Source: Blastococcus atacamensis
GTDB taxonomy: Bacteria; Actinomycetota; Actinomycetes; Mycobacteriales; Geodermatophilaceae
Length of the DNA: 44,328 bases
NCBI RefSeq assembly: GCF_002938425.1
Contig: NZ_POQU01000021.1
Span: forward strand, 1 to 44,328
Direction of reading: 5' to 3'
Both the position numbers and the translations under genes were made by a program. How positions within the stretch are numbered: position 1 is the first letter of the stretch; each line of letters opens with the position of its first letter. Shown piece by piece: positions 1 to 44,328 of the stretch. The notes under the pieces were generated by a model that saw only the letters and a list, made by a program, of their open reading frames with translations, did no database searches and was not told the origin of the DNA.

Positions 1-104
1 GAACACACCAATAAGTGCTGTCCACTGTTATTGGTGTTGGAGTGGTACTATCTTCGTGTTCTGTTGCATTTTGTGTCAGTGGTTGTTACGTTAGTTTTTG
101 TTTC
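1..104. other. Non-genomic low-GC read-tail junk at left contig end
   Basis: This stretch is T-rich and low in GC, unlike everything after 175. It lies outside a recognisable sequencing adapter (105-174), so it is where a read would run off the end of the library molecule. It encodes nothing credible, and the short reading frames across it are artefacts. I infer low-quality cycles after adapter read-through. Confidence 0.85.
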
Positions 105-174
105 AATTATACGACAACCACCGAGGTATACACTATCCTCTACGTCGGCACAGTCACATGTGTATAAGACGCAG
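105..174 (+). other. Degraded Illumina Nextera i5 adapter (P5, index S503, read-1 and mosaic end)
   Basis: Four adapter modules follow each other with exact spacing: a 29-nt P5 segment at 105-133 (about 24 of 29 matching), the 8-nt index TATCCTCT at 134-141 (as I recall, Nextera S503/N503), the 14-nt read-1 segment at 142-155 (11 of 14), and the 19-nt Tn5 mosaic end at 156-174 (16 of 19, core ATGTGTATAAGA). Genomic sequence begins at 175. This is a library artefact, not a mobile element. Confidence 0.95.
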
Positions 175-175
175 C

Positions 176-1930
176 GACCACCCCGAGGCGGAGGTCGTGC
201 ACCCCGACGCCGCCGGTGGCCAGGGCCGCCGCGCCGTCGCCGACAGCACGATCCGCGTGGACGTGGACCTGCTCGACGAGCTGATGCTGCTCGTCGGTGA
301 GCTGGTCCTCACCCGCAATCAGATCGTCCAGTACGTCGGCCGCTCGAACGACACCGATCTGCTGCGCGCCTCCCAGCGGCTGAACCTCATCGCCAGCGAG
401 CTGCAGGAGGGCGTCATGAAGACGCGCATGCAGCCCATCGACCACATCTGGTCCAAGCTGCCCCGCGTCGTCCGCGACCTCGGCCTCCAGCTCGAGAAGG
501 CGATCCGGCTGGACATGGAGGGCCGGGAGACCGAGCTCGACAAGACCCTGCTCGAGGCCGTCAAGGACCCGTTGACCCACCTCGTCCGCAACTCGGTCGA
601 CCACGGCATCGAGGCCCCGGAGGACCGCAAGCGAGCCGGTAAGCCGGCCGAGGGCGTCCTCACCCTCCGCGCCCGGCACGAGAGCGGCCAGGTCGTGGTC
701 GAGGTCGCCGACGACGGCGCCGGCATCGACCCGGTCAAGCTCGGTGCCAAGGCCGTGCAGCGCGGCCTGCTCACCCAGGACGCGCTGGCCCGGATGAGCC
801 CGGCCGACATCCTGCAGCTGATCTTCCTCCCCGGGTTCTCCACGGCCGCCGCGGTCACGAACGTCTCCGGCCGCGGTGTCGGCATGGACGTCGTGAAGAC
901 CAACATCGAGTCCATCGGCGGCACCATCGAGGTCGAGTCCGACCCGGGCGTGGGCACCGTCTGCCGGCTGCGCATCCCGCTGACGCTGGCGATCGTCCCG
1001 GCGCTCACCGTCGAGTGCGCGACCGACCGCTACGCCATCCCGCAGATCAGCCTGCAGGAGCTGGTCAGCTTGGACGCCGAGAAGGCCGCCAACGCCGTCG
1101 AGGAGGTCGGCGGTGCGCAGGTCTACCGCCTCCGCGGCGAGCTGCTGCCCCTCGTGCGCCTCACCGACGTCCTGGGTCTCACCTCCGAGCGGCACGACGG
1201 CCACGTGGTCATCGCCGTGCTGCGCTCCGAAGGCCGGCGTTTCGGGCTCGTGGTCGACCGCGTCATCAACACCGAGGAGATCGTCGTCAAGGCGGTCGGT
1301 GGCCAGCTCAAGGCGATCGGCCTCTACTCCGGCGCCACGGTGCTCGGTGACGGCACGGTCGCTCTCATCCTCGACGTGCAGGCCCTCGCCCGGCGCGCCC
1401 TGCGCACCGAGAGCCTGGACCGCCAGGAGTCCCGCGCATCGGTCAGCGAGGCCGCCGCGGCCGAGACCGAGCGCCAGCGTATGCTGCTGGCCTCCATCGG
1501 CGGCGGACGTCGCGTGGCCATCCCGCTCGACACGGTCACCCGCCTCGAGCAGGTGCGCACGGACTCGGTCGAGAAGGTCGGCAACCGGGAGGTCGTGCAG
1601 TACCGCGGCGCGATCCTGCCGATCGTCCGCCTCGACCGGCACCTGGGCGCCTACGGCGAGACCGACCACGAGGTCCTCGAGGTCATCGTCTACGCCGACC
1701 ACGGCCGCAGCGTCGCCATCGTCGTCGAGGAGATCCTCGACATCGTCGACGGCGAGGCCGCCGTCCGCAGCGACATCGACGACATGGGCCTGCTCGGCTC
1801 GGCCGTCCTCGGCGACCGGGTGACGGAGCTGCTCGACGTCCGTGCCGCCATCCTCGCCGCCGACCCGGCGTTCTACTCGCACCCTTCCTCGACGCCGGCC
1901 GGCGTCTCCGACTCCCTGCTGGAGGTCTGA
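176..1930 (+). CDS. cheA: Chemotaxis sensor histidine kinase CheA (5' truncated by contig end)
   Basis: CheA passes receptor signals to CheY and CheB by autophosphorylation. The open frame enters from the adapter and has no start, and the P1 histidine domain and P2 are missing, so about 584 residues remain. Visible in order: P3 dimerisation helices (about 245-500), an HATPase domain with N box HLVRNSVDHGIE (near 579-614), G1 box DDGAGID, F box FLPGFST and G2 box GRGVGMDVV (near 868-893), a P5 CheW-like domain (about 990-1400), and a second CheW-like domain (about 1470-1860, from MLLASIGGGRRVAIPLD). The tandem CheW-like tail is a known variant but not the usual single P5. cheW starts one base after the stop, so the two genes are probably co-transcribed. 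Identity is certain. The array role is inferred from the family. Confidence 0.97.
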   Translation, partial: DHPEAEVVHPDAAGGQGRRAVADSTIRVDVDLLDELMLLVGELVLTRNQIVQYVGRSNDTDLLRASQRLNLIASELQEGVMKTRMQPIDHIWSKLPRVVRDLGLQLEKAIRLDMEGRETELDKTLLEAVKDPLTHLVRNSVDHGIEAPEDRKRAGKPAEGVLTLRARHESGQVVVEVADDGAGIDPVKLGAKAVQRGLLTQDALARMSPADILQLIFLPGFSTAAAVTNVSGRGVGMDVVKTNIESIGGTIEVESDPGVGTVCRLRIPLTLAIVPALTVECATDRYAIPQISLQELVSLDAEKAANAVEEVGGAQVYRLRGELLPLVRLTDVLGLTSERHDGHVVIAVLRSEGRRFGLVVDRVINTEEIVVKAVGGQLKAIGLYSGATVLGDGTVALILDVQALARRALRTESLDRQESRASVSEAAAAETERQRMLLASIGGGRRVAIPLDTVTRLEQVRTDSVEKVGNREVVQYRGAILPIVRLDRHLGAYGETDHEVLEVIVYADHGRSVAIVVEEILDIVDGEAAVRSDIDDMGLLGSAVLGDRVTELLDVRAAILAADPAFYSHPSSTPAGVSDSLLEV

Positions 1931-1931
1931 C

Positions 1932-2393
1932 ATGACCGCGCCCGCCCGCACCGCCACGAGCACAGCCCCCGCCACCAGCGGGCAGCTGGCCACCTTCCGG
2001 CTCGACGGCGACCTGTACGGCGTGGAGGTGGAGCACGTGCAAGAGGTGCTCCGCAGCCAGCAGCTGACCCGGGTGCCCCTGGCTCCGACCGCCGTCGCCG
2101 GGCTGATCAACCTGCGCGGCCAGGTCGTCACCGCGATCGAGCTGCGGGAGCGGCTCGGCCGGCCGCCGCGCCCCGAGGGCACCGACGCCGTCGTCATCGT
2201 CGTCCGGCTGCACGGGGAGGCGGTCAGCCTGCTGGTCGACTCCATCGCCGACGTCGTCGACGTGGACGCCGGCGACTTCGAGTCCCCGCCGGACACCCTG
2301 GAGGGCCAGGCGCGGGACCTGATCCGCGGCGCCTACAAGCTCGACGGGCACCTGCTGCTCGCGCTCGACGTCCAGAAGGCCGTCAGCGCCTGA
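1932..2393 (+). CDS. cheW: Chemotaxis coupling protein CheW
   Basis: A 153-residue single-domain CheW, the scaffold that links receptors to the CheA P5 domain. The ATG at 1932 follows the cheA stop by one base, and the GGAGG ribosome site lies inside the last cheA codons. An upstream in-frame extension exists but would overlap cheA, so I reject it. After an Ala/Thr-rich N-tail of about 17 residues come the typical CheW features: FRLDGDLYGVEVEHVQEV, then GLINLRGQVVTAIELRERLG, then VSLLVDSIADVVDV. The stop is followed directly by copy A of the 61-bp repeat and then by a hairpin with a T-run, so the cheA-cheW unit probably ends here. Confidence 0.95.
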   Translation: MTAPARTATSTAPATSGQLATFRLDGDLYGVEVEHVQEVLRSQQLTRVPLAPTAVAGLINLRGQVVTAIELRERLGRPPRPEGTDAVVIVVRLHGEAVSLLVDSIADVVDVDAGDFESPPDTLEGQARDLIRGAYKLDGHLLLALDVQKAVSA

Positions 2394-2454
2394 AAGGACC
2401 CCCCTGCCCCCCACCGCTCGCAGGCTCGCGGTGGGTCCCTGCAAGGGGGCCGGA
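2394..2454 (+). repeat. 61-bp intergenic repeat, copy A
   Basis: This copy starts on the base after the cheW stop. It aligns without gaps to copies at 7661-7721 (+), 28947-29007 (-) and 32620-32680 (-). Conserved blocks are AAGGACC, TGCCCCCCACC, TCGCAGGCTCGCGG, GGG and GGGGGCC. Arms CCCACCGC and GCGGTGGG pair perfectly, and outer C-runs can pair with the G-run, giving a stable hairpin without a U-tract. It is either a terminator family or a REP-like element. Confidence 0.85.
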
Positions 2455-2499
2455 GCTTGGTCACCTTCCGTGATCGATCAGTAGCACAGCTCACCCGAA

Positions 2500-2557
2500 C
2501 ACGCGGCCGTCACGCCCTCGCTCTCCTGCGAAGGGGTGACGGCCGCGTGGCTTTTCC
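2500..2557 (+). terminator. Hairpin terminator after cheW
   Basis: Arms CACGCGGCCGTCAC (2500-2513) and GTGACGGCCGCGTG (2536-2549) pair over 14 bp with a 22-nt loop, followed by CTTTTCC. It sits 107 nt after cheW and 66 nt before the next start, so it could also attenuate read-through into the 2616 gene. Confidence 0.7.
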
Positions 2558-2615
2558 GTAGCCGGGGCACCAGCATGGGACGACCGCACGGTCCCGGATA
2601 GCTGGAGGCGCCGCC

Positions 2616-3518
2616 ATGCCCTACTCGCTGGTCAGTGCCGCCACGCTCGGGTTCGACCTGGTCCGGCTGCCGGCCGGGCGCGCCGTCGCCGAGGTGCTGC
2701 TCACCGGCCTGGGAGCCGACGAGTCCGCCCTCGACCGGCTCGCCACCGTCCACCCGGCGCGCGGCCTGGACGCGGAGCGGCGCGGGGTGCGGGCCGTCCG
2801 CGGGCGCCGCGCCCGCGAGATGGCGGCCGGCGTGCCGCATCTGCGCTCGGCCGCCGATGCGGGCCGGGGCGCGGGGGACCGGACCGCCCTCCTCGTCGCC
2901 CAGCTGGAGCAGGGCACCATCGGTGACGCCCCCACGCTGGAGCGCCTCCTGCGCGAGGACGTCCTGGGCTCCGAGCACCCGCGGCGCTCCGACGTCGACG
3001 TCGACGTCTGGGACGAGGCCACCGAGGTCCTGGCGGACGCGGCCGTCGGCTTCTGGGCCGCCGGAGTGCTGCCGCCCCTCGTGCGGCGCGACCTGACCGC
3101 CGCCTTCGACCGCGCGCAGGACGCCGGCCCGCTGGCCACCCCCGCCGGCTGGCAGCTGGGCCCGGCCGAGGCCGACCTCATGACCTTCCTCGACGCGGTG
3201 CGCGGCCTCGACGACGCCGGACGCACCCGCTGGCGGCTGGCCGTCGACGAGGGGCGCGCCACGCAGCGGCCCTGGGCGACCGCCATGCACGAGGCATCCT
3301 GGGCCGCCCACGTCTCCGGGCGCACCCGGGCGCTCGCCGCCGCCCAGCTGCTCGCCGTCCAGGCCTTCCTCGACGGTGGCTTCGACCTGCGTGACGGCGC
3401 GGCCGGCGTCTGGAACGCCGTCGCCGGGTGCGTGCAGGCGGCCGTCATGGCCGACCTCCTCGGCGAGGAGTCAGCCGCGGTGCTGGTCGCCCCGCGGGAG
3501 TGGGCCCTGCCGGAGTGA
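2616..3518 (+). CDS. Uncharacterised 300-aa protein within the chemotaxis block
   Basis: I do not recognise this family. The ATG at 2616 has a good ribosome site (GGAGG about 10 nt upstream). The protein is Ala/Arg/Leu-rich and mostly helical in appearance, with no signal peptide, no convincing membrane segment and no P-loop. An acidic stretch RRSDVDVDVWDEATEVLADA lies near residues 127-146, and a Trp-rich part containing RPWATAMHEASWAAH near residues 213-240. Third-position GC is high and matches the neighbours, so it is a real native gene. It is bounded by terminators on both sides (2500-2557 and 3549-3573), so it is probably its own transcription unit between cheAW and cheBR. Its position suggests motility or chemotaxis, but this is association only. 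Confidence 0.75.
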   Translation: MPYSLVSAATLGFDLVRLPAGRAVAEVLLTGLGADESALDRLATVHPARGLDAERRGVRAVRGRRAREMAAGVPHLRSAADAGRGAGDRTALLVAQLEQGTIGDAPTLERLLREDVLGSEHPRRSDVDVDVWDEATEVLADAAVGFWAAGVLPPLVRRDLTAAFDRAQDAGPLATPAGWQLGPAEADLMTFLDAVRGLDDAGRTRWRLAVDEGRATQRPWATAMHEASWAAHVSGRTRALAAAQLLAVQAFLDGGFDLRDGAAGVWNAVAGCVQAAVMADLLGEESAAVLVAPREWALPE

Positions 3519-3548
3519 GCGAACCGCTGACGTGATCCACCGCTGACC

Positions 3549-3573
3549 GGCCCCCGGGGACTTCCCGGGGGCC
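3549..3573 (+). terminator. Hairpin terminator after the 300-aa unknown
   Basis: Perfect 10-bp stem GGCCCCCGGG / CCCGGGGGCC with a GACTT loop, 30 nt past the stop at 3518. There is no strong U-run, which is usual in actinobacteria. Confidence 0.75.
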
Positions 3574-3923
3574 GTCGGCATTTCCGCAGCCATTTGTCGA
3601 TCATCGGCGGGCGGTCGTCGAATCGGCGAAAGTCGACAATTATCGACGTCGAAAAGATTGCGTCAGACATTTCGCGTGTCGGCTGAAATCCGCCCTTGCG
3701 CCGCCGACAATCTCAGGACACCAGCAGCTCGCTCCCGCATCGTCGCGGTCGTGCGGGCCGGGCCATCCGGAGCGCGCTCTGTCGCGTCCTCCCCTCTCGC
3801 CCTCCCGCTCACGCGGGCTCGGGACGAAGGCGGAATCGGACGGGGTCGCGCTCAAGCCGGGCGTGCGGGTGCCGATAGAGAGAACGAGCCTGCCCGTCAT
3901 CGGGGGCAGGGCCAGGAGGACGT
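3574..3923 (+). promoter_or_regulatory. Upstream region of the cheBR operon, locally AT-richer with GTCGA inverted repeats
   Basis: This is the longest gene-free stretch (3519-3923). From about 3590 to 3700 it is clearly richer in A/T than its surroundings and holds repeated GTCGA/TCGAC words: an inverted repeat GTCGA-N6-TCGAC at 3632-3647 with another GTCGA at 3648-3652, and a related TGTCGATCAT near 3596. Such spaced arms look like a regulator site, though none is identified. A sigma-28-like promoter lies nearer the gene. I found no small gene here. Confidence 0.5.
3851..3878 (+). promoter_or_regulatory. Sigma-28 (FliA/WhiG-type) promoter for the che operon
   Basis: A CTCAAG -35 element (3851-3856), a 14-nt spacer and a GCCGATAG -10 element (3871-3878) match the flagellar sigma consensus (TAAA or CTCAAG, about 15 nt, GCCGATA). 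It lies 45 nt before the cheB start. This implies that cheBRYX expression follows the motility sigma factor. Confidence 0.75.
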
Positions 3924-5060
3924 GTGAATCCGATCAGGGTGATGGTGGTCGACGACTCGGTCGTCGTCCGCAAGATCGTCACCGATGTGCTCTCCGAGGA
4001 CCCCGGGATCGAGGTCGTCGGCACCGCCGTCAACGGCAAGGTGGCCGTCGCCAAGCTCGAGCAGCTCAAGCCGGACCTCATCACGATGGACATCGAGATG
4101 CCCGAGATGAACGGGATCGAGGCGGTGCGCGCGATCCGAGGCGGTGCCGGGGGTGGTGTGGCGGGACGAGGACTCGGCCGCATCCCGATCATCATGTTCA
4201 GCACGCTGACCGAGCGTGGCGCCACCGCGACCCTGGATGCACTCTCCGCCGGTGCCGACGACTACGTCACCAAGCCGGCCAACGTCGGCAGCGTCGCGCA
4301 GTCGATGGAGAGCGTGCGCCAGCAGCTGATCCCGAAGATCAAGGGCCTGCTGGGCCGGCCGGTCACGCCCGTCCGCGGTGCGACTCCGCCGCCCCCGCCG
4401 CCGAGGCCCGCGGCGCCGCGCACCGGCCCGGGGAAGAAGGCCGCGGTCCTGGTGATCGGCTCCTCCACCGGAGGGCCCGAGGCCCTCACCCGGGTGATCC
4501 CGGCGCTGCCGGGCAACCTGCCCGTGCCCGTCCTGCTGGCCCAGCACATGCCGCCCGTCTTCACCCGCCAGTTCGCCCAGCGCCTCGACCGGCTGAGCCC
4601 CCTGCGGGTGGTCGAGGCCGTCGACGGCACCCCGCTGATGCCGGGCACGGTGCACCTCGCCCCCGGCGACCACCACCTGGTCGTGCGCGCCAACGCCCGT
4701 GCCGCGTTCACGACGTCGCTCAACCAGAACCCGCCGGAGAACTTCTGCCGGCCCGCGGTCGACCCGCTGTTCCGCTCCGCCGTGGCCGCCTACGACGGCG
4801 CAGTCCTCGGCGTCGTGCTCACCGGCATGGGTGCCGACGGCCGCAACGGGTGCGGCGAGATCCGCAACGCCGGCGGGACCGTCGTCGTCCAGGACCAGGC
4901 GACCTCTGTCGTGTGGGGGATGCCGGGCGCCGTGGCGCAGGCCGGCTACGCCGACGAGGTCCTGGCGCTCGACCGGATCGCCGAGACCATCCAGAGACAC
5001 CTCGCCGGCGCCGTGCCCCTCAACTCCGCAACAACCATGGCCGTGGGAGGTCGTCGATGA
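3924..5060 (+). CDS. cheB: Chemotaxis response regulator / protein-glutamate methylesterase CheB
   Basis: CheB removes methyl groups from (and deamidates) receptors when phosphorylated by CheA, giving adaptation opposite to CheR. 378 residues from a GTG at 3924, with AGGAGG just upstream. Receiver domain at residues 1-125: acidic pair D10/D11, phospho-acceptor D56 (TMDIEMPEMNG) and the lysine in YVTKPAN. A Pro-rich linker (near 150-165, PPPPPPRPAAP) joins the esterase domain, which shows the serine motif GSSTGGPEAL, the histidine in LAQHMP and the aspartate in TGMGADGRNG. All catalytic residues are present. The stop overlaps the cheR ATG (ATGA), so translation is coupled. It is the first gene behind the sigma-28-like promoter. 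Confidence 0.97.
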   Translation: MNPIRVMVVDDSVVVRKIVTDVLSEDPGIEVVGTAVNGKVAVAKLEQLKPDLITMDIEMPEMNGIEAVRAIRGGAGGGVAGRGLGRIPIIMFSTLTERGATATLDALSAGADDYVTKPANVGSVAQSMESVRQQLIPKIKGLLGRPVTPVRGATPPPPPPRPAAPRTGPGKKAAVLVIGSSTGGPEALTRVIPALPGNLPVPVLLAQHMPPVFTRQFAQRLDRLSPLRVVEAVDGTPLMPGTVHLAPGDHHLVVRANARAAFTTSLNQNPPENFCRPAVDPLFRSAVAAYDGAVLGVVLTGMGADGRNGCGEIRNAGGTVVVQDQATSVVWGMPGAVAQAGYADEVLALDRIAETIQRHLAGAVPLNSATTMAVGGRR

Positions 5061-5881
5061 GCCTGACCGCGACCAGTTTCGACTGGGTCCGTGAACTCGT
5101 CCGCAAGGAGAGCGCGATCGTTCTCCAACCGGGCAAGGAGTACCTGGTGGAGGCCCGCCTCCTGCCGATCGCCCGGCAGATGGGTCTGCCCGACGTCACC
5201 AAGCTGGTGGAGACCGTGCGCGTGCGCCCGGACGCCGAGAACACGCGGCGGATCGTCGAGGCCCTCACCACCAACGAGACGTCCTGGTTCCGGGACGGTG
5301 ACCCGTTCACCGCCCTCACCTCGACGGTGGTGCCGGCGCTGCTGGCGGCCCGTGGGGCGAACGAGCGCCTGCAGATCTGGTCGGCGGCGAGCTCCAGCGG
5401 CCAGGAGCCGTACACCATCGCGATGCTGCTCGACGACGCGCTGCCCAATGCGGCATCCCGTGTCTCGATCACCGCGACCGACCTCTCCCGGGAGATGGTG
5501 CAGCGCACCAAGGCCGGGAGGTTCAGCCAGCTCGAGGTCAACCGGGGCCTGCCCGCACCCATGCTCGTCCGGCACTTCCAGCGGGCCGGCACGGAGTGGG
5601 AGGTCTCGCCCACCCTGCGGCGGATGGTCACCGCCAGCGAGTGCAACCTGGCTGCGCCGCTGCCGCGGATGGGCCCGTTCGACGTGGTCTACCTGCGCAA
5701 CGTGCTCATCTACTTCGACCTGCCGACCAAGCAGTTGATCCTCCGCCGCGTGCGGGACCTCATGCGACCCGACGGCTGGCTCTTCCTCGGCGCCGCCGAG
5801 ACCACCCTCGGCGTCGACGACTCCTGGGAGCGGGTCGTCATCGGCCGCAGCTCCGCCTACCGCCCACTGAAGGGGGCCTGA
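5057..5881 (+). CDS. cheR: Chemotaxis protein-glutamate O-methyltransferase CheR
   Basis: CheR adds methyl groups from S-adenosylmethionine to receptor glutamates. 274 residues from the ATG overlapping the cheB stop. A longer in-frame reading upstream lies wholly inside cheB and is a shadow. Visible features: helical N-domain (residues 1-75), TTNETSWFRD preceding the methyltransferase fold, the SAM-binding motif WSAASSSGQEPYTIAM, ATDLS, and the late motif FDVVYLRNVLIYFD. The usual SCGCATGQE-type glycine motif here reads SAASSSGQE, an accepted family variant. It is followed one base later by a CheY-like gene. Confidence 0.96.
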   Translation: MSLTATSFDWVRELVRKESAIVLQPGKEYLVEARLLPIARQMGLPDVTKLVETVRVRPDAENTRRIVEALTTNETSWFRDGDPFTALTSTVVPALLAARGANERLQIWSAASSSGQEPYTIAMLLDDALPNAASRVSITATDLSREMVQRTKAGRFSQLEVNRGLPAPMLVRHFQRAGTEWEVSPTLRRMVTASECNLAAPLPRMGPFDVVYLRNVLIYFDLPTKQLILRRVRDLMRPDGWLFLGAAETTLGVDDSWERVVIGRSSAYRPLKGA

Positions 5882-5882
5882 C

Positions 5883-6266
5883 ATGCGTGCCTTGGTGATC
5901 GACGACTCGCGCGCCATGCGCCGGATCGTCACCGGCATCCTCACCAATCTCGGCTACGAGGTCCGCGACGCGGGCCACGGCCGTGAGGGGCTGGACGTCC
6001 TGGACGAGGGCTGGGTCCCCGACCTGGCCACGATCGACTGGAACATGCCGGTGATGGACGGGCTGCAGTTCGTCTCCGCCGTCCGTTCCAACCCCGCCTG
6101 GCGCCGGATGACGATGATGATGGTGACCTCGGAGAGCGAGCACACCCAGATCGTCCGCGCGCTGGCCGCCGGTGCGCACGAGTACATGATCAAGCCGTTC
6201 ACCGCCGACGCGTTCCGCGACAAGCTCGCGCTGCTCGGCCTGCTCCCGCAGGAGGTCGCACTGTGA
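5883..6266 (+). CDS. cheY: CheY-like single-domain response regulator (first copy)
   Basis: A stand-alone 127-residue receiver domain. It has the acidic pair D7/D8, phospho-acceptor D52 in TIDWNMPVMDG, a Thr in MMMVTSES and the conserved K104 in MIKPF, so it should be phosphorylated by CheA. It starts one base after cheR and its stop overlaps the GTG of the CheX gene. A second receiver gene of similar size lies at 6809, with about one third identity by eye, so they are not recent duplicates. One may act at the motor and the other as a phosphate sink. Which is which cannot be told from sequence. Confidence 0.93.
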   Translation: MRALVIDDSRAMRRIVTGILTNLGYEVRDAGHGREGLDVLDEGWVPDLATIDWNMPVMDGLQFVSAVRSNPAWRRMTMMMVTSESEHTQIVRALAAGAHEYMIKPFTADAFRDKLALLGLLPQEVAL

Positions 6267-6781
6267 CCGCGACGCCCGACACCGGACAGCGCCGCCGCAC
6301 GAGCGACAGCCGACCGGTCATCACCGACCTGATCGACGAGGACACGATCCTGGCCGTCGCCGGCGACGCGTGGATCTCCCTGGTCGGCGAGGACGAGGTC
6401 CTCGTGCCGATCCCCGGCGACCTGCCCTTCGACGTCGTCTCCAGCTGGGTCGACGTCGTCGGTCCCTGGACCGGCAGCGTCGTCCTGACCACCGGTCGGG
6501 CCACCGCCGAGGCGCTCTCCCGGGCGCTACTGCGGGAGTCCGCTCCCGAGGTCCTCGAGGACGAGGACGTCGAGGACGCCTTCGGCGAGATCGCCAACGT
6601 CGTCGGCGGCAGCATCAAGGCGGCCCTCCCCGGGCCGTCCGCCTTGAGCCTGCCGCAGGTCGGCCACGCCCCGCTGGTGCGCAACCCGGCGGATGTCTGC
6701 CGCGTCGAGGTCCTCTGGCGCGGCGAGCCGCTCACCCTCTCCGTGCAGGGCGCGCTCCCGCCGCTGCCGGTTTCCCACTGA
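6263..6781 (+). CDS. cheX: CheX-like chemotaxis phosphatase
   Basis: 172 residues from a GTG overlapping the cheY stop (GTGA). After a basic N-tail the protein has a CheC/CheX/FliY-like fold signature. The phosphatase helix reads DVEDAFGEIANVVGGSIKAA, which contains the E-x-x-N motif (Glu and Asn in GEIANVVGG) used to remove phosphate from CheY-P. A second segment, QVGHAPLVR, and the last strand pattern WRGEPLTLSVQG follow the CheX order. Lying between two cheY genes supports a signal-termination role. The family call rests on motif and context. Length is typical. Confidence 0.8.
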   Translation: MTATPDTGQRRRTSDSRPVITDLIDEDTILAVAGDAWISLVGEDEVLVPIPGDLPFDVVSSWVDVVGPWTGSVVLTTGRATAEALSRALLRESAPEVLEDEDVEDAFGEIANVVGGSIKAALPGPSALSLPQVGHAPLVRNPADVCRVEVLWRGEPLTLSVQGALPPLPVSH

Positions 6782-6808
6782 CCCACTGACCGAGAACGAG
6801 GTGCCACT

Positions 6809-7171
6809 GTGAAGATCCTGATCGCCGACGACAGCCGCGTGATGCGGCAGATCGTCATCCGCACCCTGCGTCAGGCCGGGTACGACGACCACGACATCGT
6901 CGAGGCCGAGGACGGCGCCGACGCGCTGGCCAAGGCCGGCTCCGAGAGCCCGGACCTGATCCTGTCCGACTGGAACATGCCGAACATGAGCGGCATCGAG
7001 TGCCTCCAGGCGCTGCGCGCCCAGGGCTCGAGCGTGCCGTTCGGCTTCGTGACCTCGGAGGGCTCCGCGGAGATGCGGGAGAAGGCCGCCAACGCCGGCG
7101 CGCTGTTCCTCATCGCCAAGCCCTTCACCGCCGACACCTTCAACGAGCACCTGGACGGGGTGATCGCATGA
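6809..7171 (+). CDS. cheY: CheY-like single-domain response regulator (second copy)
   Basis: 120 residues from a GTG at 6809. This is the only junction in the downstream run with a gap (27 nt). It has the acidic pair D7/D8, phospho-acceptor D54 in LSDWNMPNMSG, a Thr in FVTSEGS and K104 in IAKPF. The insertion DDHDIVEAEDG and the sequence around the acceptor resemble the classic motor-binding CheY more than the first copy does. Its stop overlaps the ATG of the next gene (ATGA). Phosphorylation by CheA and dephosphorylation by one of the flanking CheX-like proteins is inferred. Confidence 0.94.
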   Translation: MKILIADDSRVMRQIVIRTLRQAGYDDHDIVEAEDGADALAKAGSESPDLILSDWNMPNMSGIECLQALRAQGSSVPFGFVTSEGSAEMREKAANAGALFLIAKPFTADTFNEHLDGVIA

Positions 7172-7659
7172 CCGCCTCCACCGGGGTGCAGATCCCCGCT
7201 TCCAAGGACATCCGCGACATGCTGACCGGCCTGGTCGGCAAGCCGGTCTCCGTCGCCCCCGGCGCGCCGGTCACCCCGACGCCGGAACGGCCGGTCTCCG
7301 TGGCCGTCTACGTCGACCCGCAGATGAACGTCAACGCCCTGTGCCTGATGGACCTTGGCGCGTCGGCCTACACCGGCTCCGCCCTGGCCCTGCTGCCCCC
7401 CGGCGGCGCGCAGGACGCGGTCGAGGAGGACGGCGAGCTGACCGGCATGCAGGTCGAGGCGCTGTACGAGGTGGTGAACGTGCTCTCCGCGCTGTTCAAC
7501 ACCCCGGGTGCCCCGCACTCCAAGCTGCACAAGCTCTACGCCCCCGGCGAGGAAGTGCCCGGCGATCTGGCCGGCATGCTCTCGGCGTTCAACCGGATCG
7601 ACCTCGCCATCGAGGTGCCCACGTACGGCAAGGGAGCGCTCTCCTTCGTCGTCCCCTGA
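7168..7659 (+). CDS. Probable second CheX/CheC-like protein
   Basis: 163 residues from the ATG overlapping the upstream cheY stop. The protein is not obviously annotated by sequence, but it has a helix reading EALYEVVNVLSALFN with the E-x-x-N spacing (Glu then Val-Val-Asn) of CheC/CheX phosphatases, preceded by a strand region and a Gly/Pro-rich loop (LLPPGGAQD). An N-terminal segment of about 35 residues is Pro/Val-rich and looks like a linker. It ends the operon: the 61-bp repeat copy B begins one base after the stop, followed by a 20-bp terminator. I infer a second CheY-P phosphatase or a divergent relative that binds without catalysis. Confidence 0.6.
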   Translation: MTASTGVQIPASKDIRDMLTGLVGKPVSVAPGAPVTPTPERPVSVAVYVDPQMNVNALCLMDLGASAYTGSALALLPPGGAQDAVEEDGELTGMQVEALYEVVNVLSALFNTPGAPHSKLHKLYAPGEEVPGDLAGMLSAFNRIDLAIEVPTYGKGALSFVVP

Positions 7660-7660
7660 G

Positions 7661-7721
7661 AAAGGACCACCCTTCCCCCCACGCCTCGCACGCTCGGCGC
7701 GGGCCCCTGAACGGTGGCCGA
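7661..7721 (+). repeat. 61-bp intergenic repeat, copy B
   Basis: Second copy, starting one base after the stop at 7659. It is the most divergent of the four (ACCACCCTTCC in place of ACCCCCCTGCC, and CTCGGCGCGGG in place of CTCGCGGCGGG), but it aligns over all 61 positions without a gap. Confidence 0.75.
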
Positions 7722-7724
7722 ACC

Positions 7725-7769
7725 CACGCCACGACCCCCGTCGCACGCCGCGACGGGGGTCGTGGCGTG
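7725..7769. terminator. Bidirectional hairpin terminator (20-bp perfect stem)
   Basis: Arms 7725-7744 and 7750-7769 are perfectly complementary over 20 bp (starting CACGCCACGACCCCC) with an ACGCC loop. It lies between the convergent che operon and the minus-strand ATPase gene and can serve both. Confidence 0.85.
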
Positions 7770-7787
7770 TTGCACGTGGAACAGCCC

Positions 7788-8246
7788 TCAGGCGAGCGCG
7801 GCCCGGGACTCGTCGGCCTCGGTGGGCAGGCAGGCCCAGACGTGCTTGCACTCCTCGTCCACGTACCAGCCGTGGGCGACCGACAGGCGGGCGACGAGCT
7901 GCAGGCCCATGCCGCCCTGGGCCGGGTCGCGGTCGACGGTCGGCGCGGGCATCGAGCCCGGCGCCCGGTCGCTGACGTCGAGCAGCCAGCCCCCGCTGCC
8001 GGCCACCACGGTGGCGACGACGGGACGTTCGCCGTGCCGCAGCGCGTTGGAGGCCAGCTCGTCGAAGGCCAGGATGAGCTGCTCGCTGGAGGGGTCGTCC
8101 CCCTCCGGCGGGTAGCCGACGCGGCAGAGCCGTGACCGCAGGGCGGCCCGCGCGGCGGGCAGCTCGGCCAGACCGTGCAGCCGCCAGCGCCACATCTCCC
8201 CACGGCCGTCGGGCAGAGGGCGCACCGGCCATGCGAGTCGCACCAT
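7788..8246 (-). CDS. Anti-sigma-factor-type serine kinase ATPase (RsbW/SpoIIAB-like, HATPase_c_2)
   Basis: 152 residues from the ATG at 8246, with a GGGGAGG purine run just upstream. An in-frame extension to 8483 would overlap the divergent gene and is rejected. It has the GHKL ATPase boxes: N box LAFDELASNALRHG, G1 box VSDRAPG and G2 box GGMGLQLVARL. Small proteins of this class bind sigma factors or phosphorylate anti-anti-sigma partners. It is divergent from a PAS-GAF-PP2C phosphatase (8462), the natural opposing enzyme in partner switching. No anti-sigma-factor antagonist (STAS) or sigma gene is adjacent, so its targets lie elsewhere. Confidence 0.85.
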   Translation of the reverse strand: MVRLAWPVRPLPDGRGEMWRWRLHGLAELPAARAALRSRLCRVGYPPEGDDPSSEQLILAFDELASNALRHGERPVVATVVAGSGGWLLDVSDRAPGSMPAPTVDRDPAQGGMGLQLVARLSVAHGWYVDEECKHVWACLPTEADESRAALA

Positions 8247-8461
8247 GCCTCCCCCTCGGCTCAGACGTCGACGCACCTCGTGGTGCCCCGTCCCGAGGCG
8301 TGTCAACCCCCCACTCGGGCGCGAAGGGCTCCACATGTGTCGAGAGTCACCACGTCCCCCGGTGGGGTCGGTCGTGAGTCGCGCATTGCTTTCCGGTGTC
8401 CGACCAGCCACGCTTGCTCCTCTGCTGCCGTCAGCGCGGCCGATGGGCTGGGGCTGAGGGC
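8247..8461. promoter_or_regulatory. Divergent promoter region, ATPase / PP2C phosphatase
   Basis: About 215 bp between two divergent starts must hold both promoters. I see no clear -35/-10 pair, no GGGTA-type stress sigma site and no strong inverted repeat. The only local landmark is GCCGATGGG near 8440, which resembles a sigma-28 -10 element but has no matching -35. Confidence 0.35.
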
Positions 8462-10225
8462 ATGCGGCGGACGGACACGGCACCGTTGCGTGGTGACCTG
8501 CTGCTCGAGGCGGTCGAGGGCATGGACCGCCCGTTGTTCGTCCTCGACGACGACTGGACCTTCGTGTACGTGAACCCGGCCGGTGCGGGGGTGCTCGACC
8601 GCAGGGTCGACGAACTCGTCGGCCACGACATCTGGGTGGAGTTCCCCGAGGCGGTCGGCGGGCCGTTCGAGTCGCTGTACCGGGAGGTGCGGCGGTCGGG
8701 CCGCGCGGGCAGCACCGAGGCCTGGTTCGGGCCCCTGGAGAAGTGGTTCCGGGCGGATGCCTTCCTCACCGAGGCCGGCCTGGTGATCAGCTACGACGAC
8801 GTCACCGAGCGCCGCCGGGCCGAGGACGAGCGCGTGGCCGCCGTCGCCGCCCGCGAGCGCGCGGTCGCGGAGGCAGACCGGGCGGCGCGCGCGGCCGAGG
8901 AGGCCGGCCGGCACCTCATGCTGCTGGGCGACATCAACCTGGCGATGACCTCGACGTACGACACCGACGAGGCGGTACAGCGTTTTGCCGAGCTGGTGGT
9001 CCCGCTGCTGGCCGACTGGTGCATCGTCAGCGTCATCGACCCCGACGGGACGCGCAGGGACGTCGGGCGCGCGCACCGGGACCCGGCCCTGGTGCCGGAT
9101 CTGCACCGCTACGCCGACCTGCGGGTGACCACCAACCACGCGAGCGCGCCCGTGCCCCGGATGCTGCGCGACCCGCAGCCGGTCGTCTTCCCGGAACTCA
9201 CCCCCGCGATCGTCGAGTCGATGGTCCCCGAGCCGGCCGCCCGCGCGGTGCTCGCCCCGCTCCGCCCGGCGGCCGCCGCGGGCTTCCCGCTGCTCGCGCG
9301 CGGCGAGCTCATTGGCGGTTTCACGCTGATCAACGGCCCGGAGCGGGGGGCGCACGCGCCGACCGAGCTCCGGACTGCGGAGATCGCCTCACGCCGGGCT
9401 GCTCTCGCGCTGGACAACGCCCGGCTGTCCTCGCTCAACCAGCAGGTCGCCGAGCGGTTGCAGCTGAGCCTGCTGTCCCCGCCGGTGCAGCCGGACAACC
9501 TCGAGCTGGCGGTCCGCTACCGCCCGGCGACCCAGGGCGTCTCGATCGGTGGTGACTGGTACGACGCCTTCCTGCAGCCCGACGGGCACACCGTGCTGGT
9601 GATCGGCGACGTGATGGGGCACGACATCGAGGCCGCCGCGGCGATGGGGCAGATCAAGACCCTGGTCCGCGGTATCGCCTACGACCGCCTGGAGGACCCG
9701 GCGGGTCTGCTGAGCCGGGTCGACCACGCGCTCGTCGGGCTCGCGGTGCCGGCCATGGCGACGGCGCTGGTGTGCCGGGTGGAGCAGGACGCGGCCGACC
9801 GTGCCGCCGGCGTCCGCCGCCTGCTGTGGGCCTCGGCCGGGCATCCCGACCCGATGCTCCTGCTGCCCGACGGGCGGGTCGAGGACCTGGCCGTGCCCGT
9901 CGGACCCCCGCTGGGCATCGGCTGGCCCGGCGACCGCTCCGACGGCGACGCCGTGGTCCCCGACGGCAGCACGCTGCTGCTGTTCACCGACGGCCTGTTC
10001 GAACGGCGCGGGCTGCCGCTGGACGACGGGCGCGCCCAGGTCCGTGCGCTGCTGGAGTCCTCGGCCGACCTGTCCCTCACGGACCTGTGTGACCGGCTGC
10101 TGGCCGAGATGCTGGGCGAGGGCGTCGAGGACGACGTCGCCGTCCTGGCGGTCCGCGCGCACCCGGTGGACGGGAACCGCCCCGCCGAGGCGGGCCCGGA
10201 GCTGCTTCCGCCGTCGGTGGGCTGA
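8462..10225 (+). CDS. PAS-GAF-PP2C (SpoIIE-type) serine phosphatase
   Basis: 587 residues from the ATG at 8462. An upstream in-frame ATG at 8396 lacks a ribosome site. Order: PAS domain (about residues 18-125, from RPLFVLDDDWTFVYVNPAG), an Ala/Glu-rich coiled linker (about 125-165), GAF domain (about 165-330), then a PP2C/SpoIIE phosphatase (about 350-570). The metal-binding acidic residues are in GGDWYDAFLQPDG, VIGDVMGHD, LLLFTDGLFERR and EDDVAVLAVR. There are no membrane segments. Such enzymes dephosphorylate anti-anti-sigma proteins in answer to a bound signal. It is a clear paralogue of the gene at 25444, sharing even the C-terminal RPAEAGP. The ligand sensed is unknown. Confidence 0.92.
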   Translation: MRRTDTAPLRGDLLLEAVEGMDRPLFVLDDDWTFVYVNPAGAGVLDRRVDELVGHDIWVEFPEAVGGPFESLYREVRRSGRAGSTEAWFGPLEKWFRADAFLTEAGLVISYDDVTERRRAEDERVAAVAARERAVAEADRAARAAEEAGRHLMLLGDINLAMTSTYDTDEAVQRFAELVVPLLADWCIVSVIDPDGTRRDVGRAHRDPALVPDLHRYADLRVTTNHASAPVPRMLRDPQPVVFPELTPAIVESMVPEPAARAVLAPLRPAAAAGFPLLARGELIGGFTLINGPERGAHAPTELRTAEIASRRAALALDNARLSSLNQQVAERLQLSLLSPPVQPDNLELAVRYRPATQGVSIGGDWYDAFLQPDGHTVLVIGDVMGHDIEAAAAMGQIKTLVRGIAYDRLEDPAGLLSRVDHALVGLAVPAMATALVCRVEQDAADRAAGVRRLLWASAGHPDPMLLLPDGRVEDLAVPVGPPLGIGWPGDRSDGDAVVPDGSTLLLFTDGLFERRGLPLDDGRAQVRALLESSADLSLTDLCDRLLAEMLGEGVEDDVAVLAVRAHPVDGNRPAEAGPELLPPSVG

Positions 10226-10245
10226 GGCCCGCTCCGCGGCGGGCC
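10226..10245. terminator. Small hairpin between convergent genes
   Basis: GGCCCGC (10226-10232) pairs with GCGGGCC (10239-10245) directly after the phosphatase stop and six bases before the end of the convergent ZIP gene. The stem is 7 bp with no U-run, so it is only a weak candidate. Confidence 0.4.
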
Positions 10246-10250
10246 GGCGC

Positions 10251-11000
10251 TCACACCCGTTCGAGGGCGAAGGCGACCAGGAACCCCAGACTGGTGATGA
10301 CACCGGTCCAGACGCGGGTGTGCTCGAACGCCTCCGGGATCATGGTGTCGGCGATCATGGTCAGGATGGCGCCCGCGGCCACGGCGGTGATCAGCGCGAC
10401 GACCTCGGTCGGCGCCCCGCCCAGCGCCAGGAAACCGACCAGCGCCGAGAGGCCGCTGGCCAGCGCGATGCCGCCCCAGACGCCGAAGACGTAGGCCGCC
10501 GACCGGCCGTTGCGCTTCATCCCGGCCGCGGAGGACAGCCCCTCGGGGACGTTCGAGATGACCACCGCGGCGAGCACCGGAGCGCTCACGGAGCCGCCGC
10601 CGAGCAGGCCGAGGCCGAGCACCACCGATTCGGGCACTCCGTCGAGCAGCGCACCGGTGGCGATGGCCGCACCGCTGCCGGAGTGCTCGTCCTCCGAGGG
10701 CTGCTGCTCGCCCGAGCGCTTGCGGTGCCGCCCGCCCCGCCGGGCGAGGGCGATGTTGGCGCCGAGGTAGGCGAGCGCGCCGCCGGCGAACCCGATCGCG
10801 GCCGGGACCAGTCCGCCGGTGTCGGCCGCCTCGGCCATGAGGTCGAAGGCAACGGCGGAGACCAGCACGCCCGACCCGAACGCCATGACGGCGGCGATGA
10901 CGCCCGGCGGGACCCGCACGAACCAGGCGACGAGCGCGCCCAGCACCAGTGCGCCGCCCCCCAGCAGGCCCCACAGCCCTGCTTCCACCCAGGTCGGCAC
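10251..11000 (-). CDS. ZIP-family divalent metal transporter
   Basis: 249-residue membrane protein with about eight hydrophobic segments. I start at the GTG at 11000 because a GGAGG site sits 5 nt before it. An ATG at 11027 would add nine residues but would place the ribosome site inside the gene. ZIP signatures: GALLDGVPESVVLG in segment 4, VISNVPEGLSS in segment 5 and ADTMIPEAFEH near the end, which supply the metal-site His/Asp/Glu/Asn positions. The cytoplasmic loop after segment 3 (RRGGRHRKRSGEQQ) is charged and variable. Likely zinc or other M2+ uptake across the cell membrane. The specific metal cannot be read from sequence. Confidence 0.88.
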   Translation of the reverse strand: MPTWVEAGLWGLLGGGALVLGALVAWFVRVPPGVIAAVMAFGSGVLVSAVAFDLMAEAADTGGLVPAAIGFAGGALAYLGANIALARRGGRHRKRSGEQQPSEDEHSGSGAAIATGALLDGVPESVVLGLGLLGGGSVSAPVLAAVVISNVPEGLSSAAGMKRNGRSAAYVFGVWGGIALASGLSALVGFLALGGAPTEVVALITAVAAGAILTMIADTMIPEAFEHTRVWTGVITSLGFLVAFALERV

Positions 11001-11265
11001 TGGCACCTCCGTCGTCCCGCGCACCATGAGGCGGCCATCGGGTCCTGCCCGACCGAGAAGAGTGCCAACCGCACGGGGCTGCCGCTCACCGGGAGTCAGC
11101 CATCTGCCCCTTCGGGATGAAATCCGCTCCCCGAACGCGGGACACCGCAGTCCTGGCGCTGACTCTGCGTCATGTCCCCCGGCATCCTCGATCGCGAACC
11201 ACCTGCGCCGAGCGTCGTCGATGACGGGGGACGGCGGGCGCGCGACCAGAGATGAGGACCATCAG

Positions 11266-11607
11266 ATGAGCAACACCGGACGTTCCTTCGCCCGCACGGG
11301 CGTCATGATCGCAGTGGCGGCGAGCGCCCTGCTGACCACCGCGCTGCCGGCCTCCGCGGCCCCGGCCGACAAGGTGACGATCTGCCACGCCACGGGCTCG
11401 GCCACGAACCCGTACGTGGTCATCACGCCGTCGGCCGCGGGCGTCTACAACGGCCACTACCTCCAGCACGACGACCTCGGCCAGGGCGACATCATCCCGG
11501 AGTTCACCTACAAGGGCGTCACCTACGCCGCGAAGAACGGCGGGCAGGCCGCGATCGACAACGGCTGCGTGGCGCCGTCCTACGTGGACGACGACCCCAC
11601 CTCCTGA
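11266..11607 (+). CDS. Small secreted protein with CHATGS motif
   Basis: 113 residues from the ATG at 11266 with a GAGGA site upstream. The long in-frame reading upstream is not coding. A clear Sec signal peptide (basic MSNTGRSFARTG, hydrophobic core VMIAVAASALLTTA, cleavage near ASA-AP at residues 30-32) leads to a mature protein of about 80 residues. It carries TICHATGSATNPYVVIT, the CHATGS-type motif seen in secreted actinobacterial proteins, and a second Cys near the end (NGCVAP), so one disulfide is likely. There is no sortase motif or anchor. Function unknown. A strong 18-bp terminator follows. Confidence 0.8.
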   Translation: MSNTGRSFARTGVMIAVAASALLTTALPASAAPADKVTICHATGSATNPYVVITPSAAGVYNGHYLQHDDLGQGDIIPEFTYKGVTYAAKNGGQAAIDNGCVAPSYVDDDPTS

Positions 11608-11636
11608 TAGGGGCGCGCGCCCATGGCGCGCCACCG

Positions 11637-11676
11637 ACGCACTCGGCGGGAGCGGATTCGCTCCCGCCGAGTGCGT
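11637..11676. terminator. Bidirectional hairpin terminator (18-bp perfect stem)
   Basis: Arms 11637-11654 and 11659-11676 pair perfectly (starting ACGCACTCGGCGGG) around a GATT loop. It lies between the secreted-protein gene and the convergent AAA ATPase gene, 8 bases from the stop of the latter. Confidence 0.88.
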
Positions 11677-11684
11677 TCGTCGTC

Positions 11685-12890
11685 TCAGTCCGGGTGGCGC
11701 AGCAGGTAGCGGCCGAAGTGGGGCACGGTGAACGCGATCTGGCCGCGCTCGGCGGAGTAGACCAGGCCCTTCTTGATCAGCGAGTCGCGGGCGGGGGAGA
11801 GCGACGCCGGCTTGCGGCCCAGCGACACCGCCACCTCGGAGGTGGCGACGGCCGCGCCACCGGGCCCGCCGAGCTCGGCCATCGCGTGCATGTACTCGCG
11901 CTCGGCCGGCGTCGCCCGGTCGTAGCGGGAGCCGAAGAAGCCGACGGCGAGCTCCGTCTCGGCCACCGGCGCGGCCATCGCCACGTCGGCGGCGGTGATG
12001 GGGGAGGAGGCGGCGAGGTCCCAGGTGACCTTGCCGTAGGCCTGCACGAAGTAGGGATAGCCGTCGGCGGCGTCGTAGAGCGCGTCGAGCGCCTCCTGCT
12101 CGAACTCCACGCCCTCCCGCTCGGCGGGTGCGATCAGCGCGCGGTCGGCGGCCTCGCGCTCGAGCCGGTCGATGCGGAGGTAGCGGAAGAGCCGCTCGGA
12201 GTAGCTCTTCGAGGCGCTGAGGACGGCCGGCAGGTGGGGGAGCCCGGCACCGACGACGATCAGCGGGGCGCCCTGCTGGGAGAGCTCGTGGCAGGCCGCG
12301 CAGACGGCGGAGACGTCGTCGGGCTGGATGTCCTGCATCTCGTCGATGAACAGGGCGATCCCGCTGCCGATGTCGGCGGCCACCCCGGCGGCGTCGCTCA
12401 GCAGCTCGACCAGGTCGATCTCCATGTCGCCGGAGTCCGCGCGCCCGCTGGCGGCGGGCACGTCGATGCCGGGCTGCCAGCGGTCCCGGACCTTCGCGAC
12501 CGTGCCTCCATCCCCGCCCGCCCCCCGCAGCGCGAAGGCCTTGACCACGCCGAGGACCTCGGCCACCGATTCCTGGTCGCCGTGCCGGGGGCCCAGTTCT
12601 CGCAGCGCCATGTGCAGCGCCGAGCTCACCGGGCGGCGCAGGGACTGGTCCGGGCGGGCCTCGATCTTGCCGGTGCCCCACCCCCGCGAGATGGCCGCGG
12701 ATCGCAGCTGGTTGAGCAGCACCGTCTTGCCCACCCCGCGCAGCCCGGTGAGCACCAGCGACCGCTCCGGACGCCCGTGCGCGATCCGTTCCAGGACGAC
12801 GTCGAAAGCCGAGAGCTCGCTGTCCCGGCCGGCCAGCTCGGGGGGCCGCTGACCAGCGCCGGGGGCGTACGGGTTCCGCACGGGGTCCAT
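11685..12890 (-). CDS. AAA ATPase with C-terminal winged-helix-like tail
   Basis: 401 residues from the ATG at 12890; a GTG three codons earlier (12899) is possible. Walker A GLRGVGKT (residues 49-56), Walker B with a DE pair in ALFIDEMQD (about 179-186), a sensor-like VVGAGLPHLP (about 210), and a C-terminal part (about 310-400, with TSEVAVSLGRKPASLSPARDSLIKKGLVY) that reads like a winged helix. The build resembles archaeal/ORC1-like STAND-type ATPases found singly in actinobacteria, often near DNA or defence genes. Here no partner gene is adjacent. Function unknown. It could regulate transcription or handle DNA, and neither is shown. Confidence 0.85.
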   Translation of the reverse strand: MDPVRNPYAPGAGQRPPELAGRDSELSAFDVVLERIAHGRPERSLVLTGLRGVGKTVLLNQLRSAAISRGWGTGKIEARPDQSLRRPVSSALHMALRELGPRHGDQESVAEVLGVVKAFALRGAGGDGGTVAKVRDRWQPGIDVPAASGRADSGDMEIDLVELLSDAAGVAADIGSGIALFIDEMQDIQPDDVSAVCAACHELSQQGAPLIVVGAGLPHLPAVLSASKSYSERLFRYLRIDRLEREAADRALIAPAEREGVEFEQEALDALYDAADGYPYFVQAYGKVTWDLAASSPITAADVAMAAPVAETELAVGFFGSRYDRATPAEREYMHAMAELGGPGGAAVATSEVAVSLGRKPASLSPARDSLIKKGLVYSAERGQIAFTVPHFGRYLLRHPD

Positions 12891-13140
12891 GTCGACCACC
12901 GTATGGGGTTGTCTAGCCGTCGCCGTAGAGATCGATAGAACGGACCGGCGCGTGTCGCCGCAGAGGGTCGACCGGACGCGGAGCCGTGATGCGGCCAGAG
13001 GCTCGGCGCGCCCGGTCGAGCCGGGCGGCCCGCGCCGAACGGCGTCGAGTGCTGTCTGGGCACGTCTAGAACTTGCGCTAGAAAGAGTCAGACGGCGTGA
13101 GATCCCGCAGCGAGAGGGGAGGCCCCGCTAGCGTCGCCCC
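12891..13140. promoter_or_regulatory. Divergent intergenic region, AAA ATPase / PF04020 protein
   Basis: About 250 bp. The plus-strand gene has a TAGCGT box at 13129-13134, six bases before its ATG, fitting a leaderless transcript. A TCTAGAACTTGCGCTAGAAAG stretch (13064-13084) repeats CTAGAA around TTGCG and may be a regulator site. No clear promoter is seen for the minus-strand gene. Confidence 0.45.
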
Positions 13141-13512
13141 ATGATCAGGTTCCTGCTCAAGGTCGTCCTGCTCGGAGCGGTCTTCTTCGTCCTCACCAGG
13201 TACGACGTGCTGCCGGGGCTCGACGTCGTCGAGAACCCGGACGGGCCGCTCGGCGTATACGGCACCTACCTCTGGATCGCGCTCATCTTCGGCATCGTGA
13301 ACGCGGTCGTCGGGCCCCTCCTGCGACTGCTCTCCCTGCCGTTCGTGGTTCTCACGCTGGGGCTGTTCCTGCTGGTGATCAACGCGGCGCTGCTCGGCCT
13401 GACCGCGGCGCTCACGACCCGACTGGAGATCGACGGCATCGGCACCGCGATCCTCGGTGGCCTGATCCTCGCGGTGGCCGGCTGGGTGGCCGACCAGCTG
13501 CTCGACCGCTGA
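13141..13512 (+). CDS. PF04020-type small membrane protein ('phage holin family')
   Basis: 123 residues, four hydrophobic segments: FLLKVVLLGAVFFVL (4-18), LWIALIFGIVNAVVGPLLRLLSL (44-66), PFVVLTLGLFLLVINAALLGLTAAL (67-91) and GTAILGGLILAVAGWVADQLL (101-121). The motif NAVVGPLLRLLSLPFVVLTLG is the hallmark of the mycobacterial-type 4-TMS 'holin' family, which is conserved in actinobacteria and is not phage-linked in most genomes. No phage genes are nearby. The start is supported by a TAGCGT box 6 nt upstream. Role unknown. The GDH gene follows after 71 bases. Confidence 0.85.
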   Translation: MIRFLLKVVLLGAVFFVLTRYDVLPGLDVVENPDGPLGVYGTYLWIALIFGIVNAVVGPLLRLLSLPFVVLTLGLFLLVINAALLGLTAALTTRLEIDGIGTAILGGLILAVAGWVADQLLDR

Positions 13513-13546
13513 TCCCGGCCCGGGCCGGGCGGCTCGCCGCCTCGCC

Positions 13547-13575
13547 GTGACGGACGTCTCAGCGGGCAGTAGCGT
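13547..13575 (+). promoter_or_regulatory. Promoter of NAD-glutamate dehydrogenase
   Basis: A -35-like GTGACG (13547-13552), a 17-nt spacer and a -10 TAGCGT (13570-13575) end 8 nt before the ATG at 13584. The start of transcription would fall on or next to the ATG. A perfect palindrome CCCGGCCCGGGCCGGG (13514-13529) just upstream could end the previous transcript. Confidence 0.6.
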
Positions 13576-13583
13576 GGCCTCTC

Positions 13584-16500
13584 ATGGCCAGTGACACCGG
13601 TGTGTTTCCGGCGACCCCGGAGCGCGACCGGCACGGCGGATCCGCGGGCAGCTCCCTGACCGAGCTGGCCGCCCTGGAGGCCGCCCGCGACGAGAAGCGG
13701 CGACTGCTCGACCGGGCGGCGGAGGTCGCCGCCGCCGGACTGGACCCGGCGGGGGCGCTGCCGGCCGGGTGCCGAACCGAGGACCTGCCCGCCTTCCTGC
13801 GGCGCTACTACTGGAGCGAGCCGGCCCAGGAGGTCGTGAGGCACCCGCCCGAACACCTGGCCGCCCTGGCGCTCGGCCACCTCGCCCTGGCCGAGGTCCG
13901 GCCCCCCGGTGCCGCGACCGTCGACGTGCACCACGCCGGGGAGCGCGCCCGCGCCGTGGTCCGGCTGGTCACCGACGACATGCCGCATCTGGTCGACTCG
14001 GTCACCGCGGAGGTGGTCCGCCAGGGCTTCGCGCTGGAGCACATCGTGCACCCGGTGCTCGTGCTCCGGCGCGACCTGCGCGGCCGGATCACCGCTTTCT
14101 GCGACAGCGCCGATGCCTCGGCCTGCGGTGTCGACGCGGTCGCCGAGTCGTGGATGGCCGTCGTCCTGGACGGGCCGCTGGACGACGAGGCGGCCGAGGA
14201 CCTCGTGGCCGGGCTGCGCACCGTGCTCGACGACGTCCGGGCCGTCTGCGAGGACACCGTCCGGCTGCGCGAGCGGGTGCGTGAACTCGCTGCCCGGCTC
14301 GACCAGATGTCGCCCGCGCCGTCCGGGGCCACCGACCCCTCCGACGACCCGGCGGAGGCCGCGGCGCTGCTGCGCTGGCTGGCCGACGGGAACTTCCTGC
14401 TGCTCGGCGCCCGGGAGGTGGAGCTGTCCGGGGACCCGAAGGCCGGGGTCCGCGCGGTTCCCGGCACGGGCCTGGGCGTGCTGCGCAGCGACACCGACAT
14501 GACCGGCGGGGGCGCCACCCCGGAGGCCGTCCAGGCCCCCTCGGGCCACCTGGTCAGCGTCACCAAGGCCGACAGCCGCGCCTCCGTGCACCGGCGGGCC
14601 TGGCTGGACCTGGTCGCCGTCACCGCTCCGGCCGACCCCTCGGGCATCCGGCGGCAGTACCGCTTCGTCGGGCTGTTCCCGTCGGTCGCCTACTCCAGCA
14701 GCGTGCTGGACGTGCCGCTCGTGCGGCGCCGCGTCGCCGAGGTGATCGCCCGCTCCGGCGTGCCGGCCGACAGCCACACCGGCAAGGAGTTGCTCGACGT
14801 CCTGGAGACCTATCCCCGCGACGAGCTGATGCAGGTCGGCGCGGACGAGCTCCTGCCGGTGGCGATGGGCGTCCTGCACCTGCAGGAGCGCCGCCAGACC
14901 CGGCTGTTCCTGCGCCAGGACCCGACCGGCCGGTTCTGGTCGGCGCTGGTCTACCTCCCGCGCGACCGGTACACCACCGAGGTCCGCCTGACGATGCAGC
15001 AGCTGCTGCTCGAGCGCCTCGGCGGCAACAGCATCGAGTTCACCGCTCGCTCGACCGAGTCGGTGCTCGCCCGCCTGCACTTCGTCATCCGCTTGCCGGT
15101 CGGCCGTCGGGGCGCACCCCGCCGGGTCGCCGTCGACGTCGACGCGCTGCAGGGGGAGCTCGCCGCGGCGGCCCGTAGCTGGGGCGACGAGCTCTCCGAG
15201 GCGCTGGCCGCGCGCTACGGCGCGGACGCGGAGACGGTGTTCGCGCGGGTCGCCGACGCGTTCCCCGCCGCCTACCAGGAGGACTTCCCCGCCGAACGGG
15301 CCGTCGAGGACCTCGCACGCCTCGAGGGGCTGGAACCGGGTGGCCTGGCGCTACGGCTCTGGACCCCGGCCGGTGCCGCGCCGGGGGAGCGCCGGCTGTC
15401 GGTGTACCGGGTCGGTGAGCGGCTGCTGCTGTCGCGCATCCTGCCGATGCTGCAGAACATGGGCGTCGACGTCGTCGACGAACGGCCCTACGAGCTGGAC
15501 CGGATCGGCGCTCCGCCCACCTGGATCTACGACTTCGGCGTCGCGGTCCCGCAGCTGGAGCTGCCGCTGCTGCGATCGTTGCCCGAGCGGTTCACCGAGG
15601 CCGTCGGGGCGGTCTGGCGCGGGGAGGCCGAGGACGACGGTCTCGGCGCGCTGGTCATGCTGGCCGGGCTCAACTGGCGGCAGGTCGCCGTGGTGCGGGC
15701 CTACGTGCAGTGGCTGCGCCAGGCGGGCCTGCCGTTCGGCCAGGCCTACGTCGAGCAGACCCTGGCCGCCCACCCCGGCGTCGTCGCCCGGCTGGTCGCG
15801 CTCTTCGAGACCCGGTTCTCCCCGGGACGGGTCAACGGCCGGGAGGGCCGGCAGGCCGACCTGGTGGAGGCGCTGCGCCGCTCCATCGGCGAGGTGGCCT
15901 CGCTCGACGCCGACCGGGTGCTGAGCTCGCTGCTCGCGGCGGTGACCGCCACGCAGCGGACCACGTACTACGCCATGTCCACCCCGGCCCGGCCCGCGCT
16001 GGCGCTCAAGCTGGACCCGGCCGAGGTGCCCGACCTGCCCGACCCGCGCCCGAAGCACGAGGTGTGGGTGAGCTCGCCGCGCGTCATGGGCGTGCACCTC
16101 CGGTTCGGCAAGGTCGCCCGCGGTGGGCTGCGCTGGTCCGACCGCCGCGAGGACCTGCGGACCGAGATCCTGGGCCTGGTCAAGGCGCAGATGGTGAAGA
16201 ACACCGTGATCGTGCCGACCGGGGCCAAGGGCGGTTTCGTCGTCAAGCGCCCACCGGGCGAGGGCGCCTCGCGCGACGAGGTGCTCGCCGAGGCCCAGGC
16301 CTGCTACAAGCTCTTCATCGGCTCGCTGCTGGCGCTCACCGACAACCTGGGAAACGGCGAGGTGGTGCCCCCGGCCAAGGTCGTCCGGCACGACGGCGAC
16401 GACTCCTACCTGGTGGTCGCCGCCGACAAGGGGACGGCGACCTTCTCCGACCTGGCCAACTCCGTGGCGCTGGAGCGCGGCTTCTGGCTCGGCGACGCCT

Positions 16501-18578
16501 TCGCCTCCGGCGGCTCGGTGGGCTACGACCACAAGGCCATGGGCATCACCGCCCGCGGCGCCTGGGAGTCGGTGACCCGCCACTTCCGCGAACTCGACCT
16601 GGACGTGCAGCGCCAGGACTTCACCGTCGTCGGCGTGGGCGACATGTCCGGCGACGTGTTCGGCAACGGGATGCTGCTGTCCGAGCACATCCGGCTGGTC
16701 GCCGCCTTCGACCACCGGCACGTCTTCGTCGACCCGTCGCCGGACGCGGCCGCCTCGTTCCGCGAACGGCAGCGCCTGTTCGCCCTGCCGCGGTCGAGCT
16801 GGGAGGACTACGACCCGCGGCTCATCAGCGCCGGCGGCGGGGTGTGGCCGCGCACGGCCAAGGCCATCCCCGTCTCCGAGCAGATGCGCTCGGCCCTGGG
16901 CATCGACCGCGGCGGCACGTCGATGAGCCCGATCGAGCTCATGCGGGCGATCCTCCTGGCGCCGGTGGACCTGCTGTTCAACGGCGGCATCGGCACCTAC
17001 GTCAAGGCCGCCTCGGAGAGCCATCTCGAGGTCGGCGACAAGGCCAACGACGCGCTGCGCGTCGATGGCGGGCAGCTGCGCGTCCGGGTCGTCGGCGAGG
17101 GCGGCAACCTGGGGCTCACCCAGCGCGGCCGCATCGATTACGCGCTGGCCGGCGGCAAGGTCAACACCGACGCCATCGACAACTCCGCCGGTGTGGACAC
17201 CTCCGACCACGAGGTGAACATCAAGATCGCGCTGAACCGGCCGGTCGCCGACGGCGCCATCGACGCCGAGGGGCGTGCGGCGCTGCTGGGCGAGATGACC
17301 GACGACGTCGCCGTCGCCGTCCTGACCGACAACCACGCGCAGAACGCGACCCTGGCCGTGGAGACCGTGTCGGCGCGCAGCCTGCTCGACTCCCACGAGC
17401 GCTTCATCCGCTCCCTGGAGCGCTCCGGCCGGCTGAACCGCGCGGTGGAGTTCCTGCCCGACGACCGCCGCCTGGCCGAGCGGCGTCGCGACGGGCAGGC
17501 GCTCACCAGCCCCGAGCTGTCGGTGCTGCTGGCCTACGCGAAGCTCCAGGCGGGTGATGCGGTGCTGCAGTCGACGCTGCCCGACGACCCGGCGCTGGAG
17601 GCGCTGCTGGTCGACTACTTCCCGGCCCCGCTGCGCGAGCGCTTCCCCGACGCGGTCACCGGTCACCCTCTGCGGCGGGAGATCATCGGGACCGTCCTGA
17701 CCAACCGGGCGGTCAACATCGCCGGTGTCACCGGGCTGTTCCGGCTGGTCGAGGAGACCGGTGTGCCCCTGCCGACCGTGGTCCGGGCGCACGCCGTCGC
17801 CCGGGAGGTGTTCGGCATCGACCGGATCTGGGACGCCGTGCGTCCGCTGGACAACCGGGTCCCGGCCGCCGTGCAGGTCGAGGCCCGCACCGAGGCCACG
17901 CGGCTGGCCGAGCGGGCCACCCGCTGGTTGCTGCGCCAGCCCGACCTCACCTCCGAGGAACCGCCGCCGCTGGCCGAGGTGACCGGGCGCTTCGCCGACT
18001 CCGTCGCCGAGGTGCAGGCGGGGCTGCCCGGCTGGCTGATGGGTCGGGAGGCCGAGGCGTACGCCGCCCGCGCCGCCCGGCTCCGCGAGGCCGGTCTGCC
18101 CGATGAGCTCGCCGCCCGGGTGTCGGTGGCCCCGCTGCTGCCGGCGGCGCTCGACCTCGCCGTCGTCGCCGAGCGCACGGGTGCTCCGGTGGCGCTGGCC
18201 GGCCAGGTGATGCAGCGGCTGTCCGAACGGCTGGGGCTGGCACCGCTGCGCGACCAGGTGACCGCGCTGCCCCGGGACCGGCGCTGGCCCTCCATGGCGC
18301 GGGCCTCGCTGCGCGACGACCTGGCGATGGAGCAGTCGTCGCTGACCGAGGACGTGCTGGGCCTGCGCACGTCGGACGTCGAGTCCCCGGCGGAGCTGGT
18401 GACGCGCTGGGAGGAGGGCTGGGACACCGCCCAGCGCCGTGCCGCCGGGCAGCTCGCCGACATCACGTCCGGGGAGCGGCAGGAGCTGGCGGAGCTGCTG
18501 GTCGCCGTGCGCACGCTGCGCGGGCTGCGCAAGCGCCGCCAAGCACGCCGCATCGCCCGCCCCACCGAGGAGAAGTAG
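13584..18578 (+). CDS. NAD-specific glutamate dehydrogenase, large (about 180 kDa) type
   Basis: 1664 residues, the usual size of the L_180 GDH class, which converts glutamate to 2-oxoglutarate and ammonia with NAD+, mostly in catabolism. The long N-terminal half (about 1-750) contains ACT-like regulatory segments, as in VRLVTDDMPHLVDSVTAEVVRQG (about 130-152). The catalytic core lies near residues 845-1250: KVARGGLRWSDRREDLRTEI, then QMVKNTVIVPTGAKGGFVVKR with the active lysines, then GGVWPRTAKAIP, GGIGTYVK and the nucleotide-binding VVGEGGNLGLTQRGRI. The C-terminal 400 residues are helical. It is intact, with no frameshift. The leaderless-type promoter fits the absence of a ribosome site. 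Single-gene transcript likely. Confidence 0.96.
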   Translation: MASDTGVFPATPERDRHGGSAGSSLTELAALEAARDEKRRLLDRAAEVAAAGLDPAGALPAGCRTEDLPAFLRRYYWSEPAQEVVRHPPEHLAALALGHLALAEVRPPGAATVDVHHAGERARAVVRLVTDDMPHLVDSVTAEVVRQGFALEHIVHPVLVLRRDLRGRITAFCDSADASACGVDAVAESWMAVVLDGPLDDEAAEDLVAGLRTVLDDVRAVCEDTVRLRERVRELAARLDQMSPAPSGATDPSDDPAEAAALLRWLADGNFLLLGAREVELSGDPKAGVRAVPGTGLGVLRSDTDMTGGGATPEAVQAPSGHLVSVTKADSRASVHRRAWLDLVAVTAPADPSGIRRQYRFVGLFPSVAYSSSVLDVPLVRRRVAEVIARSGVPADSHTGKELLDVLETYPRDELMQVGADELLPVAMGVLHLQERRQTRLFLRQDPTGRFWSALVYLPRDRYTTEVRLTMQQLLLERLGGNSIEFTARSTESVLARLHFVIRLPVGRRGAPRRVAVDVDALQGELAAAARSWGDELSEALAARYGADAETVFARVADAFPAAYQEDFPAERAVEDLARLEGLEPGGLALRLWTPAGAAPGERRLSVYRVGERLLLSRILPMLQNMGVDVVDERPYELDRIGAPPTWIYDFGVAVPQLELPLLRSLPERFTEAVGAVWRGEAEDDGLGALVMLAGLNWRQVAVVRAYVQWLRQAGLPFGQAYVEQTLAAHPGVVARLVALFETRFSPGRVNGREGRQADLVEALRRSIGEVASLDADRVLSSLLAAVTATQRTTYYAMSTPARPALALKLDPAEVPDLPDPRPKHEVWVSSPRVMGVHLRFGKVARGGLRWSDRREDLRTEILGLVKAQMVKNTVIVPTGAKGGFVVKRPPGEGASRDEVLAEAQACYKLFIGSLLALTDNLGNGEVVPPAKVVRHDGDDSYLVVAADKGTATFSDLANSVALERGFWLGDAFASGGSVGYDHKAMGITARGAWESVTRHFRELDLDVQRQDFTVVGVGDMSGDVFGNGMLLSEHIRLVAAFDHRHVFVDPSPDAAASFRERQRLFALPRSSWEDYDPRLISAGGGVWPRTAKAIPVSEQMRSALGIDRGGTSMSPIELMRAILLAPVDLLFNGGIGTYVKAASESHLEVGDKANDALRVDGGQLRVRVVGEGGNLGLTQRGRIDYALAGGKVNTDAIDNSAGVDTSDHEVNIKIALNRPVADGAIDAEGRAALLGEMTDDVAVAVLTDNHAQNATLAVETVSARSLLDSHERFIRSLERSGRLNRAVEFLPDDRRLAERRRDGQALTSPELSVLLAYAKLQAGDAVLQSTLPDDPALEALLVDYFPAPLRERFPDAVTGHPLRREIIGTVLTNRAVNIAGVTGLFRLVEETGVPLPTVVRAHAVAREVFGIDRIWDAVRPLDNRVPAAVQVEARTEATRLAERATRWLLRQPDLTSEEPPPLAEVTGRFADSVAEVQAGLPGWLMGREAEAYAARAARLREAGLPDELAARVSVAPLLPAALDLAVVAERTGAPVALAGQVMQRLSERLGLAPLRDQVTALPRDRRWPSMARASLRDDLAMEQSSLTEDVLGLRTSDVESPAELVTRWEEGWDTAQRRAAGQLADITSGERQELAELLVAVRTLRGLRKRRQARRIARPTEEK

Positions 18579-18754
18579 CGCGCCGGCCGGGGCGCGGTCC
18601 CGGCGCCATCGGGTTCCCGCCACCAGGGTCGGCCCACCGTCACGGCCGGCGGTCGGTGCCCGTGAGAGTCATCGAACCGTCATGTCGAGCGGGGTTGGCA
18701 GATCCCTCCGTGGGCACGGTCCGGGCGACAGTGACCGCCGACCGAGGGGATGTC
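18579..18754 (+). other. Intergenic between GDH and GH15 genes
   Basis: A 6-bp stem CGCGCC / GGCGCG (18579-18596) directly follows the GDH stop and is a weak terminator candidate. The rest holds the GH15 promoter, not recognised, and a GAGGGG ribosome site just before the GTG at 18755. Confidence 0.35.
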
Positions 18755-20614
18755 GTGCCGCTGCGCCCCCTGACCCGCACCGACGGCTACCTGCCCATCG
18801 AGGACCACGGCCTGATCGGTGACGGCGTCACCTGCGCGCTCGTGGCGCGGGACGGCGCCATCCCGTGGCTGTGCCTGCCCACCTTCGACGGCGAGCCCTT
18901 CGTCGCCGGGCTGCTGGACGCGGAGCGGGGCGGCACCTTCGCGGTCACCCCGGTCGGGCTGCGGGAGGCGGCCCAGCGGTACCTGCCCGACACCGGGGTC
19001 CTGGTCACCGAGCTCCACGCGGCCGACGGCGTCCTGGAGCTGACCGACTGCCTGCCGCTCCGTGCGGGTGCTGACCTGGCCGAGCCGGTGCCGGCCGGGC
19101 GCGGCGAGCTCCTGCGCACGGCCCGCGTGCTCTCGGGCACGGTGGAGGTGGACATCCGGCTCGCGCCCAGGGACGGTGTGCAGGTGCGCTCGGAGTTGGG
19201 CGCCTGGCGGATCCGCTGGCCGGCCCGCCCCGACCTCGACCTGCTGCTGTGGTGCTCCTCGCCGCTGACGCTCACCGGCGACGGTGCGATCGCCGGGAAG
19301 GCCAGGCTGCGGGAGGGGGAGCGGCTCACCGTCACGCTGCAGTGGTCGGGGCAGACGCACACGCGGGCCCGCAGCGAGCCGGAGGCGCTGGTCGACCAGA
19401 CCGCCGCGTCCTGGCGGGCGTGGGCGGACCGCCTGACCTACTCCGGGCCGCAGGCCGACCTGGTGCGTCGCTCGGCGCTCACCCTCAAGTTGCTCGACCA
19501 CGTGCCGACCGGCGCGGTGATGGCGGCCGCGACGTCTTCCCTGCCGGAGGGCATCGGCGGGGAGCGGAACTGGGACTACCGGTACACCTGGGTGCGCGAT
19601 GCCGCGTTCACCGGCTACGCGCTGCGCCGGATCGGCATGGAGGAGGAGTCGCACGCCTTCCTGACCTGGACCCTGCGCAACGTGGAGCGCAGGGGCGGGG
19701 TGGACATCATGTACGCCCTGGACGGCGAGCCGCCGGCGACCGAGTGGCTGGACGCCACGCTGTCGGGGTACCGCGGCTCCGGCCCGGTCCGGTGGGGGAA
19801 CGGGGCGGCGCGGCAGGTGCAGAACGACGTCTACGGCGAACTCCTCGACGTGGCCTACCAGTGGATGCGTGCCGGAGGTGAGGTCAGCGAGCCGTTGTGG
19901 CTGGCCCTGCGGACGCTCGCGGAGCAGGCGATCGCGCACTGGCAGACGCCGGACAACGGGATCTGGGAGGTCCGCAGTGCCGGGCGGCCCTTCACCTACT
20001 CGGTGGCGATGTGCCACGTCGCCGTCGACCGGGCGCTGCGGATGGCGAACCTGCTGGGCCTGCCGCACCCCCGGGAACGCTGGCAGGCGGAGGCCGACCG
20101 CATCCACCGCACGCTGCTCGAGGAGGCGTGGGACCCCGACCGGGGCACGTTCACCGAGCACCTGACCCCGCCCGGCACCGGTGACCGGGGCGGCCTGGAC
20201 GGCTCGCTGCTGAGTCTGCCGATGCGGCGGATCATCCCGGCCGACGACCCGCGCATGGTCGCCACGACGGAGGCCGTCCGGCGGTACCTCGACGCCGGGG
20301 ACGGCCTGCTCTACCGCTACCTGCACACCGAGTCGCCGGACGGCCTGGAGGGGACCGAGGGTGCCTTCCTGCTCTGCAGCTTCTGGCTGGTGGACAACTT
20401 CGCGGGGCAGGGCAGGCTCGACGAGGCGCAGGCGCTGTACGACTCGCTGTGCGGCCGGGCCACCGAGCTCGGCCTGCTCGCGGAGGAGATCGACCCGGCG
20501 ACCGGGTCGTTCCTCGGCAACTTCCCACAGGCGTTCAGCCACGTGGGCGTCATCAGCAGCGGCTGGAACCTCGGTCGGGCGCTGGCCGCCCGGGATGGAG
20601 CCCGCACCCGATGA
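18755..20614 (+). CDS. Glycoside hydrolase family 15 (glucoamylase/trehalase-like)
   Basis: 619 residues from a GTG at 18755, chosen for the GAGGGG site 7-8 nt upstream and because homologues begin with the YLPIEDHGLIGDG motif seen here. Residues 1-230 form the N-terminal beta-sandwich, and 250-610 form the (alpha/alpha)6 catalytic barrel. Signatures: WDYRYTWVRDAAFTGYAL, VQNDVYGELLDVAYQW, EGTEGAFLLCSFWLVDNFA, and the second catalytic Glu region LLAEEIDPATGSFLGNFPQAFSHVG. There is no signal peptide, so it acts in the cytoplasm on trehalose or short maltodextrins, releasing glucose. The stop overlaps the zwf-like ATG (ATGA), linking glucose release to the pentose phosphate entry step. Confidence 0.92.
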   Translation: MPLRPLTRTDGYLPIEDHGLIGDGVTCALVARDGAIPWLCLPTFDGEPFVAGLLDAERGGTFAVTPVGLREAAQRYLPDTGVLVTELHAADGVLELTDCLPLRAGADLAEPVPAGRGELLRTARVLSGTVEVDIRLAPRDGVQVRSELGAWRIRWPARPDLDLLLWCSSPLTLTGDGAIAGKARLREGERLTVTLQWSGQTHTRARSEPEALVDQTAASWRAWADRLTYSGPQADLVRRSALTLKLLDHVPTGAVMAAATSSLPEGIGGERNWDYRYTWVRDAAFTGYALRRIGMEEESHAFLTWTLRNVERRGGVDIMYALDGEPPATEWLDATLSGYRGSGPVRWGNGAARQVQNDVYGELLDVAYQWMRAGGEVSEPLWLALRTLAEQAIAHWQTPDNGIWEVRSAGRPFTYSVAMCHVAVDRALRMANLLGLPHPRERWQAEADRIHRTLLEEAWDPDRGTFTEHLTPPGTGDRGGLDGSLLSLPMRRIIPADDPRMVATTEAVRRYLDAGDGLLYRYLHTESPDGLEGTEGAFLLCSFWLVDNFAGQGRLDEAQALYDSLCGRATELGLLAEEIDPATGSFLGNFPQAFSHVGVISSGWNLGRALAARDGARTR

Positions 20615-21981
20615 ACCGATCGTTCGTCGTCCTCGGCGGCACCGGCGACCTCACCGGCCGGCTGCTGCTGCCCGGGCTGGCCGAGCTCGTGGCCGCCGGC
20701 GTGCTCGCCGAGCCGGTGACCGTGCTGGCCGTGAGCCAGGAGGACTGGTCCGACGAGGAGTACCGCGACTGGGCCCGCGCACGGCTCTCCGAGCACGCAG
20801 GCCACGTGCCCGAGGCGGCCCGCGAGCGGCTGGCCGGGTGGCTGGGCTACCGGCACGGCGACGTCACGGTTCCCGCGGACCTGCGCGCCGCGCTCGAGCG
20901 GGCCGGCGGGGTGCCGGTGGTCTACCTGGCGCTGCCGAACACCGTCTTCCTGCCCACGCTCGAGGCTCTGGCGGAGGCCGGGGTGCCCGACGGCGCCGTG
21001 ATCGCCGTCGAGAAGCCGTTCGGCCGGAACCTGGCCGACGCCCGGCAGCTGAACGAGGTCCTGCACCGGCTGGTACCCGAGGACCGGGTCTTCCGCACCG
21101 ACCACTTCCTCGCCATGCAGACGGTCCTCAACATCCTCGGGCTGAGGTTCGCCAACCGGGTGTTCGAACCCGTGTGGAACGCGCAGCACCTCGAGCGGGT
21201 GGACATCGTGTTCGACGAGACCTTGGGCCTCGAGGGCCGGGCCGGCTACTACGACACCGCCGGCGCGCTACGGGACATGCTGCAGAACCACCTGCTGCAG
21301 ATGCTGGCGGTGGTGGCGATGGAGCCCCCGGCCGCGCTCGACGCCCGCAGCCTGGCCGCCCGCAAGGCCGACGTGCTGCGGGCGGTCCGCCCGCCGCGGG
21401 ACATGCGGCGGGACACCGTGCGCGGCCGGTACACCGCGGGCACCGTCGGCGACCGGGAGCTGCCGGACTACACCGCCGAGCAGGGCGTGCAGGCCGACCG
21501 CGGCACCGAGACCTACGCCGAGTACACGGTCGAGGTCGACAACTGGCGCTGGGCGGGCGTTCCCTTCCGTCTCCGCTCGGGCAAGGCGCTGGGCGCCGAC
21601 CGGCACGAGATCGTGCTGCGGTTCAAGCCGGTGCCGCACCTGGCCTTCGACCCCGGGACCGACGGCGGGGGAGCGGAGTCGGACGTGCTGCGGCTGCGGC
21701 TGGACCCGGACGGGATCAGCCTGGAGCTCAACCTCAACGGGGCCGGCGATCCCTTCGGCCTGGAGCGTCGCTCGTTGGACGTCGATCTGCCGCCGGCCCG
21801 ACTGTCCGCCTACGGGTTGCTGCTGGAGGAGCTGCTGGCGGGGAGGGCGGCTCTGTCGATCAGCGACGTCGAGGCCGAGGAGTCGTGGCGGATCGTCGAG
21901 CCGATCCTCGCCGCCTGGGCGGCCGGCGAGGTGCCTCTGCTGGAGTATCCGGCCGGTTCCGACGGCCCGGCCTGCGGCTGA
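20611..21981 (+). CDS. zwf: Glucose-6-phosphate dehydrogenase-like protein, variant active site
   Basis: 456 residues from the ATG overlapping the GH15 stop. NADP-binding GGTGDLTGRLLLPGL (residues 9-23), VEKPFG (133-138), GYYDTAGALRDMLQNHLLQ with the catalytic base region, and RSGKALGADRHEI all match G6PDH. The canonical active-site peptide RIDHYLGK is here RTDHFLAM (residues 162-169), so the substrate lysine is replaced by Met169 (codon at 21115) while the histidine stays. Actinobacteria often carry a normal zwf elsewhere in a pgl-opcA-tal block; this orphan may be a divergent paralogue with another sugar-phosphate substrate or reduced activity. Family assignment is firm. The exact reaction is not. 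Confidence 0.85.
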   Translation: MNRSFVVLGGTGDLTGRLLLPGLAELVAAGVLAEPVTVLAVSQEDWSDEEYRDWARARLSEHAGHVPEAARERLAGWLGYRHGDVTVPADLRAALERAGGVPVVYLALPNTVFLPTLEALAEAGVPDGAVIAVEKPFGRNLADARQLNEVLHRLVPEDRVFRTDHFLAMQTVLNILGLRFANRVFEPVWNAQHLERVDIVFDETLGLEGRAGYYDTAGALRDMLQNHLLQMLAVVAMEPPAALDARSLAARKADVLRAVRPPRDMRRDTVRGRYTAGTVGDRELPDYTAEQGVQADRGTETYAEYTVEVDNWRWAGVPFRLRSGKALGADRHEIVLRFKPVPHLAFDPGTDGGGAESDVLRLRLDPDGISLELNLNGAGDPFGLERRSLDVDLPPARLSAYGLLLEELLAGRAALSISDVEAEESWRIVEPILAAWAAGEVPLLEYPAGSDGPACG

Positions 21982-22268
21982 TGCGCTGCATCGTCCCGTC
22001 TACCGGCGTCTCGGTGCAGCGCTAGATGGATGCAGACGGCGGGAGAGGGGGGCCGGAGGTCGTCGCCGTGCTCGGCTCGACGCCGCTGCTCGGGTGCGGA
22101 TGGGAGACGAACGGCCATCTCGCCGACGCCTTCGACCCGATGGACCTCGGCGGCGTGGAGCCGAGCCTCAGGCGCTCGCACGGGGCACGTCGGCTGCGCT
22201 GAGCCGGCCAGGCGGTATGGCGGCGTATCGCTCGGTCTAGCGTCAGGACTAGAGAGTCCCAGATGCGG
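21982..22268. other. Intergenic between convergent zwf-like and amidase genes
   Basis: About 287 bp with no credible gene. GCGCTGCA (21983-21990) can pair with TGCAGCGC (22015-22022) across a 24-nt loop shortly after the zwf-like stop, a possible terminator. The rest is less skewed than coding sequence, and short frames across it lack ribosome sites and family features. Confidence 0.4.
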
Positions 22269-23687
22269 TCAGAGGAGCGGTCGGCGCTCGCCGAAACGGG
22301 TGGCCTGCTCGAAGGCGTGCCCCACCTCGAGCACCCGTCGGTCGGCGCGCGGCGGGCCGACCACCTGCAGCCCCACCGGCAGCCCGTCCGGGGTGAACCC
22401 GCCCGGCACCGACAGGGCCGGGCAGCCGGTCGCCGAGACGATGGTGCAGGACCGCATCCACGCCAGGTAGTCCTCCTGCGGCACCCCGGCGATCTCGGTT
22501 GGGTACTCCAGCTCCACCGGGAACGGCAGGACCTGCGTCGTCGGGCAGACCAGGACGTCGTAGCGGGAGAAGAACTCGACCATCCGCTCGTAGAGCTTCG
22601 TGTGCTGCTGCTCGGCGCGGGCGAGGTCGGCGCCGGTCAACCGCGCGCCGAGCGCGGCGTTCCAGCGGATCGTCTCCTTGACCTGGTCGGGGGAGCGCCG
22701 GACCAGATCGGTGAACGCGGCGTCGAAGAGCCAGGCCCGCAGCGTGCCGAACACGTCGTCGGCGCCGTCCAGGTCCGGGCAGGCCTCCTCCACGACCGCG
22801 CCGAGGCCCTCGAACACCGGCAGGGACGCCGCCAGCACTGCGGTTATCGCCGGATCGACCGCCACCCGGCCGCCGAGGTCCGGCGCCCAGGCCACCCGCA
22901 GCCCGTCCAGCCGCTCGGGCAGCGGAGCGGCGAACCCCGACGGGTCGTCGGACAGCGACAGCGGCGCCCGGGCGTCGGGACCGGCCAGCACCGACAGCTG
23001 CAGCGCCACATCGGCGACGGTCCGCCCCAGCGGGCCCTGCACCGACAGCGTCGACCAGCCCATCGGCGTCGGCCAGGTCGGCACCCGGCCGGGGGTGGGC
23101 CGCAGCCCGACGACGTTGCAGAACGCCGCGGGATTCCGCAACGAGCCGCCCATGTCGCTGCCCTCGGCCAGCGGCACCAGCCCCGCGGCGAGGGCCGCCG
23201 TGGCGCCACCGCTGGACCCGCCCGCCGACAGGCCGTGCCGGTACGGGTTGTGGGTGGCGCCGAACAGCGGGTTCACCGTGTGCGAGCCGGCGGCGAACTC
23301 CGGCACGTTGGTCTTGCCGATCCGGATGGCGCCCGCGTCCTTCAGCCGGGCCACCACCAGCTCGTCGCGCAGCGGCACCGTGTCGCGGTGCAGCGGCGAA
23401 CCCCACGTCGTGCGCATCCCGCCGGTGACGTGGGTGTCCTTGTGCGCCACCGGCAGCCCGTGCAGTGGTCCGAGCGGCTCCCCGGCGGCCTGCGCGGCGT
23501 CGGCCGCGTCGGCGGCGGCGCGGGCGCCGTCGGCGTCCAGGGTCACGACGGCGTTCAGCGCGGGATCGAGCCGCTCGATGCGCGCCAGGTGGGCTTCCAG
23601 CAGCTCGCGCGCGGACACCTCCCGGCGGCGCACCAGGCCGGCCAGCTCGGTCGCGGGACGCGTGCACAGCTCCTCGACGTCGGTCAT
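22269..23687 (-). CDS. Amidase (amidase-signature family)
   Basis: 472 residues from the ATG at 23687. The longer reading through the neighbouring helicase gene is antisense. Ser-cisSer-Lys triad: the lysine in GLPVAHKDTH (near residue 83), the cis-serine in GSDMGGSLRNPA and the nucleophile in SAGGSSGGATAALAAG. The C-terminal part ends with CPALSVPGGFTPDGLPVGLQVVG, typical of stand-alone amidases rather than GatA, and no gatB/gatC is nearby. It hydrolyses small carboxamides to acid plus ammonia. The substrate is not predictable. Divergent from the helicase with 63 bp between starts. Complete. Confidence 0.9.
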   Translation of the reverse strand: MTDVEELCTRPATELAGLVRRREVSARELLEAHLARIERLDPALNAVVTLDADGARAAADAADAAQAAGEPLGPLHGLPVAHKDTHVTGGMRTTWGSPLHRDTVPLRDELVVARLKDAGAIRIGKTNVPEFAAGSHTVNPLFGATHNPYRHGLSAGGSSGGATAALAAGLVPLAEGSDMGGSLRNPAAFCNVVGLRPTPGRVPTWPTPMGWSTLSVQGPLGRTVADVALQLSVLAGPDARAPLSLSDDPSGFAAPLPERLDGLRVAWAPDLGGRVAVDPAITAVLAASLPVFEGLGAVVEEACPDLDGADDVFGTLRAWLFDAAFTDLVRRSPDQVKETIRWNAALGARLTGADLARAEQQHTKLYERMVEFFSRYDVLVCPTTQVLPFPVELEYPTEIAGVPQEDYLAWMRSCTIVSATGCPALSVPGGFTPDGLPVGLQVVGPPRADRRVLEVGHAFEQATRFGERRPLL

Positions 23688-23750
23688 CCCTGCAGCGTCG
23701 CAGAAGCCCGGGTGCGCGCGACCCGGGAGGCCGGTGAACGATGGAGGGCG

Positions 23751-25442
23751 ATGACCGACGATCGAGCCACCCCCGGCGACACCCCGCACGACGCCAGCTT
23801 CGAGACCCTCGGCCTGCGCCCGGAGCTGCTGAACGCGCTGTCGGCCCTCGGCTACGAGGAGCCCACGCCCATCCAGCAGGAGGCGATCCCGCCGCTGACC
23901 GCGGGCCGCGACCTGCTCGGCCAGGCAGCCACGGGCACCGGGAAGACGGCGGCGTTCTCCCTGCCGGTGCTCCAGCAGCTGTCCGCCCACCGCCGCGACA
24001 AGCCGCCCGTGGCGCTGGTCCTCGTGCCCACCCGCGAGCTCGCCGTCCAGGTGTCCGAGGCACTGCACCGCTACGGCAAGGACCTGGGCGCCCGCGTGCT
24101 CCCGGTCTACGGCGGCGCGCCGATCGTGCGGCAGCTCCGCTCGCTGGAGTCCGGCGTCGACGTCGTCGTCGCCACGCCCGGCCGGGCGCTGGACCTGCTC
24201 AATCGGGGCGCGCTGCACCTGGGGGAGATCGCCACCGTCGTGCTGGACGAGGCCGACGAGATGCTCGACATGGGCTTCGCCGAGGACCTCGAGGCGATCC
24301 TGGACGAGACCCCGGAGCAGCGGCAGACCGTGCTGTTCTCGGCCACCATGCCGCGGCGGCTGGACGCGCTGGCCCGCCGGCACCTGAACGACCCGGTGCG
24401 GATCACCATCGCCCGGGAGAAGGCGTCGGCGGGGGAGTCCCCCCGGGTCCGGCAGACCGCCTACGTGGTGCCGCGCGGGGCGAAGCCGGCCGCGCTGGGC
24501 CGGATCCTCGACGTCGAGGCGCCGACCGCGGCGATCGTCTTCTGCCGCACCCGCGAGGAGGTCGACACCCTCACCGACACGCTCAACGGCCGGGGGTACC
24601 GGGCCGAGCCGCTGCACGGCGGGATGAGCCAGGAGCAGCGCGACAAGGTGATGGGCCGGCTCCGCGCCGGGACGGCGGACCTGCTCGTCGCCACCGACGT
24701 CGCCGCTCGCGGCCTGGACATCGAGCAGCTGACCCACGTCGTGAACTACGACGTCCCGTCGGCACCCGAGTCCTACGTGCACCGCATCGGCCGGGTGGGC
24801 CGGGCCGGTCGCGAGGGCGTCGCCATCACCCTGGCCGAGCCCCGGGAGCACCGGATGCTCAAGACGATCGAGAAGGTGGCCGGGGCGCTGATCACGGTCG
24901 AGAAGGTGCCGACCGTCGCCGACCTGCGCGCCCGCCGTCTGGACCTCACCCGGGGCGCCCTGCGCGAGAGCCTGCTGACCGACGACCTGGACCGGTTCCG
25001 CGTGGTCGTGGAGAGCCTGGCCGACGAGTTCGACCTCATGGAGGTGGCGCTCGCCGCTGTGAAGCTCGCGCACGAGGCCGGGGGAGGGACCGACGACGAC
25101 GAGGAGATCCCGCAGGTCAGCTTCCGGCCGGACTCCGGGGGCCGCCCCGATGCCCGTGGCGGCAGCCGGGGGGACGCCGGCCGGGCGCCGCGGCGCAGCT
25201 CGGGTCCGGCGGGCCGGCTGTTCGTCGGGCTGGGCCGTGAGGCCGGGATCCGCCCCGGTGACCTGGTCGGCGCGATCACCGGGGAGACCGGGCTGACCGG
25301 GCGCGACGTCGGCTCGATCGAGATCCACCAGCGCTTCGCCCTCGTCGAGGTGCCCGAGGCAGCGGCCGACGAGGTCGTGCAGGCCCTGCGGGCGACCATG
25401 ATCAAGGGCCGCAAGGCAACGGTCCGGCGGGACCGCACCTGA
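23751..25442 (+). CDS. deaD: DEAD-box ATP-dependent RNA helicase (DeaD/CsdA-like) with DbpA RNA-binding tail
   Basis: 563 residues, ATG at 23751 with a GGAGGG site. Q motif PTPIQQEAI (38-46), motif I ATGTGKT (60-66), PTRELA, TPGR, DEAD (167-170), SAT (198-200) and HRIGRVGRAG (345-354) are all intact. A low-complexity Gly/Arg/Asp linker (about 450-485) leads to a DbpA-type RNA-binding domain (about 485-560: GRLFVGLGREAGIRPGDLVGAI). Such helicases help ribosome assembly and cold adaptation. It converges on the PP2C phosphatase gene with only one base between the stops and no terminator between them, so the two transcripts must overlap. Confidence 0.94.
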   Translation: MTDDRATPGDTPHDASFETLGLRPELLNALSALGYEEPTPIQQEAIPPLTAGRDLLGQAATGTGKTAAFSLPVLQQLSAHRRDKPPVALVLVPTRELAVQVSEALHRYGKDLGARVLPVYGGAPIVRQLRSLESGVDVVVATPGRALDLLNRGALHLGEIATVVLDEADEMLDMGFAEDLEAILDETPEQRQTVLFSATMPRRLDALARRHLNDPVRITIAREKASAGESPRVRQTAYVVPRGAKPAALGRILDVEAPTAAIVFCRTREEVDTLTDTLNGRGYRAEPLHGGMSQEQRDKVMGRLRAGTADLLVATDVAARGLDIEQLTHVVNYDVPSAPESYVHRIGRVGRAGREGVAITLAEPREHRMLKTIEKVAGALITVEKVPTVADLRARRLDLTRGALRESLLTDDLDRFRVVVESLADEFDLMEVALAAVKLAHEAGGGTDDDEEIPQVSFRPDSGGRPDARGGSRGDAGRAPRRSSGPAGRLFVGLGREAGIRPGDLVGAITGETGLTGRDVGSIEIHQRFALVEVPEAAADEVVQALRATMIKGRKATVRRDRT

Positions 25443-25443
25443 A

Positions 25444-28041
25444 TCAGGCGGCGGGGTCCGGCGGCACGGTGGAAGGCACGCGCCGCGGACCGGCCTCCGC
25501 CGGACGGGGCCGGTCCTGGGGGTGCAGCCGCACGGCGACGAGCGCGACGTCGTCCTCGGGCCGGCCGTGCACCAGTCGCTCCAGCAGCTCGTCGAGCATC
25601 TCCTGGAGCGGCCGGCCGGCGAGCTCGAGAAGCGCCTCGCGCAGCCGGTGGATGCCGTCGTCGAGGTCGGAGTCGCGGCGCTCCACCAGGCCGTCGGTGT
25701 AGAGCAGCACCGTCGAGCCGCGGTCGAGCGTGATCACCGACTCGCGGCGCCGGCTGGTCGGGTCGACGCCCAGCAGCAGGTCCCCGCTCCACTCCGCAAG
25801 CTCGGCGACGCTGCCGTCGGGGTTGATGACCAGCGGCGGCAGGTGACCGGCGTTGGCCCAGCGCATGCGGGTGAGACCCCGCGCGAGCTCGTCGGGGGTC
25901 TGCTCGAAGCGGGCCACCGCGGCGGTCGCCAGGGTCTGCATCTGCAGGGTGGTCATCGAGGTGTCCAGGCCGCGGAGCACCTCGACCGGCCCGGCGTCGC
26001 TGTAGGTGGCGATCCCGCGCAGGAGGCCGCGCAGCTGCCCCATCGCGGCCGCGGCCTCGGTGTCGTGCCCGACGACGTCGCCGATCACCAGCATCGTGGT
26101 GCCGCCTGGCTGCAGGAACGCGTCGTACCAGTCGCCGCCGACCCGGGCCGCCTCGGCGGCGGGCAGGTAGCGCACGGCGATCTCGGCGTGGTCGGGTTCC
26201 GGCGGCTCGGTGAGCAGGCTGCGCTGGAGGCCCTCCGCGAGCTGCTGCTGGGCGCTGTAGAGCCGGAGGTTGTCCAGCGCCAGGCCCGCGCGGTCGGCTA
26301 CCTCCTGCGCCGTGGCCAGGTCCGCCTCCCGCACCGGGGTGCCGTCGGCGTAGAACACGGTGAGCAGGCCGACCGTCCGGTTGCGGCCGCGCAGCGGGAG
26401 CACGACGGCCTCGCGGGGGGCCAGCCGCAGCAGCACCTCGCGGATCTCGCCGGCGGGGAACATCTCCCGGACCTCGCGACCGGCCCTGCGGATCACCTCG
26501 GAGGTGCGCAGCGCGACCGCCGCGGGGGAGTCCGGCGGCATGGAGTCCAGCCGGAGCTCGGTGTAGCGCTCGAGGTCGGGCAGCATCTCCGGATCGGCGT
26601 GCCAGCACCCGACGTCCCGCGGGCGGCCGTCGGTGTCGACGACGGTCACGATGCAGAAGTCGGCGAGCGCCGGGACGACCAGCTGGGGAAGCTTGGCGGT
26701 CGCGGCCAGCGGGTCCAGCGCACCGGCCAGCTCGGCGCTGACCTCGGCCAGCAGGGCCAGCCGGCGGGTGGCGTCGGCTGCCTGCTCCTCGACGCGGCGG
26801 CGCTCGGTGACCTCGAGGAAGTAGACCGACAGCCCATCGGGGGTCGGCCAGGCCCGCAGCTCGAACCAGCCGTTCAGCGGCGGGTAGTAGGCGTCGAGGG
26901 CCCTCGGCTCACCGGTTCGTACCGCCTCGCGGAAGCTGTGTTCGAAGACACTGTCGACGGCGTCGGGGAACGCCTCCCACAGCTCCCGGCCGAGCAGATC
27001 GTCGCGCGAGGACTGCAGCAGCCGCTCGGCGACGGCGTTGACGTAGGTGAATCGCCACTCCCGGTCGAGGCTGTAGAAGCCCGCCGGCATGGCCTCGAGC
27101 ACGCGGGTGACCAGCGTGGCCGCCTCTCGCTCGCCGGTCACGTCGTAGGCGGTGCCGACCACGCGGGCGGTGTGCCCGCCGGACCCGGGCACGGCGCGAC
27201 CCCGCGCGTGGATCCAGCGCGTCTCGCCGCTGGGCCACACCACCCGGTAGGTGGCGTCGTACTCGCCGCTGGTCTCGATCGCCTGCTGCAGCGCCTCGCT
27301 GACCCACGGCAGGTCGTCGGGGTGCAGGCGCGAGTTGAACGCCTCCAGCGTGCGCCCGAAGCTGCCCTCCTCGAACCCGAACATCGTGTCGAGCTGGTCG
27401 TCCCACGTCAGGGCGCCGGTCTCGGGGTCCAGGTCCCAGGTGCCGACGCCGCCGGCTTCGGCGGCCAGCTCCCACCGGACGCGGTCGTCCTCGTAGCGCC
27501 GCAGGAGGGCCGACAGCTGGAGCTCGGTCATCACCGATCCGGCGAGCTGCTGCAGCGTGGCGACCTCTGAGGGCGCCCACGGCCGCGGTTCGGGGTCGAA
27601 GACGCACAGCGCGCCGATCGTCCGTCCGTCCGTGTCGGTGAGCGCGGTGCCGAGGTAGGCCCCCACCACGCCTGCCTGCACCGCGGGCAGGTGGCTCACG
27701 CGATCGTCGGACCGGGCGTCGGCGACCACGAGGGGCTCACCGACCGGGAGCGCCGCCGTGACCGTGCACAGCGACTCCTCCAGGGGGCCGCGGGTGCCCA
27801 CGGCGGCTGCACCCGTGCCGGCGGCCACGTGCTGGACGTCGGTCAGCAGGGACACCTGGCTGCCCGCCGTCCCGAGGAGACGGGCGGCCAGGTCGGCCAG
27901 CCGGCCCAGACCCGAGGGGTGGCCGTCGGGGAGGACGCGGCGCGCAGCCTCGGCCCGGGAGGGGTCCAGGCGGAGTCGGGCCGCCGCGCGGTCGGCTGCG
28001 GTGGGTCCCGCTGCGACCGTGCGGTCCGTGGATCGGTCCAC
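25444..28041 (-). CDS. GAF-PAS-PAS-GAF-PP2C (SpoIIE-type) serine phosphatase
   Basis: 865 residues from a GTG at 28041 (weak ribosome site). Order: N-terminal GAF (about 40-175), PAS with PAC (about 185-310, GVGTWDLDPETGALTWD), second PAS (about 315-420, AGFYSLDREWRFTYVNAVAE), GAF (about 425-590), PP2C/SpoIIE domain (about 610-840). Metal residues sit in GGDWYDAFLQPGG, VIGDVVGHD, LLYTDGLVERR and PEDDVALVAVR. It is soluble. It shares the last PAS-GAF-PP2C part and the C-terminal RPAEAGP motif with the 8462 gene, so the pair are paralogues, with an extra sensory front half here. It probably resets anti-anti-sigma proteins in answer to ligand, light or redox cues. The cue is unknown. Confidence 0.92.
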   Translation of the reverse strand: MDRSTDRTVAAGPTAADRAAARLRLDPSRAEAARRVLPDGHPSGLGRLADLAARLLGTAGSQVSLLTDVQHVAAGTGAAAVGTRGPLEESLCTVTAALPVGEPLVVADARSDDRVSHLPAVQAGVVGAYLGTALTDTDGRTIGALCVFDPEPRPWAPSEVATLQQLAGSVMTELQLSALLRRYEDDRVRWELAAEAGGVGTWDLDPETGALTWDDQLDTMFGFEEGSFGRTLEAFNSRLHPDDLPWVSEALQQAIETSGEYDATYRVVWPSGETRWIHARGRAVPGSGGHTARVVGTAYDVTGEREAATLVTRVLEAMPAGFYSLDREWRFTYVNAVAERLLQSSRDDLLGRELWEAFPDAVDSVFEHSFREAVRTGEPRALDAYYPPLNGWFELRAWPTPDGLSVYFLEVTERRRVEEQAADATRRLALLAEVSAELAGALDPLAATAKLPQLVVPALADFCIVTVVDTDGRPRDVGCWHADPEMLPDLERYTELRLDSMPPDSPAAVALRTSEVIRRAGREVREMFPAGEIREVLLRLAPREAVVLPLRGRNRTVGLLTVFYADGTPVREADLATAQEVADRAGLALDNLRLYSAQQQLAEGLQRSLLTEPPEPDHAEIAVRYLPAAEAARVGGDWYDAFLQPGGTTMLVIGDVVGHDTEAAAAMGQLRGLLRGIATYSDAGPVEVLRGLDTSMTTLQMQTLATAAVARFEQTPDELARGLTRMRWANAGHLPPLVINPDGSVAELAEWSGDLLLGVDPTSRRRESVITLDRGSTVLLYTDGLVERRDSDLDDGIHRLREALLELAGRPLQEMLDELLERLVHGRPEDDVALVAVRLHPQDRPRPAEAGPRRVPSTVPPDPAA

Positions 28042-28116
28042 CGATGCCCTTCTGCCCGGCCGTCGCCGGAAGCCCCCGACCGGTCACCTCGCTGTTCGAG
28101 TGGCAGGTCTGGACAA

Positions 28117-28146
28117 GTTATGTCACGGACGGCCCGTTGCGTGCAA
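28117..28146 (-). promoter_or_regulatory. Candidate promoter of the 865-aa phosphatase
   Basis: On the minus strand, TTGCAC (28146-28141) and CATAAC (28122-28117) are spaced 18 nt, with 3-4 matches each to the housekeeping consensus. They lie about 75 nt before the GTG. The -35 overlaps a palindrome GTTGC-GT-GCAAC (28137-28148). The region is locally less GC-rich than its surroundings. Confidence 0.45.
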
Positions 28147-28179
28147 CCAACTACCGGGAATGGGAGCCACGTCTCCGGT

Positions 28180-28923
28180 TCAGGCCGGCACGACGAGGGT
28201 CAGCGCGGACCCGCCATCATGTTCCACGTGCAACCCCGCGCGCCCGAGGAGGGAGCGCAGCCGCCGGACGTCGGGAGGCTCGGCCCGGGTGGTCGCCAGG
28301 AGCCGGGCGAGGCGGCCCTTGTGCGCCTTGTTGAAGTGGCTGACGACGGCGCGCGTGCCGTCGGGCCGTTCGCTGAGCACCGACACCGTCACCGCGTCGG
28401 GAGCCGGGGCCAGTGCGGCGTAGGACCCGCTGCGCAGGTCGACGACCAGGTCCCCGACCGCGCCGAGCACCGGACCCAGGACCGGCTTCCACAGGGTGCG
28501 CAGGCTCGGCAGCCCGGGCAGGGCCGAGCCCGCCGAGAGCCGATAGGCGGGGATCGGGTCGTCGGCGGTCACCAGACCGAACAGAGCCGACCCCACGGCC
28601 AGCCGCTGGTCGGCGCGGGCCCGCTGCGCCCGGGTGAGCGAGCCGACGTCCAGGGCGTCGTAGAGGACGCCGGTGTACCGCTGGACGGCGGGCAGGGTGC
28701 CGGCGGTGAACAACGCGGCGTTGCGGGCGATCTCCTCGTCCTGCTGGGGGGAGATGCCCAGCGCGGCCCGCGAGGCGGGGACGTCGCCGGCGAGCTCCAC
28801 CAGCGACTCGGCGATCCTGGTGCGCACGCCGGTCAGCTCCGGGGCCGACAGCGCACCCAGGTCGAGCGGGGCGCCGTCGCCACCCGGGGCCTTGCTCTCC
28901 GACGGGGGGAGGAGGACCAGCAC
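28180..28923 (-). CDS. yaaA: YaaA-family peroxide stress protein
   Basis: 247 residues from a GTG at 28923, chosen because AAGGAG lies about 8 nt before it. The reading further upstream crosses the exonuclease gene. N-terminal LVLLPPSESK, GVLYDALD, and the C-terminal NKAHKGRLARLL match the DUF328/YaaA family, whose E. coli member limits free iron and DNA damage during peroxide stress and binds DNA. It follows xthA on the same strand with 80 bp between (holding repeat copy C), so the two DNA-damage functions may share a transcript if the repeat does not terminate fully. Confidence 0.88.
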   Translation of the reverse strand: MLVLLPPSESKAPGGDGAPLDLGALSAPELTGVRTRIAESLVELAGDVPASRAALGISPQQDEEIARNAALFTAGTLPAVQRYTGVLYDALDVGSLTRAQRARADQRLAVGSALFGLVTADDPIPAYRLSAGSALPGLPSLRTLWKPVLGPVLGAVGDLVVDLRSGSYAALAPAPDAVTVSVLSERPDGTRAVVSHFNKAHKGRLARLLATTRAEPPDVRRLRSLLGRAGLHVEHDGGSALTLVVPA

Positions 28924-28946
28924 GGGGTGAGGCTCCTTCCGGTCGG

Positions 28947-29007
28947 CCGGCCCCCGTGCAGGGTCCCGCCGCGAGCGTGCGAGTGGGTGGGGGCAGGGGG
29001 GTCCTAC
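28947..29007 (-). repeat. 61-bp intergenic repeat, copy C
   Basis: On the minus strand this copy starts at the end of xthA: its third to fourth positions are part of the TAG stop (29006-29004). It aligns gap-free to copy A and differs mainly at the centre (ACCCACTCGCACGCTCGCGG). It separates xthA from yaaA, so it does not always mark the end of a gene cluster. Confidence 0.85.
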
Positions 29008-29804
29008 TGCAGGTCGACGACCACCGGCGCGTGGTCGCTGGCGCCCTTGCCCTTGCGCTCCTCCCGGTCGATGAAGGCGTGCTCCACCCGGCCGGCCAGT
29101 GCGGGCGAGCCGAGGACGAAGTCGATCCGCATGCCCTCGCGACGCGGGAAGCGCAGCTGCGTGTAGTCCCAGTAGGTGTAGACGCCCGGTCCGGGGGTGT
29201 GCGGGCGCACGACGTCGGCGTACCCGGCGTCCACGATCGCCCGGAACGCGGCGCGCTCCGGCGGGGAGACGTGGGTCGAGTGCGCGAAGACCGCCATGTC
29301 CCACACGTCGTCGTTCTCGGGGGCGATGTTCCAGTCACCGACCAGCGCCACGGGAGCAGCGGGGTTCTCGGCCAGCCAGCTCGCCGCGTTCCCCCGCAGG
29401 GCGGCGAGCCAGTCGAGCTTGTACTGCAGGTGCGGGTCGGCCAGCGTCCGGCCGTTGGGCACGTACAGGCTCCACACCCGGACGCCACCGCAGACGGCGC
29501 CCAGCGCCCGCGCCTCGGCCGTGGGGTCCTGGCCCTCCTTGGACGACCAGGTCGGCATGCCGTCGAAGCCCATCCGGACGTCGTCCAGCCCGACGCGGGA
29601 GAGGACCGCGACCCCGTTCCACTGCGAGTGGCCCACGTGGGCGACCTGGTAGCCGAGGGCGGTGAAACGGGCCTCGGGGAACTGGTCGTCGCGGCACTTG
29701 GTCTCCTGCAGGGCCAGCACGTCGACGTCGTGCCGCTCCAGGAAGGCCGCCACCCGGTCGACGCGGGTACGGATCGAGTTCACGTTCCAGGTCGCCAGGC
29801 GCAC
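29004..29804 (-). CDS. xthA: Exodeoxyribonuclease III
   Basis: 266 residues, the usual length of Xth, a 3' exonuclease and AP endonuclease in base excision repair. The GTG at 29804 encodes the family N-terminus VRLATWNVNSIRTR. There is no ribosome site, but TAAGCT lies 8 nt upstream, fitting a leaderless transcript. Catalytic residues visible: E in ALQETKC, Y/N region YVPNG, D and N in LVGDWNIAP, YTYWDY, and the D-H pair at the end in KGASDHAPVVVDL. Complete. Divergent from the LCP gene. Confidence 0.95.
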   Translation of the reverse strand: MRLATWNVNSIRTRVDRVAAFLERHDVDVLALQETKCRDDQFPEARFTALGYQVAHVGHSQWNGVAVLSRVGLDDVRMGFDGMPTWSSKEGQDPTAEARALGAVCGGVRVWSLYVPNGRTLADPHLQYKLDWLAALRGNAASWLAENPAAPVALVGDWNIAPENDDVWDMAVFAHSTHVSPPERAAFRAIVDAGYADVVRPHTPGPGVYTYWDYTQLRFPRREGMRIDFVLGSPALAGRVEHAFIDREERKGKGASDHAPVVVDLQ

Positions 29805-29812
29805 GGGACCCG

Positions 29813-29818
29813 AGCTTA
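29813..29818 (-). promoter_or_regulatory. -10 box (TAAGCT) of xthA, leaderless type
   Basis: TAAGCT (29818-29813 on the minus strand) ends 8 nt before the GTG start, so transcription should begin at about the start codon. No good -35 is visible. Confidence 0.5.
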
Positions 29819-29953
29819 CGGAGCGGTCTCCGGCCGGCGTGCGGGGCGGCGGCCCGTCGTGTCCCTGGATCGGGCGGTCCCGGGGCCCCGGAGTCGTCGT
29901 CGGCGCCCCCACCTGCCCGGACGGTGCGATCATGGCCACGTGAGCGGGTGGCG

Positions 29954-31495
29954 ATGGGTGACGAGGTGACCGCCGGTCCGGCTCCGGTCGCGCCCGAGCA
30001 CGGCGGCGGTCGGATGTCCGGGCACGGCACGCGCCGTGCCTCGCGCAGCTTCGGGTCGGCACTGGGCTGGACCGCCCTGGGCACGGTCGTGCCCGGCGTG
30101 GGCTACCTCGCGGCCGGCCGGCGATGGCTGGGCGGGATCGTGCTCGGTCTCTTCCTGCTGCTGGTCGGCGCGGTGGTCTGGCTGGTCACCGGTGGACGCC
30201 GGGTCGCCGCCCGGACCGCGGTGGACACCGACGTGCTGCAGTGGGCGACCGTCGGTATCGGTGCCCTCGCCCTGCTCTGGGTGGTCGTCGTCGTGACCGG
30301 CTACCGGATGCTGCTCCCGCGCCGGACCTCCCGCGGGCGCCAGGTGATCGGCGGTCTGGTCGTCGCGCTCCTGGTGGCGGGGATCGCCGGCCCGGCCGTG
30401 TTCGCCGGCCAGCTCGTGGCCACCTCGCGCGACCTGATCGACGGCGTCTTCGCCGACGACCGGCAGTCGGCGACCGTGCCCGACAGCCCCGATCCCTTCG
30501 GCAGCAAGGAGCGGGTCAACGTCCTGCTCCTGGGCGGCGACGGCGGCGAGGGCCGTGAGGGCGTGCGCACCGACACGGTGATCGTGGCCAGCACCGACAC
30601 CGAGACCGGTGAGACCACGCTGTTCAGCCTGCCCCGCAACCTGGAGGACCTGCCCTTTCCGGCCGACAGCCCGCTGCGGGAGGTCTACCCCGAGGGCTTC
30701 GACGCCGGCAGCGAGAGCGAGAGCCTGCTCAACGCCGTCTACCGGAACGGCCCGGCGGAGCACCCCGACATCCTCGGCCCGACCGACGACCCCGGCGCGG
30801 ACTTCCTCAAGCTGGGGGTCGGCGAGGCGCTCGGCCTCCCGATCGACTACTACGTCCTGGTCAACCTCGAGGGCTTCAGCCGGCTGGTCGACGCCCTCGG
30901 CGGGATCACGGTCAACGTCAACTACTACGTCCCGATCAACGGCGACCCCGGGACCAGGGAACTGCCCGACGACTACATCGAGCCCGGCCCCGACCAGGAG
31001 ATGGACGGGTACACCGCGCTGCAGTTCGCCCGCGGCCGGTTCGGCCTCACCGACTACGACCGCATGGCCCGCCAGCGCTGCACCATCGACGCGATCGTGG
31101 ACGCCGCCGACCCGGTGACCCTGCTGCAGCGGTACCAGGAGCTGGCGGCGACCACCCAGGACATCGTGAGCACCGACATCCCGCGCTCGGTCCTCGACGA
31201 CTTCGTCGACCTGGCCTTCCTGGTGAAGGACGCCGAGCTGCGCAGCGTCGTCTTCGACGAGCAGGTCATCGACCCGGCCTATCCGGACTACGACCGCATG
31301 CGGGAGCTGGTCGAGGAAGCCATCGCGCCACCGGTCGCGCCCGAGCCCGCTCCGGAGACCTCGCCCGAGCCCGCGCCGGGTACCGAGCCGCCGGCCCCGA
31401 GCCCCGTGACCGACGTCGGGGACGCGTGCGCCTACGACCCCGTGCGCGCCGCCGAGGCACGCGCCCAGGGCGAGCCGCCGACCCGCCAGGGCTGA
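29954..31495 (+). CDS. LytR-CpsA-Psr (LCP) family cell-wall glycopolymer ligase
   Basis: 513 residues from the ATG at 29954; a further ATG at 30014 is an alternative. Four hydrophobic segments near the N-terminus (about residues 36-54, 58-78, 97-119, 131-152) are more than the single anchor of typical LCP proteins. The extracellular LCP domain (about 187-395) has the pyrophosphate-binding arginines and aspartates in GVRTDTVIVAST, FSLPRNLED and YDRMARQRC. A Pro/Glu-rich tail follows (about 455-490, PEPAPETSPEPAPG). LCP enzymes transfer lipid-linked glycopolymers to peptidoglycan. No polysaccharide cluster adjoins, so the polymer is unknown. Confidence 0.9.
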   Translation: MGDEVTAGPAPVAPEHGGGRMSGHGTRRASRSFGSALGWTALGTVVPGVGYLAAGRRWLGGIVLGLFLLLVGAVVWLVTGGRRVAARTAVDTDVLQWATVGIGALALLWVVVVVTGYRMLLPRRTSRGRQVIGGLVVALLVAGIAGPAVFAGQLVATSRDLIDGVFADDRQSATVPDSPDPFGSKERVNVLLLGGDGGEGREGVRTDTVIVASTDTETGETTLFSLPRNLEDLPFPADSPLREVYPEGFDAGSESESLLNAVYRNGPAEHPDILGPTDDPGADFLKLGVGEALGLPIDYYVLVNLEGFSRLVDALGGITVNVNYYVPINGDPGTRELPDDYIEPGPDQEMDGYTALQFARGRFGLTDYDRMARQRCTIDAIVDAADPVTLLQRYQELAATTQDIVSTDIPRSVLDDFVDLAFLVKDAELRSVVFDEQVIDPAYPDYDRMRELVEEAIAPPVAPEPAPETSPEPAPGTEPPAPSPVTDVGDACAYDPVRAAEARAQGEPPTRQG

Positions 31496-31502
31496 CCTCG
31501 CT

Positions 31503-31527
31503 CCGACGCCGCCCGGGGCGGCGTCGG
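31503..31527 (+). terminator. Hairpin terminator after LCP gene
   Basis: 11-bp perfect stem CCGACGCCGCC / GGCGGCGTCGG with a CGG loop, 7 nt after the stop at 31495. It is followed by a G-rich rather than U-rich stretch. Confidence 0.65.
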
Positions 31528-31558
31528 GGCGTGCCGGGGCGGGGCGGAGAATGACCGC

Positions 31559-32077
31559 GTGCCCGCCGCAGTCGTCCGTCCCGTCCCCGCTGTCGACGAC
31601 GTCCTGCGGGCGGAGATGCTGGCGTGCTGGACCGACGTCTCCAACGCCGGTGGAGCCGTGGGGTTCGTGCCTCCGGTCACCCCGGACGACGTCGCCCCGC
31701 TGCTGGACCGGCTCCTCGAGGGCGTCCGGTCGGGGCGCGACGTGCTGTGCGTGCTCACCGTCGACGGGCGGACGGCGGGGTTCGCCGCGCTGGTCGGCTC
31801 GGCCGGTCCGCTGCGCCGGCACTGGGGGACCGTCCTGCGGGTCCAGGTCCACCCGTCCCGCCAGGGGGAGGGCCTGGGGCGGGTGCTCATGGACGGCGTG
31901 CACGAGATCGCCCGCAGCCGGGGGTGGGAGTTCCTCCACCTCACTGCGCGCGGCGGTACCGGGCTGGACGCCTTCTACCGCCGGCTGGGCTACCGAGAGG
32001 TGGGCCGTCTGCCGGGTGCGATCCGGGTGGCGCCCGGGGACGACCGGGACGAGATCTCGCTGGTGCGGGCGCTCTAG
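31559..32077 (+). CDS. GNAT-family N-acetyltransferase
   Basis: 172 residues from a GTG at 31559 with no clear ribosome site. The acetyl-CoA-binding motif A reads VQVHPSRQGEGLGRVLMDGVHEIAR (Q/R-x-x-G-x-G/A at RQGEGLG), followed by the C-terminal LDAFYRRLGYREVGRLPG typical of GNAT motif B. The N-terminal part has FAALVGSAG. Members acetylate small amines, antibiotics or protein N-termini. The substrate cannot be inferred. A small membrane protein follows 45 bases on. Confidence 0.88.
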   Translation: MPAAVVRPVPAVDDVLRAEMLACWTDVSNAGGAVGFVPPVTPDDVAPLLDRLLEGVRSGRDVLCVLTVDGRTAGFAALVGSAGPLRRHWGTVLRVQVHPSRQGEGLGRVLMDGVHEIARSRGWEFLHLTARGGTGLDAFYRRLGYREVGRLPGAIRVAPGDDRDEISLVRAL

Positions 32078-32122
32078 ACCCGAGCGGTCGGGCCGCCCCG
32101 ACCCTCTGGCACCGTGGACCCC

Positions 32123-32326
32123 ATGTCCGCCCCGGAGCCGTCGCCCACCGCCCGCCGCGAGCGCCTCGTGGGGCTGCTCGTGCTCGGCATCGCCGTCGTG
32201 CTGCTGGTTTCCTCGCCGACGTGGTTCGCCAGCGACCGGGTCGGCGTGGGGGTGGGCCAGGTCGTGCTGGCCGTCGTCCTCGCCGGGGTCGGCGCCCTGC
32301 TGCTGCGCCGGGCCCCGCGGAGCTGA
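32123..32326 (+). CDS. Small two-segment membrane protein
   Basis: 67 residues from the ATG at 32123; a GTG at 32114 would add three. After a Pro/Arg-rich cytosolic start (SAPEPSPTARRERLV) come two hydrophobic segments, GLLVLGIAVVLLVSSPTW and VGVGQVVLAVVLAGVGALLL, then a basic end RRAPRS. No family recognised. Composition and third-position GC agree with a real gene, but no strong ribosome site is seen. Confidence 0.55.
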   Translation: MSAPEPSPTARRERLVGLLVLGIAVVLLVSSPTWFASDRVGVGVGQVVLAVVLAGVGALLLRRAPRS

Positions 32327-32398
32327 GCTCTCCGATTGCGGGCCGGTGTGACCAGCAGCACACTCGCGTCCGTCGGAGCGGCTGGAGGAAGGGGCTCG

Positions 32399-32602
32399 AT
32401 GAAGCTGGCCAAGCAGGAACTGGTGCGCGTGCTGCGCACGGAGGGCGACAACGACACGGCCGACGCGGTCGAGGGCGGCGGGTTGCCCGACGAGCTCGAC
32501 ACGGAGCGGGACGCCGAGGGGCTGGCCGCGATCGGCCTGGACCGGACGACCCTGATGAGCAAGCTGGCCGGCGGATCCCTGGGGACCACGCTCACCCCCT
32601 GA
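32399..32602 (+). CDS. Small acidic uncharacterised protein
   Basis: 67 residues from the ATG at 32399, with a strong purine-rich ribosome site (GGAGGAAGGG) upstream. The protein is soluble and acidic: MKLAKQELVRVLRTEGDND is amphipathic, followed by a Gly/Asp/Glu-rich middle (DAVEGGGLPDELDTERD) and LDRTTLMSKLAGG near the end. I do not recognise the family. The clear ribosome site and codon pattern argue that it is translated. It converges on the acyl-CoA dehydrogenase, with repeat copy D between them. Confidence 0.7.
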   Translation: MKLAKQELVRVLRTEGDNDTADAVEGGGLPDELDTERDAEGLAAIGLDRTTLMSKLAGGSLGTTLTP

Positions 32603-32619
32603 TTCCGCGAGGTCTCGCG

Positions 32620-32680
32620 GCGGCCCCGGTGCGGGGGCCCGCCGCGAGCCTGCGACTGGTGGGGGGCAGCGGGATCCTTC
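32620..32680 (-). repeat. 61-bp intergenic repeat, copy D
   Basis: On the minus strand it begins one base after the acyl-CoA dehydrogenase stop (32684-32682). It aligns gap-free to copies A-C, with the core TGCCCCCCACC and TCGCAGGCTCGCGGCGGG. Since the plus-strand gene ends at 32602, it could serve as terminator for both directions here. Confidence 0.85.
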
Positions 32681-32681
32681 T

Positions 32682-33893
32682 TCAGCCGGCGAAGGGGCGC
32701 TCGCGCGCCAGCTCCTCCTTGGCCACGCCGCGGATGTGCACGGCGTCGGGGCCGTCGACGATCCGGAGGGTGCGGGCGCTGGCGTAGAAGCGGGCCAGGA
32801 CGGTGTCGTTGCTGACGCCGGCGCCGCCGTGCACCTGGATCGCGCGGTCGATGACGTCGAGGGCCACCTTTGGCGCGGCGACCTTGATCGCCGAGATCTC
32901 GGTCTTGGCGCCCTTCGCCCCGTACTTGTCGATCAGGTCGGCCGTCTTCAGCACGTAGAGGCGGGCCTGGTCGATCTCGATCCGCGAGAGGGCGATCGCC
33001 TCGCGCACGGTGCCCTGGTCGGCCAGCGGGCGGCCGAAGGCGACGCGGCTCTTGCTGCGCTCCACCATCAGCGCCAGGGCGCGCTCGGCCATGCCGATGG
33101 CGCGCATGCAGTGGTGGATCCGGCCGGGGCCCAGGCGGGCCTGGGCGATCATGAAGCCGTCGCCCTCGCCGGACAGGATGTTGCCGACCGGCACCCGGAC
33201 GTCGGTGAAGCGCAGCTCGGAGTGGCCGTGCTGGTCCTGGTACCCGAACACGGGCAGGTGCCGGATGATCTCCAGGCCCGGGGTGTCCCGGGGCACCAGC
33301 ACCATCGACTGCTGCCGGTGCGGCGGGCCGTCGGGGTCGGTCTTGCCCATGACGATGAAGATCTGGCAGCGCGGATCGGCGGCGCCGGAGGTCCACCACT
33401 TGCGGCCGTTGATCACGTACTCGTCGCCGTCGCGCACGATCGAGGTCTGGATGTTGCGCGCGTCGGAGCTGGCGACGTCGGGCTCGGTCATCGCGAAGCC
33501 GGAGCGGATCTCGCCCTCCAGCAGCGGGTTGAGCCAGCGCTCCTTGTGCTCGGGCGTCCCGAACAGCATGAGCGTCTCCATGTTGCCGGTGTCCGGCGCG
33601 CCCACGTTCATGGACTCCGGGGCGATGGTCGGCGACCAGCCGGTGATCTCGGCGACCGAGGCGTACTCGAGGTTGGACAGCCCGCCGACCTCGTGGTGGA
33701 AGAGGTTCCACAGCCCACGCCTGCGGGCCTCGGCCTTGAGCTCCTCGAGGACGGGCGGGTGCTCGTGGTTGTCGTGACCCTGCTCGGCCCGCCACTGGTC
33801 GTACACGGCCTCGGCGGGGAACACGTGCTCGCGCATGAAGTCCCAAGCGCGGGCGCAGACGTCCTCGGCCTTGGCGGAGAGAGCGAAGTCCAT
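32682..33893 (-). CDS. Acyl-CoA dehydrogenase family protein (ACAD10/11-like)
   Basis: 403 residues from the ATG at 33893. There is no ribosome site, but TACGTT lies 7 nt upstream (leaderless type). The N-terminal helical domain includes [18 protein letters not shown]. The FAD/substrate beta domain has [18 protein letters not shown] and the flavin-binding [11 protein letters not shown]. The C-terminal domain has [41 protein letters not shown] and the terminal DGPDAVH, where the subgroup's catalytic acid is expected. It oxidises an acyl-CoA to the enoyl-CoA with FAD. Chain-length preference unknown. No electron-transfer flavoprotein or other beta-oxidation gene adjoins. Confidence 0.92.
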
Positions 33894-33900
33894 GCCCGCC

Positions 33901-33906
33901 AACGTA
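33901..33906 (-). promoter_or_regulatory. -10 box (TACGTT) of acyl-CoA dehydrogenase gene, leaderless type
   Basis: TACGTT on the minus strand (33906-33901) lies 7 nt before the ATG at 33893, implying transcription begins at or next to the start codon. Confidence 0.5.
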
Positions 33907-33964
33907 GCGCCGGACGTGATCGGCGTCGCAGCGGGGGTCGACCGTCCGGGGGCAGGAACGGCAC

Positions 33965-34010
33965 GAGCCGGGCCCCGGCCGTCCCCTCGGGGACGGCCGG
34001 AGCCCGGCTC
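33965..34010 (-). terminator. Long hairpin terminator after DUF4383 gene
   Basis: Inner perfect arms at 33975-33986 and 33989-34000 (CCGGCCGTCCCC / GGGGACGGCCGG) are enclosed by outer arms GAGCCGGGC (33965-33973) and GCCCGGCTC (34002-34010). Together they give a stem of about 20 bp, located 18 nt past the DUF4383 stop. Confidence 0.8.
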
Positions 34011-34027
34011 GGCGGGTGCGTGAGGCG

Positions 34028-34465
34028 TTACACGCGACGGTTGTCGACGGCGTTGCGGACCGGCAGCAGGGCGATCACGAGGCCGACGATCGCCGTGGCG
34101 ATGTGCAGAACGTTGTCGGCGGTGTTGATGCTGAGGAAGTCCCAGTCCTTGCCCATGGCGATGAGGCCGTAGACGAACGCGGCGCCGTAGCCGATCGCGA
34201 GCAGCCACCCGTAGGTGCGGGCACCGGCCAGCGTGCGGGACAGCGCCAGGCCCGCGAGGCCGATCAGGATGTGCACGACGTTGTGCATCCCGTTGATCTC
34301 GAAACCGAGGATCGTCTCATTGGTGTTGTGGGCGAAGAAGTCGTCGAAACCGGTGATGAAGAAGCCGACGATCCCGACCAGTAGGTAGATCGCGCCGAAG
34401 GCGAGCCCGAGGATCTCGGGAACGGTCTTGCCCCGGCCTGTGGCGTTGTGACCCGTAGCGGCCAT
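34028..34465 (-). CDS. DUF4383 four-helix membrane protein
   Basis: 145 residues from the ATG at 34465, with GGGAGGA well placed upstream. Four hydrophobic segments: [55 protein letters not shown] and [18 protein letters not shown], with the characteristic NVVHILIG and NVLHIATA histidine repeats between helices 2 and 4. The family is common in actinobacteria and often stress-linked. The function is unknown. A general-stress sigma promoter (34521-34545) and a palindrome (34488-34506) lie upstream, so stress induction is likely. Confidence 0.88.
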
Positions 34466-34487
34466 GGTGTCCTCCCAAGGTGGTGGT

Positions 34488-34506
34488 CCCGTCAGGTCCT
34501 GACGGG
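34488..34506. promoter_or_regulatory. Palindrome in the DUF4383 leader
   Basis: CCCGTCAG-GTC-CTGACGGG has perfect 8-bp arms between the predicted transcription start and the ribosome site. It would fold as a small hairpin in the mRNA or bind a dimeric regulator. Confidence 0.45.
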
Positions 34507-34520
34507 GGCTGGCAGGCCCT

Positions 34521-34545
34521 GTACCCCTGTCTGAGCAGGAGTAAC
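34521..34545 (-). promoter_or_regulatory. SigB/SigF-type general stress promoter for DUF4383
   Basis: On the minus strand, GTTA (34545-34542), a 15-nt spacer and GGGTAC (34526-34521) match the actinobacterial general-stress consensus GTTT-N14-17-GGGTAT. It ends 55 nt before the ATG. This is the kind of sigma factor that the phosphatase/ATPase modules elsewhere in the window could control. Confidence 0.6.
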
Positions 34546-34646
34546 GGTCGTCCCCCGATAGAGCGACGGTCGTTGCCGTTCTGTCATCTGGGCGGAGGAG
34601 CCGCCGGGCCCTCGTCCCCGTGTTCGGGACCGAGGGCCCGGACGGT

Positions 34647-36302
34647 TCAGTCCTTTCCCCCGCGCGGCGTGGGCTTCGCCCGGCGGACGACGAACGGGCC
34701 GATCGCCAGCAGGTCCACCGGTGCCGAGCCGAAGCACTCCAGCGCATCCCGCGGGTCGTCGACCATCGGACGGCCGGCGGTGTTCAGGCTGGTGTTGACC
34801 ACCACCGGGATCCCGGTGCGCCGCTCGAAGGCGGAGATCATGCGGTGCACCAGGGGAGAGGTCTCCGGGTCGATGGTCTGGATCCGCGCGGTGCCGTCGA
34901 CGTGGGTGACGGTGGGGATGCGGTCCTTCCACTCCGGGGCGACGTCGTGGACGAAGAGCATGTACGGCGAGGGGATCGGCCCGCGGCTGAAGATCTCCGG
35001 CGCCTTCTCCAAGAGCACCATGGGTGCGACGGGACGGAACTGCTCCCGGCCCTTCACGTCGTTCATGCGCTCCAGGTTCGCCTCGTGGCCCGGGTGCGCC
35101 ATGAGCGACCGGTGCCCCAGCGCGCGCGGGCCGTACTCGCTGCGGCCCTGGAACCAGGCGACGATGCCGTTGTCGGCGAGCACCTCGGCCACGGCCTCGG
35201 CGACGTCGTCGGGGCGCTCGTAGTCGATCGCCGCCGTCTGCAGGACCTGCTCGATCTCGTCGTCGCTCCAGCCCCGGCCCAGCGCGGCGCCGGGCATCGG
35301 CTGGGTGTCCTCACCGAGCTCGCGGGCCACGTGCAGCGCGGCGCCCAGGGCCGTCCCCGCGTCACCGGCGGCCGGCTGCACCCAGACCTCCTCGAACGGG
35401 CTCTCGGCCAGGATGCGGGTGTTGGCCACGCAGTTGAGCGCGGTGCCGCCGGCCATGGTGAGCGTGCGGTCGCCGGTCTGCTCGTACACCCACCGGGCCA
35501 GGTCGACGAGCACCTCCTCGAGGCGCTGCTGCACGCTGGCGGCGAGGTCGGCGTGGGCCTCGGTCCACTGGTCGCCCTTGCCCAGCCGCGGCGCGAACTC
35601 GGCGAAGTCGATCTTCTCGGTGCGGAAGCCGCCGTCGTCGGTGGCCCGGATCAGCTCGGACAGGTCGCCGACGAAGCGCGGCTTGCCGTAGCTGGCCATC
35701 GCCATGACCTTGAACTCGTCGGAGCTGCGCAGGAAGCCGAGGTGGTCGGTGAGGTCCTCGTACATCAGCCCGAGCGAGTGCGGCAGCGACTGGCCCGCCA
35801 GCACCTCCAGCTGTCCGTCGACGTAGCGGCCCGCGAGGTGGCTGTGCGCCTCGCCGCGGCCGTCGAGCACCAGCACCGCGTTGTCGCGCTGCGGGGCGGC
35901 AAGCCCGGCCGAGGCGGCGTGGGCCACGTGGTGCTTCACGAACCGGACCTTGGCGGGGTCGAGGCCGGGCAGCGCGTGGGCGAGGAAGTCCGGCGCCATC
36001 TCCGCGTACTTCTTGCGCATGACGTCGCCGTCGTCGAAGAGGCCGGTCTCCTCCGGCGTCGTCATCAGCTCGGGGTCGAAGGAGTACGCGACGGCGTCCA
36101 GCTCCTCCGGGCGGATGCCGGCCTCCTTCAGGCACCACGCGGCCGACAGCTCGGGTAGCTCCCAGGCGCTCCAGGGGAGAGGGCGCTTGCCGTGCTTGCG
36201 CCGGCTGAACCGCTCCTCCTCCGCGGCTGCGACGACCTTCCCGTCGACGACCAGCGCCGCCGCGGGGTCGTGGTAGATCGCGTTGATTCCGAGGACCTTC
36301 AC
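34647..36302 (-). CDS. Carbamoyltransferase (NodU/CmcH/TobZ family)
   Basis: 551 residues from a GTG at 36302 with GGGAGGAG 7 nt upstream. The N-terminal YrdC-independent Kae1-like domain has GINAIYHDPAAALVVDG, AAAEEERFSRRKHG, the metal-binding HHVAHAASA and VLDGRGEAHSH. Then GGTALNCVANTRI, and the C-terminal domain has WFQGRSEYGPRALGHRS, VNTSLNTAGRPMVD. It transfers a carbamoyl group from carbamoyl phosphate through an adenylated intermediate to a hydroxyl of a sugar or natural product. No glycosyltransferase or antibiotic genes adjoin, so the acceptor is unknown. It appears to stand alone. Confidence 0.92.
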   Translation of the reverse strand: MKVLGINAIYHDPAAALVVDGKVVAAAEEERFSRRKHGKRPLPWSAWELPELSAAWCLKEAGIRPEELDAVAYSFDPELMTTPEETGLFDDGDVMRKKYAEMAPDFLAHALPGLDPAKVRFVKHHVAHAASAGLAAPQRDNAVLVLDGRGEAHSHLAGRYVDGQLEVLAGQSLPHSLGLMYEDLTDHLGFLRSSDEFKVMAMASYGKPRFVGDLSELIRATDDGGFRTEKIDFAEFAPRLGKGDQWTEAHADLAASVQQRLEEVLVDLARWVYEQTGDRTLTMAGGTALNCVANTRILAESPFEEVWVQPAAGDAGTALGAALHVARELGEDTQPMPGAALGRGWSDDEIEQVLQTAAIDYERPDDVAEAVAEVLADNGIVAWFQGRSEYGPRALGHRSLMAHPGHEANLERMNDVKGREQFRPVAPMVLLEKAPEIFSRGPIPSPYMLFVHDVAPEWKDRIPTVTHVDGTARIQTIDPETSPLVHRMISAFERRTGIPVVVNTSLNTAGRPMVDDPRDALECFGSAPVDLLAIGPFVVRRAKPTPRGGKD

Positions 36303-36440
36303 GCTGTTGCTCCTCCCGGCCGGGCGGAGAGGGTGTGCCCGGGTGTCGTGTTGATCATGAGGCGGCCTGGTGCGTCGCGCAGGTCGAGCCGGTCCCACTG
36401 GGCCGACGTCACCGGAACTGGGCGCACCAGGGGTCGTGGT

Positions 36441-36466
36441 GTGCCGAGATCGCGGGATCTCGGCAC
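36441..36466 (-). terminator. Hairpin terminator after recQ
   Basis: Perfect 11-bp arms GTGCCGAGATC / GATCTCGGCAC with a GCGG loop, 12 nt beyond the recQ stop on the minus strand and upstream of the carbamoyltransferase gene. Confidence 0.8.
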
Positions 36467-36478
36467 GGAAGGGCCGGC

Positions 36479-38191
36479 TCAGCCGCGGATGCGGAGCAGG
36501 TCGTGCTCGAGGACGGCGGCCAGGCCGAGCGTCTTGTAACCGACCTCGTCGAACAGCACCGTGACCCGGTCGTCCCCCACCCGCATGACCGCGCCCGTGC
36601 CCCACTCGCCGTGCTCGACCGCCGACCCCACGGGGAAGGGCGTCACGTGGCCGGCGTCGTCGGTCTGGGCGTGGGCAGTGCCGGCCGAGCAGTTGTCGCA
36701 GTTCCCGCACGGCTGGTCCAGCTGCTCGCCGAAGTAGCCGAGCAGGAACTGCCGGCGGCACTCGGTGGTCTCGGCGTAGCCGCGCATCATCTCCACCCGT
36801 GACTGGTCCACCTTCTCGTGGTGCTCGGCGAGCCGGCGGGCGTGCTCGGCCGCCTCGCCCGGCGTCGGCGCCCCGTCCGCGGGGAAGGCGGCGCCCTCCT
36901 CGTCGAGCACCACGGCCGACACCTGTTCCAGCAGGTTCAGGTCGCGCACCAGTGGGGTCGCTGCCCGGCCGGTCTCCTCCCGCAACGCCGTGACGTCGAC
37001 GCCGTCGTCCATCCCGACGGCCGCCGCGGCCTGCACCAGCCCGGCCACCTGCTGCAGCTCCTCCTCGGCGGGCGTTCCGGCCGCGAAGAACCGGCGCAGC
37101 CCGAGGTCCTCCTGGCGGTAGACCAGAACGGCGAGCGCGGGCTCGCCGTCCCGGCCCGCCCGGCCGATCTCCTGGTAGTAGCTGTCGATCGAGTCGGCCG
37201 GCTCGGCGTGGACCACGAAACGGGTGCCGGGCTTGTCGATGCCCATGCCGAACGCCGTGGTGGCGACGACGACGTCGAGCTCGTCGGCCATCCAGGCCCG
37301 CTGGGTGTCCTCGCGATCGGCCTTGTTCAGGCCCGCGTGGTAGTGCCGGGCGCGGAGGCCGTGGTCGGCGAGCTGCTCGGCGAGCTGCTCGGTGCCCTTC
37401 CGCGTGGCGCTGTAGACGATGCCGGGTCCGCGGCCGTCGCCGATCTCGGCGAGGACCCGGTCGAGCACGCCCTGCTCCTTGCCGCGCGCATCGGCGTGGT
37501 GGTCCACCTCGAGCCGGATCTCGGGCCGGTCGAACCCTGCGACGACGATCTCCGCGTCGCGCATGCCGAGCTGCTCGACGATCTCGGCGCGGACCGGGGG
37601 TGCCGCGGTGGCGGTGAGGGCCAGGACGGTCGGGTGGCCCAGCTGCTCGACCACGCCGCCCAGCCGCAGGTATTCGGGACGGAAGTCGTGCCCCCAGGCG
37701 GAGACGCAGTGCGCCTCGTCGACGACGAACAGCGCGGGCTGTGCCTCGGCGATGGCGTCGACCACCTCGGGCTTGGTCAGCTGCTCGGGGGCCAGGAAGA
37801 GGAAGCGGACCGTTCCGTCCCGCAGGCCCTCCAGGGCCTCCCGCTGGTCGCCGGCCGACATGGTCGAGTTGAGCTGGGCGGGGCGGCCGGCCTGCTCCCC
37901 GAGCTCGGAGAGCCGGTCGACCTGGTCGCGCTGGAGGGCGATGAGCGGTGAGACCACCAGGACCGGACCGTCCAGCAGCCGGCCCGCGACCTGGTAGACC
38001 GCGGTCTTGCCGGCTCCGGAGGGGAGGACGGCGAGGGTGTCGTGCCCGCCGACCACCGACTGCATGGCCTTCTCCTGCCCCGGACGGAACTTGTCGTAGC
38101 CGAGGACCTCCCGGGCGAACTCGCGGATGCGGCGGGTGCGGACTGCTGCGGTCGCGCCAGCGGGGTTGTCCCGCTCGGAGAGGGAAGGCAC
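36479..38191 (-). CDS. recQ: RecQ-family ATP-dependent DNA helicase
   Basis: 570 residues from a GTG at 38191, chosen for the GAGAGG site 6 nt upstream. A TTG at 38224 would extend into the DUF222 remnant. FRPGQEKAM (motif 0, about 35-43), Walker A LPSGAGKT (56-63), DEAH (158-161), LALTATA, and motif VI QEIGRAGRDG are intact. The RecQ zinc site is the Cys cluster from TTECRRQFLLGYFGEQ to PCGNCDNC. The classic HRDC domain is missing. The protein ends with a short SH3-like segment (VEHGEWGTGAVMRV) like that at the UvrD/PcrA C-terminus. DNA repair and recombination role inferred from the family. Confidence 0.93.
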   Translation of the reverse strand: MPSLSERDNPAGATAAVRTRRIREFAREVLGYDKFRPGQEKAMQSVVGGHDTLAVLPSGAGKTAVYQVAGRLLDGPVLVVSPLIALQRDQVDRLSELGEQAGRPAQLNSTMSAGDQREALEGLRDGTVRFLFLAPEQLTKPEVVDAIAEAQPALFVVDEAHCVSAWGHDFRPEYLRLGGVVEQLGHPTVLALTATAAPPVRAEIVEQLGMRDAEIVVAGFDRPEIRLEVDHHADARGKEQGVLDRVLAEIGDGRGPGIVYSATRKGTEQLAEQLADHGLRARHYHAGLNKADREDTQRAWMADELDVVVATTAFGMGIDKPGTRFVVHAEPADSIDSYYQEIGRAGRDGEPALAVLVYRQEDLGLRRFFAAGTPAEEELQQVAGLVQAAAAVGMDDGVDVTALREETGRAATPLVRDLNLLEQVSAVVLDEEGAAFPADGAPTPGEAAEHARRLAEHHEKVDQSRVEMMRGYAETTECRRQFLLGYFGEQLDQPCGNCDNCSAGTAHAQTDDAGHVTPFPVGSAVEHGEWGTGAVMRVGDDRVTVLFDEVGYKTLGLAAVLEHDLLRIRG

Positions 38192-38221
38192 CCGGTGCCT
38201 CTCCCCGACGCCGCGGATTGG

Positions 38222-38402
38222 CAAACCGGTTCGGCGACGCGGGTCGGTGCCCGCACCTTGGAGCAGGAGACCCGGCCGGCCCCGAACGCCGCCTCGATCC
38301 GCGGAAGTCCACGCAGGGCCCGCGCGACGCGGACGTGCTCAGGGGCCGCGCCGGGCCCCGTGCCGCGCTGCCACGCGAGCCAGTGACCGCGGGACCGCAT
38401 GC
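38222..38402 (-). pseudogene. Remnant of a DUF222/HNH endonuclease (13E12-type) gene
   Basis: The minus-strand frame around 38400-38224 reads HWLAWQRGTGPGAAPEHVRV, ARALRGLPRIEAAFGAG and RVSCSKVRAPTRVAEP, a clear match in order and spacing to the core of DUF222 proteins (HWLAW..G..PGAAREKVRVA..L..LP.. ..G.LSYSKVRALTRVA). Nothing of the rest of a DUF222-HNH protein (usually 400-plus residues) follows, and the frame runs into recQ. It is a broken fragment left by deletion. DUF222-HNH genes are numerous and repetitive in Geodermatophilaceae and mycobacteria. Confidence 0.75.
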
Positions 38403-38485
38403 CGTCCGTTGAGCGGGCCGCCCGGCTGCGGCTCGGTCTCGCGGCGGCGTGACGGCGGCCGGGGGCACGTTCCCGCGGGAACGCC

Positions 38486-39718
38486 TCAGCCCAGTGCGCC
38501 GCGCTCCCCGGAACAACCGACGGACGCGCCGCGCGGGTGGACATCGGCGCGCTCGGCGGCCGCTCGACCGGCGTACCAGCCGCTCGCGTCGACCGAGGAA
38601 CGGCTCCGACCGGCGCGGACCTGCGGGAAGAGGTCGCTGACGACCTTCTCCACAGCCTCCTGCCGGGACCGCAGCACCGGCAGCAGGTCCATGCCGCGCG
38701 CGGCGGCCGCCTCGGCCGTCGCGTGCCGACGCGCGGTGGTGAGCCGCTCCCCGATGCGGTGCGCGTAGCCGAGCAGGAAGGCGCGGCGGAAGGTGCGGGC
38801 GGCGACCCTGCGCTTCTCGGCCCGCTCCGCGGCGGCCAGGGCCTGGGTGACCTGCAGCAGGAGGGAGGTGAAGAGCAGCTCGACGGCGTCCAGATCGGCC
38901 CGGACGCCCACCAGGTTGGCGATGCCCAGGCCCTGGTACCAGACCAGCCGCACGCCGTTGGCGTCGGCGACCGCGCCGAGCAGCTGCATCTTGGCCCGCA
39001 CGTACGGATCGGCGACGTGCACCCGACGGGTGTCCACGTCGATGCCTGCGGGGGAGGCGTCCGCCAGCAGTGCCGCGTCGACCGCGTGGCGGGTCATCAG
39101 CTCCTGGGCCTTGGCCGTCAGCGCCTCGGCCTCCTCCGCGAACTCGGTCGACTCCGCCTTGGCCAGCAGGCCGCGAATCCGGCGCAGGGCGCGGTCGTCG
39201 GCGGCCATCGGCCGCTCCGGACGCGCTCGCGCGGCGCCCCACCGTGACGGCGGCGGTACCAGCGCCTCGATCCGCACCGTCGAGCGCAGCGCCCCGAGGA
39301 GCTGGAGGGCGATCCGCCATCCTTCGACCGGCGGCCGTCGTGCGGCCCTCTGCCAGGCGGCGACCCCGCCGGCGTCGTCCGCGCTCAGCGCGCCGAGGTC
39401 GCGCAGCTGGTCGATCCAGCTCTCCGGCGCCCGAGCTGCGGCATCCGTGCGCCGGGCGTGCTCGGCGATGAGCGCCACGACCAGCGGTACGGACCCGGCA
39501 CCGGCCTGCCGGCGGGCGACGTGCGAGACGTCGGCCGGCTGCCAACCCCGCTCCCACGCCGCGTCGAGGGCGTCGAGCAGGGTGCGCGTGACGAGCCCGC
39601 CGGGGTCGACGTCGGGGAAGTGGTGCGCGAGCCCCGGCGCCAGCTGGGCGGCCGACTCGGCGTCGGGCCGGTGCCGGAGCAGTTCCTCGAGCCAGGCGTC
39701 GTCGATCACGCCGGCCAT
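38486..39718 (-). CDS. DUF2786 domain protein
   Basis: 410 residues from the ATG at 39718. The DUF2786 motif lies near residues 177-215 (RRIRGLLAKAESTEFAEEAE, then ALTAKAQELMTRHAVDAALL), followed by a region with VRAKMQLLGAVADANGVRLVWYQG and VELLFTSLLLQVTQAL that normally accompanies it. The N-terminal 170 residues are helical and Ala-rich with several Trp. The C-terminal end (SSVDASGWYAGRAAAERAD) is Gly/Ala-rich. The family is widespread in actinobacteria and phages, and its function is not known. It is divergent from the molybdenum regulator. Confidence 0.85.
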   Translation of the reverse strand: MAGVIDDAWLEELLRHRPDAESAAQLAPGLAHHFPDVDPGGLVTRTLLDALDAAWERGWQPADVSHVARRQAGAGSVPLVVALIAEHARRTDAAARAPESWIDQLRDLGALSADDAGGVAAWQRAARRPPVEGWRIALQLLGALRSTVRIEALVPPPSRWGAARARPERPMAADDRALRRIRGLLAKAESTEFAEEAEALTAKAQELMTRHAVDAALLADASPAGIDVDTRRVHVADPYVRAKMQLLGAVADANGVRLVWYQGLGIANLVGVRADLDAVELLFTSLLLQVTQALAAAERAEKRRVAARTFRRAFLLGYAHRIGERLTTARRHATAEAAAARGMDLLPVLRSRQEAVEKVVSDLFPQVRAGRSRSSVDASGWYAGRAAAERADVHPRGASVGCSGERGALG

Positions 39719-39752
39719 GCTGCACCGTCCCCGTGTCGCGCAGCTGCGCCCG

Positions 39753-39779
39753 CTGTGGACGGCCGAGCGACGTCCACAG
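39753..39779. promoter_or_regulatory. Inverted repeat, likely operator of the HTH-TOBE regulator
   Basis: CTGTGGACG (39753-39761) and CGTCCACAG (39771-39779) are perfect 9-bp arms with a 9-nt spacer. They lie between the divergent DUF2786 and HTH-TOBE genes and span where the -35 of the latter would fall (its -10, TAGGGT, is at 39787-39792). Position and symmetry suggest autoregulation by a dimeric, molybdate-responsive protein. Confidence 0.6.
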
Positions 39780-39786
39780 ATCCCTC

Positions 39787-39792
39787 TAGGGT
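39787..39792 (+). promoter_or_regulatory. -10 box (TAGGGT) of HTH-TOBE gene, leaderless type
   Basis: TAGGGT ends 6 nt before the GTG at 39799, so the transcript probably begins at the start codon. The same hexamer precedes modA at 40231-40236. Confidence 0.55.
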
Positions 39793-39798
39793 CTGGTC

Positions 39799-40191
39799 GT
39801 GGCCGCCACCTACCGCATCGCCGAGGCGGCGACCCTGCTCGGCGTCAGCGACGACACCGTGCGGCGGTGGATCGACAGCGGCCGGCTCACGGTGCGACGC
39901 GAGAGCGGCGGCCCGGCGGTCGTCGACGGCGCCGACCTGGCCCGGCTCGCCACCCGGCTGCGCGAGGCGCCCGAGCCCGGCACCACGCCGTCCTCGGCCC
40001 GCAACCGGCTGACCGGCATCGTCACCAACGTCGTCCGGGACACCGTCATGGCACAGGTGGAGATCCAGGCGGGCCCCTTCCGCGTCGTGTCGCTCATGTC
40101 GCGCGAGGCGGCCGACGAGCTCGGGCTGGAAGTCGGCGTCCGCGCCGTCGCGACCGTCAAGGCGACCCAGGTCAGCATCGACGTCCCCTGA
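39799..40191 (+). CDS. Helix-turn-helix plus TOBE (Mop) molybdate-binding regulator
   Basis: 130 residues from a GTG. Residues 1-55 are a MerR/excisionase-like winged helix (YRIAEAATLLGVSDDTVRRW, then IDSGRLTVRR). Residues 66-130 are a Mop/TOBE domain (ARNRLTGIVTNVVRDTVMAQ, then EIQAGPFRVVSLMSREAADE and VGVRAVATVKATQVSID), the fold that binds molybdate or tungstate. Proteins of this layout stand beside modABC in many actinobacteria and are likely the local ModE analogue. An inverted repeat covers the promoter. modA has its own start box 53 nt downstream. Confidence 0.88.
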   Translation: MAATYRIAEAATLLGVSDDTVRRWIDSGRLTVRRESGGPAVVDGADLARLATRLREAPEPGTTPSSARNRLTGIVTNVVRDTVMAQVEIQAGPFRVVSLMSREAADELGLEVGVRAVATVKATQVSIDVP

Positions 40192-40230
40192 TCCGGGGAG
40201 ATGTCCGCACCCGCGGAGCCCACTGGGCGC

Positions 40231-40236
40231 TAGGGT
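40231..40236 (+). promoter_or_regulatory. -10 box (TAGGGT) of modA, leaderless type
   Basis: TAGGGT ends 7 nt before the modA ATG (40244), where no ribosome site exists. It would give modABC a transcript of its own in addition to read-through from the regulator gene. Confidence 0.5.
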
Positions 40237-40243
40237 TCCGCGC

Positions 40244-41011
40244 ATGCGGAAGACCGCCTGCGGGGTGGCCGCAGTGCTCCCGGCGCTGCTGGCCGGCTGC
40301 GGCGCGTCCGGCGCCGGTCCCGGCGGTGACGGGCCGACGGGCACCCTCACCGTCTTCGCCGCGGCGTCGCTGACCGATGCCTTTCCCGAGCTGGGGAAGC
40401 GGCTGGAGGAGGACAACCCCGGCTTGACGGTCCAGTTCAGCTTCGCCGGCAGCTCCGCGCTGGCGACCCAGATCTCGCAGGGCGCGCCCGCCGACGTGTT
40501 CGCCTCGGCCGACCAGGCGCAGATGGCGGTGGTCGCGAGCGCCGGCCGGACCGACGGGGAGCCGCAGGTCTTCGCCCGCAACGCTCCGCGGATCGCCGTC
40601 CCGGAGGGCAACCCGGCGGCGGTGACCGGGCTCGCCGACTTCGCCCGCGAGGAGCTGGCGCTGGCCGTCTGCGCGCCGGACGTCCCCTGCGGAGCGGCCG
40701 CCGAGGCCGTGTTCGCCGCCGCCGGGGTGCCCCCGCGGCCGGACACCCTGGAGGAGGACGTGCGCGCCGCGCTGACCAAGGTGGAGCTGGGCGAGGTGGA
40801 TGCCGCCCTGGTCTACGCCTCCGACGTCGCCGCGGCCGGGGGCGCCGTCGAGGGCATCGCCTTCCCCGAGGCCGAGCAGGTGGTCAACGACTACCCGGTC
40901 TGCGTCCTCGACGGCGCCCGCAACGCGGCCGCGGCCCGCGCCTTCGTCGACCTGGTCCTGTCGGCCGAGGGACGCCGCGTCCTCACCGACGCGGGACTCC
41001 GGGCGCCGTGA
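40244..41011 (+). CDS. modA: Molybdate ABC transporter substrate-binding lipoprotein ModA
   Basis: 255 residues. The lipoprotein signal MRKTACGVAAVLPALLAGC ends in the lipobox LAGC with Cys19 as the anchor. The mature protein begins TLTVFAAASLTDAFPELGK, the ModA hallmark, with SFAGSSALATQISQGAPADVFASAD, and the oxyanion-binding serines near the start (AAASL, GSSAL). The end has AAARAFVDLVLSAEGRRVL. It binds molybdate outside the membrane and delivers it to ModB. modB starts 10 bases after the stop. Complete. Confidence 0.95.
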   Translation: MRKTACGVAAVLPALLAGCGASGAGPGGDGPTGTLTVFAAASLTDAFPELGKRLEEDNPGLTVQFSFAGSSALATQISQGAPADVFASADQAQMAVVASAGRTDGEPQVFARNAPRIAVPEGNPAAVTGLADFAREELALAVCAPDVPCGAAAEAVFAAAGVPPRPDTLEEDVRAALTKVELGEVDAALVYASDVAAAGGAVEGIAFPEAEQVVNDYPVCVLDGARNAAAARAFVDLVLSAEGRRVLTDAGLRAP

Positions 41012-41021
41012 GCAGCGTCCG

Positions 41022-41831
41022 GTGAGGAGCCGGGCCCGCGAGGGGGCGCGGGTGCCGGCGCCCCTGCTGGTCCCCGCCGTGCTGGGCGTGCTGTTCCTGG
41101 CGCTCCCACTGGTCGGGCTGCTGGTCCGCACCCCCTGGTCCCAGCTCGGCCCGCAGCTCGCCGCTCCCGGCGTGGGGCAGGCGCTGCGCCTGTCGCTCGT
41201 CTCGGCCACCCTGGCGACCCTCCTCTCGCTGCTGATGGGGGTTCCCCTGGCCTGGGTGCTGGCCCGCTCCCGTGCGCGCGGCCGCACCGTGCTGCGGGCG
41301 CTGGTCACCGTGCCGCTGGTGCTGCCCCCGGTGGTGGGCGGCGTCGCGCTGTTCCTGGTGCTCGGGCGCCAGGGCCTCGTGGGTAGCTGGCTGGACGACG
41401 CCTTCGGGATCACGATCCCCTTCTCCACGACCGCAGTGGTCATCGCCGAGACCTTCGTGGCCATGCCGTTCCTGGTCATCAGCGTCGAGGGGGCGCTGCG
41501 GGCGGCCGACGCCCGGTTCGAGGACGTCGCGGCCACCCTCGGCGCCGGCCGGTGGACGACGTTCCGCCGCGTGACCCTGCCGATGGTGGCGCCGGGCATC
41601 GCGGCGGGCGCGGTGCTCTGCTGGGCCCGCGCCCTGGGCGAGTTCGGCGCGACCATCACCTTCGCGGGCAACTTCCCGGGGACGACGCAGACGATGCCGC
41701 TGGCGGTCTACCTGGCGCTGCAGCGCGACCCGGACGCCGCGATCGTGCTGTCGGTGCTCCTGCTGGGGGTCTCGCTGGCCACCCTGCTGCTGCTCCGCGA
41801 CCGCTGGCTCGGCCGGGCGGGCGTCCCGTGA
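41022..41831 (+). CDS. modB: Molybdate ABC transporter permease ModB
   Basis: 269 residues from the GTG at 41022; a second GTG at 41052 has a better ribosome site (GAGGGGG) and would give 259. About six membrane segments, beginning LLVPAVLGVLFLALPLVGLLV. The EAA loop that docks the ATPase reads AADARFEDVAATLGAGRWTTFRRVTLPM, with the later GEFGATITFAGNFPGTTQTMPL typical of ModB. The stop overlaps the modC GTG (GTGA), so translation is coupled. Confidence 0.94.
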   Translation: MRSRAREGARVPAPLLVPAVLGVLFLALPLVGLLVRTPWSQLGPQLAAPGVGQALRLSLVSATLATLLSLLMGVPLAWVLARSRARGRTVLRALVTVPLVLPPVVGGVALFLVLGRQGLVGSWLDDAFGITIPFSTTAVVIAETFVAMPFLVISVEGALRAADARFEDVAATLGAGRWTTFRRVTLPMVAPGIAAGAVLCWARALGEFGATITFAGNFPGTTQTMPLAVYLALQRDPDAAIVLSVLLLGVSLATLLLLRDRWLGRAGVP

Positions 41832-42874
41832 GCCTGCGCGCCGCCGTGTCCGTCCGACGCGGCACGCTCGACCTCCAGCTGGACGTCGAGGTCGCCGACG
41901 GCGAGGTGCTGGCCGTGCTCGGACCCAACGGCGCGGGCAAGTCCACGCTGCTCCGGGTGCTGGCGGGCCTGCTGCTCCCGGACTCCGGCGTCGTCGTCGT
42001 CGACGGCGCCACCTGGGACGACGACGGCACGCACCTGCCCGCCTCCCGCCGGTCGCTGGGCATGGTCTTCCAGGACGCGCTGCTCTTCCCGCACCTGAGC
42101 GTCGCGGACAACGTCGCCTTCGGGCTGCGCACGCGCGGCACCGGCCGGACGGCGGCCCGGGCGGCGGCGGACGACCGGCTGGCCCGCGTCGGGCTGGAGG
42201 GCATGGGGGGCCGGCGGCCCGCCGAGCTCTCCGGCGGTCAGGCGCAGCGGGCCGCCCTGGCCCGGGCGCTGGTGGGGGAGCCGGCGCTGCTGCTCCTCGA
42301 CGAGCCGCTCTCGGCGCTGGATGCCCGCACCCGGCTGACCGTGCGGGCCGAGCTGCGTCGGCACCTCGCCGAGTTCCGCGGCAGCACCGTGCTGGTCACC
42401 CACGACCCGGTGGACGCGATGGCGCTGGCCGACCGCGTCGTCGTCGTCGAGGACGGGCGGGTGGTCCAGGCCGGTACGCCGCACGAGGTCGCCCGCTGTC
42501 CGCGCACCGACTACGTGGCCCGGCTGGGAGGGCTCGCGCTGCTGCCCGGCACGGGGGAGGGGCGCACGGTCCGGGTGGAGAACGGGGGCGTCGTGGCGGT
42601 CGCGGAGGAGGCCCGCGGCCCGGTGTTCGCCGCGATCCGCCCCGAATCGGTGGCGCTCTACCTGTCCCGGCCCGACGGCAGCCCGCGCAACGTCTGGCCG
42701 GTCACCCTGGCCGGCGCGACGCCGCACGGCGCCACGGTGCGCTGCGACCTGTCCGGGGAGGTACCCCTGGTGGCCGACGTCACCGCCACCGCGTTCGCGG
42801 AGCTCGGGCTCACCCCCGGGGCTCCGGCCTGGGCGGTCGTGAAGGCCTCCGAGGTCACCGTCTACGAGCGCTGA
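41828..42874 (+). CDS. modC: Molybdate ABC transporter ATP-binding protein ModC
   Basis: 348 residues from the GTG overlapping the modB stop. Walker A LGPNGAGKST, Q loop MVFQDALLFPHLSV, ABC signature LSGGQAQRAALARALV, Walker B LLLLDEPLSALD and the switch histidine in VLVTHDPVDAM are all intact. The C-terminal 100 residues form a single TOBE/Mop-like regulatory domain (VFAAIRPESVALYL and WAVVKASEVTVYE). It powers molybdate import. A three-hairpin region separates it from the cofactor genes. Confidence 0.95.
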   Translation: MSLRAAVSVRRGTLDLQLDVEVADGEVLAVLGPNGAGKSTLLRVLAGLLLPDSGVVVVDGATWDDDGTHLPASRRSLGMVFQDALLFPHLSVADNVAFGLRTRGTGRTAARAAADDRLARVGLEGMGGRRPAELSGGQAQRAALARALVGEPALLLLDEPLSALDARTRLTVRAELRRHLAEFRGSTVLVTHDPVDAMALADRVVVVEDGRVVQAGTPHEVARCPRTDYVARLGGLALLPGTGEGRTVRVENGGVVAVAEEARGPVFAAIRPESVALYLSRPDGSPRNVWPVTLAGATPHGATVRCDLSGEVPLVADVTATAFAELGLTPGAPAWAVVKASEVTVYER

Positions 42875-42956
42875 CGATCAGGTCGGCTGATCGTTCCGGG
42901 TCCTGGCTCACCGTCGACCGTGAGCCAGGACCCACTGTGATCAGGAGACCTGATCA
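42875..42956. terminator. Triple hairpin region after modC
   Basis: Three stems in a row: CGATCAG/CTGATCG (42875-42893), a 14-bp perfect stem GGGTCCTGGCTCAC with its complement (42898-42911 and 42920-42933), and TGATCAGG/CCTGATCA (42938-42956). The first and third share GATCAGG, so their arms can also pair with each other (GATCAGGTC with GACCTGATC) around the middle stem. This could be a plain terminator or a switch between modC and the cofactor genes. Confidence 0.65.
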
Positions 42957-42981
42957 TCGGTGCCCCTGAGAGGGTGGGGGC

Positions 42982-43560
42982 ATGAGCTGCGCCGCCGTCG
43001 TCCTCGCCGCCGGGGGCGGCCGCCGCTACGGGATGCCCAAGGCGCTGGTCGAGTACGAGGGCGGCCTGCTGGTCGAGCGGGCGGTCGCGACGGCGCGGGC
43101 GGCCTGCGACGTCGTGCTCGTCGTCTTGGGCGCGCAGGCGGTGGACGTCTGGCGCACCGCGGACCTGACCGGCGCCACGGTGCTGGCGAACAAGGACTGG
43201 GAGACCGGCATGGCCTCGTCACTGCGCGCCGGCCTGGACGGCTTGCGCGGCTTCCCCGGCACGGTGGACGCCGCGCTGGTCACGCTCGTGGACATGCCCG
43301 GCATGACGCCAGAGGCGCTGCGCGCGGTCGCCACGCACTCAGCTCCCGGCGCGCTGGCGGTGGCCACGTACGACGGCGTCCGCGGCCACCCGGTGCTCAT
43401 CGGCCGCGAGCACTGGGCGGGGGTGCTGGAGACCCTGGCCGGGGACGAGGGCGCCCGCCGCTACCTCGCCGCGCACGATGTCACCGAGGTCGACTGCACC
43501 GGCCTGGCCGATCCGGTGGACCTGGACGTGCCTCCGCCGGGAGTACCTTCGGCGCCGTGA
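42982..43560 (+). CDS. MobA/MocA-like molybdenum cofactor nucleotidyltransferase
   Basis: 192 residues from the ATG at 42982. The nucleotide-binding motif VLAAGGGRRYGMPKALVEY (LAAG-x-G-x-R-x-G-x-P-K) and the later NKDWETGMASSLRAGL and LVDMPGMTPEALR match the MocA/MobA NTP-transferase family, in particular the CTP:molybdopterin cytidylyltransferase MocA used for xanthine dehydrogenase-type enzymes. CTP versus GTP use cannot be settled by sequence alone. Its stop overlaps the moaE GTG, placing both in cofactor synthesis directly after molybdate uptake. Confidence 0.85.
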   Translation: MSCAAVVLAAGGGRRYGMPKALVEYEGGLLVERAVATARAACDVVLVVLGAQAVDVWRTADLTGATVLANKDWETGMASSLRAGLDGLRGFPGTVDAALVTLVDMPGMTPEALRAVATHSAPGALAVATYDGVRGHPVLIGREHWAGVLETLAGDEGARRYLAAHDVTEVDCTGLADPVDLDVPPPGVPSAP

Positions 43561-43967
43561 TCGCACAGGTCGTGGACACGCCACTGTCCGTCGCCGAGCA
43601 CGAGGACGCCGTCGCCGACAAGGCGGCCGGGGCGGTCGTCTCCTTCGCGGGCGTCGTCCGCGACCACGACGGCGGCCGCTCGGTCACCGAGCTGGAGTAC
43701 GTCGGGCACCCGACCGCGGCCGAGGTGATCACCGAGCTCGCCGAGGAGTTCGCCGCCCGGCCGGGCATCCACGCCGTGGCGGTCAGCCACCGCATCGGCC
43801 TGCTCGGCATCGGCGACGTCGCGCTGGCCTGCGCCGTCAGCGCATCGCACCGCGGCGAGGCATTCACGGCCTGCGCGGAGCTCGTCGACGAGGTGAAGGC
43901 GCGGCTGCCGATCTGGAAGCGGCAGGTCTTCACCGACGGCGAGGAGGAGTGGGTCGCCTGCCCCTGA
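43557..43967 (+). CDS. moaE: Molybdopterin synthase catalytic subunit MoaE
   Basis: 136 residues from the GTG overlapping the previous stop (GTGA). MoaE features: GAVVSFAGVVRDHDGGRSVTELEY near the start, SHRIGLLGIGDVALACAVSASHRGEAF in the middle, and the C-terminal VKARLPIWKRQVFTDGEEEWV with the catalytic lysine in WKRQ. With the small subunit MoaD (not here) it inserts the dithiolene sulfurs into precursor Z. The remaining moa genes must lie elsewhere. The next gene is convergent, nine bases away. Confidence 0.95.
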   Translation: MIAQVVDTPLSVAEHEDAVADKAAGAVVSFAGVVRDHDGGRSVTELEYVGHPTAAEVITELAEEFAARPGIHAVAVSHRIGLLGIGDVALACAVSASHRGEAFTACAELVDEVKARLPIWKRQVFTDGEEEWVACP

Positions 43968-43976
43968 GGACGGCGT

Positions 43977-44210
43977 TCAGCCGGCGAACTCCCTGGCCGG
44001 CAGCCCGCGCACGCCGACGTCGGCCCGGAACAGGCAGCCGGCCAGCGGGTCGTCGGGGTCCAGACCCTGGCGCGACGTGGTGATGAACAGCTGGTCGAGG
44101 CCCGGCCCGCCGAGCGTGCAGGCGGTCACCTGCACCGTGGGCACCTCGACCACCGCGTCGCGGCGGCCCTCGGCGTCGTACCGGTGCACCGCCCCGCCCC
44201 CGTAGAGGGC
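43977..44210 (-). CDS. SMP-30/gluconolactonase family protein (5' truncated by contig end)
   Basis: Only the last 77 residues remain, because the 5' part is cut by the adapter at 44211. ALYGGGAVHRYDAEG and VQVTACTLGGPGLDQLFITTSRQG are the C-terminal blades of an SMP-30 (regucalcin/lactonase) beta-propeller, the part that contributes an Asn/Asp metal ligand and the substrate pocket. The frame stays open exactly to the adapter boundary. Substrate unknown. In actinobacteria such genes are usually sugar lactonases. A GTG at 44189 is internal, not a start. Confidence 0.85.
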   Translation of the reverse strand, partial: ALYGGGAVHRYDAEGRRDAVVEVPTVQVTACTLGGPGLDQLFITTSRQGLDPDDPLAGCLFRADVGVRGLPAREFAG

Positions 44211-44288
44211 CTGGCGGTGAGACAGATCTGACGCTGCGGACGAAGAGGAAAGAGTAGAGAGCTGCGGGCGCAGGAGCAGAAAAAAAAA
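44211..44288 (-). other. Degraded Nextera i5 adapter read-through (reverse orientation) at right end
   Basis: Reading on the plus strand: mosaic end complement at 44211-44229 (13 of 19), read-1 segment GACGCTGCGGACGA at 44230-44243 (13 of 14), index complement AGAGGAAA at 44244-44251 (7 of 8 to that of S503), then a degraded P5 complement to about 44280 (about 17 of 29). This is the same index as the left end. It is an artefact of untrimmed reads. Confidence 0.9.
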
Positions 44289-44328
44289 AACTAAAAAAAC
44301 AAAGAAAAGATAAGAGAAGATTCAAAAA
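44281..44328. other. Poly-A read-tail junk
   Basis: An A-rich tail directly follows the adapter, as expected when Illumina cycles run past the end of the library fragment. It is not genomic. Confidence 0.9.

Follow-up and report, generated by a model that had tools for sequence, protein, structure and literature searches.

We propose, with a probability of roughly 0.65, that the repeats found behind four stop codons of the window (the whole stretch of Blastococcus atacamensis DNA analyzed here, 44,328 nt) belong to a family of REP-like, small non-coding mobile palindromes of Geodermatophilaceae that is mobilized by a route other than Y1/RAYT.

An earlier note on this DNA had placed four copies (A to D) directly after stop codons and aligned them without gaps. 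We found all four at those positions and on those strands, with no internal gap. The proposed bounds hold for B, C, and D, but the register of copy A needs a start at 2393, one base earlier. GGACC/GGATC follows the last base of the stop codon at a distance of 2 nt (A), 4 nt (B), −1 nt (C), and 4 nt (D), in agreement with the claimed stop adjacency and with the overlap described for copy C, where the G of TAG is common to both. The features are as follows:

1932..2393, + strand: host gene of copy A, CheW domain (PF01584)
2396..2451, + strand: core hairpin of copy A (GGACC...GGCC), 3' of the CheW gene stop TGA at 2391-2393
2418-2427, + strand: apical loop of copy A, TCGCAGGCTC
2500..2555, + strand: hairpin then TTTT downstream of copy A, a native terminator candidate; similar in several element-free orthologs (by eye)
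7168..7659, + strand: host gene of copy B, encoding 163 aa; Pfam search at E≤0.001 without a match
7664..7719, + strand: core hairpin of copy B, stop TGA at 7657-7659
7726..7768, + strand: hairpin downstream of copy B; comparable in some element-free orthologs (by eye)
28180-28923, − strand: next same-strand gene after copy C, H2O2_YaaD/YaaA (PF03883) match
28949..29004, − strand: core hairpin of copy C, whose first G is the G of stop TAG (29004-29006)
29004..29804, − strand: host gene of copy C, Exo_endo_phos (PF03372)
32622..32677, − strand: core hairpin of copy D, with outer-stem mismatches; stop TGA at 32682-32684; site shared with genome G013
32682..33893, − strand: host gene of copy D, acyl-CoA dehydrogenase

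Each copy had been said to fold into a hairpin. Folded as RNA, A to C do form a common outer stem, with an inner stem weaker in C than in A and B, but D takes another minimum-free-energy fold. Against single sequences of the same base composition, the z scores were −1.4 (A), −1.3 (B), −0.7 (C), and +1.0 (D) with RNA parameters, and −1.1, +0.5, +1.2, and +1.0, respectively, with DNA parameters, where only copy A gave a clear two-stem form. We rejected single-sequence folding as evidence because it is too weak, the z scores being unexceptional for the base composition.

A covariance model (R1) built from the four copies scored them at 75-91 bits, values that are not independent of the model, and the rest of the window at ≤13.5 bits. 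The same model uncovered a large family, with at least 150 matches in the own genome at E≤1 and, among the matches listed, at least 140 with ≥40 bits. Of 96 sampled genomes from Geodermatophilaceae, a family of soil and stone bacteria, 85 contained at least one match; outside this bacterial family, only two genomes carried matches, 1-2 each. These results support a lineage-wide repeat family, as had been suggested. Across 23 relatives within the bacterial family, the number ranged from 0 to at least 128 per genome, and genome G022 had no match at all; with G010 and G021 it is among the genomes holding 0-4 matches. Rfam gave no match in the window at gathering score, and around copy A nothing at E≤1. 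Within the literature searched, which held few subscription journals and included the available part of PMC2817692, no earlier description of the repeat family was found, and "undescribed" stands to that extent. In the available part of a Geodermatophilaceae genomics paper (PMC9686282), "palindromic" refers to CRISPR. In the following, flank-based counts leave out 15 of 150 matches (12 of the 15 with ≥40 bits), and matches below 40 bits were excluded from the end, position, tag, tail, shared-site, refolding, and alignment-free outer-stem analyses but kept in the upstream-gene count (n=135) and the ortholog stop comparison.

The core spans about 56 nt and reads GGACC, a variable outer stem, a C-rich internal loop, an inner stem, a TCGCAnGCTC loop, and GGCC. 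The ends of the element, GAAGGACC and GGCCGTTCC, are imperfectly inverted, and a 16-nt tail like GTTCCAGCACGTCACC lies 3' of the core in 56 of 128 copies. A short form of the element occurs at one locus (L296). We analyzed stem covariation in a model-fitted alignment of 122 copies: 92.0% of cells were paired (77.2% after shuffling), 297 cells carried double changes (94 after shuffling), and slid stem partners paired in at most 49.5%. Compensatory changes, which the earlier note had asked for, thus go far beyond the shuffles. RNAalifold on a MAFFT alignment recovered only the inner stem, because length differences split the outer stem in that alignment. The support for the outer stem therefore comes from the model-fitted alignment and from an alignment-free test, with 7.98 of 10 matches vs 6.00 when permuted (maximum 6.29 in 1000).

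The elements strongly prefer gene ends. Among 128 copies, 86 begin −1 to 6 nt past a same-strand stop codon, and 8 further copies have only an opposite-strand stop against their 3' end. The remaining 34 lie at no called stop, so the preference holds but the strict location implied earlier does not. Copies in other genomes show the same behavior: 39 of 84 lie 1-5 nt past a stop, a set in which two rows (L143, L164) matched by chance and in which distance 0 could not appear, since the search pattern had GAAGGACC fixed. The claimed orientation with the gene was confirmed, as 102 of 135 copies lie outside called genes and downstream of a same-strand gene. Reverse-oriented copies also occur.

In the DNA chosen around the copies, there were 1347 intergenic stop trinucleotides vs 484 gene stops. 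The preference is therefore not fully accounted for by a plain TGA/TAG target or by simple tolerance, and recognition of TGA/TAG in the DNA as the only cause is disfavored. Upstream of GGACC, G occupies −6 in 70%, T or A occupies −5 in 75%, and G occupies −3 in 77% of copies, while T at −6 is found in 1%. The missing 3-nt stop distance fits the near-absence of T and the frequency of G at −6. A single copy, C98:29801, has TAA at distance 3; judging by its counterpart in G013, this is probably a real stop missed by gene calling.

We compared orthologous gene ends by eye. Of 17 CheW orthologs, 14 lack the element, two carry it 4-5 nt past the stop with different stems, and one retains a 5' remnant. 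More generally, gene ends that are filled in some genomes have empty orthologous counterparts in others, and nested and tandem copies were seen. Together with a copy number of 0 to >120 within one genus, these empty sites and nested or tandem copies indicate that the family is mobile, supporting the proposed REP-like spread.

A comparison of genome G000 with its near relative G013, covering 97 of 107 G013 copies, yielded 27 shared sites after one of 28 rows (116) was removed as a miscall. The ortholog was the best match at only 4 of the 27, although some G013 hairpins were mis-cut (at least at sites 36, 74, and 87), which lowers identity. At 6 of the 27 sites, the subfamily switched (by eye). 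Stop codons differed in 12 of 22 ortholog pairs with the element in both vs 9 of 59 with it in neither (Fisher p 0.001); two of the 22 (C78_1_2615, C75_39400_2403) were picked up falsely by the pattern that identified elements and have equal stops, so that 12 of 20 differ. It looks as if stop and hairpin were exchanged together at shared sites. Fast in-place evolution under a folding constraint could also produce such differences, as could independent insertion at favored gene ends.

The earlier note had suggested looking for an associated REP-type transposase. None was found in the bacterial family: the Y1/RAYT domain (PF01797) was present in 0 of 96 genomes, while 5 of 14 control genomes were positive, and an earlier search of 23 genomes gave a single RAYT match, in G029, from another family of the order. 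The RAYT link was rejected on this basis. That a RAYT (Y1, HUH) transposase moves the copies, as with GTAG REPs, therefore appears highly improbable, even though G at −6, T/A at −5, and G at −3 are reminiscent of a GTAG tag, and 24 of 84 post-stop copies at distance 0-5 have TAG as their stop (17 of 24 at distance 2 and 7 of 12 at distance 5); exact GTAG at −6 to −3 occurs in just 13 of 128 copies. The missing Y1 enzyme, the imperfectly inverted ends, the nested insertions, and the variable copy number would all suit a MITE that a DDE- or DEDD-type IS with similar ends mobilizes in trans. We regard this as unlikely, as no target-site duplication was recognized at the empty sites compared by eye, and a scan for the tail, which listed 70 places, revealed no longer element and no partner IS among the 13 stretches and 4 loci examined.

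A function as terminator or as mRNA 3'-end protection had also been put forward, in which case the element would be selected at each gene and the compensatory changes would have arisen in place. Strong stem covariation and the sense orientation of 102 of 135 copies agree with this, as does refolding: at 22 of 26 sites, randomly substituted G000 hairpins fold on average less well than the G013 hairpin, and at 11 of the 26 the G013 hairpin surpasses 95% of them. The best downstream hairpin is, if anything, slightly weaker behind post-stop elements than at other stops (median −23.1 vs −24.9, p 0.05; random stretches −22.2). However, none of A to D is followed by a U-tract, as first noted, so the intrinsic-terminator pattern of a GC hairpin and then a U-tract is absent from all four. 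The native-looking hairpins that follow A and B persist (by eye) in several orthologs lacking the element, and of 57 co-directional post-stop copies, 15 leave ≤35 nt to the next gene. Only a minor share of gene ends is filled, G022 has no match, and the 34 copies at no called stop and discrete subfamily switches likewise speak against selection at each gene. These observations do not show a terminator role, which the copies may nonetheless have, and a primary role of either kind seems unlikely.

Returning to non-RAYT mobile palindromes, we infer that copies are inserted, or older ones replaced, by an enzyme or recombination route other than Y1/RAYT. An insertion immediately after a stop does not alter the protein and would therefore be tolerated. 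The hairpin would be transcribed into the 3' UTR, where, by analogy with E. coli post-stop REPs, it would most likely slow ribosomes at termination and alter mRNA decay. By this analogy, the element would probably influence mRNA 3' ends or translation termination, and any benefit to the host would be secondary. More tentatively, such a route might recognize gene ends and swap cassettes of stop and structured 3' UTR at conserved sites, leaving the protein unaltered.

RAYTs move the best known REPs, whereas a comparable, strongly covarying element occupies most sampled genomes of this actinobacterial family with no RAYT detected, offering a route toward finding a new mobilizing enzyme. Since related species fill different gene ends, and fill them with different hairpins, they provide natural filled/empty pairs for testing the effect of a post-stop hairpin on translation termination and mRNA decay.

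Intrinsic terminators without a U-tract also place a GC-rich hairpin after the gene. Unlike these, the present family has a conserved loop and ends, empty sites, and nested and reverse-oriented copies. Integron attC sites, recombined by the integron integrase and carrying R boxes, likewise follow stop codons.

According to the available part of PMC3733652, GTAG REPs with RAYT transposases occur in Proteobacteria and some other phyla, and their termini often give a TAG stop; the text of that paper does not mention Actinobacteria. Like GTAG REPs as described there, our elements are high-copy dispersed palindromes, mostly extragenic and near ORF 3' ends. They differ in a longer two-stem core, in a tag that is not fixed (GTAG in 13 and GTGG in 4 of 128 copies at −6 to −3, only both Gs being common), and in the absence of a cognate Y1 gene from all 96 genomes of the bacterial family. 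The family is outside the RAYT-linked GTAG class. The same part of PMC3733652 describes CGTC REPs, mainly of alpha-Proteobacteria, which lie near flanking ORF 3' ends with no dedicated transposase known. The present family shares both features. However, CGTC REPs have stems of 8-9 bp, loops of 4-5 nt, and a CCA-like tail, whereas our model has a 10-nt loop and 10+8 pairs, with no CGTC tag beside the stem; CGTC occurs only within the tail, about 9 nt from GGCC. Finally, E. coli REPs ≤15 nt from a stop are reported to cause ribosome stalling and reduced translation (Liang, Rudd, Deutscher 2015, as cited in the available part of PMC12306157). With no sequence relation claimed, our elements resemble these REPs in placing a hairpin directly 3' of the stop codon.

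The four copies of the roughly 61-bp post-stop hairpin repeat in the window were found at the places and in the orientations that the earlier note had given, except that the register of copy A was off by one base. They follow these genes:

Copy A (plus strand): 3' of the CheW gene
Copy B (plus strand): 3' of the gene for a 163-aa protein with no assigned function
Copy C (minus strand): 3' of an endonuclease/exonuclease/phosphatase gene
Copy D (minus strand): 3' of an acyl-CoA dehydrogenase gene

When we scanned the window with R1, the covariance model built from these four copies, nothing besides them scored above 13.5 bits. The window also encodes two SpoIIE-type phosphatases with PAS/GAF domains (8462-10225 and 25444-28041), together with a HATPase_c_2 protein (7788-8195) and CheW (1932-2393).

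The proposed family was confirmed across Geodermatophilaceae, as genome scans with R1 returned many further matches. The genome from which the window comes (the own genome; 3.89 Mb in 163 contigs) yielded at least 150 matches at E ≤ 1, among them 140 scoring at least 40 bits, and a scan of extracted stretches added three (L080, L065 and L078) to the 150 listed. At E ≤ 1e-5, 23 of 40 relatives were positive, the own genome counted among the 40. These included 23 of 24 from the same family, with 2 to at least 128 matches each; G022, with zero matches at this threshold, was the sole negative, and none of the 16 relatives outside the family had a match at E ≤ 1e-5. With the best 55 candidates scored per genome, the element turned up in 85 of the 96 genomes of a family-wide sample and in 9 of its 12 genera. 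An order-wide sample gave 17 positives among 121 genomes, 15 from Geodermatophilaceae and 2 from other families. G152 and G161, from other families of the order, carry two and one strong matches, respectively, which may reflect transfer or contamination. Additionally, a pattern scan of named genomes found at least 80 loci; those listed fall in Geodermatophilus, Blastococcus, Modestobacter, Klenkia and Trujillonella, plus one Frankiales MAG, and include two chance matches (Streptomyces, Myxococcota).

According to the consensus of the 128 own copies scoring at least 40 bits, the core runs in the order GAAGGACC, variable outer arm, C-rich spacer, inner arm and CTCGCAnGCTC, followed by the inner arm, nCCCTG, the outer arm and GGCC. 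A 16-nt tail resembling GTTCCAGCACGTCACC lies 3' of the core in 56 of the 128, and 47/56 copies with the tail are post-stop versus 39/72 without it. The stems display the compensatory changes that the earlier note had proposed to look for: in 122 copies aligned by fitting to R1 itself, both sides change at 13 of 18 pairs, and standard pairs occupy 92.0% of pair cells versus 77.2% in shuffles, falling to at most 49.5% when the partners are slid. The outer stem, whose 5' arm takes 64 distinct 7-mers, was also tested without any alignment and gave 7.98 matches out of 10 versus 6.00 with permuted partners (maximum 6.29 in 1000), in agreement with the model-fitted alignment.

Gene calling with a simple codon model places 102 of 135 own copies outside any called gene and behind an upstream gene on the same strand; in 88 of the 102, the element begins −1 to 6 nt past the stop of that gene. 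The rest comprise 25 with an opposite-strand upstream gene, 7 inside a called gene and one with no upstream gene on the DNA examined. The post-stop place and orientation are a strong preference, not a strict rule: 86 of the 128 copies are sense post-stop and 34 are neither sense post-stop nor at an opposite-strand stop; such a stop lies against the element's 3' end in 13 (8 only so, 5 also sense post-stop). The GGACC/GGATC start lies 0, 1, 2, 4 or 5 nt from the stop codon, apart from one copy each at −1 and 6. None of the 128 has a called stop at 3 nt, and one copy (C98:29801) has a probable, uncalled stop there. The base at −6 before GGACC is G in 70% of own copies and almost never T, which fits the gap at distance 3. 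Among 84 copies from other genomes (two of the 84 being chance matches), 39 follow a same-strand stop at 1-5 nt, with 24 at a distance of 4 nt and none at 3 nt; of the 84, 12 fall within a called gene, and for 10 the upstream gene is on the opposite strand. The DNA chosen around copies contains 1347 intergenic stop trinucleotides versus 484 gene stops, so gene ends are preferred beyond the mere trinucleotide.

By eye, some own copies adjoin divergent genes at CCTAG, which on the opposite strand resembles a −10 box of the divergent gene; C43:1997, C75:41393 and C98:92287 begin precisely there. At three other loci (C76:24629-24692 on the minus strand, L189 and L185), called ORFs continue through the element and terminate no more than about 75 nt past its start; the first has CAG in place of the usual TAG.

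In orthologous regions of related genomes, the element is present at some and absent at others, with the protein end mostly unchanged; at L245 6115, the element-bearing gene is one residue longer at its end than the others. By eye, 14 of 17 orthologs of the CheW gene are without the element; L236 and L242 carry it 5 and 4 nt past the stop, their stems being different, whereas L245 keeps a 5' remnant. Inspection likewise found the element in 0/17 orthologs at the copy B site, a decayed piece in 1/23 at the copy C site (L257) and, among the 19 listed at the copy D site, a single element-bearing ortholog, L248 from the near relative G013. R1 gave 10 matches at E ≤ 0.001 on 40 orthologous stretches. 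Older copies appear by eye to hold nested ones at L151, L163, L186, L266 and L300, and four 46-bp units, each the element's right half plus tail, form an array at 97% at G000:C68:45240-45560 in the own genome. Similar tandem arrays of up to 4 units (44-46 bp, right half plus tail) occur at C19, C75:41360 and C68:29490. Short or truncated forms, with the outer stem or 5' end only, lie directly post-stop at L296 (C119:52197), L266 and L245.

G013 is the nearest genome to the own genome by the two proteins searched; of its 107 copies among the matches listed, 97 were retrieved for comparison. At least 27 sites are common to G013 and the 128 own copies, with about 3 expected by chance (an estimate with about 3,900 genes). 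The own ortholog was the top match of the 128 at 4 of 27 shared sites (median rank 18), and mean hairpin identity was 0.82 versus 0.74 in random pairs; aligned upstream DNA was 80.8 to 95.9% identical. Low ortholog rank alone is no proof of replacement, because best-of-128 favours paralogs near saturation of the variable positions. By eye, six shared sites (6, 69, 70, 98, 105 and 120) switch discretely between subfamilies, and site 98 differs in hairpin and stop but retains an unusual tail; three pairs (49, 52 and 80) retain the same subfamily. The two genomes use different stops in 12 of 22 pairs where both have the element (two of the 22 being false positives with equal stops), versus 3/11 one-element and 9/59 no-element pairs (p 0.001, both-element versus no-element). 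TAG is the stop in 30/109 genes with an element-like pattern 3' of it versus 38/361 others. Folding is conserved: G013 hairpins fold better than the random-substitution mean in 22 of 26 cases and better than 95% of the random substitutions in 11, and in-place evolution with a folding constraint can account for part of the pattern. Judging from the sequences compared, we favour replacement or renewed insertion at shared sites, which the subfamily switches and stop changes suggest. At L374 (G013 site 32), what looks like the left half and then its reverse complement make up a near-perfect long palindrome, and G013 sites 16, 29, 34 and 101 have by eye an opposite-orientation element at or near the orthologous place.

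As to function, the element might be a general terminator, in line with downstream hairpins that are slightly weaker behind elements than behind other stops; however, no U-tract follows copies A-D, hairpins beyond A and B are by eye kept, and the gap to the next gene is short in 15 of 57 co-directional cases. The sense orientation and, by analogy, E. coli REPs would support an effect at the RNA level. Ribosomes are reported to stall at E. coli REPs up to 15 nt from the stop (as cited in the available text of PMC12306157).

The associated REP-type transposase that the earlier note had envisaged did not turn up: Y1_Tnp (PF01797) was found in 0/96 family genomes, with control genomes positive, and a previous search of the own genome plus 13 others from its genus likewise gave no match. 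In the available text of PMC3733652, Di Nocera and colleagues place GTAG and CGTC REPs near 3' ends, often providing a TAG stop, and describe no known transposase for the CGTC class; that text contains none of Geodermatophil-, Frankia, Blastococcus or Actinobacteria. The element would work like these REPs but differs in that the tag and transposase tests came out negative. Because of this likeness together with the negative tests, we call the Geodermatophilaceae element REP-like, and no member of the GTAG or CGTC classes.
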